A DNA stretch of 64,000 bases from Ectocarpus siliculosus. Taxonomy: Eukaryota; Sar; Phaeophyceae; Ectocarpales; Ectocarpaceae. The stretch spans positions 1 to 64,000 of the forward strand of contig FN648440.1 of NCBI GenBank assembly GCA_000310025.1, given 5' to 3'. Under the pieces are notes generated by a model that was not told the origin of the DNA, searched no databases, and saw only the letters and a program-made list of their open reading frames with translations. Made by a program: the position numbers and the translations under genes. Shown here in pieces: positions 1 through 64,000 of this stretch (the stretch's first letter is position 1; each line of letters opens with the position of its first letter).

Positions 1-1050
1 GTCGCTCGGGTCCCCTAGTCCTCCCGGAAGTCCTCCCGACAAGTCTTTCATCAGCTGCTGTACGACTCGGACACAGTCGACTCCGGGGCGAACGGTAACC
101 TCCTCTCTAACTTTTGTCGAGCGGTTGTACTTCATCACAGAGTACGGTAAGCCGTTCGCCAGGGCATGCCACGCGCACATGGTATTCATGTGGCGCATAT
201 AGCGCGCTGGGACGTCTCTCCCGCTGCTGGATTTGTTCGCCCTCTTGTGTTTCTGGTGGGCGAATTCCCCGCTAGAGGCGTTGGGCATGTGTCCTGACGC
301 GCCAGCAAAAGGAGGAGGAGGCCATTGGGTCTAGAAATTGAATGCAGTTGTTGACGCGGCCGGGTCAAACGTGCAAGAGGTGCGGAGTGTCATTTCGAGG
401 GATGTTCGCATAGAATAGTTGCACATAGGCTAAGTTTTCGCCTCGCGGCAACAGAGAACATCCCACAAACTCACCGTGGTTCTTCACGGCTTCCGAATAG
501 TGTAGGGTACTGTGCATTGAAGGCCTCACGCCGTCCTTCCCGATAACTTCCTTCGCCACATGCACCTATACATATGTATGCAAGTATTATCCGTACAACA
601 CATCGGAATATGGGGGGGGGCGTCATGCTCAATATAAAGGTGCCACACTGTGCGCCATTCGATACAATGTGAAACCTCGAGGAGGGGGGTCTTCGAGTTG
701 CGCATACTATTAAGTATGGGTGGGCACATTGGGCAGCAAAATAGTTTTTGTGAGATGTTTAAATTACGAAAAAATACAGTCCTATTTCGACGAGGGCATG
801 GCGAGACTTGACCCACTAATACGGACCATTTCCATGTTGGAACGTCGTCTTGTCTCACCATGTCTTGCGCATGCTTGTGGAGCTGTTGCAGTTCCTCGTC
901 GTTGTGGGAGGGTGCTCGCACCGCAAACGACAAGGCAGATGCGGATTGCACGAGCTTGAGTAAAGCCTCCCACGCACCCGTCTGATTTCCCCAATTTGAT
1001 TCCAGAGTCTTGACTAAGTCCTGCTTGAAGTATTTCACCTGTTGCGGACG

Positions 1051-1112
<62 letters not shown>

Positions 1113-4100
1113 GACAGAGAGAGAGAGAGAGGGAGAGCGAGTAGAGAAAGGGAGATGAGACTGATTTCGATCCATCTTTTTACGTGGAATACAAGAGCTT
1201 CCGCGGTGGCGTAGCAGACTTGTCTGTTTTTAAAGTATAGGCCGGGATTGCAATGTAAAAGGGCGACCACATCGCACGGGTTTTGCCTTCATCATATAAG
1301 GTCTTCTGTACAGCTTTCATCATCTCAGGTCTTCTGCACACACGGCCAGTCTCTCACCATGGACCACGAGCTTTGAAGCACCTGTCGGAAGACGAGTAGC
1401 ATGATGGAGGACAGCAGCCACTTATTACTGCCCGTCAAGGAAGAGTAGTTAGTGACGATGTCCTTCAGTGGCTTCTCGCGTGGTGGGTACAAAGCGTGGC
1501 CGTGCTCCCTGATGATGGCCGACACGAGTTTTCGGCCAACCGGATTCAATCTCGTGAGGACGAAACTCTGAACGAGGGACTGGACGTTCTAGGGTGCGCA
1601 ATTAGAGAAAACACACGGTAAAGAGAACAGAGGGTGCGCATATGTCAAAGAAATTATGTGACGAGAAATAATCTATAGGGATACGCACAGTGGGGCTTGC
1701 GTATAACCCATGAAGTACTGTGAATCTACCAGGTACTCTGTAGCCTCGCCATTCATAATCTAATACACTCGCCTAGTCTCCACGACAGTGCACGAACACG
1801 ACCCCTGACGGCTTTTTATGTCGCCGGCGACGCCGTACTATGCTATGGTATCGCCCGCGGGTACAACATTAAATACTCTACGTACAAATCGTTTCAATTT
1901 ACCAGCGCATCCGCATGCAGGCTTTCGACTGGGGTTGCCTTGAGTGCATCGAGCTTGACGATGTCGTGTAACGGCCAGATTTCTTGTTCCGCTACTGGTG
2001 CCACGACGCCGAGTGTCCTTGAGAGGCTCGTTTGGGGCCGTTGGCGTGGACGCCAACTCAGCCAGACGAAGTCTCCCCCTCAAAATCTGGCCTCTCGTTC
2101 TTCGATTTGATTCTATGTCATACTTAGCTGACCCCAAATCTCCGCGGTCGTCTCCGAATTGCTCCACAAGGCAGTAAGGGCACGGGTGCAGGGTGGAAGA
2201 TGTGGGATGCTTGCAGTATAGAATGAGCGCTCGTTGGGGCGAGTCTGCCACAATCAGCAACATCCCGCCTCGGACAAACACCTGCTTAAGATAGACACAC
2301 AGAGAACAGAGAGGATATAAATTTATCTATCTAGAATTCCGCCGTACTTTTACACAACGCCAAACACGGCAGCAGTAGGCCATCGATTGTGGTGCTCTAG
2401 TGGAAATTTGCATATATGAAGAGTAATACGATATACACGCACCTCCACTTCCTTCCACCTTCCATCCCGATCCTGTACGAAAGCTCTGGCGATGCACCCC
2501 TTTTCAAGCTCATGCAAAATCTTAAATTGCAGAAGCATCTCCCCCTCGCTCGACGCCCCTGGAGAAGCGACTGTGGCAACGTGTATCTCTTGCTTTTTTC
2601 TCTGCAAAGCTAAGCTGTTCTACGCCCAGCTCAGGTACGACCCTCCCACCGATTTCTTGTTTCCGAGCCCATGTGCATTGAATCCGTCAATGTGGTAGTT
2701 GACTGGCACGCTCACGAACGGCCTGTTTGCGACGTTGTGAGAGTAATCGGAGCCGCGGATGGTGAAAAGCGGTTCATCCAGAGTGCCCTCCAGCTTCCAT
2801 GGCTCTGATCGTTTGTATTGCGGCGATGCCAATGATGCTGCGCCACCGGGTTCGTTTCGCTTCCGGTTTCCACCTCGATGCTTGTAGCGAATGACAAACG
2901 CTACACCAACAGCAGCCAGCGGTTGTATGTCGCCCACACGCTCCCCTTCTTTCCAGTCGGGGATTTTGCCTTGGCGATTTGTCACCTCGGCTTCCGGGTA
3001 TATTTCGCACAAGTCCTGGATGTCGGTGGTCCCCACCTCCTCGGTAATGGACTTGTCTGTGTCTTGTGGCTCCCACACTCTCAGGAATTGCACGCCGTAG
3101 GCTGTCAAAATCGCCCCACCACCGTCTTGCTCCCCCGCGACATCGATAGCAGGTATGAACGGGCGCACTGACGCTAACATTTTCCCCTTTTCAGCATCCC
3201 AAAAAATCCCCAAGACTCGGCAAATCCTGTTTGTCGTTGTCACATTATTACCATCATCTTGAGGTTGATGGGCTGCGACAATTGCGACGTCGTTTACGTG
3301 AACTGTCCTCCCTCTCGATCTAGGCGGCCTAATACCGTCGTATCCATAGTGGGGGGTTGATCTAGCTAGGATGCCGTGCATGTTTGCACGTCTTCTGTTG
3401 CCCACAGGCCTCTCTGGGCCACAAAATATGTGCTCAGAAGCCAGCCCGGATTGGATCGCCTCGTTTCTAGAAAGTTGCTTTCCTCCCGGGTTTTTTAAAA
3501 ACGTCTTCATCGACGAGGAAGCTTCTAGCTGCCGTTTGATTATCAAGTTCGCCGGGACATCGTACACAACTGAAGTGCTATCGTTGCCCCCGGCAGCGAT
3601 GGCGGTGGGTGAGCATCGCACGTCTCTCTTGTACACTTCATACAAGTTCATACAGTTGCGCATCCTAGCAACGAAGTGTTCGGCTTGTACGCCGTCTAGG
3701 TCGTTTATGTCAAACCCGCCCCCTGTTTTGGAGTCTTTGAACCGAAGCATAAACAATAATCCGGCCAATGCCGCCCGTGACATCTGCTCCTTGGTGACTA
3801 ACTCCATCAACAGCAAATGGGAGAGGGTCGGAAAGGGGTATGTCGTCGATTTCGCAGCCTTTGTGTTAAACCTAAGGTTTGGGGCCCCTCCTTCCATGAG
3901 GACTGCACCTTCCGCTTCACAAATGGGCTTGTGGACATTTCCTAGGCGCCGCATGTGACTGTCACCTTCAGGGACACCTTCAACGGAATCTTCACCGGCA
4001 CCATCACGAATTTTAGTTTCTTCGATACCACCATCCCTAACATCCAATATAGAGTCACTATCGTCGCCAAAATCATTACCGTCTAACAACATGTCAGCAT

Positions 4101-4341
4101 TCGACCAGCCAATATCATCACCACTCCGGTCAGACCCTTCGCTGCTGCTGCAGGGGTAGTTTCTATCGCCTTCACCAAATTTGCAATTCATCAGAAGTCG
4201 TTCCTGCAAGCTGATTTCGTTGTCGTCCTTCGCACGACCCCGCATGGCAAAAGCAATGCTTTCTGCGTTTCGGATAATTTCCGCCGAGTTGCTGGCGGAC
4301 GACGCCGCGCTACTGCGTGCATCGGATGAAGCACCCGCCAT
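1..4341 (-). pseudogene. Gene A: CACTA/TNP2-like DDE transposase, 3' end outside window
   Basis: Probable cut-and-paste transposase. Exons read leftwards from an ATG at 4341: 4341-2437, 2281-1903, 1588-1358, 1038-859, about 565-475, and 336 to beyond base 1. Exons 1, 3 and 4 are whole-codon lengths with good GT-AG sites. The N-terminal ~450 residues are acidic and Ser-rich. The core shows HIDGFNAHG (about residue 555), then IVADSPQRAL followed by HPCPYCLV, the Asp and Cys-pair pattern of TNP2/Plavaka-type DDE enzymes; the third acidic residue was not located. Exon 1 has an in-frame TAG at 2617-2619, after which the same frame stays coding to 2437. Exon 2 is 379 nt, one base out of phase, and the coding frame shifts near 2050. 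The family call is from memory of motifs and is moderate. Gene B starts divergently 984 bp away and is probably its partner. Confidence 0.6.
1054..1136. repeat. (GA)n microsatellite
   Basis: About 83 bases of nearly pure GA with a short GACA patch. It lies in the intron of gene A just upstream of the exon that starts at 1038. The long Leu/Ser open frames across it on the minus strand are repeat artefacts. Confidence 0.9.
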
Positions 4342-5325
4342 ACCTGTGTCGTGTGGGTGATATATCGCATTTGATGCTGAAATTTCCGAACTTGAGGAAG
4401 CAGTAGACTAATAATACTTTAGACGCAAAATGCATCTATAAGTAACACCCGATAAGCTGACGTGACTGTGTGTACATATTGCAGAGTAACCAATTAGCCT
4501 CTGTTCCGAATGGTGAAAATAAACCTATATATCTACGGCACGCGTAGTGGCTAAGGCCGCGCGCACTAACCGTAGAGAGTTTCCAGGAGACACCCAGCAT
4601 ATCCCCTGGACCATTGCTCAACAACGAGGGTCATGTGCCAAAAGGTGTATTCACTAGAACAAAAGTATTTCGACGAAACAGTAGTTGAATGCCACCATTT
4701 TCGGCGCCGCCCCTCTCTGTGCAAAATGTATGTTGTGGACGAATAAAGCACGGAAAACTATCCCGGGTTAAAGTGGCATGATACATGTTGCAAGGACACG
4801 TACGATTCATCGATTAAGTGTTGCAGCGAGCCCCCATCATCCTGCATATATCACCATACCTTCAGCGGGTTCGTCAACATGACTTGGGGAAGCAGACGCT
4901 TTCGATTCCCAACCGGCACTACCACGGTCATGATAGTATGTCGGCGGTACTGCTGTACGACCCCCCGCCTCCTGACATCGGACATCGCCGGGGTGAAATC
5001 TAGCTTGGTGTTGACGTAACGCCCGCGTGTCACGCGCTTCCGTCCCGCAGAAACAGGCAAATCTTCCTTGTTTTTTATGAGACGTCGCCCGCTCCGCCTC
5101 GCGCCCGGCCATTACTTATGTATACATATGTCAACTATCTGTGTTTTGCCTGCTGCCTAGACCACGGTTTCACGCACATCGCACGGGCGCGGCATAGGAA
5201 AAAATAAAGTCGCGACGAAACGAAAAAAAAAATAACGCCTTTTTGTTTTGAAACCTTATAATGGTTGAAGCTATCCCACGTCAGAAAGCCTCACTCCCCA
5301 CCCACCACCCACACAGACGCGCGCC
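4342..5325. promoter_or_regulatory. Divergent intergenic region between genes A and B
   Basis: A 984-bp gap between the start codons of two outward-facing genes, so it presumably holds both promoters. I see an A-rich patch at 5200-5232 and no convincing paired operator of the kind found at 40336/40603. The region 4436-5112 has short open frames only and no recognised gene. Promoter function is inferred from layout alone. Confidence 0.4.
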
Positions 5326-8300
5326 ATGGCGTCAAGCGGGTCGGGTTCATCGACCCGTAGGGCTACCCCTAATGCCATAGAGGCGGGCTGGATCGCGAGG
5401 ACAGGGGGGGGGGTAACCCGCTTCTCCCGCTCCAAGTCTAAGGGAAAGGGGAAGAAGCATGCTTCGCCACCGCCGCAGGCTCAGGTCAGTTCGCGCGATA
5501 CCGATGGGACCTGTCATGGGGTTAGTGCAGCTGCTGTTGAGGAGGCTGAGCGATATCTTGGTCCATTGTCGGATTTGATGGATTCACCAGTGAGCGGTCA
5601 CCACCGAGGCCGGCGCCTGCGCAAGCTCAGGTCCAAGATGGCCGTTGAAGACGAAGCACCCAACGTGCGTAAATGCGCGGCTACTTTTTTTTTTTTTTTT
5701 AGTTTTCGTACCATCATTACATGGCCTTGTCAAATAGCTGGACCGTCCCTATGGTGTCATGTACCCGCACCGATAGGTACGGCTGTCCTTTCTTTTACAG
5801 TCGCGACCGCTCTTCCTTTTAGTCGTGAACTCCCTCTCTACGTGGCAGTTGAAAGGACGAAGTGTCGAGAGCATGACGCACGTATGCATGATGGCCTGCA
5901 CATAATTTCCAAACACCAACCATCTACAAGCACAGCATTTGGAACTTACATTAACCTGTGTCTGGTTCGCTCTGGATCCAATTTGATGCAGATGAACTGC
6001 AGAGGGGCATGCGTACTTTCCTACGGGCTGTTGCGGAGTTTGAGCTAGGTTCGGGGCTCTTGCCTCGATGGATGTGCTGGATGAGGAAACCTGTAGCTTT
6101 CACCAACGACTGCTTTTTTCAAGGCAGCACAATATCTCGAGTAAAAAGGAATAATTAATAAAGACTTGTACCCATTCGAGATATATTAGTTGCGCAAGAG
6201 CGAACAGCCAACAACTACAAGTACGCTTCGAAGATTTCAGATCGCATTCCGGCTAACCCCGAATCTCGAGTCCTCTCAACGTCCTCCCGTCATAGCCGCA
6301 TTATGACGCAATACGTTGTGCCCAGCCACATCGCAAAACTTGCTCTAATTTTTTTGTCTGACCCGCCCTTGTCGTGTTGCTGTGTCTTTGTCTGTCCCAG
6401 GCGGAGGAGCCCAATGTCGATGATGATGTTGAGGCGGACCTGTCTTCCGTCAGGAACGTCTCCGCAGGCTCGGATCCGTCGGCCAGGGCGTCGAAGAGTG
6501 TTGTTTCCGGCGGTGGTGCTGGTCGGCAGTCGACGGGGGCTGCCCCGCAGGGTTCGTCTTCGCAGACGGTACCTGCCCCGTCCACACGTCGCCAGTCCGC
6601 GCCCCCCGTTACCGGTGCTGGTAGCGGGAGCGGCGGCGGCAGCAGCAGTGCCGCGCCCGCGGCATCCTCCGCCGCAACATCTTCGCAGAGCACCTCACGC
6701 AGGACTTCTGGTACGTTTGGCGAGATCACACCCTCGCGCCCTGCTGCTGCCTCCGGCTTCGGTTCTGGTGCTGCCCCCGTCGCTGCTGATGCTGCCTCCG
6801 GCTCCGGTTCTTCTGATCGTGAGATCATGATAACGTCCGCCATGACCCCGGCTGAAGCCATGGCGCACGTTATGGTGGTTCTCGGCGGAGCTGCGGCAGG
6901 CCCAATCTTCATCTACATGCTTCAGAAGCATATGGAGGAACACGTGAGTAAAATAGGTCTTCCCTGAGAAAATAATCACATTTTGTGGGACAGATATGTT
7001 TTCATTTTGGATGAACGAGTCATTTACAAACATTAATTTTGGACACTTAGCACGTGTTCAACAATTGGGTCTTTCCCATAAAGTGGACGACGATAGAAGA
7101 AGGGGTTAACGTTATGGGTCTAACTCGACGTCCGCCCTCTTGCGTAGACACACCACTCTCATAGTTCCCACTATATTTTCCATGACGTGGAGGCGTAGCC
7201 AGGACTCCTACATATACCTTGATGTGTATTGGAATCCTTCCAACTGTCACACACACATGGTCAATCGAGTACTTCCCATCATGCAGCAATTTCCAAGAGT
7301 TGCAGTTTTCATCCTTGATATGAGGACGAGGGTCTTGGTCATGAAATATTGCGGCGTGCCGCACTCAAACCTGTCGTCTGTTTGATGTTGTTCGATTCCT
7401 ACAAAATGTATTCGTCACAGACGGCAATCCACACTCTCCCTCCTGCCCCGCTTGATGTCCCGCCCGCCGTTGTTTTTCCCACTACATCCGTCGCAGGTAA
7501 AGCTGGTTTTCTCCCCACTTCTCGGCGGCAGCTCGTCGGTCGTTGCGGGTTCTCCGGGAAGTGCGACCCAGCCTGTCAGGCAGCCAGGAGGCTCAGTACG
7601 TGGCTTCACTGCTGCCATCTCCGTGGTGTGGAGTTTTGCACTCATCGGGCCCCAGCAGATGGACTACTGTACGGGGCATGGGCGGACGGACCCTGACACG
7701 AACGTATTCTGTAGGATGTCCTACATGTTCTGGGAGCCCACCGGTCTACGATACGAGCCCTTCATGAGTGAGTGTTGTGTTTTTTTTGGGTCATTCGAAT
7801 AAGTTTTTGTGTGAACTGATTCACTCACAGGTAGAGCGATGCGTCAAAGTTGCCCTGACCGTCAGGTCTCTAGTCATCGCGGTGGTCGAATACAACGTTG
7901 TGCTTATGCTGCTGAAATATTAGAGTTTGGCACATACACCACACAGCCCCGGAGTTCACGCCAATTGTAGTTTTTCGTAAGAGTCGGTCAATCGGCCTCC
8001 GTCCTTCGCTTTAGTTTGCCCGTGGAAACATATCGATTGCCGTTATCGGTCGGTGTTGCAGGCACGCCCTCTTACGATGTGGCCACTCGGCTACCCCTGG
8101 GGACACCTTAGCAGGGGGGGGGGGTCAACACTGTAGGCACCCTGTGATGGGGGGGGGGGGGGGGGGGCACAGGGTTCATAGCGAAAGGCAAGGTCCGGGC
8201 CTCGACCTTGTTAAGGTCTTGTGCCTTGGTGGGGTCTAAGGTCTCCACCTTGTACATGCTTAACACGCTGTCCGGTGTTGTTGGTGATGAAATTGAAGAG

Positions 8301-11033
8301 GTGAACATGTGGACACCTTACTGTTGCCTGACGTGTCCGTTCACTATCGTCCATTCGTTTTTGCACTGCTCCAAACACAGAGGCATTCCGGCCGGCGCTT
8401 CAGTCGGCCCGGGCTCAGTGGCACAAGGGGGTCAGGCTCGCCGTGGTGGAGTTCGTGCTCTCCCAGCTTCGGTTTGTCGCTAAAGAGCCGTCCAGTGTCC
8501 GCAAGGACTCCCATGGTCTTCTGAGGCTCGTCGCCCGCGCTCTGATGCAGGATGATCCCGAGGAGCTCGCAAAAAGCGAGGTTAGTATGTGGGTCGTGTG
8601 TCTTTCGTTGTGTTGAGGTTGACGACACACACTGCAATTTGCACTTTAGCCGCTATAGCGGCAGCAGTGTAAGTGACGGGATGATACCGACATATCATGC
8701 CGTTCGTATATGTCCTTAATGCCTCCACCTACGATGTTTTGGAGTTTGGTGCCAATAGTTTCCTGTTGCAAAATCAAGCGGTTTATGGTTCCCGGACGCG
8801 AACGAGTAGTCGTATACGCAGGAAGGGGGTGCAATCACGAACGGATGGGCTGCCATCATCATGTACATCATCCATGTGGTGGTCAATTAACTACACAAGA
8901 ATGCCTCCATGAACCTACCCTTCGTCTTGTTTGTTTCCGCACACAGGAGATGATGGTGTACATCGACTCCATGATCGAGCTCCCTCTGGACGCCCACAGG
9001 TCGGGAGGCTGGGAATCCCTGGGCCCCTTTGACATCTGGGGGGGGAATGCGCCTCTGTTCATCGAGGATGTGAGAAAAGTGAATGTGGCTGGCGTGGTCG
9101 CGCCCAATAATAATACGCCATTGACGTCACCGTTTTATTTTTTTTGATACACACTCTGTCATGATTAAGTATTATGCAGAACAAAACTGTATAGCGTGAT
9201 AATCACGAGTAGCAAGGAGTATGGAGGTAGGTAGGTAGGTATAGAGTTTGATATTGTACATTGTGCTCCATGCGTTTCGGAAGCATACTGCTGTTGTAGC
9301 CAAGGATCAAATTTTTCCGGTAGGTCGTCGGTCGATTTTTCTTCACAGTTACAAGTCGAAGCGAGAGTGTTTGCCAGAATGTTGCCGGCCATGATTCCGA
9401 ATTGTATAACGCCGTTACGTTCTCGTTTGTAAGTCGCTTTGAGGATGGCGGATGTGGGTGTTGGTGGAAGACACACCACCCGGCCGTGTGGTGTGTAACG
9501 CTAAGCTCTCTGCACAAAAAAACAATTATTAAAGTAGCTGCGGACAGGCGCGAACATTAAGAGTCGCGAGCCCAAATATTCTTGAGAGCTAGCTCTGCGA
9601 GAAGCGCCCCGCGGCTGTGTTTGGCGTCGAGTACTAAAGATTCACGGGGTAACAACCACATACATACCTTGATATTTTACCAGCCCTCGTTACGCCTCTA
9701 ATTCGTGCCTACGTCGGCTTATTTATATTTGTACTGAACACCAGGTTGCCTTGCCCCTTCTGGAGCTTGCAATCCAACAAATGAAAGTGCTGCCGGATGA
9801 CGACGACACCACGGACGCTTTTTCCAAGGCCAGGTCGCGGGTAAACCGCTGGGCCATTTTGGAGAGGGGGGGATCTCCCAACCAGGTTTTTTAGAAGGAG
9901 TGAGTACGAGACACACAACCTCATCATTTGGTACTCTGCAGCACGACCAGGGAAACATTTGGTCGGGCATTATTTTTGTTGTTCCATTTTTCGGATCTTA
10001 CCAAGTCATATTATGCGAAAGGCTAGTTATTTTCTGCGAGATGAATCGCTCCCCTGAGCGGCTTGTGTTATTTAATGCATGTAGACGACTACGCTACTCT
10101 CGCGAGATTTGTTCTAGGCTATACCACACACCCCGTAGGCGTATATACTGCAAAACATGCACACTACAACCAACCGTGTCTTCCGCCGTCCCCTCGCCTT
10201 TTAAACACGACAGGTTGTTCCGGAGCGCCTTCTTTTGGGCGACTGGGGATAACCAGACGCTCAAGCCCTGCCTGGGTCTAGACGCGAAGTCACTGAAGCA
10301 GGCCGACCTCAAGCAGTACGCGTGTCCTTACCTGTCGAAGCGGAGTAAGTATCCAGATGCCAATGTTGTCCTTGGTGTTCATCATGTATTGGCCTGGGAG
10401 CAACATAGTAGTCGCCTCCGTTCGCCGCCACATGCCTTCGTCCTATGTTTGCCATCCTTGCCCTTTCGAATTTTGTGTACACCCCGTGCATGTTCGTTCG
10501 GGGTGCTAGATTCGCAAGCTAGCGAAATATCTCGCGCCGGTTTTGTCGTCCTAAAAGTGAAATCTGTAGGTTTAGCCTCGGGTTGCTTAATAAATCCGCA
10601 TGCATGAGCACTATGTACCACCTTGGATTGCCCGTTAGTCAACCTGCAGTCACTCCTTCCCCAGTGGTTTTCCGTTCCGTGTTGCCTCGGGGCGCCTTCG
10701 TCCAATTTTTCCAGCACGTCATTTTCGTAAAACTGCGTCGCGATCCTAAAACTTCGATAAGCTGCACATGTGCCCGCTTCGAATGTTTGATTGCTGTTCC
10801 ATGGCGTGTCATTTGTCGTCATCTTACATCCTTCACTTTCACATACGTCACCCGATGTTGTGGCAGCCCCTCGCAAGGACGACGACGTTGGAGATATCGA
10901 AAACGAGGACTCCGATGACGAGGTCCCGGAGACCCTCGCCCCTGGCGTTGGCGGTGACGTGGACAGCGAGACCGATGATGGCGTGGACGCCGACGGCGAC
11001 GACGTGGACGCAATGGCCGTCGACGCCGTCTAG
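5326..11033 (+). CDS. Gene B: transposon-associated protein of unknown function, acidic C-terminus
   Basis: Unknown function. Exons: 5326-5664, 6401-6943, 7497-7767, 8381-8580, 8947-9069, 9745 to about 9899, about 10214-10344, 10867-11033. The first five junctions and the last (phase 1) are phase-coherent. The junction between exons 6 and 7 needs phase 2, which the strong GTGAGT donor at 9900 supplies, but then a TAG at 9891-9893 is in frame. The N-terminal 300 residues are Ser/Ala/Gly-rich. The middle is helical and includes VEFVLSQLRFVAKEP. The C-terminal 55 residues are strongly acidic, ending in DDVDAMAVDAV and a TAG that is followed two codons later by TGA. B' (16919-19980) has matching exons, including WATG/YITG and CPY positions with the same final intron phase. 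Pairing with gene A suggests an accessory protein of the same transposon. Confidence 0.55.
8114..8167. repeat. Two poly-G tracts (11 and 19 G)
   Basis: G runs at 8114-8124 and 8149-8167 inside an intron of gene B. They could fold as G-quadruplexes on the plus strand. Such tracts are also error-prone in sequencing, so the exact lengths are doubtful. Confidence 0.8.
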
Positions 11034-11452
11034 ACCTGATCTCCCCTTTATTGGCGGCATTTTCAGGCGCGAGGGTTGATTTCCGGTCTCGTTTTCCTGT
11101 AATACACGGTGTTTCCGATGCGGATTGCTACAGTGGGTTGTGCCGCGAACAGAGTACAATGAACACTATTTGTGGCTGGGGTGTTATCGCCAATTTCCCG
11201 TCTGTGACTGACGGATTTTGAAAGAAGAATAATGATGGAAGAGCGACCGACACATGCTCGAGCGTCGTGTCCTAATTTGTTTTTGTACCGGTCGGTGTGA
11301 TCGTCTTTGGAAACCGGCAAATTGTTGTGTCCTGCGTTATCGTATAAGGTCGTGCGCAACAACTCATGCAAAGCCATCAACTGAGACAGTGCTGCCGATG
11401 GTACATAGGTGTGTCTGGAATTATGAAATAAGTATGTAACGTAGCGAGTTAT
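11034..11452. other. No gene seen (3' flank of gene B)
   Basis: About 420 bp with short unsupported open frames and no motif recognised. It probably holds the 3' untranslated region of gene B. Confidence 0.4.
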
Positions 11453-12890
11453 TCCGGATCATGGTTGGATATTTGTTTACGTTCACCCTGTTTATTCACA
11501 GGCGTGCTTCGTCGATTGAAAAGCATTGCATTGATCGATGATGGGTTTGTTCAGGCACAGTGTGTTGTGTGTGGTTTCGTGTTTAGTAGAAAAGTCTGTG
11601 AAGACACAAACATGCAGACAGCAGAGAGAGAGACCCGGCGCTACCCCTGATGGTACTAGAAATGTAAGTTTGTAGTTCCGCCGTTTACTTTTAATCTTTG
11701 GTGAAATATATAGTGTGTACGTCACCCCTCTAAAGCCCCGAGGGTGTGGCATATACATACCTACACCATCGCAGAATACATCCGATTTTTTAATGGATGA
11801 TGGTTGGATATTTGTTGACGTGCACCCTGTTTATACACAGGAATACATCCGATTTTTTAATGGATCATGGTTGGATATTTGTATGACGTGCACCCTGTTT
11901 ATTCACAGGAATACATCCGATTTTTGAATGGATCATGGTTGGATATTTGTTGACGTGCATCCTGTTTATTCACAGGATTATATCCGATTTTTTAATGGAT
12001 CATGGTTGGATATTTGTTTACGTGCACCCTGTTTTCTACACAAGAATATATCCGATTTTTTTATGGATCATGGTTGGACATTTGTTGACGTGTACCCTGT
12101 TTATTCACAGGAATACATCCGATTTTTTAATGGATCATGGTTGGATATTTGCTGACGTGCACCCTGATTATACACAGGAATAAATCATATTTTTTAATGG
12201 ATCATGGTTGGATATTTGTTTACGTGCACCCTGTTTATTCACAGGCGTGCTTCGTCGGTTGTAGAGCATTGCATTGATCGATTATGGGTTTGTTCAGGCA
12301 AAGTGTGTTGTGTGTGGTTTCGTGTTTAGTAGAAAAGTCTGTGAAGACACAAACATGCAGACAGCAGAGAGAGACCCGGCGCTACCCCTGATGGTACTAG
12401 AAATGTAAGTTTGTAGTTCCGCCGTTTACTTTTAATCTTTGGTGAAATATATAGTGTGTACGTCACCCCTCTAAAGCCCCGAGGGTGTGGCATATACATA
12501 CCTACACCATCGCAGAATACATCCGATTTTTTAATGGATCATGGTTGGATATTTGTTGACGTGCACCCTGTTTATTCACAGGAATACATCCGATTTTTTA
12601 ATGGATCATGGTTGGATATTTGCTGACGTGCACCCTGGTTATTCATAGGAATACATCCGATTTTTTTTATGGATCATGGTTGGATATTTGTTTACGTGTG
12701 CACCGTGTTTATTCACAGGCGTGCTTCGTCGGTGGTAGAGCATTGCATTGATCGATGATGGGTTTGTTCAGGCACAGCGTGTTGTGTGGTTTCGTGTTTC
12801 GCAGAAAGGTTTTGTCTGTGAAGACACAAACTTGCAGACAGCAGAGAGAGACCGCCCTGATGATACTAGAACTTTGGGTTTGTTGCATGT
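11453..12890. repeat. Higher-order repeat built from a ~67-bp minisatellite
   Basis: A 66-67 bp unit with the core ATGGTTGGATATTTG and ending in TTTATTCACAG is present about seven times at 11776-12244 and three times at 12517-12718, with a partial copy at 11453-11503. Each array is followed by a non-repetitive 150-275 bp segment beginning GCGTGCTTCGTCG (11503, 12245, 12719), so array plus segment form a larger repeat of about 475-740 bp. Each unit ends in pyrimidine-rich sequence plus CAG, like a 3' splice site. The open frames at 11928-12183 simply read through the repeat. Copies differ by a few bases and one-base indels, so the frame is not maintained. Confidence 0.85.
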
Positions 12891-13339
12891 TCAGACATTG
12901 TTTCTCTGTTTGATTTAGAATATGTGGGGCAATGTTTGGTGGTGCCCATAGGGAAGTGTGTCGCAACTAGCGGTAGGCCTCATGAGATGACATATGTGAC
13001 TAGTCGTCGTTTTTCGGCCGCACGCTCTGCGGTACAACTGTTAAACGTTGTGAAACATCTTTTTGTTGTTCAGCGTCATGCTCGAATCCCTCGTAGGGCC
13101 GTCGGCCTATGCAGGCAATGTTGCGAACACCACACCTGGGCCAACGTCGCAATGTGGTTGTCGGCAAGGTTTGGGCGGATGTGAGCATGCCCCGAACCTA
13201 GCCGAAGGTCGCCGTGCCCTACATTGGCAGGTCTGGGCCGTTCGTTCCTTTCCCAGTTTCACACCTTAGTGAGACAATCATGGCGCACGTTGGCAGGGTC
13301 GGCACGTAGGCCGTGCCAGGTAGCGTGGAACCCTACCCG
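12891..13339. other. Spacer between two satellite arrays
   Basis: About 450 bp without a recognised gene. It becomes rich in CAGG/CCTG motifs towards 13300, where the 88-bp array begins. Open frames here are short and have no coding support. Confidence 0.4.
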
Positions 13340-13755
13340 GAAGCTGACCTTGTCCAGGTTACCCAACCCTAGCCATATGATAATGGGGGCGTACTCAAAA
13401 GGTCGTTCGTGCCGAACCCTGCCCAGGTACTATACCTTGGCCAGGTTACCCAACCCCACTCATGTGATAATGGGGGGCGTACCCAAAAGGTCGCTCGTGC
13501 CGAACCCTGCCCAGGTACTATACCTTGGCCAGGTTACCCAACCCCACTCATGTGGTAATGGGGGGCGTACCCAAAAGGTCGCTCGTGCCGAACCCTGCCC
13601 AGGTACTTGACCTTGCCCAGGTTACCTAACCCTAGTCATGTGATAATGGGGGGCGTACCCAAAAGGTCGCTCGTGCCGAACCCTGCCCAGGTACTTGATC
13701 TTGCCCAGGTTACCTACCCCTAGTCAACGCCTAATGGGGGGCGTACCGATAAAGT
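13340..13755. repeat. 88-bp tandem repeat, about five copies
   Basis: A unit running from GGGGCGTACCCAAAAGG to the next occurrence repeats at exactly 88 bp (13473, 13561, 13649, 13737), with an earlier diverged copy from about 13386. The unit contains GCCCAGGTAC and CCAGGTTACC blocks. The last copy degenerates near a run of C at 13758. The same CAGGGT/CCCTG flavour recurs at 15220-15500 and 27930-28080, so these blocks may share an ancestor. Confidence 0.85.
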
Positions 13756-14560
13756 CCCCCCCCCCCCCAACCTTGTGGCTTAGCCGAATGGCCACGGGTG
13801 CTCTCCAGGAATCACATGCTTCTTTTATTTGTGTTCCGAATATGAAATATATGTAACTCTCCATCGCAACCTTCACTCTCCATTTCGCCAATATAGTGTT
13901 GTTTTCCCGGAGTTACCCGTCCCCGTTCTGACGTGATTCTGATATAATGTGTGTCTGTGCTGGGTATTTTTCCAAGGGTGACTGTTTGTGTTTTGACTTC
14001 TTGAGAATTTGGTAAAGCATTTTTCTCAAGAGCGTGAATTGTTTATTGACAGTTAGGAGATAGTAATTTGATATCATCAGAAGATTTGAAAGATTTCGTA
14101 GAGCATGTTTTATTGGGAGATCGACAGATTTCGTAGAACATTGTTTTATTGGGAAATTATTTGAATTGGAATGAATGGTGGATGATTCCCGTGTGGATGC
14201 GTAGTTTGATTTATCGCCGTTTTATCTGGCAATGATAGTCGTGACGAGGATTTCGTAGATCGTATCTCGTACCGAGCAGGGGGGCTGTTTCGGGTGCTCG
14301 GCAGAGTATACTGTCTATGGGGCCTCCGGGGGGTACGCGGATGAAATGTGTTGATGGGCATGCTGCATGGCGATGGTTTTGCCTACCGCATGTCTCTCAC
14401 TCTCTAATCAACCAAGGTCTTGAGTCAACCTTCTTTCTCTTTCGGCCTCTGACGGGCTACCGCACCCAAACAATTTATATATATATATATATATATCCTC
14501 GGAAGGGGCCGATTGTCTTCCCTCCGAGCTTTGGTTGGATTTTTCCCTCGGAGTGTATCG
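13756..14560. other. AT-rich spacer with short direct repeat and (TA)n
   Basis: No gene recognised. A block with GATTTCGTAGA and GTTTTATTGGGA occurs twice in a row at about 14090-14156, and a (TA)n run lies at about 14474-14496. The rest is non-repetitive. Confidence 0.5.
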
Positions 14561-14566
14561 TGCACA

Positions 14567-14638
14567 AATCCTCTAGAGGGTTTAATATCCTCCAGAGGAT
14601 TTCGAACCCTCTAGAGGATTATTTTTCCTCAGAGGAAT
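14567..14638. repeat. Nested palindrome cluster (hairpin within hairpin)
   Basis: The arm AATCCTCTAGAGGGTT at 14567-14582 has an exact inverted partner at 14605-14620, a 16-bp stem. The 22-bp loop contains its own imperfect palindrome ATCCTCCAGAGGAT (14587-14600), and a further CCTCAGAGG palindrome follows at 14629-14637. Each arm is itself near-palindromic. It sits immediately left of the repeat at 14640-15210. Possible cruciform or RNA hairpin; function unknown. Confidence 0.75.
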
Positions 14639-14639
14639 A

Positions 14640-15210
14640 TGGGTGGGTAGCCATTTGTCTACCTGTGATACGTGTACCTGTCGTCGACACATGTGGCAGC
14701 TGCGCGACACACGAACGGATGTTTGCATCGCATTGTACTTTGGTTCGCCGTGGCAGGAAGTATCCCATCCAGTTAGGTCGTTGCGGAAGTACGCGGACGT
14801 CGTTCGGCGTCTAGTCCATACTGCTGTTAACAAGGAATTCTCTAACTTACCTATCACTTTTTTCTTACCTATCAAATCGGCGGCGATTTGGCCGCACGAC
14901 CCGCTTAGAATTCTGAAAACGAAATTCCACTGGTCCACCCTGGAGGCCAAATCAATAGCAGCCCGGCCCAAACGCCTTGTCGAGAGCTTCACCAGCATGC
15001 TCCAGGTAAGCCCGTACGCCCTAGAGAGAGTGTCCCCAGACCAGGTGCCCTCAAATCCGTGCGTCATTCGGCCATGGAGGCACCACGTGGGTGACACAGG
15101 TTGGCACCCCTCACCGGTTAGAAAAAAAGGCGGCACAACCGAGTTTCAAGCAACCGCGGCAGCTGGGACAGGGCATGTATGGGATCAGGCGGGTGCAGTG
15201 GGGCGCCACA
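14640..15210 (+). repeat. Target repeat, intact copy with two empty insertion sites
   Basis: The part 14850-15204 matches the reverse complement of 61484-61840 over about 355 bp with few differences. In this copy the sequence runs uninterrupted through two points where the other copy carries insertions: near 14847-14849 (TTA on this strand), where the other copy has the fold-back element 61844-63107, and at about 15205-15213, where it has the 33-kb giant element. The part 14660-14790 also matches the reverse complement of 44755-44850. The open frames on both strands (14582-15269) look like repeat translation, not a gene. Confidence 0.75.
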
Positions 15211-15222
15211 CACGTAGCCACT

Positions 15223-15380
15223 TTGCTCCATGGGCAGGGTGGGCTACTTCGACCTTGGCAGGGTGGTGACATAGAATGGCGGACGAGACCCATGGTTACC
15301 CTGTGACAATCTTGCTCCATGTGCAGGGTGGGCTACTTCGACCTTGGCAGGGTGGTGACATAGAATGGCGGACGAAATTT
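15223..15380. repeat. 89-bp direct duplication
   Basis: TTGCTCCATG followed by GCAGGGTGGGCTACTTCG starts at 15223 and again at 15312. The shared part is about 68 bp per copy and includes GACATAGAATGGCGGACGA. CAGGGT motifs link it to the 88-bp array at 13.4 kb and to the left flank of the giant element. Confidence 0.8.
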
Positions 15381-15539
15381 ATGGTCCCGCCCTGGCAAAA
15401 ACAACAATTAAGGGTATACCCTATTACCCTCGTCGCATGGTCACAACCCTGGGGACAGACCCGAGAGGTTCCTCAAGGGGGTACCGTGCCAGGGGGGGGC
15501 CTGGCAATGATAACTTCTGCGCAGGGTTAAGCCGAGGCT

Positions 15540-16900
15540 TCACTGAGCATTTAGCTATATGAGCATTCAGTTTCTCGATTTGTTTCGTATTCGGGGTTTG
15601 TTCATTCATCATGTTTCTCCTCGTGACTTCAAGCATCGTCCACAATCCTAAAGTTCGGGCAAGCAGCCCCACAAAGCTGTAGCCCGGACTCCGGCTCGGT
15701 ACATGTTGACTCTCACAGTACATGAAGAAACCCACCCGGCGGGGGCTTCTGTGCGACCAAAGAGGACGAGAAATTACATCGCCATCAACAACACTGGACA
15801 AGATCATTTCGCGCGACGCATTCAGCTAGACTACTGTCGTTTTTTGAAGGCGAAGCAGAGAATCACTTGGTACCCCCCCCAAAAAAAACACGCTCTACGC
15901 GGACTGGGTCCCAATTCCAAGAGGTCGGCTGTAGTGCTCAACTACAACCTGCCACACAGGCTGTGAGTTCTCTCCACACCAACAACACCCGTGCCAACGC
16001 ACGCATTTCTCTGACCTGCACAAGACTTCCTTGAGAAAAAAAACGAAAAAAAAAACGCACGCGCGACAGACCAAAATAGAAAGTCTCTCTCAGCCCGCTA
16101 ACAGCTTGGCGAGAGACCCAGCCATGAAAACCTATATCCCAACAACAACGAATCCTATGCGAGGATCATTTTGTGCCCCAAGATACGATGCAACCCCGTG
16201 AACACATGATCTGACAAGGTCAGAGCAAAACACGCAATCAAGAGGAGGAGTCGTCCGCCCCCCAAGCGTGTGAGCCAAAACACTGCCACAGGTTGTGACG
16301 AGAACAGAGGGAAAAAAACTTTCCCACATGAGCTACACATGCTACAAAGCAACCGGCGATTATGAGCTCCCCATCCACACCGCAACCCGCCCCCCGTTAT
16401 CACTCGGATAAGCGAACAAGCTCGTGGTGCACACCATGAGTGCAGGATACCCAAAGAGTATACGCGACAAGCCGAATACTACCCACACAACGAAAGACGG
16501 ATCCTCACGCATTTCAGCAGAAAAAGCCGATGCGACAACAAGCCAATATAGCATGCTCTACGAAGCCTACAGACCAGTGGACCTCCGGAGCCCCCCTCTG
16601 TGTATGTGAAAGGGCGACAGAACAAGTCCAAACTTAACTTTGCGAACAGCTCGTGACCCCCGCTAAGAACCTAAGACGCCAAGACGCGAGGTACAGGACA
16701 TCTTGGGACGAATCATGCCAAGAGCACACCAACACAACTTATTCTAACCCGTCACACGTGTCGCGAATCTCCATATGCAGGACCGTGTGTAGAGGGCAGA
16801 CAGAAATCTTGAGAAAAAAAAAACAAGTGCGAGGTTCGTCGTCCTAAAAGGCGACCCAGGGAGGCAGGTCCATCCCCACCAAAAGCCGAAGGCGAGGACG
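15540..16900. other. Gene-free block, T-poor on the plus strand from ~15960
   Basis: No gene recognised. From about 15960 to 16850 the plus strand is visibly rich in A and C and poor in T, unlike its neighbours. It lies directly downstream of the B' stop on the minus strand, so it may be a G/T-rich 3' untranslated region of B' or part of the same element. A short frame at 15703-15966 was not recognisable. Confidence 0.4.
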
Positions 16901-16918
16901 GCGTGGGAGAACCTGAGC

Positions 16919-19900
16919 TCAGTTCATGTCGGCAAGGAAGTCCTCGAGCTCCTCGCCATCCAGCTCGATGCTGTCGCCCCGGGGGAGGGTCTCTGCGACC
17001 ACGAGGCGGCCCTCCGTGTCGGACGATGCTCCGGCAGCGCCCTCTGCAGAGAAATTTACAAGACAGAGAGGAAAGTCGGATGGGACCATTTTGATGGGGC
17101 AGGAATACTTGTGGTGTGTAAGGCATCGCACGCACAGTGTTGACGAACCTGTACATATCTTTAGCGAGGTATGGCGAGTGGAGGAAATCTTGCATTAACT
17201 TTCTGCGTGTTTTGTGGTCCACCTTTTTTCCGTATCGATATTGGCCTAACTTAGCAAGTGGAAGGGACAGACGCCCGCAACACGCGCTATCAACCATCGA
17301 CGTCGATGGGAATGTTGTTGAGACCTGTGAGCAACTAACGTTTTGTTGCACCTGAGGTGACGGCGTACGGGCACAGGAACTTGACGATCTTGGGGTTGTC
17401 GTAATCCCAGTGGGAGAGCGTCCGGAGGGCGTGCCCGTGGCGGCGGGATCCCGTGATATAATGGAACAGCTGGCGCCACATGCTGGCAAAGTAAAACATA
17501 AGTACACGGGTCGTCGGATAGGGCGACAGGCGAGACGCTGGCGAGGAACGTCTGAAAGCCACAAAGAAGTGTGATATGGATAATGCCCTGGGCTTGGTCA
17601 TGCTAGAAATAAGGTTGGTCTAAAGTATCGGTGCGTCGACTACATGTACGTACGGGAGCAGGCAGCTAATTCTTTATGGTGGGAGGACTAAAATAAGACA
17701 ACACAAGTAAGAGTATTTATTATTTCATCGCAACACAACATCAGCAAAATGTTCATCTCTCCTGGAAGGCTCGCGCTCGACGGTCAGGGAATCCCCCGTT
17801 GATCAGCCTCGACCAAGACCGCATCTGCCTGGTGGCCCTGCACGCCGCCGACTCGTGCGTGCCGATCTCGGACACACGCAGAAAATCCATATCGCGGACC
17901 GCGTGGAGGAGCATTGGTGTCGCAAACTACATGCAAATAGGGTCAGCACACAAGTGGGTCAGCAAGTGAGCCATCTACGTAGAAGTACATTTACCCACAG
18001 ATCCGCGTAGGGCCTTGTTCGCCGTGTCCTTGTCCGACGGAACGGGAGGCTGCCCTTGCATCATGGGCACCTGGGTTTCGGGGGGTGCAAGTACGCGAAC
18101 ACGGACGGTGGGAGAGGTGGCAAGAGACACACGCGCGATCAAGTTCAGCGCTGCAAGTCTGCAAGTGAGCCCAGTGGGTTACAGGTGCTTCTGTTGTGTT
18201 GGTGCCGTCGCTATGGTTGAACGGTGCGGATCTAAGATGTGAAAAACACACTCGGCAAGATCCAAGGTGTTGGTAAACCGGTTTTGGCTACTATAAGAGG
18301 GGTGAAGCTGTAAACCAAGCCATATGGAAACATACCTAAATATCCTGTTGGAACAAACCACTGAGACAACGGTAGAAGAACGATAAAAAAAAAAAAATGC
18401 CACGGGGCGAATAGTACCCGCGGTATTGTCTGTTCTCTGCTGTGATGCATCTGCCATAGCACCCTAGAAGCAACACCAACAGCAAACCACCTACTTTTAC
18501 ACGACAAATCGGGAACCGCACACACGAAAATTCTCCCATAATGGAATGCCTGGGTTTGTGTGTGAATGCCCCTATCGGTAGGACAATTTTGACGTCAATG
18601 AAGAACATCCCGTTGGGGCTCGCACAAGAAACAGGGGTGGGGGGTGTACTCATAGTCGTGCATGCCGTAGTCGTTTGACCATTGACCTCGCATCCCTACA
18701 AAGCCGGGACGGAGCATGCCGGGTTCTCACCGGACCAGGCTCTCACATCACCAAGCGCGAAGCGCCGTGAGGTATTTGGCGAGTCGCATGAAGGGTGAGC
18801 TGCATCCTGCTAAGGGTGTTCGGCATCTTGTGCTTACTTCCTTGCGTACGGATGACAGCTACGTATGACTTAATTTATTTTCTGGTGCTTTCACTTCCAG
18901 AGACAGCTGTGAGCACTGTGTAACTGCCTCGAGGAAGCTTGACCATTTTAACACAACGTGGTGCGATCATCCCCCGTTGCGCGGAGTGAGGGTTCTCGAC
19001 CCCGCACAACATGATCTACTCGACCACCATTCTGGTTACCGCCAAAAAAATAACCGAGGTAAAAACAAAAAAACGGTAACCTGGTTGCCGAGTTCACGAA
19101 GTGAATTGGCTTGTTTTACAACGTCGTTGCCAAGCGACGAAAACCGAATCCCGATGGCAAACACCGAGTGAGGGGAGGGGTACGAAAAAAACTACAATGT
19201 ATTTTTGGTACTCCGGCGGTATTTTTCTTTTCTTCTTGGGGGAGGGGGGGGGTTGCACGGAGGGGGGCTACGACAAAGGATATTACGGTATCGTACAAAA
19301 CAACGATCACTTACCAACTGCGGATTGACCAGCAGACCTGACCTAGCCACCACGTTCACATGAGCGATCAGGAGGCAGTCGTAAAGCTCATCCCCGGTCA
19401 TTCCAGAGTTGATCTGCTTACGGTGAAGTGCCGGAGGCGCCGGTGGAGGCAGCGCGGTGCACGACCGAGGCAGCTCCGCCGCGTGAAAAGGCACCGGCAA
19501 GACCACCCGCGTGGGCCGAAGAGGTGCTGGCGGCATCGCGTCCGCCGCCCGTCACAGAGCTGCGCACAACCGCGGCAGCTCCGCCGCGTGAAGAGGAAGC
19601 GGCGCGACCATCCGCATGGGCCGAAGAGGTGCTGGCGGGATCGCGGCGGCTGGAGGACTGCCCTGCATGCCCGCCGCCTCTGGAAGGCAGGCGGACCGAG
19701 CGGGCGTCGTTGCCGTGCATCGCCGCCGGGAGCGGCCGCGGCGCGAGAAGGTCCACGCTGCCTGCGTCAGACCCCTCACCGCCGTTGTCGCCGTTGTCGA
19801 ACCGGTTGGAGTCGACGGTCAGCTCTTCGTCCCTCGAGTCGTTGCCGGGGTCGCTCTCCGGGTCGTACTATGAACCGAACTCTTGCATGGGTTGGACGGC

Positions 19901-19980
19901 ATCTTCGGAGTCCTGCATCCACGGGGCGACAGAGGTCGGGAACCGCGGAGGGTGCAAAAATGCATGAGTTGGTCGGATAG
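16919..19980 (-). pseudogene. B': second, inverted and decayed copy of gene B
   Basis: Three segments match gene B exons in order. 17043-16919 is an acidic C-terminal exon ending LEDFLADMN and TGA. 17482-17352 aligns with gene B exon 7 (QLFHYITG against SAFFWATG, then CPY in both), and the intron to the last exon has the same phase 1. About 17935-17790 aligns with exon 6 (RSWSRLINGG against NRWAILERGG). Around 18060-17999 there may be a further small exon. The Ser/Ala/Gly-rich minus frame at 19756-19418, with an acidic stretch upstream to about 19970, resembles the N-terminal exon 2 and contains a 105-bp tandem duplication (about 19455-19650). The exon corresponding to B exon 6 runs into TGA before any usable donor, so the copy is probably dead. 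The plus-strand frame at 19428-19967 is a shadow. Confidence 0.5.
18660..19400. other. Interior of B' without recognised exons
   Basis: About 740 bp with no convincing coding segment on either strand. It includes poly-A and poly-G patches (19046-19075, 19240-19266). Presumably an intron of B' or sequence inserted into it. Confidence 0.3.
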
Positions 19981-21520
19981 AGTGTGGTATGCTGTGGGCG
20001 GGAACTTTGCCGGCGCTATGTATTTGAACAAATGAACCATCTCGGGCCAACCATGACGATCTACACCCAGTATGTGAGATACGGCCCACCCCAAATTTGA
20101 AACTCTTGCAGAAACAAAGAAGTCATCAAGCAGGAAATTGCGCATTTTTTTGTCCGAGATTTTTCGTTGCTGTAGGAAACGGCCTTATAGGCAGAGGGAG
20201 AAAGCAATGGACTCGCATACATCTGTGCAAGAGATGAACTTGTTGGGTGACCATCGAATCGGAGATACAACCGGGGGCCAACATCGACCATGTCCTCTTG
20301 CGAACCCCGTGGGAATCAAGAAACCAAACTCTTGAGTGGAAGCCCTGTGTCCTTGTAAAATGCATGGTTTATATATTGCAATTCCTATGTGGACGCCGCG
20401 GAATACTGTATCCAATACCATTCGACTGCCGGTAGCGAAAAGAAAAGAGGGCACATGGCCGTATCGATCGGATTGGATGCTAGTATGCATACTTCGCATT
20501 TATTGTCCATTGCGGGAACACAGAACATGTGGATGTGTGTCGAGGTTGCTGTTCTTCCCCCGGGTTATATCATTACCCGGGGTATTCAATGGCAGGAAAA
20601 ATATGACCCCCCCCCCTGTTTGTACGTACTCCGGGCGCGCAATTCAGATGCAAAGTTCATCCCCTCCCCGGGGTGCGTCACCGTTGATTTCCGATTTGCA
20701 AATAATTAAGTGCATGTTGCCGGATTCTCCGGCTGAAGGGACGCCAATGTCGTACCTTTGAATGTTTTAACTCTTTCACTCGCGCTCGGAACAACCCCAC
20801 GGAGCATCGACGCGGATTCTATCCACCTTACATGTGGGTGTGCATGCATTCTTGTGTGTGGTGTGCACGTATTACCTGTCACCGCTGTTCAGGCGTTACA
20901 GGACGTACTTGAGTGGCACAACACATGCCATCCTCTGCTTATGCGGAGTACCTGGCATAGGTTGCATAAGATACCACACGCTCTTCGTCACTTGTAAAAC
21001 CTACAAGGGGTTTCGGCGGCTTGCGCCGCCTCGCTTAAGGAAGCGATTCCAACATGCATCTACTTCGTTTTTCCCGTAAAATACACGATCGATGAAACGT
21101 GGGCATGGGGATAGATGTTGTTTGTGTGTGGCATGCTTTTCCCGACGTTCGTGTTCAAAGTTTATGTGTTTTGAACGATGTTGACCGACTCTTTAATGTC
21201 GCAGCTTTTCACCGAATATGTACCCGAGATGAGTTTCCCACGTAAACTAGCCTAGACGAAATCAAAAGGGAACATCCACCCGAACGACAATCTTGACCGA
21301 CGGGCTATGCCAACGACTCTTCCGAAACACCAGCAGCGACTATACCCGCATGAGCAAATGCGTAATCGTTCGAACTACAAGACAGGAGGAAGAAGATTGT
21401 CATGAGTGACGAAACGACAGGAAGGCGATACAACGCGACAGCGGTGTCTACACCCGCCAACAACACACACACACGATAAACGCAATCGCGATCCCGACAC
21501 CATTGACACAGACTTCCAAC
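19981..21520. other. No gene seen between B' and the short inverted-repeat element
   Basis: In the inverted copy of the A/B pair this is where the divergent promoter and start of A' should lie. I found no recognisable gene A exon here. Small hairpins such as GGCGGCTTGCGCCGCC occur near 21018-21036. Open frames are short and unsupported. Confidence 0.35.
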
Positions 21521-21523
21521 ATA

Positions 21524-21740
21524 CTGTATGTGACACAAGATACCACACCCCCCGGGTCGATGTGTAAAGCTCAATTGATCCACAGCAGCAAGAATGGCAG
21601 CGCCGTAAACGGTAGCGTTCAAGCCATCTCATCGAGTGCTTTCCGAAAATGTATCGTTTCCTTCGTGTGCACTCTTTGTGGAGTAATCGAGCTTTGAAAA
21701 TCGGTCCAGGGGGCGTCGTATATTACCACGTACGGTACGC
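21524..21740. repeat. Short inverted-repeat (MITE-like) element, copy 1
   Basis: Begins with GTGACACAAGATACCACACC and ends with the diverged inverse (CCAGGGGGCGTCGTATATTAC). Inner sequence AATCGAGCTTTGAAAATCGG near the right end also occurs, inverted or diverged, at 23660-23700, 27680-27720 and 29085-29115. No coding capacity. Target duplication not resolved. Confidence 0.45.
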
Positions 21741-22578
21741 TGGTAACGAAGGCTGGGTAAGTTGGGATGTGGGAGAACGTTGAGGAGTAAGGAACATGCG
21801 CGACCGAACGAGTGCGGGTGTCGAGAAAAAGCGTAACCCATGGTTGTCATATCTTGCGATTGCACAGACGGGCGACGACCTGACGACTCAAGATCGAAAC
21901 ACAAAAACCCGCTTCTACGTACAAGTAAGTTGGAGAGAGAGGGAGAGAGAGAGGAGAGAGAGAGGAGAGAGAAAGACCGGGTATACAATGCAGACAATTA
22001 CGGAATAATAAAATACACACAGAAAGACTACCCATTCGAGATATACCCACAGCAGTCGAACGGGATGTGGTGGAGTCTTTTCAGTGAGTGGAGGAAAACC
22101 GGCTGGGTACTGGACTTATTTCGAGTCTTTTCAAGTCTATACACTGATGATTTATACCCGTGATGCAATAATCGAATTCTGTGTGTGCGTACACTGGATG
22201 ACTGCAGCACGGTCGATGGTAGATTGCGGAGCATGGATGCGAGCAGCTGCCTTGGGCACGGGGATGTGGCTACTGATCAAAGCTTGAAAACAATTGAACA
22301 GCGTGCGAGGTGCGGGCGAGAGCAATGAATGAATGCAACGCTGACGGGGTGCAGAGCCCGGATGCACTGGGTGGGTGCAGAGGGGCCAAGACAGCGACAA
22401 CGGCCACAGCGGTCGATTGTACTTAAGTGAGAAGGGAGAACAACGAACGACAAGGGCGGACCTAGAAAAAAAAAAACGCGAAAAAAAGGCAAAATGGGTG
22501 CATGCATGCGCATGCGCCCATGCGCCCATACCTTCCAAACGATGCAGGATATATTCGGGGACAACACGTGAGACTGAC

Positions 22579-22779
22579 CAAGGATGGCGCTCGCCTCTTC
22601 TTCCGGACGATGGTCTTGCGACCCTTCTCCTTCGGAGTCGTGTAGGACTTGAACGGGGATTTGGTGGCCTTGGCGACCGTGCGCCCACGGGTTTGGTGAT
22701 GATGGGCTTCATTCGCGTTGACCTCGGAATGGACACCCCTCGCCGCAGAACGACCTTGGACGCAGCGGGCGGAGGACAT
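22579..22779 (-). CDS. Possible first exon of a small basic protein
   Basis: An ATG at 22779 opens a 67-codon frame ending at a possible donor (TTG then GTCAGT). The predicted peptide is strongly basic, with FKSYTTPKEKGRK followed by VRKKRRAPS, which would suit a nucleic-acid-binding or nuclear protein. I do not recognise the family and did not find a following exon, so this may be chance or a remnant. Confidence 0.25.
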
Positions 22780-23268
22780 CGTGACGAATAGAGAAGATGG
22801 AGAGGCGGAGAGTGAGAAAACGGAGTCCAAAGGGAGGACGAGAGGGGGATGAGAAGAAATGAGCTCGGGCAACAGCGTGCTCGGGCAACAGCGTGCGCGC
22901 GCTTGAACATGAGAGCAAAAACTTGTGCAAGTTGTGAGGCCACTTCCTCGGACCAATAAACCCACACGAACATCACTCAAACTGTTCGCAGACACCATGT
23001 AAACGGCTATACTATCGGGCAGTTGTCACCTTAGCGCCAGATAACCGCCAGGTTGCACGTCCTCCACAACGTTAGCCAGGGCGCGTGCTGCAGGCTGGCT
23101 CTGACAGCGGGCTTTCTCGTTCTTTATCACAGAAAAAAAAAATGTTTTTTTTTTTCTCATAATTTTTTTTTTCTCATTGGTGATGATCTCCGGTTGTACA
23201 TGTGCTGTACCAGGTGTCGCGTCGGACAGCAAAGGTACATATCACGTTCGTACGATGACGAGCCAAGA

Positions 23269-23340
23269 TCACAGTGGGCATCTTGGCGATTTCCTGAGCC
23301 AGGTTCACAGTGGGCATCTTGGCGATTTCCTGAGCCAGGT
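23269..23340. repeat. 36-bp direct duplication
   Basis: Two exact, adjacent 36-bp copies beginning TCACAGTGGGCATCTTGGCG. The unit is a multiple of three, but no gene was recognised here. Confidence 0.9.
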
Positions 23341-23436
23341 TGTGGATACATTTGTCGGTGTGGTACTCGTTGGTGTAGAGAACGGGATACGAGTCGTTGC
23401 TCCGGCTGCGCAACCCCTACGGATCCACTCGGAGAC

Positions 23437-23592
23437 GCTTTGAGGAGCAGCCGCTTTGTCAGGCACTGCTATCCATCCTGGCGGTAGGGGGGCGGCAGGC
23501 GAGGCCGCAGGTCATGGAGTTCCGCAGGACGAGGGTAGTGGAGTCGTCGAGCTGGCGACCCGAACGGCTTCGTCAATTCGAACGCCTCAAGG
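23437..23592 (+). CDS. Possible orphan exon, unknown
   Basis: A frame with balanced composition (EEQPLCQALLSILAVGG and RPERLRQFERLK) ends at the donor-like GTAAATAT at 23593. It has coding character but no recognised relatives and no matching neighbour exon. It may belong to the decayed A' transposase, whose C-terminus lies at 25784-26993. Confidence 0.25.
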
Positions 23593-24426
23593 TAAATATT
23601 TCATGTGAACAGCAGTGTATAGACAGACATCATCGCTGCAGTCCGAGAAGCAGTTCCGTATGTTGCATAAGATACCGCACCCCCTTGGACCGATTTTTAA
23701 TGCCCGATAACAATCCATGAGAAAAACAGCAGTGTGTAGGCATATAGCCCCGGCCTCAAGTGATGGAACTTTTTCCTTTTTCCCAGGGAGTCCGTCTATC
23801 TGTCTGTGTGGCATATGATGCGAGTTTTGGTCGAGAGGAATCTGTTTGAGGTTGGATAAAACAACCGCAGTACGAAAATGTTAACATCGAAACAAACATT
23901 GTGGGCAAGATAAAATACAGCAGGTCACCTGGGTCCCAACCACTGACGACGTTACCCACCCGACGTTCGCACAGATGATAACCGCACTTTAATTTTGTTG
24001 GAAACGGTTTGGGGGTAATGAATGGGAACCCGGACGATTTGAGTGGGAACGGTAATTCCAATTGACAGCGGGAAAATATCTGCGGATAAATTTCCGACGA
24101 CCGCCAGCTGTGGTGTGTTCAACGACATATGAACGGGAATGGTACGTGCGCGTGCTGCAGTCTGAGAGAGGGAGACTACACCTAGACTAGACTAGTCTGA
24201 CTGGTGGAAAACGTGCGGCTAGCCTGTAGCCACGGGCTTGATTGAACGAACGAAGCGATGTATAAGATATAGCGAACACCTCTCACATGTATATGGTATT
24301 GTCTTCGTTACATGTAGCATGTGCAACGGAATATATATGTATTGTATGTCTTGTGTGTCATCTCTCGCGCAAGGCCAGAACCGAGATCATAGAGGTGATT
24401 TGGCTGCAGTCTGGTAGCATGCGACC

Positions 24427-24564
24427 CTCAAGCTCTCGCAAGCATGGTCTCGGTATTTCATTTCCAATGCGTGGACTAAGGTTCGGAAAACACAAAGAGA
24501 GAGGAAGCGTTGAACTGGTTGAACTCAAACCGAAAGACAATGGTTGACGACAGCCGCGGAAAAG

Positions 24565-24609
<45 letters not shown>

Positions 24610-24971
24610 AAGACAGAGACAAGGGCGGCGCACAATACGGAACGGGTGGGGTGATCGAAAGCAAGGGCAACATGATGGATCTCCTCTTACGGAAACGCGT
24701 GGCACACCCCCTCAAGCTCTCGCAAGCATGGTCTCGGTATTTCATTTCCAATGCGTGGACTAAGGTTCGGAAAACACAAAGAGAGAGGAAGCGTTGAACT
24801 GGTTGAACTCAAACCGAAAGACAATGGTTGACGACAGCCGTGGAAAAGAAAATGAGAGAGAGAGAGAGAGAGAGAGACAAAGACAGAGACAAGGGCGGCG
24901 CACAATACGGAACGGGTGGGGTGATCGAAAACAAGGGCAACATGATGGATCTCTTCTTACGGAAACGCGTG
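24427..24971. repeat. 284-bp tandem duplication containing (GA)n
   Basis: CTCAAGCTCTCGCAAGCATG starts at 24427 and again at 24711, and the copies remain alike through the GA tract and on to ACGGAAACGCGTGG. They differ mainly in GA length (about 40 against 28 bases) and a few substitutions, pointing to a fairly recent duplication. The mirrored predicted peptides come from this duplication and are not taken as genes. Confidence 0.9.
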
Positions 24972-25783
24972 GATATCTGCGGCATGTTTGCGTTTGATAT
25001 TATACGCCACAGAGACTTGATGAGACGTGTCATGTCGGACCGCATCGGACCGTTCGAGCGACAGACATCCCCAGCGCGCGACTGAGAAACACGGCGCGAC
25101 TGAGCGATTCATGGGCAAGGCAGTCGGCAGTTACCTTTCTTGCACTTCAGTGCGTTGGTCGGAATTTGATTCCTTTCCTGTGCCCATTTTCTCGCAAGAC
25201 GAGGAAGAGTTTGAGTACGGATGAGGGGAAAACGACAGTCAGTGAAGAACTGTTGTTGTAGGGGTAGTAACGAATCAACCGGTATGTGTACCTGCGGTCT
25301 ACAGCAGTAGTCGGGAGGGAGACTAATACTTTATCCGTGTGCGTGTTTGCTTCGCTGGCTGCCCTTTTGATACTGGTTCTTATCGGGACGCGTCTGTCAA
25401 TAGTTTAGCCGCTTCCATGGGCGTAGGGCTTGAGAGAGGGCTCCATGGCTCCATCATCATCTGTCCTCTTTCCTCACAGCCTGCAACTTGATCTTCCTTC
25501 CAAGAGATTTATTCTATCGAACTATCCTCGTTCCTGATGGCGACGGCAAGTAGTAGTAGAGCCAGAAGTAGCAAGTCGAAAACCCGTGGGGGTAAAACCG
25601 AACGAGATACTGCAGTTCTGCCTGTGGTTGGTGCTATGTATCGTTTTTCCCGCGGGATGATTCTTCACATAGCAGAGTGGGATTACCTGGGATGGACAAT
25701 TATATATACAACACCCCCTCAACAACAACAATCTGTGTGGGACTGTGCTCTGGGAAGATACTTTTACGTAGACCCTCACAAAG

Positions 25784-26993
25784 TTGCTTCATCTCCGCCC
25801 ACACCCTCCCCCGTATATAGGTGTCCCGGACGCGAGTTCCGGGGAATTCGCGCACCAGCAGAACAAGTCTGGCGCCAGGTCGGACTGTGGACGTAACCCT
25901 CCGCTGCACTATGCTGTGCGCGCCAACACCAATGCCGCCATACTGGCACTCGCCAACGGCCTGCAGTACGAAGTGACGAAGTACAACCACAGCACCAGGA
26001 CGCACGAGGTTGTCTAGGTCAGCCCCGGTCTGCTTGCGTTCGGATGTTGCAATGGCTCGGCCCTAGTCTTGGCCACGATCGCGTGCCTATAGACATCAAA
26101 GCAAAGGCAGCCAGTCGCCAGGCCAGCTAAAGGGACAGTTCCCGGGCTCGGCAGTATGGGCGGCGACTCTGTTCGAAGACGGGGACGTGTGCAACGTCGC
26201 TGGGACCTGGACGGATCGTGTGGCGTCAGGACATCTCCGACCCGACGAAGAAACTTTGTCTAGGGCTTACGAGACGTACTACGGATGCGGGAGGGGAGAG
26301 CCGTGCGAGAACCTACGATGTCCCTCGTGCTGGGACGATGGTCATGCCTCAGCACTCGAAGTCAACCAGATCGCGTGTTCTACATATTTACGCGTCCCCC
26401 TCGTGGCCAGTTGCGGACAGGGTCGCTTGAAGGGCGGCGATGCCAAAACCGCGGACAGACCCGGGCCGCGCGATGACTGGGCCTTGGGGGGCGGAGGTGG
26501 TGATAATGTTGAGGTATACAACGGGCCACCGCCACCACCTGGCGTTGGAACTGTTGCAACGGACCAATTGACATTGGTCAAGATCCTCTACTTCTTCCTG
26601 CACGAGGGGAACCCTCGTTCCCTGAGCGGGGAGCCGCCTCCGCTTACCTGGTGGGTGCTCGGGTACGAGTATGTGGGGGTTGGTGAAGGAAACGAACGTG
26701 TGCCCGATTCCATCACGGGGCACCCAACCTTGCTCCTGCGTGGTCGGGGGTTTCCGTTGGTCTTCCCTGTGGACGCCATCCGACGCCAAGTGCACATCTA
26801 TCACCAATGCCCTAGGCGAGGAGATGTCGATCCGGGAGAGGCTTTTGTTTGCGAACAAACCCAAGGGGAGGGTCGCACCACGCGCGCTTGGCACCACAGA
26901 TCCAGGCTGGCACATCCGGGCTCTCACAACGGCTACGATAGGTACCTTTTGAACGAGGTTCACCACAGCGTCAACCAGGACACTTTCGTTTGA
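25784..26993 (+). pseudogene. A': C-terminal remnant of a second CACTA/TNP2-like transposase
   Basis: The stretch near 25833-26017 (ASSGEFAHQ then ALANGLQYEV and KYNHSTR) matches the last visible exon of gene A at 336-1 (ASSGEFAHQ, ALANGLPYSV, KYNRSTK). It runs into an in-frame TAG at 26015-26017 with similarity continuing beyond (VSPG against VRPG), and another TAG follows about 20 codons later. A separate 268-codon frame (26187-26993) contains IRRQVHIYHQCP and ends YLLNEVHHSVNQDTFV with TGA, which from memory looks like the C-terminal exon of this family. The two parts are in different frames, so this is a decayed copy. It is divergent from B', mirroring the A/B pair. Confidence 0.5.
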
Positions 26994-28096
26994 GGTGGGA
27001 ATGGATCTATATGCTTCTCAACATTCGGATGTTGGGCCGGGACGCGGCCAAATAAGGCCCTCATTGTACGAGCCACGCATTAATTTTTCGTCGACGTAGA
27101 AATTGTACGGGCCCTGAATTCACTGTATACTTGCACGAGTACACGTCGCCACCGCAGAGCTTGTAGATGTTGTTTTGTCGTCTTCCTTTTTGACAACGAC
27201 TCGTTTCGTCCTGTATGCATTGACGTCACAGGATCGACGGTTCTGATGGACCCGACGTGGCGGAGACAAACCCCGAGGGAGACAAACCCCGAGGGAAAGG
27301 GTAAATAGTGCCCTCGGCCTCATGCTCATCATCGACAAAGTAGCACCACATGTTTGGGTTGTATGTTGTATATTCGCGCGTTGTACGGACCGTTGTTTTA
27401 GTTTGCGCCAAGTGTCGTTCATCGAAGTTTTTTGCGTATCCTTGCGTGCTGCACACTTTGTATTTAGCAGATTAAACCGCGGTAACCGTGTGACATCTGA
27501 ACTACTATACCTCTTGTTGGGGAATTTCATTGGTGTCCGTGTTGGTGTCTGTTCAAAATGTTTTCCTTTTTTTTTGGTGGATATATTGCATAAATGGAAC
27601 GACACCTTTCGGAAAGCTCTTGACGAGACGGCTTCTTCAACACCGCCGGTTTCGGCGCTGCCACTAATTCTGTTTTGCGGAGAAAAATCGAGCTCTGAAA
27701 AGCGGTTCAGGGGACGTGGTATCTGGTGTCACCTCCGGTACGTGCTGCGGATATTTTTCTTTTTTTTCCGTACTCGTAGACTACCTCTGGAAATCAAAAC
27801 ACATCGTACTCCGGAGTATGCATATTCTGATACCATATTTAGTATAATACGAACACATATCGTCGGGTGAGGACTCTTCAATGGTGGTGCCTCTTTTGGC
27901 ACTCTAAATACATGCCAGGTGGCACAGGGTATAGGCAATGCACCCCTGACCAGGGTGGTCTCTCCACAAGGTCTCCGGTACGGCGACCTTGTAGAACAAC
28001 AGTCCCCGGCAGGGTCTCGACAGGGTCTGGACAGGGTGTGTACAGGGTGTTGGTCCCGCAGGGTACGCAAAAGGCGGAGCAAAGTGGCTACGTGTG
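26994..28096. other. Left flank of the giant element
   Basis: No gene seen. 27590-27740 is a diverged relative of 29005-29150 inside the arm (AAAGCTCT, CGCCGG and ATCGAGCT blocks, GTGGTATCTGGTGTCACC). 27930-28080 is rich in CAGGGT. The last 21 bases, GGAGCAAAGTGGCTACGTGTG (28076-28096), match exactly the reverse complement of the empty site at about 15209-15229. Confidence 0.6.
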
Positions 28097-28924
28097 CACA
28101 GGCTTATAGTGTCCCTGCCACACTTTTACAGCTTCGTGTCACACGCATACGTTATGCGCGGTGCCACAGACAGGTCTAGTTGCAGCTGCTGCGTCCCCTC
28201 TCTCCTGTTTTTCCCCTTCCTTCTTGATGGCAAACGTGGTCCCCGGCAACGAACTCCCACCACAGCAACAACCTGCGCGTACGTCCCACGAGAGCGCGAC
28301 AGAGAGAGGTAGACGAGCGTTGTGAGGCCCCATGGACCTATGATACCCCTGCTGCCCTTGTACAGCAGTGGGTCTCACATGCCTAGGGTATTCTCGGTGC
28401 CGCAGCAACCCACCCTGGCAGCTACATAGATAGCTGCTGCCGAGTCCTGTCCGTTTGTGTGTGTGTGTGTTTTTTTGTTGCCAAGATGACGTGGCGCCCC
28501 TCCAACAACCACAAAGAAGTACAACAACAGCGCAAGCAAGAAGACAGAGGGCAGCCAAACTCCGTGTATGTCTTTGGCCTGGTCTGCTTGGACTGTTTCC
28601 CTTGCTATCTCTGTTCTCGGCGTAGTTGTGTGGCCGCAACAATGGGAGCAAAAATTGTTGATGTTGAGTCGAAGACCCACCTACCTCCCTCACCTGCTTC
28701 CACAGCGCACATATGTGCATACATCTTCAGGAAAGGAGCAGTAGCCTACGGGTCATGAGTAGCACTTCTAACGGCAGGAAGCCAGCGCTGCCGCTACCTG
28801 AACTCATTCCAGCGTTGAAGTAACGTCATCCCCATGAGGCTATCGATAAACTCGCGCACACCGACGACTCTGTACTGCGACTACACAAGCTACAAAATAG
28901 CTAGGTGTTCCACCTCTACGCAAA

Positions 28925-29143
28925 TGACACATGATACCACCCACCCCACCGACCGATTGTCAAATGTCGACAACGCCACGGGACGGAGAAGACGATGTCG
29001 AAATTAAATGGTGGAAAGCTCTCGACAGGACGGCTAGAACGCCGCCGGTTGCGGCACCGCCACACCTTCTTCTGTGTCTTGAGAAATCGAGCTTTCTTGC
29101 TGAAAATCTTTGCAGGGTGTGTGTGGTATCTTGTGTCACCAAC
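28925..29143. repeat. Short inverted-repeat (MITE-like) element, copy in left arm
   Basis: Termini TGACACATGATACCACCCACC at the left and the inverse GTGTGTGGTATCTTGTGTCA at the right bound about 218 bp. It is related to copies at 21524 and 27590 and is mirrored in the right arm at about 60435-60653, so it was in the element before the arms were last homogenised. Confidence 0.45.
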
Positions 29144-30399
29144 GGTGCATGTTGTTGTGCACACAAATACCTGCCTCTTTCTCGGCAAGCAAGACAGCAC
29201 TCCATAATCTACATGCAGCTGCATGTAGCCACCACAGCCGTGTAGGGCCTGGTGTTTTCAGATACCAATGCAGCAGTAGTAATATAAAAAGTAGTGTGTT
29301 CGAGTGTACACTAGACGTACGTGCTTCCGTAACCCGTAACAGCCCCGGGTTGGGTCTGGTACGCACGTTCATCAGTTACGTACGGTGTAGGCACCCAGCA
29401 GTAGTAGCACAGCGGCAGCAGTTTTTTGCGCCTATTCTAAAGGAAAATATGTTATCTGCCACGGCGTTTGTTTGTTGTCTCGACGGCAGATGAGACTGGC
29501 TCGCGCGATGGTATCTCGGTGGCGAAACTTCAAGCGAGGGCATTCGGCGGGTTGGCTTGGTGGATGACAATGGCGAAGCAGAGTGTTCGCTGGCCGTGAG
29601 GTCGTTCCAACACGCGCAAGCAAGGTGAACGGCCAAGAAAGATCAGCAGGGTTGGTTGTGGACTCTAGCCAGTCCTACTTGTATGTAGCTACGAGAAGAA
29701 GCTTATTGCTTTGGTTTTGAAGGCGGTCGTGCATAATGACGGCTGTTCGCATGTTTTGTCGGCGGCTTGCAAGAGGTTCCCTGCAATCCGACCGTGCATC
29801 TAACCGACCGAGCGGGGTGTTCAAAACGTACGACATCATGCTTGCGCGAAACCCCTTTTCCCCAGGGCATCTTGAGAGAAGTTGTCGCGGGATCGTGTGT
29901 GCCACAGAAAAAAAAAAATGTTCCCAGAGAACCAACTAACTGATGAAATGTGAGAACGCTAAGCCCGCACTGCGGACAGGCGCACGGCCCCGCTACTACT
30001 GCCTATCGAGCTCGATAAAAATCCCCATTATTCAGTACTCGCCATCTACTGCTGTAGGACCTCGCATTTCGTTGTCTTACACCACAAACATGAAGGCTCA
30101 AGCGTGCCTATCCCGTCGACGACGAGATGAAGCTTCAGCGTTACGGTAGTGGGCCGGGTGCCTTCGACACACACAGTTTCGGCGCGAAACGGGCGGTTCA
30201 AAACGTCTTGGTTTCGGGCCGGCCCGGGATAGCATTTACGCTCCAAGAACTGAAGGGTGTTGCTTCCACACGCGCGGCATTTTTTTTTTTTGACAGGTAC
30301 AACCACGCACAGACCGGGCGGACTCTTTGGAGAAGCGAAACTTGGGGTGCCGTGACTGCCTCTCGGACGAGCCGTTCGCTCGAAGCTATTTACTGTCGT

Positions 30400-30870
30400 T
30401 TGGGAGGATGGCTAAAGCGTCGGTTCCAGACTGCTCCTTGGGAGGATGGATGTACATAAAGACGAAGGCCGTCGTGGCCGCGTTTATTATGTAGGTGTGT
30501 GTGGTGCCCTTATTTTTAGGCATGTAGAAAGGTGTTGTTGGGGAGGATTACTTACTTCTCAACCGCCGTTTCAGGCTCCTGTTGGGATGGTGGATATGCA
30601 TAAAGACGGAGGCCGTCGTCGCTGCATTTTTTCTTGGGGGGGGAATGCTGCCCCTTTTTTTTGAGGAATACAGTTGGTGGGGAGGATGACCCAACCGTCG
30701 TTTCAGGCTGCTGCTTGGGAGGACGTAGATGCATGCATAAGAATGGGGGCCGTCATTGCTGCGTATTATTGTTTATATTAGGTGCGTATGCTGACCTTCT
30801 CCTTTGAAGCATGTATACACTTGTTAATGGGGAGGATGACTTACAACTCAACCGCCGTTTCAGGCTGCTA
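30400..30870. repeat. ~140-bp tandem repeat in left arm, about 3.3 copies
   Basis: Units begin GGGGAGGAT, contain ACCGCCGTTTCAGGCT and a GGCCGTCGT block, and recur at about 30402, 30541, 30679 and 30829. On the opposite strand each unit shows CAGCCTGAAACGGCGGTTGAG running into GTAAGT, resembling an exon end plus splice donor. Mirrored at about 58680-59160. Confidence 0.75.
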
Positions 30871-31180
30871 GTATATCTGGGAAGAGGGAAACACCAAAAC
30901 TGAAAGCCGGAAAGTAGGTGCTGCTTCCTTTCGTCTAACGTGTGTATAGTCTATGCTTCCTTCTTTTTTTACAGCAAGTAAGAGGGCAAACGTTCGTTGC
31001 CAAACTGCCTTCAATAGAGTCGGTGTACGTGCTGACATGGCTTATTCGTCGACGTATGTCGGCTGCTAGGTTTAGCGGTGTGTAAGCTGGAAGTTCGAGG
31101 TACTGACAGCTTCTTCGCGGCGGGTGATTGCTCGAAACCTCGTGAATTGATACGCCAGCATGGAGGACAGTTAATTTGAT

Positions 31181-31990
31181 CTACTTCGTTTTTTTGCATA
31201 CCTTTACGGCGTGGTGGTGCGAGAGGACTCCTTGCCGAGCTGGAAGTTGTAATTGGGTGTTGACGTACCCATGAAATCGAAAACAGTGCTTGAAAATCCC
31301 AGATCGACTGCTGGTTGCTGCGCTTTCGAAAACGCAAGGAAAAAAGGCATTGGACGAAACAGAGCAAATTATCTGCTGATTGAATCCTTCTTTCTCTCCT
31401 GCTTCACTTAAAACTACAGTTAGCAACCAGGCAACATCCAGGCAAACCGCCGGGTGACCGTTCGAGAAAAAAAAAAAGTCCAGTGTCTACGTATCTCCTC
31501 GGGAGCGACCCGGTTGGTGTACACTGGCTCCTACAACAATAAATACATGGGAAGATACACAACACTACACAAAAATACCAATCAATGTACAATACTTACT
31601 GCCATCCCTGACCACCCAGTTTTGCTGCCTCTTGTCAGTCATGCACGGAAGAAAATTGTCAGTGTTAAACTCCCGCACGAAAAACGGGAGGAGGCCTACC
31701 ATCACACGACCGATATGCAGTGTTACCTTCCTTAGAATCAGCCGACATCGAGGAAAGAAATTATACATGTCGAGTTCTATCGCTACACCCTACGTACACC
31801 GCTCGCTGTTAACCAATACTTCCACAGGGCAAAGAACGGCAGTCAGTTTATCCAGCTACGAGCATACATACCTCCTCGAACTGTTGCTGACGAAGCTTTC
31901 AGAAGCAACGCGTCGACGGCAAACGCCCAGTCCATACTGGCCAGTCCGTCTGTTTTTGTTGAGTCTTCACGCCCACTACTTCCAACGTGA
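31181..31990 (-). CDS. Possible arm-encoded gene, left copy
   Basis: Same reading frames as the right-arm copy at 57560-58376. Segments with coding character are: about 31990-31850 (SMDWAFAVDALLLK, ending at a GTATGT donor); about 31780-31580 (LPFFVREFNTDNFLPC, KRQQNWVVRDG, ending at GTAAGT); and 31426-31181 (ending AVKVCKKTK). No family recognised. The frames survive in both arms, which mildly supports selection or recent copying. The join between the last two segments was not resolved. Confidence 0.3.
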
Positions 31991-32203
31991 TGTACACGCA
32001 CCCAGAATAATTCACCGTACCTACAATTTACCCACATGATATTTTACATTATCATCAACGACGGTGGCTCCACGTCCTGCTCCCCGACGCAAGTCTGGCC
32101 CCTATGTTAGACCGTACACCGATGGTGGAATCCTACAGTCGTCTCAACCCCATGTTAATGTTCTACTCGCTCCGTGCTTCCAGCTGCACCTCTACAGTAT
32201 CGT

Positions 32204-35200
32204 CTATGTCCCACCACTGGCACCCCCGCGCGTGGTGTTGCCACTCGAACTTGTTCTAATCGCTGAATACAGGTTCCTCCTCTCCACCACTGGCATCATC
32301 ATTGTCAATGGCAGAAAGTCGTTTAGCGTTGCCACCGGAGTCATCGCTTCATAATAATCGTCCTTGTCCAGAGGACCACCGTCGTCGCCGTCGATGTCGC
32401 TGGTGCTGTTTTCACCGTCGTGGAGGTAGACGGCACTGCCTCCGGGCCTGACGAGGACCGGCTGGGCTTCAGAAGTGTTAGTCACCCCTTTGTAGATTCT
32501 GAGCTTGATGGGAGTCTTGGGGTTATCCTCAGCATCAAACCACAGGGCATGAGTGTCAGACTTCTTCTTGTCTCGTGGAACTTCGGACAAAATCTCGTGG
32601 TGGGTGAAGGGATCGCTAGATTCCCATCGCGCGTAATAGGCGGGGCATGTTTTCGCGACGCGCATGTAAAGCGTGGCCCCTGGCGCGACGAACTCCTTGC
32701 CTGGAACGAGCATTTGTTTTAGCTGTGCGCTGTCGGCGACGCGGATAAGCCGAACAGCCCCGTCTACCCGGTCGGCGCGGAGTGACTCCCTCGCTTCCGC
32801 TGGTGAGAGGTGGATCTCCATGTCCCCCCAGATAGGAATCTCCGGGCCGTTCATTGCGTACTTCATCTTCGGAATTGTGTAAAGGGCGTAGCTGCTGTCG
32901 TATCCATCCTAAACGTTTTCGTTGTTCAAAATACAAAGTGTTAGACAGAATAAACAAAGAAAGGAAGAAAGAAGCGCCGCCGCTAACAATGATACGGACG
33001 TTTGTCAGACAGATTCGTGTAGGTCTTTGGGGTAGTTTGGCGTAACGAAAAAAATGTATAGGAAGGACGAAAGCTGCCTAGGAGAGCATGAAACGACGCA
33101 ACACTTAACATCTACCTCCCTAGAGTCAACATGGGAGGAATAACACCAACGCACAAATGCATCAATCCGTGACTCCATGATCAAAACGGCCCAAGCAAGA
33201 AGAGGATGTACGTTTTTCCCCTGGAATCACCACATTGCTGTGGTTGACTACTAGATTACCCCGCGCTCGCAAACGGAGCAGCGGATACTAAATAACCTTC
33301 TGGGATTGGACACTAGTACCACCGTCGAAAATATCACCCCACGCTCTGACAAGGACAGCGTTCACCTGCACCAAAGCCTAGCCGACAGTGGAAGAAAGCT
33401 TGGAAGCAACCAAAGTCAAGACCTTGTCAGATGGCTCGTCACCAGTCTCGCCCGCTTCTGCCATCATGTCTTGGACGACGGTAGGGACGCTAGCTGGCGC
33501 GGAAGAACGAGGAACAGCATCCGGCAGATTCCCCGGACTTATCGTTCTCAAACCACCGGCGGGGTCCGGCTCCCGCTGCACAAAGAAAGGTTATCGCACA
33601 TGATTTGGGTCAGCATAGGTAGGAGTACAAAGTCAGGAAATAAATTGGTTAGGGTCAATAGAAAGAGTTGTATCAACAACCAGCCGCATCCTCGATCGCA
33701 GGAAGCTATAAGAAGGTACATACGACGTCGGACTCTGGGACGCAGCAGTAACTGAAAAACGGTGTGGTTGTATTCGAACTAACACTACTGTCCGTTGTCC
33801 TTGGCATGAAGGGGTCAGTATTGACGAGGGCAACATGAGTTGCCGCGGCGTGGCCAAGTTGAATCCACACGAGCCCGACACGCCCATGAAAGGTCCATTG
33901 AACACTAGCAGGAAGACTAGCCCAGAAACCCACTCCAGATTCAAGGTTGACTTAGGTGCACTTAAGGGCGAAAACATTGAGCTTGGGCCGCGGCCTCGTT
34001 CTGTACCAAATCCCTCACCTTGAACACGCCGTCTGCCCACGCGATGTCGAAGGCGTCCTTCACGCGTTCTCGCATCTCGTCTACGTTTCTATCGTCGACT
34101 GGAAACACCTCCACCTTCCTACCGAGGGAGAGCGCAGTCTCGATCGTCTTGTCTCGGTCGCCGCAGGTAGACACGACTGTGTCTTGCAGGTTAGTGAACC
34201 TGTTTTGTACATGACCGACACGACGATTGTGATTGGTAATTCGTCATGCCCAAGCAAGCGCTGAGAGCACAGGGGGAGCTTTTGGCGGAAAGGTTCGAAA
34301 CAACCAGAACGAAAATCGGCTGGGGATCACGCACACACATTTAATGATACCATACCAGCAACGTTTACGTCAAGTACAAGGTGGCAAGGTATGACGTGCA
34401 TAAACATCGGCTATTTCGAGGAAAACGGGAAAAGTGTTCTGCACTAATACCCTCAGTTCCATACTTTGACAGACCCACAGCTCACATTGATTCACAAAAA
34501 GCCAAGAGTCAAGTGACAGCATCACGCCCACGAACCTGTTGATACACATGGTCAGGAGGCGAGGGGGGAACGGTGATAGTGCATTCTCGAACGGCACCGC
34601 CTTCATGAGATTAAGACAGGGACCCGACGAAGATTCAGCACCGTGGACGTCATCGGCGGTCACGGTTTGGTTGCACGTGAACCTGACGCTAGGGATGCTA
34701 TCGCCCGTCGTGGCTTGGTGAGCCACGAGAAACTGGTGAACCCTTCCGGTAAGGTGACGACGGTCCGATTTGTGTCCTGGGCGCCCGCCTCCCCGGGACT
34801 CGAACTCTACCAGCATAGGATGGTCCTCAACCTCCAGTGCCGTTCCCGCTTGCTTGAAAGCACCTGTGCAACAGGCAACAGACATCCATTCAATAAGTCG
34901 CTCACTCCAAAATCCAAAATGGCAGCGATACACGGCCGAAAATCACTGCAGATAAAACCATAACCAATCAAATTAGGTCACGCTAGCTTAATGTGGCACG
35001 CCCAAGCGCCCCTGCACAGCACCACGCCCTCACGATGACGTTGACAAATACATACGTCTGTTGTGAGTATACTGCCTAACTGCTGGAACTATCCATTCGT
35101 GAAGACTCTCCAAACACAGAAAGAAAACTCACCAGCCCAGCGGTGCGCGTGTTCGTAGACCGGCGTGGGAAGATCACAGACGACAGTACCGGACGCGTGA

Positions 35201-35415
35201 AGGCTACCGGACGCGACCAGCGCACGGGTAAGGTCGCGGATGCGGGCGAGAGTGGTCGCGTTGTCGGGTAAGAGGGTCTTGTCGGCACCGGGGTTGAGAA
35301 ACAACAGCTTCGCAGGCTCCTTCGTCCCCACGTGCGTCAACAGGTCGTCGACGCCGACGCTGTGGCTGTAGTACACCCTCTCGTGGACGTGAGTGTTTTG
35401 GTCCGTGATTATCAT
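32204..35415 (-). CDS. Gene D: conserved-looking multi-exon gene of unknown function
   Basis: Start ATG at 35415 (MIITDQNTH). Exons: 35415-35133, 34863-34536, 34176-34019, 33575-33366, 32908-32204. Junctions 1-2 (phase 1), 3-4 and 4-5 (phase 0) close exactly with good splice sites; junction 2-3 is one base off, so a small exon may be missing. About 560 residues are predicted. I recognise no domain. Features are a Leu/Asp-rich N-terminal part (SVGVDDLLTHVG), a Cys/Asp patch (STCGDRDKTIE), a Ser/Pro-rich linker, and a C-terminal part with repeated Asp (STSDIDGDDGGPLDKDDYY). A TAG at 33384-33382 lies in frame four codons before the donor of exon 4; a weaker donor just upstream would avoid it. 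The terminal stop is TAG. It sits 192 bp downstream of gene E on the same strand, just inside the left arm, so it is probably cargo or an accessory gene of the giant element. Confidence 0.5.
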
Positions 35416-35607
35416 CAGGGGACAAGTAGCAAAATACAATCAGCCAGGATCGTACAACGACCGAAAGTGTTTAAAGCAACGTAGGGCCAACAGCGCGGCC
35501 CCGTAATGTCCTAGCACACAACCTAATCGTTTCACTGGACACAAGAAAATACAAGCAATACGACCGATATGTAGTGTGTCATAAAATGGCAGTACAGCAT
35601 CACATGC

Positions 35608-38600
35608 TCACTTCAGAAAGCTTTTCATGTCGGCGTCGGACTGGTCTTCCTCGGGGAATGCGGCGACCTTGTCGAACACATCGTGCATCTTCCGCCTTTT
35701 CTTCTTTTCCCCGCCACTTCCACCCTTCCCGTCCTTCTCGGGACAAGTCTTGCACTGCATTTTCGGCAGTCTCACGCCCTCGTCTGAGTAAGCATTTTCC
35801 ACCAACGGGCAAAACATTCTGTGGTGCATGTTGCACTTATGGCAGGACCACCTGATCGAGTCGGCGTTGTGGGAGGAAGAATGTGGTTGCAGTTACTGTT
35901 GGGCGCACCGACAAAACGAGCTCCACCGAAACGAGCAGCAAGAAAAACTATCTGAATCGCGGATACCGAAACGAGCATCAAGAATACCATCTGAATCGCG
36001 GATCCCATAATCCAATGTATACCTTACCTGTTGTCCGGCTCCGGTTTACACGTGCCGCATCGGATGAGCGGCGACTCGTTGTTGTCCTTCCTCCTCCCTT
36101 TCCCCTTCCGCTTCCCGTCGTCGTTGTTCTCATCGTCCTCGTCCTCCTTCTCCTCCTCCTCCTCCACCACCACCACCACCACCTCCTCCTCCTCCTCCCC
36201 CCCCCCTTGGGTTTTGCTCTTCCTTGCAGTTCGTCTCCGTCCTTTCGCCCCTCTACTCCCTCTCCCTGCTCCCCCCCACGACTTCCCTTTCCTCTTGCGC
36301 TCGGAAGGGCGTTTCATGGGTTTCGCCAGCTGCAGCTTCTTCCTCGTAACCGCATTCTTCGCCTCCTTGAGCCTCTCCATAAAATCCTCGTACGATGGCC
36401 GTAGAGAGGCGTCGGACTCCAGAATCTTCACTCAAGATACGAGAACAAAAAATGGCAAACAGCACAGAAAAAATCGCGTAGCAGCGCAAGGTAGTTATAC
36501 ATCTCAACATTCCATTGAACACAAGTGTCATCGCGACCATCTGGGCACGACTTGAGCGGGACGCAGCCGTTACAGAAGTGGCAGAGATCGTGTGTTGATA
36601 GGGCCAGACGATCAGTCAGACTAATGTATCTGCATGGACAATGTTATGCCCGCGATGCTTATTGGGCCTTAAGCTTGCGCTCACTAGCACATCACGGCAC
36701 ATTACTTCAAGGACTATGGGGGAGTGGGGTGGCCAACGAGAGTTATTGACCGATACTGTAGGGAAACGACCTTTTTGATCCTGCTGGGCTGCTGCGAGCG
36801 AAGGGTCTGGACGATCCATTCCTCAAGCTTGGGGACGCTATTACTGCCGTGCTGTGGGAGACCTTTGCTGAGCTTCAAAACCTCATCCTCGAGACCGTCG
36901 AGGAAGGCTTTCTGGAACGACTACAAAGCAGGCTTCGCGTAGGCCATATTTTCGAACTCGCTGTTGGATAGATTTAACGAGGGGGCGACGACGGGACGAA
37001 TGGCAAGAATTGCGAGGGGCACAATCATGGGTACCTAGGTGTCAACTGCATCGATCAGACATGCGAGGTACCCGTTCCTGGACAGGAGTTTGTCAGAGGG
37101 CTGAGACGTTCCTTGCGCTGCCTAAGAAAAAAAACGTGGGTACCTACCTTTTAAGCTCCTGCGACCAATCCTGGTAAGGCACGATGCCACAAAGGGCGAA
37201 GTACCATTGTGCCACGTCCTTGGCCTGCGCAATGATCGGGGGGGTGTCGACGTCCGCCTTGAATGCTCTTCCTTGCTGGAACTTCTTCCACCTGACACGT
37301 TACAAGTACATCGTGGATTTGGGTTCGATGATGGGGGAAGAACGTGAAGTTGGGATCATGGTCCATAGATCATGGTCGAGAGAGTGGATTCCGCGGGAAC
37401 GAAGAAATAACGGTCCGTCGGAGACAGGTACTGCCAACGGTAAGCTGACCTTCGTTGCTGCTGTAACAGTCGCGTACGTCTATCTAGCCCAACATTACCT
37501 GGCCAGGATCTGCAGATTGAAGCCCTGCTCCTCAGCTGAAAGCGCCATGAAGTCATCCTTGCTGATGTAAGCTAGGGTGACGAGGTTGAGGTCGATGGAC
37601 TTATCTTCGGACTCGACCAGGTCCTTTAGGGCGGTGAGTGCTTCTTCTTTGATGCCCCTCACGGCCTTCAGCCAGCTGCGAAGCGTGGAGTCGCTGGGGA
37701 CCGCCTGCTTTGCCTGAAGAAGCGAAAGCGACAACCAGATAGTTACTGATGCTGCTGCTGATACACAAACCATTGAGCGGGGGTATTGTGCAATTAGTAT
37801 GTACTACTACCGCATGAGCTACGGCAAGTACACAGAGTATTCCACACAACAAAACGATACCACTGCTACGTCGATCGGTGAAGAACATCCGTTCGATATA
37901 GGGTTGTTGTTGACTTTTCATGATCATCTTCTGACCAAACACGTGCTTACCTTCGCGTAGCATTCCTTGATGTCCTTGGGGTTCACTTGCCTACTACGGG
38001 ACCGCGACGTTTCCAGGGAAGCCTGTGCTCCCTTGTAGAGGGAGCTGAAGAAGTACAGCCGATCGTAGATAGTGCGTTCGGCGAACGTCGAGGTGGCATC
38101 ATTGCACGCTGAGGAGTAGTAAAGAACAAACAGGAAAAAAGGTCAGAGCACTTGAATGTTGAGTGAGATAATGGTGTATTAGAGGGAATCCACGTGTTGT
38201 TGAAATGACGTGAAATATTGACATTTCAGGAAGTTTTGACGTGACGAGGTTACGCCGCGTTTTTGGAGGCAAACTCTGACGGCGAAATTTTTGTGAAAAA
38301 GCGTCAAAACTTAAACCGACGCGAAAAGATTGACACTTCAAATATCGCCAGACTGTGGCTCACACACTCTTGCTCTGTGCTCTGTTACCATCACCAAATC
38401 ACGAAAGGAGCGCGGTCAGCAGCGAACACATTGGCCATGCCTACTGATTGCTCCTAGCGGTCCTGCACATACACGTCTCGGCAGTTCTCACGGCGGCCCA
38501 GTGGCCGGACTCGCGTGTTCGGCGCGCGCGTTCGGTAGATGAGCCATCGCGATTGATTTCGCACGGGCTTTCAGCAGCAAAAAGCGGCATAGGCAGTACT

Positions 38601-40056
38601 CGGGGGAGTCCCGCCCTCGGAGGGAGCACATATAGAGGATTACGGGAGGGTACACGGACTTGGCCAGTCAGTAGGTGCATTTCGCCCGCCCCCTCACGGG
38701 GTTCGGTGCTCTGCTGCCGCAGTGACATCGGTACACAGCAGTACACAGCAGTACACAGCAGTACAGCGAGCAGCTGCCTCACTCATCAGCAACGAACGGC
38801 AGTTTGACGCCTGGGAAGTCGCCGCGGCGAAAGAGAGAAGGTCGGCGGGATGCGGCGGAGGGGTACACCTAGTCTCCTGGGAGCCTGGGAGTGTGAGTCT
38901 TTGCTTCAGCATGTCGACCCTGGGTGGCAGCCCGAACCAACCCGGGGTCGTGAACATGACTGGCGTTAACGCGTCAACTCTACTCCATCCACCATTTTTT
39001 TTTTCCTCCCACGTGCCAACGGGCACACGCGGTGCGAATTGTTTCCCGTCAAAACCCTCAACCGTTACTTGATGTTGGCGTCAATCCTCAAAGGTCAAAA
39101 TTCCGCGTCAATCCATAGTGGATACCCTATATTGTTCCAAGTATATGTGTGTGTGGACATCGTCAAACATCGACCCCCTAGTTGTTTTCGGATACGTCAA
39201 TACGAACGATTCAGCAGCAGCAAGAAAGCCGTAGGACTCGTAAGATACCGTGGTATGTATGCATACTACTGCGCCAACACTACAAACATCATGTTTAGTC
39301 TAGCAACAGCCATGAACTCCCACTCTGCCACTATCCTCTTCACGTTTGCGTCCTTGATATCCGAGTAGCATTGGCACGGGACCAGAAAATCACCAGGCTT
39401 GACGGCCTTGAGGGCTACTAAACGATGGTTCCCGTCCAAGACGCTGGCGGGCCCGGCTTTGTCGGCATCCTCTTGTGTGAAAGGCGCTTGATGAACCCCT
39501 TTGAGTATCACAGAAAGCGGCTGGTTCTCCATGAAGTCCTGGGACTCGATCGATTGTTGAAGGAGCTTCACGCTCTTTTGGCTAATCTGCCGAGCGTGGC
39601 TCGTGTTGATCAGCCTTTCCAGTGCGATGTAGTCCATCCCGAGGCTACGCTCCTTCAGGATACCTCCCGCACCCGCTCCATCGTGAAGATGGACAGAAGA
39701 AGATGCACGCCGACCGCTTCCTCCTGTTTCCTGCTGGTATGATGCTCGTCGTTCTCCTCCCCTGCCGCTACTGCTGCTGACCTCGTCGAAGATGCTCGTA
39801 CTGGTGCTGAGGCTGGCGCTGGTGATGCCGATGCCGGTGCCGATGCCGGTGCCGATGCTGGTGGTGGCGCCGATGGTCCGCCAGCCTCAGCGGACGCAGC
39901 CGCGGTGGCAGCGGAAGCATCGGAGGCAGCGGACGCAGCCGCGGTGGCAGCGGAAGCATCGGAGGCAGCGGACGCAGCCGCGGTCTCAGCAGCAGCAGCA
40001 GCAGACGCTGCTGCCGAAGCAGCGCGAGTCCCGCGTGAACGGCCGGCGTGACTCAT
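35608..40056 (-). CDS. Gene E: ParB/Srx-like domain protein with Cys/His zinc-binding C-terminus
   Basis: Start ATG at 40056. The N-terminal ~120 residues are Ala/Ser/Pro-rich with a 13-residue tandem duplication (SAASDASAATAAA). A ParB/sulfiredoxin-like domain follows near 39637-39300: NQPLSVIL, then VLDGNHRLVALKAV, the DGxHR core of that fold. Later exons: 38108-37951, 37713-37499, 37291-37148 (junctions phase-coherent), a segment about 37120-36790 with two in-frame TAGs or unresolved splicing, 36425-36028 (Lys/Arg-rich, then Glu/Asp-rich run), and 35851-35608 ending in TGA. The last two exons join in phase and carry CGTC, CHKC with NMHH and FC, and CKTC, a plausible zinc finger. The frame changes between the Ala-rich start and the ParB domain are unresolved. 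ParB-fold proteins can bind or cut DNA; here that is inference. Possible DNA-binding or nuclease partner of gene C, whose start is 759 bp away and divergent. Confidence 0.5.
36150..36215. repeat. Trinucleotide run (CTC/CAC) inside gene E
   Basis: CTCCTC then CACCAC repeats encode the Glu and Val runs of gene E on the minus strand. Slippage here would change the length of an acidic linker without breaking the frame. Confidence 0.8.
38109..39290. other. Long intron or gap within gene E
   Basis: About 1.2 kb between the ParB-domain exon and the next exon of gene E, with no recognised coding segment. A CAGTACACAG unit is repeated three times at 38731-38765. The phases of the flanking exons do not match directly, so a small exon may be hidden here. 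Confidence 0.4.
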
Positions 40057-40335
40057 CGTGGTGTACGCCGTTCTAGCTGATCAAGGACAACAGGCTGTGC
40101 TAGCGAGACGGCTGCTCGGGGCAATGGTGGACATAGGTAGGGTTTCGCGGGAGGGAGCGGCACACAGATACGGTGACGTATGAGGTGGTGTCCCGACACC
40201 TGTCCTCGAACTCTAGAAGGGCTTGTGTAGACAGCAGTTGAATTCCCAAGCTGAAATATATCGCAGTCTACATGTTGGTTGTCGGAGGCATCCAAATCAA
40301 AGCTTCCTCGTAATAAGCACGATTGGATTTCACCG

Positions 40336-40347
40336 CACAGCGCTGTG
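40336..40347. promoter_or_regulatory. 12-bp palindrome, operator candidate 1
   Basis: CACAGCGCTGTG, a perfect palindrome within a longer block repeated at 40603. Spacing between the two centres is 267 bp. Likely a dimeric protein-binding site, possibly for a protein encoded by the element. Confidence 0.5.
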
Positions 40348-40602
40348 GCTTTGAATTAAAATACATCATCCGGAGGACGTTAACATTTTAAAAACGTTTC
40401 GTGAGCAGGAAACGCTCAAGTTTAATTTAATAGAATCATCTTCGTCTCGAAAAGGGGTGAAAAAGATTCACACAGAGCTCGAATCAAGAAGGGTTTGTTA
40501 CGCCGACAGTTGATTTTTAAAATATCCAAATGCGGATGTAACACCCGCAGAACCAAAAAAAGAACACTTTGCGGGCTTCGACGCCACGATTGAATTTCAA
40601 CG

Positions 40603-40614
40603 CACAGCGCTGTG
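40603..40614. promoter_or_regulatory. 12-bp palindrome, operator candidate 2
   Basis: Second exact copy of CACAGCGCTGTG, with the same upstream context (CACGATTGAATTTCAACG against CACGATTGGATTTCACCG). It lies 201 bp upstream of the gene C start codon. Confidence 0.5.
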
Positions 40615-40814
40615 GGTAGAAATTCAGACGGGCCGATTACTGCTTCCCTATGATTTAGGCTACATGTTGCCGGCAACACCAACAGTTCACAGGATTCAAA
40701 TTTGAAAACCATTGCACACGATCCGAGAACACAACACACACCAACGGTCCGTCGACGGCAGTCATCTCAGCCCCTCGCTGCCGCCGTGCTGGTTGTTGGC
40801 TGGGACAAAATCCA

Positions 40815-43800
40815 ATGCTCTTGGAAGGAGCAGCATGGCTCTTCAAAGCTCTACCGTCGAACCGGAAGCGCACTGCTACGACAACAGCACGGGATGAAGC
40901 TAGCAGCAGCAGCAGCAGCAGCTGTGGTAGCGAGGATGCGATCCCCTCTACCCCCAAACGATCAAAGCGGAAATGGCGAGATCCCCGCCCTTCTGTACAG
41001 CTGTACAAGGACCTGCTGCTGTCAACAAACGGTAAGCGAACCTGTTGCGCAAGGATGCGCTGTGTAGAGTGCTTTGCAACGGGAAAGTACGATGACGGCC
41101 TGCTTATTGCCGAGCAAAAGAGGATGGCGGACTGCAACATGGAGGGGGAAAGGAAGGCCTTCGTCCTGGAGCACGTTCCCCTCCGACCATTGCACCACGG
41201 TGCAATGATCGCTGCTTGCGAACCGGTGTGCAGCAATGCGTTCATGTGGTTGTTCGGTGTATCGAGTGACCTCCTGCGCGCCGTCAAAGGCACGCCAGGA
41301 GCGCGGGCGTCAAGCACCGTGGACAGGCAAGGAACGAACGTACGATATACTTGTCTTGCTAACCTATCAATTATGGGTAAGTCTACGTACATACATAGCT
41401 TTGGTTGGCGTGCAAATCTAACGGACAAAATTTGAATCCACAGGACAGACACTGCTGTAGACTGGTATGCTGGTATACATCATGTATCCACCTACATGTA
41501 TATACACGACGTGCTGTTCGTTGCATGGACTCAGGACGAGACTCAGGACGCTGTGCGTCGTAGTGTAGTTGTTTACGGTAGGCACCGGAAGGAGGAGTGT
41601 TTCGAGACAACCTCAGGAGTTAGTGGCAGCAGCAGCAGCAGCAGCAGCAGCGGTACAGCATTGGTACAGCAGTTAGTTCGGCAGCGACACACAACACCAC
41701 CGCCGACAACAACACAACAACAATAACAACAACCAAACAATTCAAACATGATTTGCAGAGAGAGTAAACAAACGGGTTGCCGCCTCTCCACTAGGCTGTA
41801 GCTGTACTGCTTTGTGTTGGTAGTGTGGTTCACCATTAATTATTCCCACACTCCACCACACCCATGCGGGATGGGAGTACGAGTCTCGACTACAACGGGC
41901 GTTGCCCCCCCCCCCGAAAACTCTGACAAGTTGTTATTGCCGTAATCGTGCACGAAAACTCTGTTAAGTTGTTGCCGAAATCGTGCGAGTCCACATTGCA
42001 CCCCGCCACATGATACCATACATATGCACCACTCACTCTGCTGTAGCTCTTTTGTAGCTCATTGGTCCACAATGAAGAAGGAAGAGGACTTCGCGATTCA
42101 GGCCGGTATATTTAGTTCTACAGATTCATTGTATGTATGTATGTGTAGTCTGTCCACAACCAACCTCCGGTTTCGTCCTTGAGTGGTGCGCGCACGATAA
42201 ATAAAGCCATGCACCATTCATTATGAGGAGGGGTGAGGTCGCTCGCACGACAAATATGCACGGCATAGACTAGTCGAATATGTAGTTCAAATTTCAGCCC
42301 TCAAGTTATGTCTTTCTGTGGACGGTGGGTGGGCAAAAGAAGGACGCACTGGCTATTGAACTCGGAACTGCTGATGACGTGGCGGACGTAGCGAACCCGT
42401 GTAATCACGCACAGAGGATTGTGAAGAAAAGTGAATCGCCCCGCAGCCAGCCGGTCGGGTTCCGGTTACCCCAAAAAGACTGAAGTATCGATAAAAGGGG
42501 GGGGGGTAATGTGGAGACCACCTTCATAAAGGTACAATCTACCCGACGTCTGTCGAGGACGATTCCCTCTTTTCACATTCCCTCCTGATCAATTCCAAAT
42601 GAATACACGCACGTGCTCTTCACGCAGGACTCCGATTTCTGCACCACGTTCACGATTGAAGGGCGACAAGATCGTGGCCTTCATGCAGAGTTGGGTGGAG
42701 ACGTACGGGCAGAACATGCCCAACAACGACAACATTTTCCTCTACGCGACAAACAAAGAGGTACCCAACGATTACTCACTCGTATTCTTCGAGTGGTACA
42801 TCATGTGTGCGTACATTCTGCGCTTCCAAGCGGGCCCTTGCCCTGGATGGTGAAACTAAAGTGAGATTACGTACATGTATTGTTGTAGTTAAGACCTTGC
42901 TAGCTACTTGAAGACCTCGTTTAACGAAAGTTATTTATTTGTTTTGAATACACCGTTACATTTAGCCTTCGCCTCGTACTACAAGGGTGCTTTCTGAACT
43001 GGACCCTGTGTGTCTCTTAATTATGTTAACCCCGCCCTCAACAACAAAGGAAATATACGGCTACTACTGCGACGAGCAGCGCCGGTTGCACAAGGATGAT
43101 CCTTCCAGCTTGCGTGAGGCTCTCGTCAGTCCCACCTACTTTAACAAGGTCTGGGCAGCTCACCTACCTAAAGTCAAGATAAAGGTTCGGGGCGACTTCA
43201 TGTTGTGTGAGACGTGCACTAGGCTGAAAGGATTGCTTCATGGTGAACCTGGACAGCGCCCAGTTCAAGACAAAGCTGCACGGCAACCCTATCAGTCGGA
43301 GTACGACCAACACATCAAGGTTTGTTTGTTTGTGGTGTTATTTGTGGCGGAAACCCGCCACGATGTCAAATGAGATCCTGCCGCAGATGCTAGCTGGAGC
43401 TGCGCGGGTATCATGTTTTTATCGTCATACATACATACATACATACACACATACATACATACAACCATAATAGACTATATGATACAGACCGCATTTACTA
43501 TGTTGCCTGTATAGAATGCAACCAAACGTGCCACGCGTGATTTAGATCGCACCCTCATGTGGCATACACCCTCTGCCGCCCGTCCTGTGCATGGTGACTT
43601 TTCACAAGACAAGCAATGTATGTGTGAAGGCATTATTGAATATACTTCGAAGTATATAATAGTCTAGTACGTGTGTTTGTTATTTTGGCCGGAGCTCACC
43701 GCTGACCGTGAGGTTATTGCGAGAATGGAGAGACGCGCGCAGACAGCAAAAGCTGACGGCAGACCCGCTCAGTTTACGTACAACAGCATGGATGCCGCCG

Positions 43801-46800
43801 CTCAGGTTAAGTTTTCTGTCCCTGCCTTGTCCGTCATGACCCATGGGACCGACAGGTGAGTGAAAAGAACTGGGCCGCTGCGCGACGTATACGTTGTAGC
43901 AGCGTTCGTTCCGCACCAACGAGAAGAAGGCGTAAAATAGTTTGAGACGTCGGGGCGAGAAATGGACGAACAAAGAGCCCGTCGGTCAGCACTCTTCAGT
44001 CGGCGGGCTCGACCACGGAAAATATTGGTCCGGCTTTCTTTTGTCGTTCACCGCCTTTTTTGATTGAGCGGCATACACATTTCCAAACTCCTCCTTAGTC
44101 ACGGCTAACCTATTGCGCCATATGGGCACCCCTCGTGCGCGCTGTTTCTGTCGTTTGTACAGAGGCTGGCCCGAGAGACAAAAAATTTACGCTGTCCTGA
44201 CGGAGGGGCACTCTGTTAGTGTGTCGTTCGTTCCTCAGATCCTGGGCACAGGTGGGCTGGATAGATAGACGGTATCTTCCTCGCATTTTCCTCTTGTCGA
44301 TGTGCTACTTTGCGCTGCTATGTCGATGTAACTACATACATGGTCTCACTTCTTTCCCCGGCAGTCCACAAAAACGAAGTATTTATTTCCTGCGCTAACG
44401 AATCGGCATGTATCATGTTATATATATACTTACAGGATGGTCGTCGTGACGTGACACATTTCTTGTTATTAGTATGGAAAAAAAAAAAAAAATGGCTGTG
44501 ATAATTTTTTTCGTACAGCGGTATGGACCAGACGCCGACTGTACATAGAAGTTGGCGAGTGTCGACTGAGTTGTGTTGTGACGGCATCTTCCACGCACTT
44601 CTGCCAGCGCTGCTTTGTTGTTTGGAGTCTTGTAGGTCGAGATACAGCAGTGGGATTCTCGAGTTGTGGAGGCAAAAGTATGCCTGCAGCCACAGCAAAA
44701 AATTGCATGCATAGCTCGACTACCGTGCTGCTATGTTTTTACTACAGACCAACTGGATGGGATACTTCCTGCCACGGCTAACCATACTACAACGCGATGT
44801 AAACATCCGTTCTTGTGTCGTGCGGCTGCTTCGTGTATCGACGACAGATACACACGCAGGGCTCTCGCGACGTTGTCGTTATTGCGCGGGAGGACCCCCC
44901 CGAGATCTTCCACATATATGGTGCTCCGACGACGGCAGTACAACTGTGCATAGATGTTGTAGGAGAGTGGAGTTGTGCTGTCACGGCATCTTTCCCGCAC
45001 TCTCCTACCGGTGCTTGCGTCATGCAGTCTTCTACGCCGGAAGACGAGAGTGGTTTGGGTTCCCGTGTTGGTTGTGCAGCAAACGTGCCTGCAACAACAG
45101 AGGATACGGTGTTCTATTTATTATTATCCCGCTCACCTTTTTTTTTTTTTTTTGCGACATGATGCAAATTTTGTTTTTCTGAATATGACACAACGAATCC
45201 ATCTCTGTCATAGGTAAGAGTCAGAGTCAGATTAGCAATGAATTCATAGCGTCAGAAAAAGCTACCTGTATGTCTACGATTTCCCAGACAGCATATAGGG
45301 ACATGTATGTCCCCTGTGGCATTTTTCCATTGTCCTTTGGCACTGCCAAGAAGACCGCCGTATCTTTACGCAGTCCAACTTTTGCTTTTATAATTTACAT
45401 CGAACGACGGGGGACGGGTCGCGACCTTCATCATGCCCACCTGCGACTATCGTATCGACGAGACGCCGACTGATCATGGTCGTAAGAGTGTGGAGTTAGC
45501 TGTGTTGTGACGGTATTTTCTACGCCCTACCCCGTCCGATACATACAGCGGCGACTATGCAAGCAAGTGTCCGTGCAACAACGACAAAAAAAAAACGCGT
45601 CCATGCATGTGTATGTAGATAAGGGTGTGTCTTATCAGGCCGCAAAAATACGTAACTTTTTTCACCGAATAGTAACTTTTTTCACGGAACCGTAACTAGG
45701 GTTTCCAGTGGTTCTTATCGGCAGAAGGCGCGAAGGCGCGCATTTTTTCAAAAATTACGGAAAGCGCCACGGCTCGACGTACATACACCGGTCCCGACCA
45801 GGCGAGAGACCCGAGGACTCCCACAACAGACGTGATACACCCACACCATGAACAACAACGCCGTAGCAGTGGCAGACCGGCCATCAAGAACGAAAACGGT
45901 GCCTCTGCGACTGCAGGGTGGAGGTGAAAGTGGTGCAGCTGCTGGGCATGGTGTTGCCCAGATCACGGTGAAGGAAATGTTTGGCGACGAATAACACCCA
46001 TATGCACTCCCGGAAAAGTGTTACCGTGCAATCGTCGAATTTTATGCATGCGTGACGGGGGCGGGGGCGGGTAGTTTCATTTTTATCGTTGGGCATGATT
46101 GAGTCAACGACTTCGTCTTTTCGTAGCATCATTTTTTTTAGGATACGCGCGCCTCCGCAGAGACGTGTGGGTTGTTTGGTTGGCAACAACACTTTGAGAG
46201 GATGCCTTGAGGCAACAAAGGAGTATCAAGGATAATATGGTTGAAGAACGCCGAAGACATCGCTGTCTTGCGGGTAACCTGCCGTGCCGCCAATCTGCGG
46301 ACATGCATATCGTTTGGTGTTTTCCTATTTGCAAGACTTGTTCTTGCAACCCAATACTACGTTGGGTGTTGGCGGGAACTCTGAGGCACGCTTTGGTTCC
46401 GCAATTTTGGAGCCTTGCAATTTTTCCCGTCTCCGCGCATGCTCACTTGAAGCGCAGGAATGTGTTCGCGATGGGATTCGACAAGACCCCAATTTTTAGC
46501 GTGTGTGTGGGTCTCCTTCAGGTCTGCAACCTGGAGCAATGTTTCACCCACGCGACGAATATTTAATACAGGGATGCAGAGACATCATTAAAAGTTGTAT
46601 CAACGACAACAACGTTTTCGATTCACACCCTCCTATCAATTAGGAAAAAAAGTCGAACATGCCCACACTTTTAATGCCCTAGGCAAAACAAGCACCCTCC
46701 AAGACCCACAGGACCCCGCTTTCATCCGCACACGATGCATGTTAACCATAAAGTGTTGCCGGCACGAACACACACATTACGAACCAAGTGTAGTGTGACA

Positions 46801-49800
46801 CATCTGGTCAGAACGCTCCACACCGACACCCACAAAACATGTCAGCGAGAATCAACATGTCACACATCACACACCCCACCTCTCCCCGGGATGCGCCGAC
46901 ACCCTACCACCAACACCCAAAACATGTTCTTCCAGCGCCCTCCGCCCTCTACACTGAGGTACCTCCCTCCCGCGCCTCTCCCTCCCGCGCCGCTATCCTC
47001 CCTTTCACGCGTCTCGTCATACCGTGGAAGCTAGCGTACTTCTGCCGCCATCCGCTCATGTGGCCCCTAACCGCAACCCGCCCATTTAGTGTACCCGCCA
47101 CGGGAAGAATCGCATCCCCGCGCGCCCCACCCCCACCCCCCTTGCCCCCCGCCGCGCCTCTCGCCCGCTTGTAGTAGCGACAAAACCCCCATCCGCCCCC
47201 ATCCGCCCCTATGTAGACCCGTCCCCACTTCCCGCTTGTGCGCGCGCGACGCGATGCCGCCGGGCTGGATACGTGCTCACGAATTCCTCTGGCGGTTGTA
47301 GTCCGGCCTCCACTGCTTCTTCAACTCCAGGGCCGTGCGGATAGCTGCTCGGGCCGGGGTCTCACCGCTCCTCGAAGGAGCCGGCTGCTCCGTTTGCCAG
47401 TCATCCGGCAAGGTGCGCTGCGTAGCACAGAGGGCCGGCCGGTTGCGTCCGCTGCGCGAGTCCTCCTCTGCAAGCTGGATCGGCGATACCTTCTCGTCTT
47501 GCAGAAAGTTGTGCAGATGGAAAAGAGCCGTGATGAGATCCGCGCGTCCTGCGAACTGCACGCGGAGAGGTCTCCACAGAATGCCCCAAGTCGAAACCAG
47601 GATGCCGAAGCTCTGCTCGATCTTGACACGAAGCTGGCTCAGGTGGAAGTTGAACGAGTCCTCCCCCGCCGGCAGCAGCCTCCCAGGGTACGGAGTCAGA
47701 AGCTTTTCTCCAATGGGGTAGGCGGCGTCACCAATGATGTGAAATCCGGTGGGCAAGCGGGCGACGGCCTTGGCGAGGGAAGATCGATTCCATGCTACCC
47801 AGTCGTTCGTAGAGCCTGGTGAGATCGCCGACATCGCGCAAAACCGGTAGTTGGCGGTGCACATCGCTTGTACGTTGATGCCGTACGCGGACTTGCTGCC
47901 AGAGTAGTACGCGAGGACGTTGGCGGTGTCTTTCGCATACGGAGCCTTGGCCTTGATGAACAGACCATCCACGGCGGCGACGACCCAGGAGAAAATGCCA
48001 TCGGTGCTCTTCTCCTGCATTTGTAGACGGCAGACACGAGGGCGGGAAAGTAGCAGTGTCGGGAAGGGATATAAAATAAGTCGAGAGATACGTTGACAAA
48101 AATTGGTAACAGTGTTCAGCTGTACGTTGTGTGGGTTGATGTCATCGGCGACGGCGCCATCGCCAGCAACGGCGGGCATACCATGTAAACTGAGAGTTGG
48201 GCCGTTTGATAATCCTAATCATAATCATGCGTCACGTACAGCGGTACAAAGGTATCAGGGCATTTTAGAGCCACGGAGGTGACTGCATTGATTCCACACT
48301 CTTGTATCGCTAAAAGCTGTTGCCGGGCCACTGCTGTTGCGGGGCCGAACCAACGTGGCCAGCATACACAAAGGATGACAACAACATTTATTTGTAAAGG
48401 ACACCGAAAGCTGGCGAACCACCCGGGACCCGGGGGATATTTTTCGGTTCGAACAATGCTGACCACGATGACAACCCGAACTCGTACCCGCCGGCGACAA
48501 CACTTTTGTTTCTCTCTTATCAACGAGGGCTGCGTATAGATAGTCCTCCCTACGCTAAAACGGCTGGAAACAGCAGACGTGAAAAAATACACGATATCCC
48601 GCGGTTGGTCGAAAGAATGCCGCCAAGAATAACCGTAGTTGCAGTACTGACCACCGTTAGGTCTCACCTTGAATCTATTGGCGTTTCGCATGCAGCCTTC
48701 CTCGGTCAGGGGGAAGTCAAATGCCCCAATCGCAGGCGTCTCGTTGATGGCATCGATCACTTGCCACAAGATGTCGAACGTGACCGCCCTCGACAAGCCA
48801 AACATGAGGGCAACATCCCAGTAACTGCCGCCAGCCAGGATCCTCAACGCCGCGGCAACGCGGACTTCCACAGCTATGGCGCCGTTGGTTGGCGATCGCA
48901 GTGCTGTGGGGTTTCCGAGCGACGCGCAGATAACGTTTGCAGGATGAGCGTGAGTCGTTCAGGACAGAAGTACGAGTGTCAAAGGGGGCATGTTTGCAAT
49001 CGCCAGCACCTAGTTTAGCAACCTACGACGGGGGGCGCATGTTCTCCGCAAACTCGTCAGATTGCCGGCCCAATCCACCTACCTATGTACTACGGTACGG
49101 AGACGGCTCTGTGTTCATCACCTACGTACGCATTTTGCACATGATGAGCACGTGTCGACAGCTGTTGTGTCATTGCGGGATACGACAATTTGTATCGGCT
49201 CCCGACGAGGCTGTACTTGTTTAGTGGGGCCGGCGTGTACTGTACGCCCTGTGAATACTGCTGCACAGTAGTGAGCGTCACGAATAGTACCTCCGCCTTT
49301 AACCCATACAATGACCGCTGCTGTACAAGTATGTGTCTTGTAACAGTAGATCGTACAATACTGCTGCTGCGCTGTACGTACCCTGCTGCCGCATGTTCGA
49401 CGAGCGAGTTGCTTTTTTAAAAAAGGCAGCAGGAACATAGACTACAGCAGTAGTCTATGTACAGCACATGTTTTAGACTTGTGCTCTTCCCCGTTGCTTT
49501 CTACATATACACCCAGAAGAACCCTCATCACGCATACCTGCCGTGGGCGGCTGCATCTACACATCAACACTCACCGCCGAACTGCTGCGTTGACTTCCAG
49601 CGAAGGGCGGAGTAGCTCGACAAGCTTGTGGAAACTGCCTTTCTCCATGCGGTACGACCGCCGCCACCCGTGCCGTTTATCGAGGTCCGCCTCGTGTTGA
49701 GCCCACGGAAGACGCTTGGGCTCGTAGATGGGCTCCCGTTCCTGAGGGCAGTGGGCACGATGAGCCTCTCCTGCTGCCACGACGCCCGCCGCCACTACTA

Positions 49801-52800
49801 CGACCCAAGACTGTGAATCTCTTGTCATGGGCTACATCCTCCTCGTCGATAGCTCGCCGACGGCGCTTCTCCCGGCGTTGCGCTGCGATCCCCCTGGGAT
49901 CTTGACGCTTCCCACGCTCAGGCATGGTAGTGGAGTTGCCTTGGGAAGCACTTTGAGGTGCTGTTGGTGCTGTCTAGGTGTGGTGTGATGAAGACAGCAC
50001 GCGTGACCGGTGTCTGCTCCGGTAGCCGAAAAAAAGCGGGAAATTTTTCACCGAACAGTAAAAGGAGCAAGCCCCCAAAAAATACGCCTTGCTCTTTTTA
50101 CGGAAACGTAGAGGAACGCCTCCATATATTTCAAGAAAATACGGTTTCGTAACCAAATACGTATTTTTTCGGCCTGATAAGACACAACCTAAGTCGATAT
50201 ATATATTATATGTGTTTTTGCTTCACAGCAGGACAACTTCAGGTTGACATTTTTGTTTGACACCACCGGAGGCCGGTGGATCTTTACGAAGTCCATGTTC
50301 CGTTTTATTTTTTTTAACGATTTTACCCCGGAGACGCAGGAAAGGATAAAATGAATGGCAACATGTACCACTTCGTGACGTCACATAGATAGGATGACAA
50401 AAGAAAAGTTGGAAAAGAAGAATACGGTAACCTGTAGTCTATTTCACATTAAATTTGTTAGTACACGCCGGACTTCTTCCACACATCTGGGTTAGAATCC
50501 AAACACCAAACTGGAAATACCCTAATATTATCGATCGCCCTCGACAATTTGGGACGTTTGCCACCAGTTCGTCGTGCTCCGGCGTCCGACCCATTGAATA
50601 TACCTCCTGGAGTGAGTACGCGAACAACTCATCACAACACTACACCGTAGTTCTCCACCAGAAGACCCAAAAACGTGTCGCAGGCGCTGCCAATTGAAAT
50701 GGCTTTCTTCTTTGATGTACCCGCGAAGATTTGCATCTTTTGGGGACGGCTGCAGTGGTTATTCAATCAACTGCCATCACACTATTATAGACACCCCGTG
50801 AGGATGATGCGTACTGCGGAATTACAGGAAAGACCGAGTACGTGTTGGAGTCCATGCCAACTGCAAAGGGCAACAAAAACCATGATCGTGCGCCTGAGTG
50901 TCCCAAACATGTAATACTATCAGGTTGAAACAGCCGGACGCCAAGTGTGGAAAAGGCTCGTATGACCCGACTTTCGGTGCACATCAGCATCAACTGATGA
51001 AGTAAGCAGTATGACACCGACACAGCAATCGGGAAAATTTGAATATTTTTATTGGGCCTTCCTAAAGATTCCGAAAGACGACACGCACGTCGTTCACACG
51101 TCCAGCCCCACCAATAGGTTTCTAGCGCTCAACCTTACCACACAGCAACCCAGTGATTTACCACGCACTGTACACCCCAACTCATGACCGATCCAAGAGA
51201 TCGCGGCAACAACCGCCGTCGAGACGACACAAACACAAGGAACCGCCGGTACCGAGTTGTCAACGCCACCGACATAAACACGCGTCGAGGGGCTCAGCGT
51301 GCTGCCTCCGCCGATGCTCTCAACGCCCATCGTAGAGCACAATATTCCGCGTCGGCAGAGGCCATCAACAGCCGTCGTAGAACTCGCCATGCCGACAGAG
51401 CACAACAGCTCAACGCCGCACGTCGACGGCGTAGAGCGACCGTCATCAACAACAAAAGGGGGTTGCCCTTCAACGACATCTTTCACGCCGAGGACGACTC
51501 CACCTCACTACGAGCCATTGTTGGAGACCGCCAGCGAGCCTTGGAGGAGGCGCGACGAGACCAGGGCATCACAGCGCAGACCGGAGATCCTTGCCGGCAT
51601 TGTGGCGCCAAACTGTTCGCTAAAGAGTCCAAGGGCATTTGTTGCAAGAATGGGAAGTACATCCTCCCGCGACTGCCGCCACTACCCCCTTCATTGAAAG
51701 AATTGTACGATTCTCCGGAGCCATCAGCGCAGAGGTTCAGGAAGGAATCGAGGATGTATAACTGCCGATGCAACTTCGCCTCGCTCAACGTGGAGGATGG
51801 TGAACTCAAAAAAATGTTCGGTGACCATCTCGTGTCTGTCCAAGGGAGGTGAGATCGATTGACATGTGCAACGATATATGCTACAATTGTATAATGAGGT
51901 ATAGATTCATTCGTGTGGTCTTTCATTTCTATTTTCCTTGGTGGTTTAATACACGTTTGATTCGTTCGATAGCATATAATTGAGTGTAGATTAGTTCGTG
52001 TGATCTTTCGTATATATCTTTATTCGTGTTACAAAATACAATACATCCATATAAAAGCGTATTTTCGTCTTTTCTTCTGTACGACGCAATACCCGAACAC
52101 CTTCCGATACAAAAAACAATGTCACTAACATCAACAATAATTTCCCTCCTCCGTTCATATTCCATTCACACACCGCATCACAAGTTCGTACATCCTGCGC
52201 TCTCCCCCATGTACACCGTTCCTGCCCATCTCTTTGGCCAGAACTTACCATTCTGTTCGAGACGGCGGCCATTCCAACGTTCAATGGCTCCTACATGACC
52301 TCAACTTCGTCTCTAGCCACCTCGACAAAGGGACCATGACGACGATACTGCGCGAGTTGCGATCCACATCACCCTATGTCGGACGCCTCAAAGCCGCCAT
52401 GAGCACTCGGTGGGTGCCTACCGTCACGACCTATACTTAAAGTTAGACTACAGCAAAATATTCGAGTATCATTTGGCTCTGTTAGACATGTCGAACGTGC
52501 TTCCTGCTGCCAACATCCCCACATACCACTTCGTATCCATATTGTGCATATGTTTCTATGATATGTTGGGAAGGTGCAGAACGGGAGTTTTGTTTGATCC
52601 ATCCGTTCTACTTCTCACGTATCTGGTGCGAATCATTCTACATCATTTCCACTTCCACCGTTCCTTTTCCAGGACTGAATCGGCTGCTATTTCGAGCACC
52701 TTGGCATTCTCCGCGCCTGGTGCACCGTCGTCAGAAATGATAGCTGTGGACACCCGCAGCAGGGGGGTCATGCCTACAGACAAGACCACCATGACGAGGA

Positions 52801-55800
52801 CGCTCACAGGGGAAATAAACACCATCAGTTACCTCAATCGTAACTATTTCCCTTTGACATACGTCCTGCTGTTTCCGCACGGTGGGGAATCCGGATGGCA
52901 CCCCGACCTGAAGAGCACGACCGGTCGAAAAATCACGTTAGCACAATGGGTAACCCAGTTGTTGTTCAGGGAACCACGATTCGAGAAACTGGGGCCATTG
53001 GTCAACGAATTTCTCATCGACGTTTTCAGTTGCATCGAAGATCAACGACTCTCGTTCCACGCACATAACCAAGACAAGTACCGGACGTCGATGCACCACG
53101 CGTCTGCAGTTGCGCAACGTTACCGGCAACCGCAGCCCCACCACGATCCCGTCGATGCCATCATCGTCCCATCGAGTTTTAGCGGGGGATTCGCCGACCA
53201 AGCGAAGAAGCTGACGGAGTCCATGGCGATTCTACGCCACTTCGGGCGGCCATCATACTTCCTCACCGTCACGTGCAACACAGTGAGTCCTTACGGTACG
53301 AACACGTGTACGACACAAGTATACCGACAGACAAAACCTTCCTGTTTGTATTCACTAAACATCCACATATCTATCTCATCCTTCGCACTCCGCAGGAATG
53401 GCCGGAGATACAAGAACGATTACATCCGGGACAGACGGCTTTCGATCGCGCCCAACTTTGCGCCAGAGTGTTCAAACAGAAACTCGATGCCCTGCTCAAG
53501 GTGATTACATGTTTTCCTTGCGTTCGGCCCCATCGATTATTCGTGTCACGACTCATACGACGTCCATAGACACTCCGCCTATCGATTCCACATCGTGTAC
53601 ATGTCGCATATCTCCTGGCGGAAACATTTTCACTCACAGATCATTCCTACCCCCCCGAACTTCGACCCCACAGATTTACCTCAAGTCTTCGGCAGAATCA
53701 TCTTCAGGATCGCGGTCATTGAATTTCAGGTGAATTCCTCTGCTACCAAGGTCTGTCTACGTCATTTTGGGAGCGGCTTTCAAACTTTTCGTTGATAAGT
53801 CTCCGTGTGTCCTTTTCCGCACATGAGTAATATGCGGTTATTACCTTTTCTTTCGCTTCCACGATGGGTCTTTTATCACCCCGTCTTGCATTTCTGCGGA
53901 CCTGCGTTATCAAGAAGGATTGGGTTCAAGTCCGACTTGTTTCCCCCCTTCGCTGCCTTTCTCTATCTTTCATTACGTACTGCATGTGTGCCGTTTCATC
54001 GGCGTCGGACTCCTCGATACTGGTGGATTACCTGTTGCAGATAAAGGGAGTTCCTTTATTCCGAGAGAGCCATACGTCGGCATCCGGCCTTTACATGTTT
54101 TTTATGCATTCTTCTCCTGATGAGTCTCCGTGTCACTTTTTCTGCGCTTGAGTCACATGCAGTTATGACCTGCGCTTTGACTTTCACGATGGGTATTTCA
54201 CCCCGTCTTGCATTGGTGAGTACGTGTGTTATATAGAGGAGCGTTCAAGTCCTACTTTTCCCCCCTTGCGTTTCCTTCCCCTATCCTTCTTTGCGTGTCG
54301 CAACTGGGTGAGTCCTCGTCGTCGGCCTCCTCGATACTTGTGCATTACTTGTTGGAAATTGTGGGAATCCCTTCCCTTCATTCCGAGAGAGCCATAGGTC
54401 GGCATCCGACCTTTTCATTTCAATTTGCATAGTTCCCCTCGTCATGTTTGCCGTTACGATTACCATCGATGCTTAAGCGCGTATGTCTTCAATCTTCTTA
54501 GCCGGCCTTCCGACTCCTCCCTGATAAGTCGCCGTGTCAGCTTCTCCGCGCGTGAATCATGTCCAGTTATGACCTTCGCTTTGACTTTCACAATGGGTAT
54601 TTTACCTCCGGGTCTTGCATTTCTACTGTAGTGTAGGTACCTGCGTTTTGAGGAAGGACTGCGTTCAAGTATCATTTTTTTCCCCTTGCGTTTCCTTCCC
54701 CTGTACCTCTTCGCGTACCACATGTGTGTCCTTCATCGTCGTCGGCTCCATACTTGTGGATTGCCTCTTGGAAATTCTGGGAATCCCTCCATTCCAAGAC
54801 AGCCATAAGTCGGCATCCGGCATTTTCTTTTTTTGTATGCATTTTTCTTCTTGTGCACTTTTTCCGTTGCGCTTGCCATCGTCGCTTAATTACATGTTTG
54901 TGTCTTCAAACTTTCGCAGCCGGCCTTGAAACTTCTTCTTCATGAGCCTCCGTGGTAACTTCTCCGCGCACGGGTTATATGTAGTTATGTCCTGCGCTTC
55001 GACCTTCATGATGGGTATTTTACCTCCCCGTCTTGCATTCGTGAATACCTGCGTCATACAGAAGGTCGTTCCACGACGCAAACATCGACGTCTCTTTTTT
55101 CTTTTCTTCCCTTCGCACTCCTTCCTTCCGGCACTTCTCACACCAACTTCAAACGTGGGGTGCAATTTGCTCTCTTCGTACCTTTCTTGTCGGCAATCTC
55201 CATCATAATGTGCATAATGTGTACTTCGGTTTTTCGGCTTTACAATTTCCGATAGACCAGACTATGGACTCACACGTCTCTTCCCCCTCCGCAGGACCGC
55301 GCGCTCGTCGAGGGCCGAAAATTCTTCACAAATTCCTTACCTCTCCACTTCTTCCCCCTACAAATCCTCTACCCTTCTTCTTCTTCTTTGCTTCCCCACG
55401 GACACTCACTACCATCGGGCCGGGATGTTGGCCCCCAGGCCCATTGGGGGGCGGGGGGCCAATCCTTAACCCTAGTGTATGTTTACCATGGAAACAATCA
55501 ATTAACACGTTGTCCGAAACATATTCTCCCACATTGCGTGCTTCATGAAGGGAGCAACCTAGTGTGCACGGCGTTGTACCTGCAACTCATGAAGCTCGTC
55601 GAGGACTACGGCGAAACCCTTGAGGACGTTGTCTTTCAGGTGGACAACACGGTGGCGGAGAATAAAAACAACTACTTGCTAGGGTGCTTGGGGCTGCTGG
55701 TCGCGAGGGGTGTGGTGAAGACGGCAACGCTGATGTTCATGCAGGTCGGCCACACGCACATCATGATCGACCAGATCTTCTCGAGGTGAGTATCGGAGAA

Positions 55801-57377
55801 GGAAGAAGAGACGGACGACACTTTTCTAGGTAACATATTAGAGTATAGTGGAGTATAGTGATTTACGCAGCCCTGTCGTTTGTTGCTGTTTGTTGTTTAT
55901 GCTGTTTAGTCTGCCCTATCCTTACTGCAACCGAGTAGGCCAGTCCCTGAACGCATATTACCTTTTCGCATCTGTTCGTTTCCTTTTAACCGTCGCCACG
56001 AAGATTCGGTACAGCTGTTAAGGGGCGCAACATCTTCACGAGAAGTCATCTAGCTGTCGCTCTCCGAAACGCCTACGACACCCTGCCGGTACACGTGACG
56101 ACGCTCGAGAATCTGGGGAACTTCAAGGAGCTGCTACTAGGAGCGACCAGCAGGGTCCCCCGCATCACGGCCTGGCGGGCCTTTCGGGTTCAGATGCAGG
56201 GTGGTGCTTGCGTCGTCGAGGTCAAGCGGGCCATGCACCATGAGCGTTGGTTAGGATTCAGCGCAAACGGGAAGGAGGTGGGGACGGGAGACGGATTTTC
56301 TCCGCATAGGCTGTTCTTCCAAGGCTCTGTGCGCATCGAAAGCTTACCTTCATACAAGCTCAAGACGGTGGACCCCCATACGATTCACATGATCAAGCAG
56401 CGGTTCGAGGCGTCTCATTCGAGGATGGCGGCGGCGTTCCCGGGCGGTGAGTACACATATGAAAATGGCTGCTGTTACTGTTAAATTGGCTACCATCTGG
56501 GTCCCCTCGGGGCTACCTTCTGATGTCCTCTACGGCGATTTTCTGTTTATTTTTTTATACAATGCTAGAGATACTCAACGTTACTGACTGCCAGCAATAG
56601 TAGGTACACGTTTTAGTCGTGGTGTTGTCAATTCGACAAACTCGTGTGCCACTTCCCTTGACGTATTCATTTGTTCCGGTTCTCTCCTCAGATCCAGCCC
56701 GAGTCCAGGCGCTCAAACAAGAGCAAAGGCGGCAACTTCTTCTCCTTGAGAGGAAGGGCCATCTTCTGCCTGATCTCCCCGTGGATTGGCTACCCGATAT
56801 CATACGGGAGGGATGCGACGACTCCGACGAAGGCCTGCACGTTGGAGGAAATGACGACGGCGCCAGCGACACAGACGAAATCCAATCTGACCACGACAGT
56901 TCTGAAGACTAAGACGAACACGGCCACTGTGCTGCGGCCGGGAGAGTGCAGGGGCGGTTGCCGGTGAAGGGAACCGATGGCAACCAAGGTCGTCATCATG
57001 CCACCATTGGCAGCTTCGGGTTTTTGTTGGCGGATGAGGCACCCTTCCTTGTTGGAAAGATTGATCGGGAAAGGACTGGTGAAGGAGGCGAGCGCGAGGT
57101 TTGTCTGCACTGGTTCACTCCCAGTGCCCGCTTAGTGAGTCAGGCGTCGTCGGTGGAATTCGAAAAGTACGGCCGGGCCGTCTTCAGCCAAACGTTCATC
57201 AGTCTTCCGGTTGAGGCAGTAGCAGGGCAACGCCAAAAAAAACAGTATGTCCCGGACGAGGGGTGGGAGCCGGAGTCTGGTATTGTGACGACCTGCCGTT
57301 TGTTGAGGAGGTCGAAATACGTTCCTGCGACTGTGCTCAAGGTGTTGCGTGCTGCGAAAATGGCCTCCCAAGGATAG
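40815..57377 (+). CDS. Gene C: DUF7869-type protein, candidate transposase of the giant element, with 11.3-kb intron
   Basis: Exons: 40815-41376, 42628-42804, 42986-43319, 43695-43855, 44163-44251, 55551-55785, 56004-56446, 56692-57377. From exon 2 onward every junction closes in phase; exon 1 to 2 does not, so a small exon may be missing. Visible blocks: a Cys-rich N-terminal part (TCCARMRCVEC, then EPVCSNAFMWLFGVS), GDFMLCETCTRLKG in exon 3, and in exon 6 VDNTVAENKNNY followed by VGHTHIMIDQIFSR, the hallmark of DUF7869 proteins. The Asp-rich pattern looks like an RNase H-type nuclease; that is inference. An in-frame TAA at 56910-56912 precedes a C-terminal module (FGFLLADEAPFLVGKI, CLHWFT); it is either a premature stop or removed by an intron (possible sites 56842 and 56949). 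The final TAG at 57375 is followed three codons later by TGA. Intron 5 hosts the Harbinger and Helitron elements. Confidence 0.6.
41377..42627. other. Intron of gene C, with CAG microsatellite
   Basis: No exon recognised. An eight- to nine-copy CAG run is at 41627-41652 and a short poly-C run at 41907-41916. A small exon may be hidden here, since exons 1 and 2 do not join in phase. Confidence 0.4.
43428..43466. repeat. (CATA)n microsatellite
   Basis: About nine CATA units with one CACA interruption, in an intron of gene C. Confidence 0.85.
44420..45600. repeat. Cluster of diverged dispersed repeats in gene C intron
   Basis: 44425-44705 matches the reverse complement of 63180-63435. 44755-44850 matches the reverse complement of 14660-14790. 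Within the block, a segment with GTTGTG(T/C)TGTGACGGCAT recurs at about 44573, 44965 and 45500, so three diverged units of some 400-530 bp lie in a row. A poly-T run is at 45137-45153. No gene recognised. Confidence 0.6.
45623..45654 (+). repeat. Harbinger left terminal inverted repeat
   Basis: 32 bp ending in AAAAATACGTA, preceded by target duplication TAA at 45620-45622. It differs from the right end at positions 3 and 21. Confidence 0.93.
45848..45994 (+). CDS. Small open frame in Harbinger element, doubtful
   Basis: A 48-codon frame starting MNNNAVAVADRPSR and ending VAQITVKEMFGDE. Harbinger elements usually carry a second, DNA-binding (Myb/SANT) gene and this position would suit its first exon, but the peptide is too short to identify. 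Listed only for completeness. Confidence 0.15.
   Translation: MNNNAVAVADRPSRTKTVPLRLQGGGESGAAAGHGVAQITVKEMFGDE
47277..49925 (-). CDS. PIF/Harbinger transposase (HARBI1-like DDE)
   Basis: Catalyses cut-and-paste movement of the Harbinger element. Exons: 49828 (or 49925) to 49575, about 48903-48668, and 48014-47277 (TGA stop). The exon 2 to 3 junction is phase 0 with AAG/GTGAGA and TGCAG sites. The DDE fold is visible: VVAAVDG (first Asp), STNDW and GDAAYPIGEKLL (second Asp), IEQSFGIL (Glu). Exon 2 carries a helix-turn-helix-like segment (AGGSYWDVALMFGLSRAV). Exon 1 ends LVELLRPSLEVN, typical of the family. The ATG at 49925 opens a basic frame (REKRRRRAIDEEDVAHDKR) that differs from the frame of the rest of exon 1, so either translation starts at 49828 or a one-base shift exists near 49810. 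The exon 1 to 2 phase is unresolved. All catalytic residues are present, but activity is uncertain. Confidence 0.85.
50158..50189 (-). repeat. Harbinger right terminal inverted repeat
   Basis: Inverted partner of 45623-45654, followed by target duplication TAA at 50190-50192. Confidence 0.93.
50193..51183. other. Between Harbinger end and Helitron coding start
   Basis: About 1 kb with no recognised gene. The 5' TC end of the Helitron should lie here, or left of the Harbinger if that element jumped into the Helitron, but I could not fix it. Part is presumably original intron sequence of gene C. Confidence 0.35.
51184..53729 (+). pseudogene. Helitron Rep protein, N-terminal part only
   Basis: Exons 51184-51849, 52242-52409, 52673-53282, 53396-53500 and 53640-53729 join in perfect phase with consensus splice sites and no internal stop. 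The protein shows the Helitron N-terminal zinc motif (CRHCGAKLFAKE, then GICCKNGKYILP), SPYVGRL, and the Helitron-like N domain (YLNRNYFPLTYVLLFPHGG, FGRPSYFLTVTCN). It ends FRIAVIEFQ at 53729, immediately before the point where Rep proteins carry their HUH histidines (PHxH); those, the catalytic Tyr and the helicase are absent. The exons are clean, so truncation seems due to a deletion or replacement rather than slow decay. From ATG 51184 the first exon is Arg/Asn-rich. Confidence 0.8.
53795..55070. repeat. Diverged ~320-420-bp tandem repeats inside Helitron
   Basis: Units start near 53795, 54118, 54520 and 54941 with GATGAGTCTCCGTG-like sequence, then contain GTTATGACC, CACGATGGGTATTTTACC, CCGTCTTGCATT, TTCCCCTTGCGTTTCC and GGCATCCGGCC blocks. 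Three full copies and a partial one differ substantially, so the array is old. It begins 65 bp after the last Rep exon, occupying the place of the missing Rep and helicase coding sequence. Confidence 0.8.
55428..55475 (+). terminator. Helitron 3' terminal hairpin and CTAG end
   Basis: Stem TTGGCCCCC / GGGGGCCAA around a 17-base loop, a nine-base spacer, then CTAG and a following T. This matches the structure that ends Helitron rolling-circle transfer. It lies 75 bp upstream of gene C exon 6. Confidence 0.8.
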
Positions 57378-57446
57378 AAGACGTGAGCAAGAGGTCTATT
57401 TGTACTCCAGTAAAAGCACTGCTTGTGTTGTAAGCGTCTACACGCG

Positions 57447-60400
57447 AGACTTGCGTCGGGCAGCAGGACGTGGAGCCACCGTCGTTGATGATAATGTAAA
57501 ATATTTTTGTAGAGAGCCATGTAGGTAAATTGTAGGTAAGGTGAATTATTCTGGGTGCGTGTACATCACGTTGGAAGTAGTGGGCGTGAAGACTCAACAA
57601 AAACAGACGGACTGGCCAGTATGGACTGGGCGTTTGCCGTCGACGCGTTGCTTCTGAAAGCTTCGTCAGCAACAGTTCGAGGAGGTATGTATGCTCGTAG
57701 CTGGATAAACTGACTGCCGTTCTTTGCCCTGTGGAAGTATTTGTTAACAGCGAGCGGTGTACGTAGGGTGTAGCGATGGAACTCGACATGTATAATTTCT
57801 TTCGTCGATGTCGGCTGATTCTAAGGAAGGTAACACTGCATATCGGTCGTGTGATGGTAGGCCTCCTCCCGTTTTTCGTGCGGGAGTTTAACACTGACAA
57901 TTTTCTTCCGTGCATGACTGACAAGAGGCAGCAAAACTGGGTGGTCAGGGATGGCAGTAAGTATTGTACATTGATTAGTATTTTTGTGTAGTGTTGTGTA
58001 TCTTCCCATGTATTTTATTATTGTAGGAGCCAGTGTACACCAACCGGGTCGCTCCCGAGGAGATACGTAGACACTGGACTTTTTTTTTTTCTCGAACGGT
58101 CACCCGGCGGTTTGCCTGGATGTTGCCTGGTTGCTAACTGTAGTTTTAAGTGAAGCAGGAGAGAAAGAAGGATTCAATCAGCAGATAATTCGCTCTGTTT
58201 CGTCCAATGCCTTTTTTCCTTGCGTTTTCGAAAGCGCAGCAACCAGCAGTCGATCTGGGATTTTCAAGCACTGTTTTCGATTTCATGGGTACATCAACAC
58301 CCAATTACAACTTCCAGCTCGGCAAGGAGTCCTCTCGCACCACCACGCCGTAAAGGTATGCAAAAAAACGAAGTAGATCAAATTAACTGTCCTCCATGAT
58401 GGCGTATCAATTCACGAGGTTTCGAGCAATCACCCGCCGCGAAGAAGCTGTCAGTACCTCGAACTTCCAGCTTACACACCGCTAAACCTAGCAGCCGACA
58501 TACGTCGACGAATAAGCCATGTCAGCACGTACACCGACTCTATTGAAGGCAGTTTGGCAACGAACGTTTGCCCTCTTACTTGCTGTAAAAAAAAGAAGGA
58601 AGCATAGACTATACACACGTTAAACGAAAGGAAGCAGCACCTACTTTCCGGCTTTCAGTTTTGGTGTTTCCCTCTTCCCAGATATACTAGCAGCCTGAAA
58701 CGGCGGTTGAGTTGTAAGTCATCCTCCCCATTAACAAGTGTATACATACATGCTTCAAAGGAGAAGGTCAGCATACGCACCTAATAATACGCAGCAATGA
58801 CGGCCCCCATTCTTATGCATGCATCTACGTCCTGCCAAGCAGCAGCCTGAAACGACGGTTGGTTCATCCTTCCCATCAACTCTATTCCTCAAAAAAACGG
58901 GGCAGCATACCCCCCCCAAGAAAAAATGCAGCGACGACGGCCTCCGTCTTTATGCATATCCACCATCCCAAGCAGGAGCCTGAAACGGCGGTTGAGAAGT
59001 AAGTAATCCTCCCCAACAACACCTTTCTACATGCCTAGAAATAAGGGCATCACACACACCTACATAATAACCGCGGCCACGACGGCCTTCGTCTTTATGT
59101 ACATCCATCCTCCCAAGGAGCAGTCTGGAACCGACGCATTATTAGCCATCCTCCCAAACTACAGTAAATAGCTTCGAGCGAACGGCTCGTCCGAGAGGCA
59201 GTCACGGCACCCCAAGTTTCGCTTCTCCAAAGAGTCCGCCCGGTCTGTGCGTGGTTGTACCTGTCAAAAAAAAAAAATGCCGCGCGTGTGGAAGCAACAC
59301 CCTTCAGTTCTTGGAGCGTAAATGCTATCCCGGGCCGGCCCGAAACCAAGACGTTTTGAACCGCCCGTTTCCGCCGAAACTGTGTGTGTCGAAGGCACCC
59401 GGCCCACTACCGCAACGCTGAAGCTTCATCTCGTCGTCGACGGGGGAACTGAACAACTATCCCCTAGGCACGCTTGAGCCTTCATGTTTGTGGTGTAAGA
59501 CAACGAAATGCGAGGTCCTACAGCAGTAGATGGCGAGTACTGAATAATGCGGATTTTTATCGAGCTCGATAGGCAGTAGTAGCGGGGCCGTGCGCCTGTC
59601 CGCAGTGCGGGCTTAGCGTTCTCACATTTCATCAGTTAGTTGGTTCTCTGGGAACATTTTTTTTTTTCTGTGGCACACACGATCCCGCGACAACTTCTCT
59701 CAAGATGCCCTGGGGAAAAGGGGTTTCGCGCAAGCATGATGTCGTACGTTTTGAACACCCCGCTCGGTCGGTTAGATGCACGGTCGGATTGCAGGGAACC
59801 TCTTGCAAGCCGCCGACAAAACATGCGAACAGCCGTCATTATGCACGACTGCCTTCAAAACCAAAGCAATAAGCTTCTTCTCGTAGCTACATACAAGTAG
59901 GACTGGCTAGAGTCCACAACCAACCCTGCTGATCTTTCTTGGCCGTTCACCTTGCTTGCGCGTGTTGGAACGACCTCACGGCCAGCGAACACTCTGCTTC
60001 GCCATTGTCATCCACCAAGCCAACCCCCCGAATGCCCTCGCTTGAAGTTTCGCCACCGAGATACCATCGCGCGAGCCAATCTCACCTGCCGTCGAGACAA
60101 CAAACAAACGCCGTGGCAGATAACATATTTTCCTTTAGAATAGGCGCAATAAACTGCTGATGCTGTGCTACTACTGCTGGGTGCCTACACCGTACGTAAC
60201 TGATGAACGTGCGTACCAGACCCAACCCGGAGCTGTTACGTGTTACGGAAGCACGTACGTCTAGTGTACACTCGAACACACTACTTTTTATATTACTACT
60301 GCTGCATTGGTATCTGAAACCACCAGGCCCTACACGGCTGTGGTGGCTACATGCAGCTGCATGTAGACTATGGAGTGCTGTCTTGCTTGCCGAGAAAGAG

Positions 60401-61483
60401 GCAGGTATTTGTGTGCACAACAACATGCACCGTTGGTGACACAAGATACCACGCACACCCTGCAAAGATTTTCAGCAAGAAAGCTCGATTTCTCAAGACA
60501 CAGAAGAAGGTGTGGCGGTGCCGCAACCGGCGGCGTTCTAGCCGTCCTGTCGAGAGCTTTCCACCATTTAATTTCGACATCTTCTTCTCCGTCCCGTGGC
60601 GTTGTCGACATTTGACAATCGGTCGGTGGGGTGGGTGGTATCATGTGTCATTTGCGTAGAGGTGGAACACCTAGCTATTTTGTAGCTTGTGTAGTCGCAG
60701 TACAGAGTCGTCGGTATGCGCGAGTTTATCGATAGCCTCATGGGGATGACGTTACTTCAACGCTGGAATGAGTTCAGGTAGCGGCAGCGCTGGCTTCCTG
60801 CCGTTAGAAGTGCTACTCATGACCCGTAGGCTACTGCCCCTTTCCTGAAGATGTATGCACATATGTGCGCTGTGGAAGCAGGTGAGGGAGGTAGGTGGGT
60901 CTTCGACTCAACATCAACAATTTTTGCTCCCATTGTTGCGGCCACACAACTACGCCGAGAACAGAGATAGCAAGGGAAACAGTCCAAGCAGACCAGGCCA
61001 AAGACATACACGGAGTTTGGCTGCCCTCTGTCTTCTTGCTTGCGCTGTTGTTGTACTTCTTTGTGGTTGTTGGAGGGGAGCCACGTCATCTTGGCAACAA
61101 AAAAACACACACACACACAAACGGACAGGACTCGGCAGCAGCTAGACTATCTATGTAGCTGCCAGGGTGGGTTGCTGCGGCACCGAGAATACCCTAGGCA
61201 TGTGAGACCCACTGCTGTGCAAGGGCAGCAGGGGTATCATAGGTCCATGGGGCCTCACAACGCTCGTCTACCTCTCTCTGTCACGCTCTCGTGGGACGTA
61301 CGCGCAGGTTGTTGCTGTGGTGGGAGTTCGTTGCCGGGGACCACGTTTGCCATCAAGAAGGAAGGGGAAAAACAGGAAAGAGGGGACGCAGCAGCTGCAA
61401 CTAGACCTGTCTGTGGCACCGCGCATAACGTATGCGTGTGACACGAAGCTGTAAAAGTGTCGCAGGGACGCTATAAGCCTGTG
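57447..61483. repeat. Right ~4.0-kb inverted arm
   Basis: Reverse complement of the left arm (28097-32096), starting 69 bp after the gene C stop. It carries small insertions relative to the left arm (near 57502, near 59450 and near 61142). It includes mirrored copies of the short inverted-repeat element (about 60435-60653) and the ~140-bp tandem repeat (about 58680-59160). Confidence 0.85.
57560..58376 (+). CDS. Possible arm-encoded gene, right copy
   Basis: Segments with coding character: to 57684 (SMDWAFAVDALLLK, followed by donor GTATGT), about 57754-57956 (MELDMYNFFRRC and KRQQNWVVRDG, followed by GTAAGT), and 58131-58376 (ending AVKVCKKTK). The same frames exist in the left arm. The product is unknown. 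The frame across the acceptor near 58026 is unclear. Confidence 0.3.
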
Positions 61484-61840
61484 GCGCCCCACTGCACCCG
61501 CCTGATCCCATACATGCCCTGTCCCAGCTGCCGCGGTTGCTTGAAACTCGGTTGTGCCGCCTTTTTTTCTAACCGGTGAGGGGTGCCAACCTGTGTCACC
61601 CACGTGGTGCCTCCATGGCCGAATGACGCACGGATTTGAGGGCACCTGGTCTGGGGACACTCTCTCTAGGGCGTACGGGCTTACCTGGAGCATGCTGGTG
61701 AAGCTCTCGACAAGGCGTTTGGGCCGGGCTGCTATTGATTTGGCCTCCAGGGTGGACCAGTGGAATTTCGTTTTCAGAATTCTAAGCGGGTCGTGCGGCG
61801 AAATCGCCGCCGATTTGATAGGTAAGAAAACAGTGATAGG
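61484..61840 (-). repeat. Target repeat, copy interrupted by giant and fold-back elements
   Basis: Reverse complement of 14850-15204, near-identical by eye. Its left end abuts the giant element at 61483 and its right end abuts the fold-back element at 61844. Homology resumes for at least 18 bp after the fold-back element (63111-63128), then diverges. Confidence 0.8.
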
Positions 61841-61843
61841 TAA

Positions 61844-63107
61844 GACCCATGTTTATGGTCGCCAAATCTTTGCGAAAATGTTTATATTTTCAAACAGTTG
61901 CGGACAAAGATTTTGTTTCACTGTTTATGGGAGAAAATCTTCGCCAGAAATATTCTCAAACATTTTCAAATGGGGCAAAAGTCGCTCGTTTGACAAAATA
62001 TTCTCAAACATTTTGAAATGGGGCAGGTCGCGAAAATGTTTCCCAAGAGCGGCGGGATTAGTAGACGATCGCCCCTTCCGTCCTAAACACCAACCACTGC
62101 GTAGCGCACACTCAACGTAGCAAGCTCATAGAGGGATCCGGACCACCCTAGAGTCACCGTGTCAATGTTTTGGCGGCTGATACATGGCGGGAGCTCGTCA
62201 AGCGTGCACAAAAAAACAAACAGACAGGGGTGGTTTGGAGGGCACGGAGAAAGCGTGGTTTGTGTCTCCAAACGGCAAAAAGTCGGCTGCTTGAGAGGAG
62301 AGGTGAGTACAAAACTATCCAGCTCTCGTCCTCTAGACCATCGATTCATGTTTTGTCTTCTTGGGTGTCTTCTCCATCAACGGCTCTCATCCGGGTGTGC
62401 GTGGTTCAGCAGTGGACTTACTCAACAGGCAGGGAGGCGCGTCGCTGTGAACTCGATGTGTTGAAAAAGTCTTTTTTGGGACGGAGGAACAAGGACTCTA
62501 TATTCAAGTGAAAAAATAGACAGAAAAAAACGTTGTGTCCACAACTTTGCGCGCATAACGATGTGCCTCCCTGCCGGCTGAGCGCGGCCACTGCCAACCC
62601 ACGCACAACCGGATGAGAGTTGTTGATGGAGAAGACACCCAAGAAGACAAAACATGAATCGATGGTCTAGAGGACGAGAGCTGGATAGTTTTGTACTCAC
62701 GTGTCCTCTCAAGCGGCCGACTTTTTGCCGTTGGGAAGCGCTGACGCACGTTTTGGTCTCTTTTTGACACCGAGAACATTTTTTCTCGCACGCCCGGAGC
62801 GCTATCGCCACATATTGGCGGGCACAGCATCAGCTCAGTGCATCAAGGGTTGTGGGGAGCCCTTGGCGAGCTCGTTACATTCAGTTTCCATGACGCATTT
62901 GTGGTTTGTCTGTCACAAATCGTTTGGTAGCAGTAGACCACGATTCCCGCCGCAGGTGCGATGCATTTCGAGAAACCACACGATAAAGATTTTTTTGCCC
63001 ATAAAAACGGTACTCAAATGTTCCTCTGGCAGATATTCGCGCGCAAATGTTTGATAACATTTATTTGAAGATTTTTTTCAAAGATTTGGCGACCATAAAC
63101 ATGGGTC
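61844..63107. mobile_element. 1264-bp fold-back element with 29-bp perfect ends and TAA duplication
   Basis: Ends GACCCATGTTTATGGTCGCC...CTTTG (61844-61872) and its exact 29-bp inverse at 63079-63107, flanked by TAA (61841-61843 and 63108-63110). The interior is also inverted: 62260-62490 resembles the reverse complement of 62495-62750, giving paired peptides with SSSRP(L/S)DHRFMFCLLGC on both strands. So most of the element can fold into one long imperfect hairpin. No transposase. The TAA duplication suggests mobilisation by a PIF/Harbinger-type enzyme, although its ends differ from those at 45623/50189. Confidence 0.8.
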
Positions 63108-63179
63108 TAAGTTAGAGAATTCCTTGTTTGTTGCAAAAACACTGCAGTAATCGAGCTATGCAGGAAATGTTTTGCTCTG

Positions 63180-63435
63180 GTTCACTTTTGCCTCCACAAC
63201 CCCAGAATCCCACTGCTGTATCTCGACCTACAAGACTCCAATCAACAAACCAGCACAGGCAGAAGTGCGTGGAAGATGTTGTGACAGCACAACTAAGTCG
63301 ACACTCGTACGACTTCTATGTACAGTCGTCGTCTGGTCCATACTGCTGTAGAAAAAAAAAATAGAGCCATATATACTTTTTTCATACTAATAACAAGAAA
63401 TGTATCACGTCACGACGACCATCCTGTGAGTATAG
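63180..63435 (-). repeat. Dispersed repeat, inverted copy of 44425-44705
   Basis: Shares CCCACTGCTGTATCTCGACC, the GTGGAAGATG block and the GACCATCCTGT end with the reverse complement of the copy inside the gene C intron, with indels at a poly-A run (63351-63361). Non-coding. Confidence 0.7.
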
Positions 63436-64000
63436 ACTTAACTATTTACCATTATGTCGGAGGCCTGAGACGCAAGAGTTCAACCATTGTTGCACTCTAA
63501 AAGCAAGACGTTTGTTTTCGGTGCATCAGTTCGCGGCCGCCTTGAGATTTTTTTTTCGCCGGCTGTTGCCCGCTGCAGCGGGCCAGTCTCTGGATCACAG
63601 CGCCCCTGTCGCGAGCTCAAACCTCCAGAGGCGAGTAGAGTTACAGCACGGTGAATGCACACAACCACTATTAACAACATATTGGTGAGATGGAGTCTCG
63701 ATTATGAGAAAGGAGTCTCAATATAATATTACTTGGCGGGTGAACAAAGTCAGACCAATTGTTTCAAGTTGCAGCGGTGGTGCGCGTCTGATACACAGCC
63801 GCATCTGTCCTGCCCATCACCGTGGTGTCCTTACGCAATGGTGCAGGCAACACATGATGACTCTACACCACATGTGTTGCCCTCAAGGCAGCAGAGACAC
63901 ACCAGGCGGCAGGTGGTGAAGCGATTTTCTTGTTTCGGAGATTATTTTTTATGCAAGCTGCGACAGCACACACACACGTGAGCACTTACTTATGCATATC
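63436..64000. other. Right edge, no gene seen
   Basis: About 565 bp with short open frames only, a poly-T run at 63548-63556 and a short (CA)n run at 63966-63977. Nothing recognised. Confidence 0.4.

Follow-up and report, generated by a model that had tools for sequence, protein, structure and literature searches.

A 48.3-kb transposon with long inverted arms, a DUF7869 gene and a ParB-like accessory gene in Ectocarpus siliculosus, most likely of the Sola-1 type

An element of 48,300 bp, called TE1 below (positions 14829-63128, no strand assigned), was delimited in the window, i.e., the 64,000-nucleotide stretch of contig FN648440.1 of Ectocarpus siliculosus analyzed here. TE1 is most likely a giant cut-and-paste DNA transposon of a (diverged) Sola-1 type, riddled with insertions, and we put the probability of this reading at roughly 0.8.

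Extent and insertion site of the element

The termini AACAAGGAATTC are identical at both ends of TE1, the terminal bases being AACAAGG, and the element is bracketed by a 4-bp target duplication, TGTT, located at 14825-14828 and 63129-63132. The joined flanks occur uninterrupted at all the 40 genome places scored, two of which were aligned and found to be gap-free, with a single TGTT; the insertion site is a copy of a common repeat. In the genome search, the terminal 21-mer was present at both ends of TE1 and in the C141 copy, with no further exact match. The C141 copy is a second insertion elsewhere, since the sequence outside it does not match the flanks in the window. A looser terminus pattern gave 84 hits vs. 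117 in the control, i.e., no signal beyond the four mismatch-free places, and the near-matches to the terminus in C27 and C128 were rejected as relatives because a reversed-pattern control also gave two hits. A variant of the looser terminus that was seen five times is located in C125 at a distance of about 11 kb from a DUF7869 exon, and is recorded as a lead only.

An earlier note on this DNA had described a 33-kb transposon at 28097-61483, inserted as a unit into the sequence at 14.8-15.2 kb. The arms do match from exactly 28097 and 61483, and the joined flanks of this piece resemble 14846-15230, which had been taken to be an uninterrupted empty site elsewhere in the window. However, the stretch at 14829-15208 (+ strand) belongs to TE1 itself, forming the outermost 0.38 kb of the left arm, and the last two bases of this stretch (15207-15208) are one CA copy of the duplication of a nested transposon, TE2. 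This outer piece of about 0.38 kb continues the arm in both of the other arm ends examined, where it lies directly outside the arm (C141:18461-18849 and, in the right arm of the window, 61480-61844), and it is set apart from the left arm at 14.8-15.2 kb because TE2 was inserted between them. The left flank of 28097 is the end of this multicopy element, and it matches the continuation of the 14.8-15.2 kb copy over 21 bp only, which are the TE2 inverted terminal repeat. Positions 28097 and 61483 are therefore not true ends, the former being the inner edge of TE2 and the arms running on into the outer piece. The idea of insertion as a unit survives for 14829-63128, which has the cleaner empty site, but not for the 33-kb piece, which is refuted by the uninterrupted copies of the joined TE1 flanks and by C141, and to which we give almost no credence.

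Inverted arms and nested transposons

The near-identical inverted arms noticed previously are real. The arms of TE1 measure 4.4 kb and are 98.8% identical; the stretches 28097-32099 and 61483-57444 align at 97.4% identity over 4050 columns, with 49 mismatches. The left arm resumes at 28099-32099 (+ strand, 4.0 kb) after the second CA copy of the TE2 duplication (28097-28098). The main part of the right arm, as delimited by the arm alignment, lies at 57444-61843 (- strand), and its outermost 21 bp at 63108-63128 (- strand), the first three bases of which, TAA, are one copy of the duplication of another nested transposon, TE3. Substitutions numbered 51 between the left and right arms, 124 between the left arm and that of C141, and 130 between the right arm and that of C141; 21 changes are private to the left arm and 24 to the right one, while 101 are common to both as against C141. 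These 21 and 24 private changes vs. 101 shared ones suggest, at the level of sequence comparison, that the long inverted arms of a single element remain similar to each other, and such arms that stayed alike as a pair may be new. Long arms were seen in the TE1/C141 family, the one family whose ends were read, and a single element showed both of them.

The fact that the two arms of the window are nearer each other than to the C141 arm, along with the presence of one arm only in C141 and of a fragment only in C30, would also be in line with a local inverted duplication or an assembly artefact lying outside the mobile unit. However, the same terminal 21-mer ends both arms, the 4-bp duplication and the clean empty site surround them, and each arm has its own nested insertion and its private substitutions, so that duplication of one arm in the assembly does not account for the other. 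An artefact of this kind is highly improbable.

TE1 has gathered at least four other transposons, designated TE2 to TE5 (none with a strand assigned). TE2 (15209-28096; 12,888 bp), which splits the left arm, has the terminal repeat CACACGTAGCCACTTTGCTCC and the duplication CA, and is present in about 20 copies in the genome. When its right end (27600-28096) was searched for, 22 of the 40 scored genome rows (including the window's own) were found to stop at base 492-497 of 497, and copies of its left end occur 5.7-24 kb upstream on the same strand on nine contigs. No Pfam match was obtained with 10 TE2 ORFs, and the EnSpm-like appearance of TE2 is confined to its ends. The right end of TE1 is interrupted by TE3, a 1,264-bp element (61844-63107) with the terminal repeat GACCCATGTTTATGG and a TAA duplication. 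TE4 (38180-39129; 950 bp; duplication TAT) has many genomic copies and is absent from the C141 copy, while the Harbinger-like TE5 (45623-50189; duplication TAA) has inverted terminal repeats of about 32 bp and contains a DDE_Tnp_4 gene. A Helitron-like fragment (51157-53504, + strand) lies within the interrupted intron of the DUF7869 gene, with a Helitron_like_N match at 52317-53504 (E 9.7e-16); its ORF at 51157-51852 has no Pfam match of its own. The region 32100-36169 was also considered as an insertion and rejected: the C141 copy joins there in CTCC-rich sequence with no duplication, a pattern suggestive of a deletion in C141. Without its inserts, TE1 is estimated to be about 22-28.6 kb long.

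The divergent gene pair

The DUF7869 gene, or gene C (41046-57374, + strand), was delineated exon by exon using tblastx with its relatives in C296 and C362, to which its exons show about 37-63% identity. The exons lie near 41046-41327, 42626-42763, 43038-43334, 44161-44253, 55550-55786, 55999-56460, and 56913-57374. Its assignment to the DUF7869 type in the earlier note is borne out by a Pfam match at 55.5-55.8 kb (E 1.9e-20), which continues weakly, below the family cut-off, into the next exon (E 0.0048) and is the sole Pfam match of the gene. Pfam assigns no function to DUF7869, and comparing the alignment of the DUF7869 exon with solved structures gave no match; in viral contigs, none of the 90 pattern matches to DUF7869 was confirmed.

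The accessory gene (32207-40080, - strand) comprises a ParB-like exon (39269-39886), a cysteine-rich exon (35611-35892), and a C-terminal exon (32207-32908), which had previously been divided between two genes, D and E. These behave as one: the C-terminal exon has matches downstream of the ParB-like exon, on the same strand, at seven of the nine other ParB-like loci (E 5.5e-13 or better), an eighth locus (C296) giving only a weak match to the middle exon (E 0.083), and the downstream exons occur in the same order at other ParB-like loci. On the strength of these recurring exons, the separation of D and E was rejected, and they most likely form a single gene with several exons, running divergently to the DUF7869 gene. 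The earlier note assigned gene E to a ParB/Srx-like fold with zinc motifs. The exon 39269-39886 carries a DGNHR motif, which we take to mark it as ParB-like, and the cysteine-rich exon appears zinc-like to the eye, but Pfam ParB families gave no match with the accessory ORFs or the joined exons, and the ParB-likeness is based on the motif and the position. The ParB-like exon shows 31-34% identity with the nine other loci, with E values of 2e-7 to 5e-5 outside the window and C141. The AlphaFold2 model of the window's ParB-like ORF had a pLDDT of 33, and the C296 ParB-like ORF gave chance-looking matches only. None of the methyltransferase families matched the joined accessory exons, and N6_N4_Mtase (PF01555) had no matches in the genome when searched for exon by exon, a search which a diverged domain split by introns could escape.

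The duplicated palindromes noted between the divergent genes were found again: the two copies of CGCACAGCGCTGTG (40334-40614, no strand assigned) lie at 40334 and 40601. When as many as two mismatches are allowed, CGCACAGCGCTGTG occurs at these two places only in the window, i.e., four rows on both strands vs. 0.65 expected, and four were reached in 1 of 100 shuffles. Its 12-bp core also occurs once in C141 (L024:2937).

In C206, C296, C94, and C106, the ParB-like exon lies 4.1-4.6 kb upstream of the DUF7869 exon on the opposite strand. This pairing involves 4 of the 11 DUF7869 rows outside the window; no ParB-like partner was found for five of the 11, and four of the nine ParB-like loci outside the window have no DUF7869 partner. 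Since DUF7869 is repeatedly found in divergent orientation beside a ParB-like gene, it is predicted to be a transposase domain, and our best guess, like that of the earlier note, is that gene C moves TE1.

The arms might instead have been moved by an outside transposase, in which case genes C and E would be the decayed cargo of a non-autonomous or dead passenger. In both copies, the reading frame of the accessory gene appears to be damaged, the gene C intron of about 11.3 kb is full of inserts as compared with about 0.5 kb in its C296 counterpart, and PMC12477816 states that the transposase gene of a giant element is frequently predicted to be a pseudogene. However, the exons found for gene C have open reading frames, and the pairing of the two genes recurs elsewhere in the assembly. 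The passenger explanation, which is compatible with the Sola-1-type reading as regards the kind of element, is a real possibility that falls somewhat short of even odds.

Classification and possible mechanism

Sola-1 transposons make 4-bp target-site duplications, and TGTT has this length. The Sola-1-type reading was adopted because a paper published in 2025 (PMC12477816) describes such a layout in Ectocarpus: giant Sola-1 transposons carry a gene combining ParB-like and DNA-methyltransferase parts, located on the other strand from that of the transposase, and the earlier statement that no described element has this gene set holds poorly in the light of this report. We set TE1 beside Sola1-1_Ec32 by its description there, with which it shares the giant size class, an opposite-strand accessory gene (a putatively ParB-like one in TE1), the brown algal host, and the nested insertions reported in giant families; Sola1-1_Ec32 is 21.5 kb long, however, vs. 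48.3 kb in the case of TE1, and has a reported methyltransferase domain, whereas none was detected in the TE1 accessory gene. The other cassettes in the assembly may belong to the Sola1-1_Ec32 family.

TE1 might also belong to another DDE superfamily, or to a new one, defined by DUF7869. This domain has no named function, our literature search yielded no paper naming it, and 4-bp duplications occur in other groups too. Foldback/Galileo-type transposons have long inverted arms, which, like those of TE1, may exchange sequence with each other, and P elements make 8-bp duplications. KDZ elements have longer duplications, and EnSpm elements have 2-3 bp duplications and termini beginning with CAC; TE1 has AACAAGG ends and a 4-bp duplication, and the TE1 ORFs tested gave no match to KDZ or EnSpm transposase families. 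Polinton/Maverick elements have a 6-bp duplication, an integrase, and a DNA polymerase B, and no such family was found in the subset of TE1 ORFs scanned. Helitrons have neither inverted arms nor duplications and encode a RepHel protein, whereas TE1 has both arms and a duplication, and its Helitron domain is the fragment in the gene C intron. Galileo is placed in the P superfamily in PMC4168063, but the TE1 duplication is 4 bp long and none of the ORFs scanned matched a P-type gene. TTAA is given for Kolobok and piggyBac in PMC9587614, vs. TGTT here. The giant KDZ and EnSpm transposons in PMC12477816 resemble TE1 in size class, host group, and nested insertions. Since the divergent ParB-like accessory gene has been published for Ectocarpus Sola-1 (PMC12477816), assignment to another superfamily is unlikely.

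In the Sola-1-type reading, the DUF7869 protein would be the transposase, acting on the AACAAGGAATTC ends, and the protein encoded on the opposite strand would be a ParB-like DNA-binding accessory recognising the element's own DNA, perhaps at the intergenic palindromes; this protein may once have carried a methyltransferase. The arms might have been kept alike by mutual exchange before or at the last jump. A bolder version of this scheme, which we regard as a long shot, is that the ParB-like protein serves to mark or bridge the DNA of its own element at the paired palindromes or at sites in the arms, and that the linear element, once excised, would fold back on the 4.4-kb arms, which would be re-equalised at each jump. 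If this were so, transposition would be a proof-reading step for the ends of the element. Giant eukaryotic transposons of this kind are little described in the literature found; for TE1, the precise terminal sequence and the target duplication have been given here, along with a resolved series of nested insertions.

True ends of the giant element and its empty site

The giant transposon described in the earlier note (TE1) is real, but the borders assigned to it there (28097-61483, 33 kb) are wrong: TE1 extends from 14829 to 63128 (48,300 bp). Position 28097 is not an end of the element, 27600-28096 being the right end of a nested multicopy element, TE2 (15209-28096, 12,888 bp), which has CACACGTAGCCACTTTGCTCC as its inverted terminal repeat and is flanked by a CA duplication. 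In 22 of the 40 scored genome matches to this right end (the window's own included), the match stops no more than 5 bases from 28096, and the left end of TE2, starting near 15208, was likewise found to be multicopy in the genome search. The two ends share a strand and are correctly ordered, with 5.7 to 24 kb between them, on each of nine contigs (C172, C83, C56, C65, C261, C57, C25, C4, and C94). The 12.9-kb TE2 carries many CAGGGT/ACCCTG subterminal repeats and has some 20 genomic copies; no Pfam match was obtained in the 10 TE2 ORFs scanned. The supposedly uninterrupted copy of the insertion site at 14.8-15.2 kb consists of the outer piece of the left arm plus the left terminal repeat of TE2, and the 21-bp resemblance of the left flank to it reflects the same TE2 terminal repeat, present there in the opposite direction.

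The right end of TE1 contains a further insert, TE3 (61844-63107, 1,264 bp), with the terminal repeat GACCCATGTTTATGG and the duplication TAA, beyond which the final bases of the right arm resume and end at 63128. The terminal sequence AACAAGGAATTCTCTAACTTA was found with zero mismatch three times in the genome search: at 14829, at 63128 (reverse), and at position 18849 (reverse) of C141, a contig carrying another copy of TE1. The left flank of TE1 closes with TGTT and the right flank opens with it. When the flanks were joined through a single TGTT (177 bp), the junction was crossed in all 40 matches scored among 326 candidates, at 92-96% identity and over the full length in 36; two of these, when aligned, were gap-free over 255 and 250 columns. 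The joined flanks are a clean empty site within a common repeat, and the window itself holds a more diverged copy of this repeat at 44417-44853.

A related terminus occurs at C143:87338 (79% over 76 bp, zero mismatch to a looser terminus pattern), and the inverted heptamer CCTTGTT is absent from the 3 kb beyond it. Terminus-like 20-mers (3 mismatches) form three repeats at a spacing of about 455 bp at C33:2312409-2313339. To the left of TE1, the window shows an open frame of 595 aa without any Pfam match (2620-4407, minus strand) and a satellite-like array of 67-bp tandem units, plus larger 743-bp duplications (11456-12883).

Arms and nested insertions

The inverted arms noted previously were confirmed (28097-32099 vs 61483-57444, 97.4% over 4050 columns). 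The arm search of the 189-Mb assembly (492 contigs) gave a third arm, which runs from 18464 to 14547 on C141, and, on C30, an arm fragment of 1.28 kb. A 389-bp stretch matching 14829-15210 adjoins the C141 arm on its outer side, and 365 bp of it recur outside the right arm (61480-61844); this stretch is therefore the outer part of the arm in both of the other ends seen. Among the matches listed, it occurs at three places in the genome (left arm, right arm, and C141), with a weaker 74-bp match on C143.

The left and right arms show 51 differences among 4371 aligned sites, and differ from the C141 arm at 124 and 130 sites, respectively. Since only 21 changes are private to the left arm and 24 to the right one, as against 101 common to both in comparison with C141, the two arms remained similar to each other once the C141 copy had split off and have been drifting since. 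Judging from these sequences, the simplest reading would be that, in this one element, the arms exchanged sequence before it inserted or as it did so.

The other nested inserts are TE4 (950 bp), which has many genomic copies and is missing from the C141 copy, and TE5 (4,567 bp), a Harbinger-like element with a DDE_Tnp_4 domain. Without TE2-TE5 and their duplications, TE1 measures about 28.6 kb, or about 22 kb if the remainder of 44,254-55,549 (a repeat copy, a Helitron fragment, and tandem repeats) is also counted as inserted. Where its match to TE1 shows a gap, the C141 copy contains a pair of identical direct repeats of 297 bp, separated by about 8 kb (C141:3122-11411), which look like those of a young LTR element.

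The DUF7869 gene and its accessory partner

The exons of gene C, the putative transposase gene, were found in order on the plus strand from 41046 to past 57000 by tblastx with its C296 and C362 relatives, and all those listed are open. Its assignment to the DUF7869 type holds, the profile spanning 55526-55798 and, weakly, the next exon. The stop at 55787-55789 recurs at the equivalent place in the C362 relative and marks an exon edge. The intron at 44253-55550 measures about 11.3 kb in the window vs about 0.5 kb in C296; within it, four diverged tandem-repeat copies are spaced 325-418 bp apart (53774-55071). DUF7869 gave 12 matches in the genome, the window's included, and none among 14 control genomes.

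Genes E and D of the earlier note most likely form a single accessory gene on the minus strand. Outside the window and C141, relatives of its ParB-like exon were identified at nine places, the E-values being modest (2e-7 to 5e-5). At seven of the nine, the C-terminal (gene D) exon has a match downstream on the same strand (E 5.5e-13 or better), with weaker middle-exon matches between the two in conserved order. On C296, where the contig ends, there is one weak middle-exon match downstream (E 0.083), and at the C413 locus no downstream accessory-gene exon was matched. On C206, C296, C94, and C106, an opposite-strand DUF7869 exon is found at a distance of 4.1-4.6 kb from the ParB-like exon, which accounts for four of the 11 DUF7869 matches outside the window. 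Looser pairs occur at a second C106 locus (25 kb apart) and on C33 (gene D exons only, about 12 kb apart). No ParB-like partner was found at the DUF7869 matches on C23, C2, C362, C365, and C125, nor any DUF7869 match beside the ParB-like exons on C378, C50, C246, and C413. The 5' part of the accessory gene and its ParB-like part are in different frames in the window and in a single frame in C141, where the gene is damaged further on; it therefore looks decayed in both copies.

Relationship to known giant transposons

A 4-bp target-site duplication is typical of Sola transposons, and that of TE1 fits this group. The methyltransferase domain PF01555 had no match in the genome when searched exon by exon, and the joined accessory-gene exons matched no methyltransferase family. 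Giant KDZ, EnSpm, and Sola-1 transposons with frequent nested insertions are described in Ectocarpus, their transposase genes often being predicted to be pseudogenised, and the 21.5-kb Sola1-1_Ec32 is reported to carry an opposite-strand gene of 1104 aa with ParB-like and DNA methyltransferase domains (PMC12477816). When compared with this published description, TE1 fits Sola1-1_Ec32 in its size without the inserts and, given the motif-based ParB-like assignment, probably in its layout. This match and the intron-rich genes suggest that the host is a brown alga close to Ectocarpus. TE1 is most likely of a kind already known, and its unusual part is the long paired arms.
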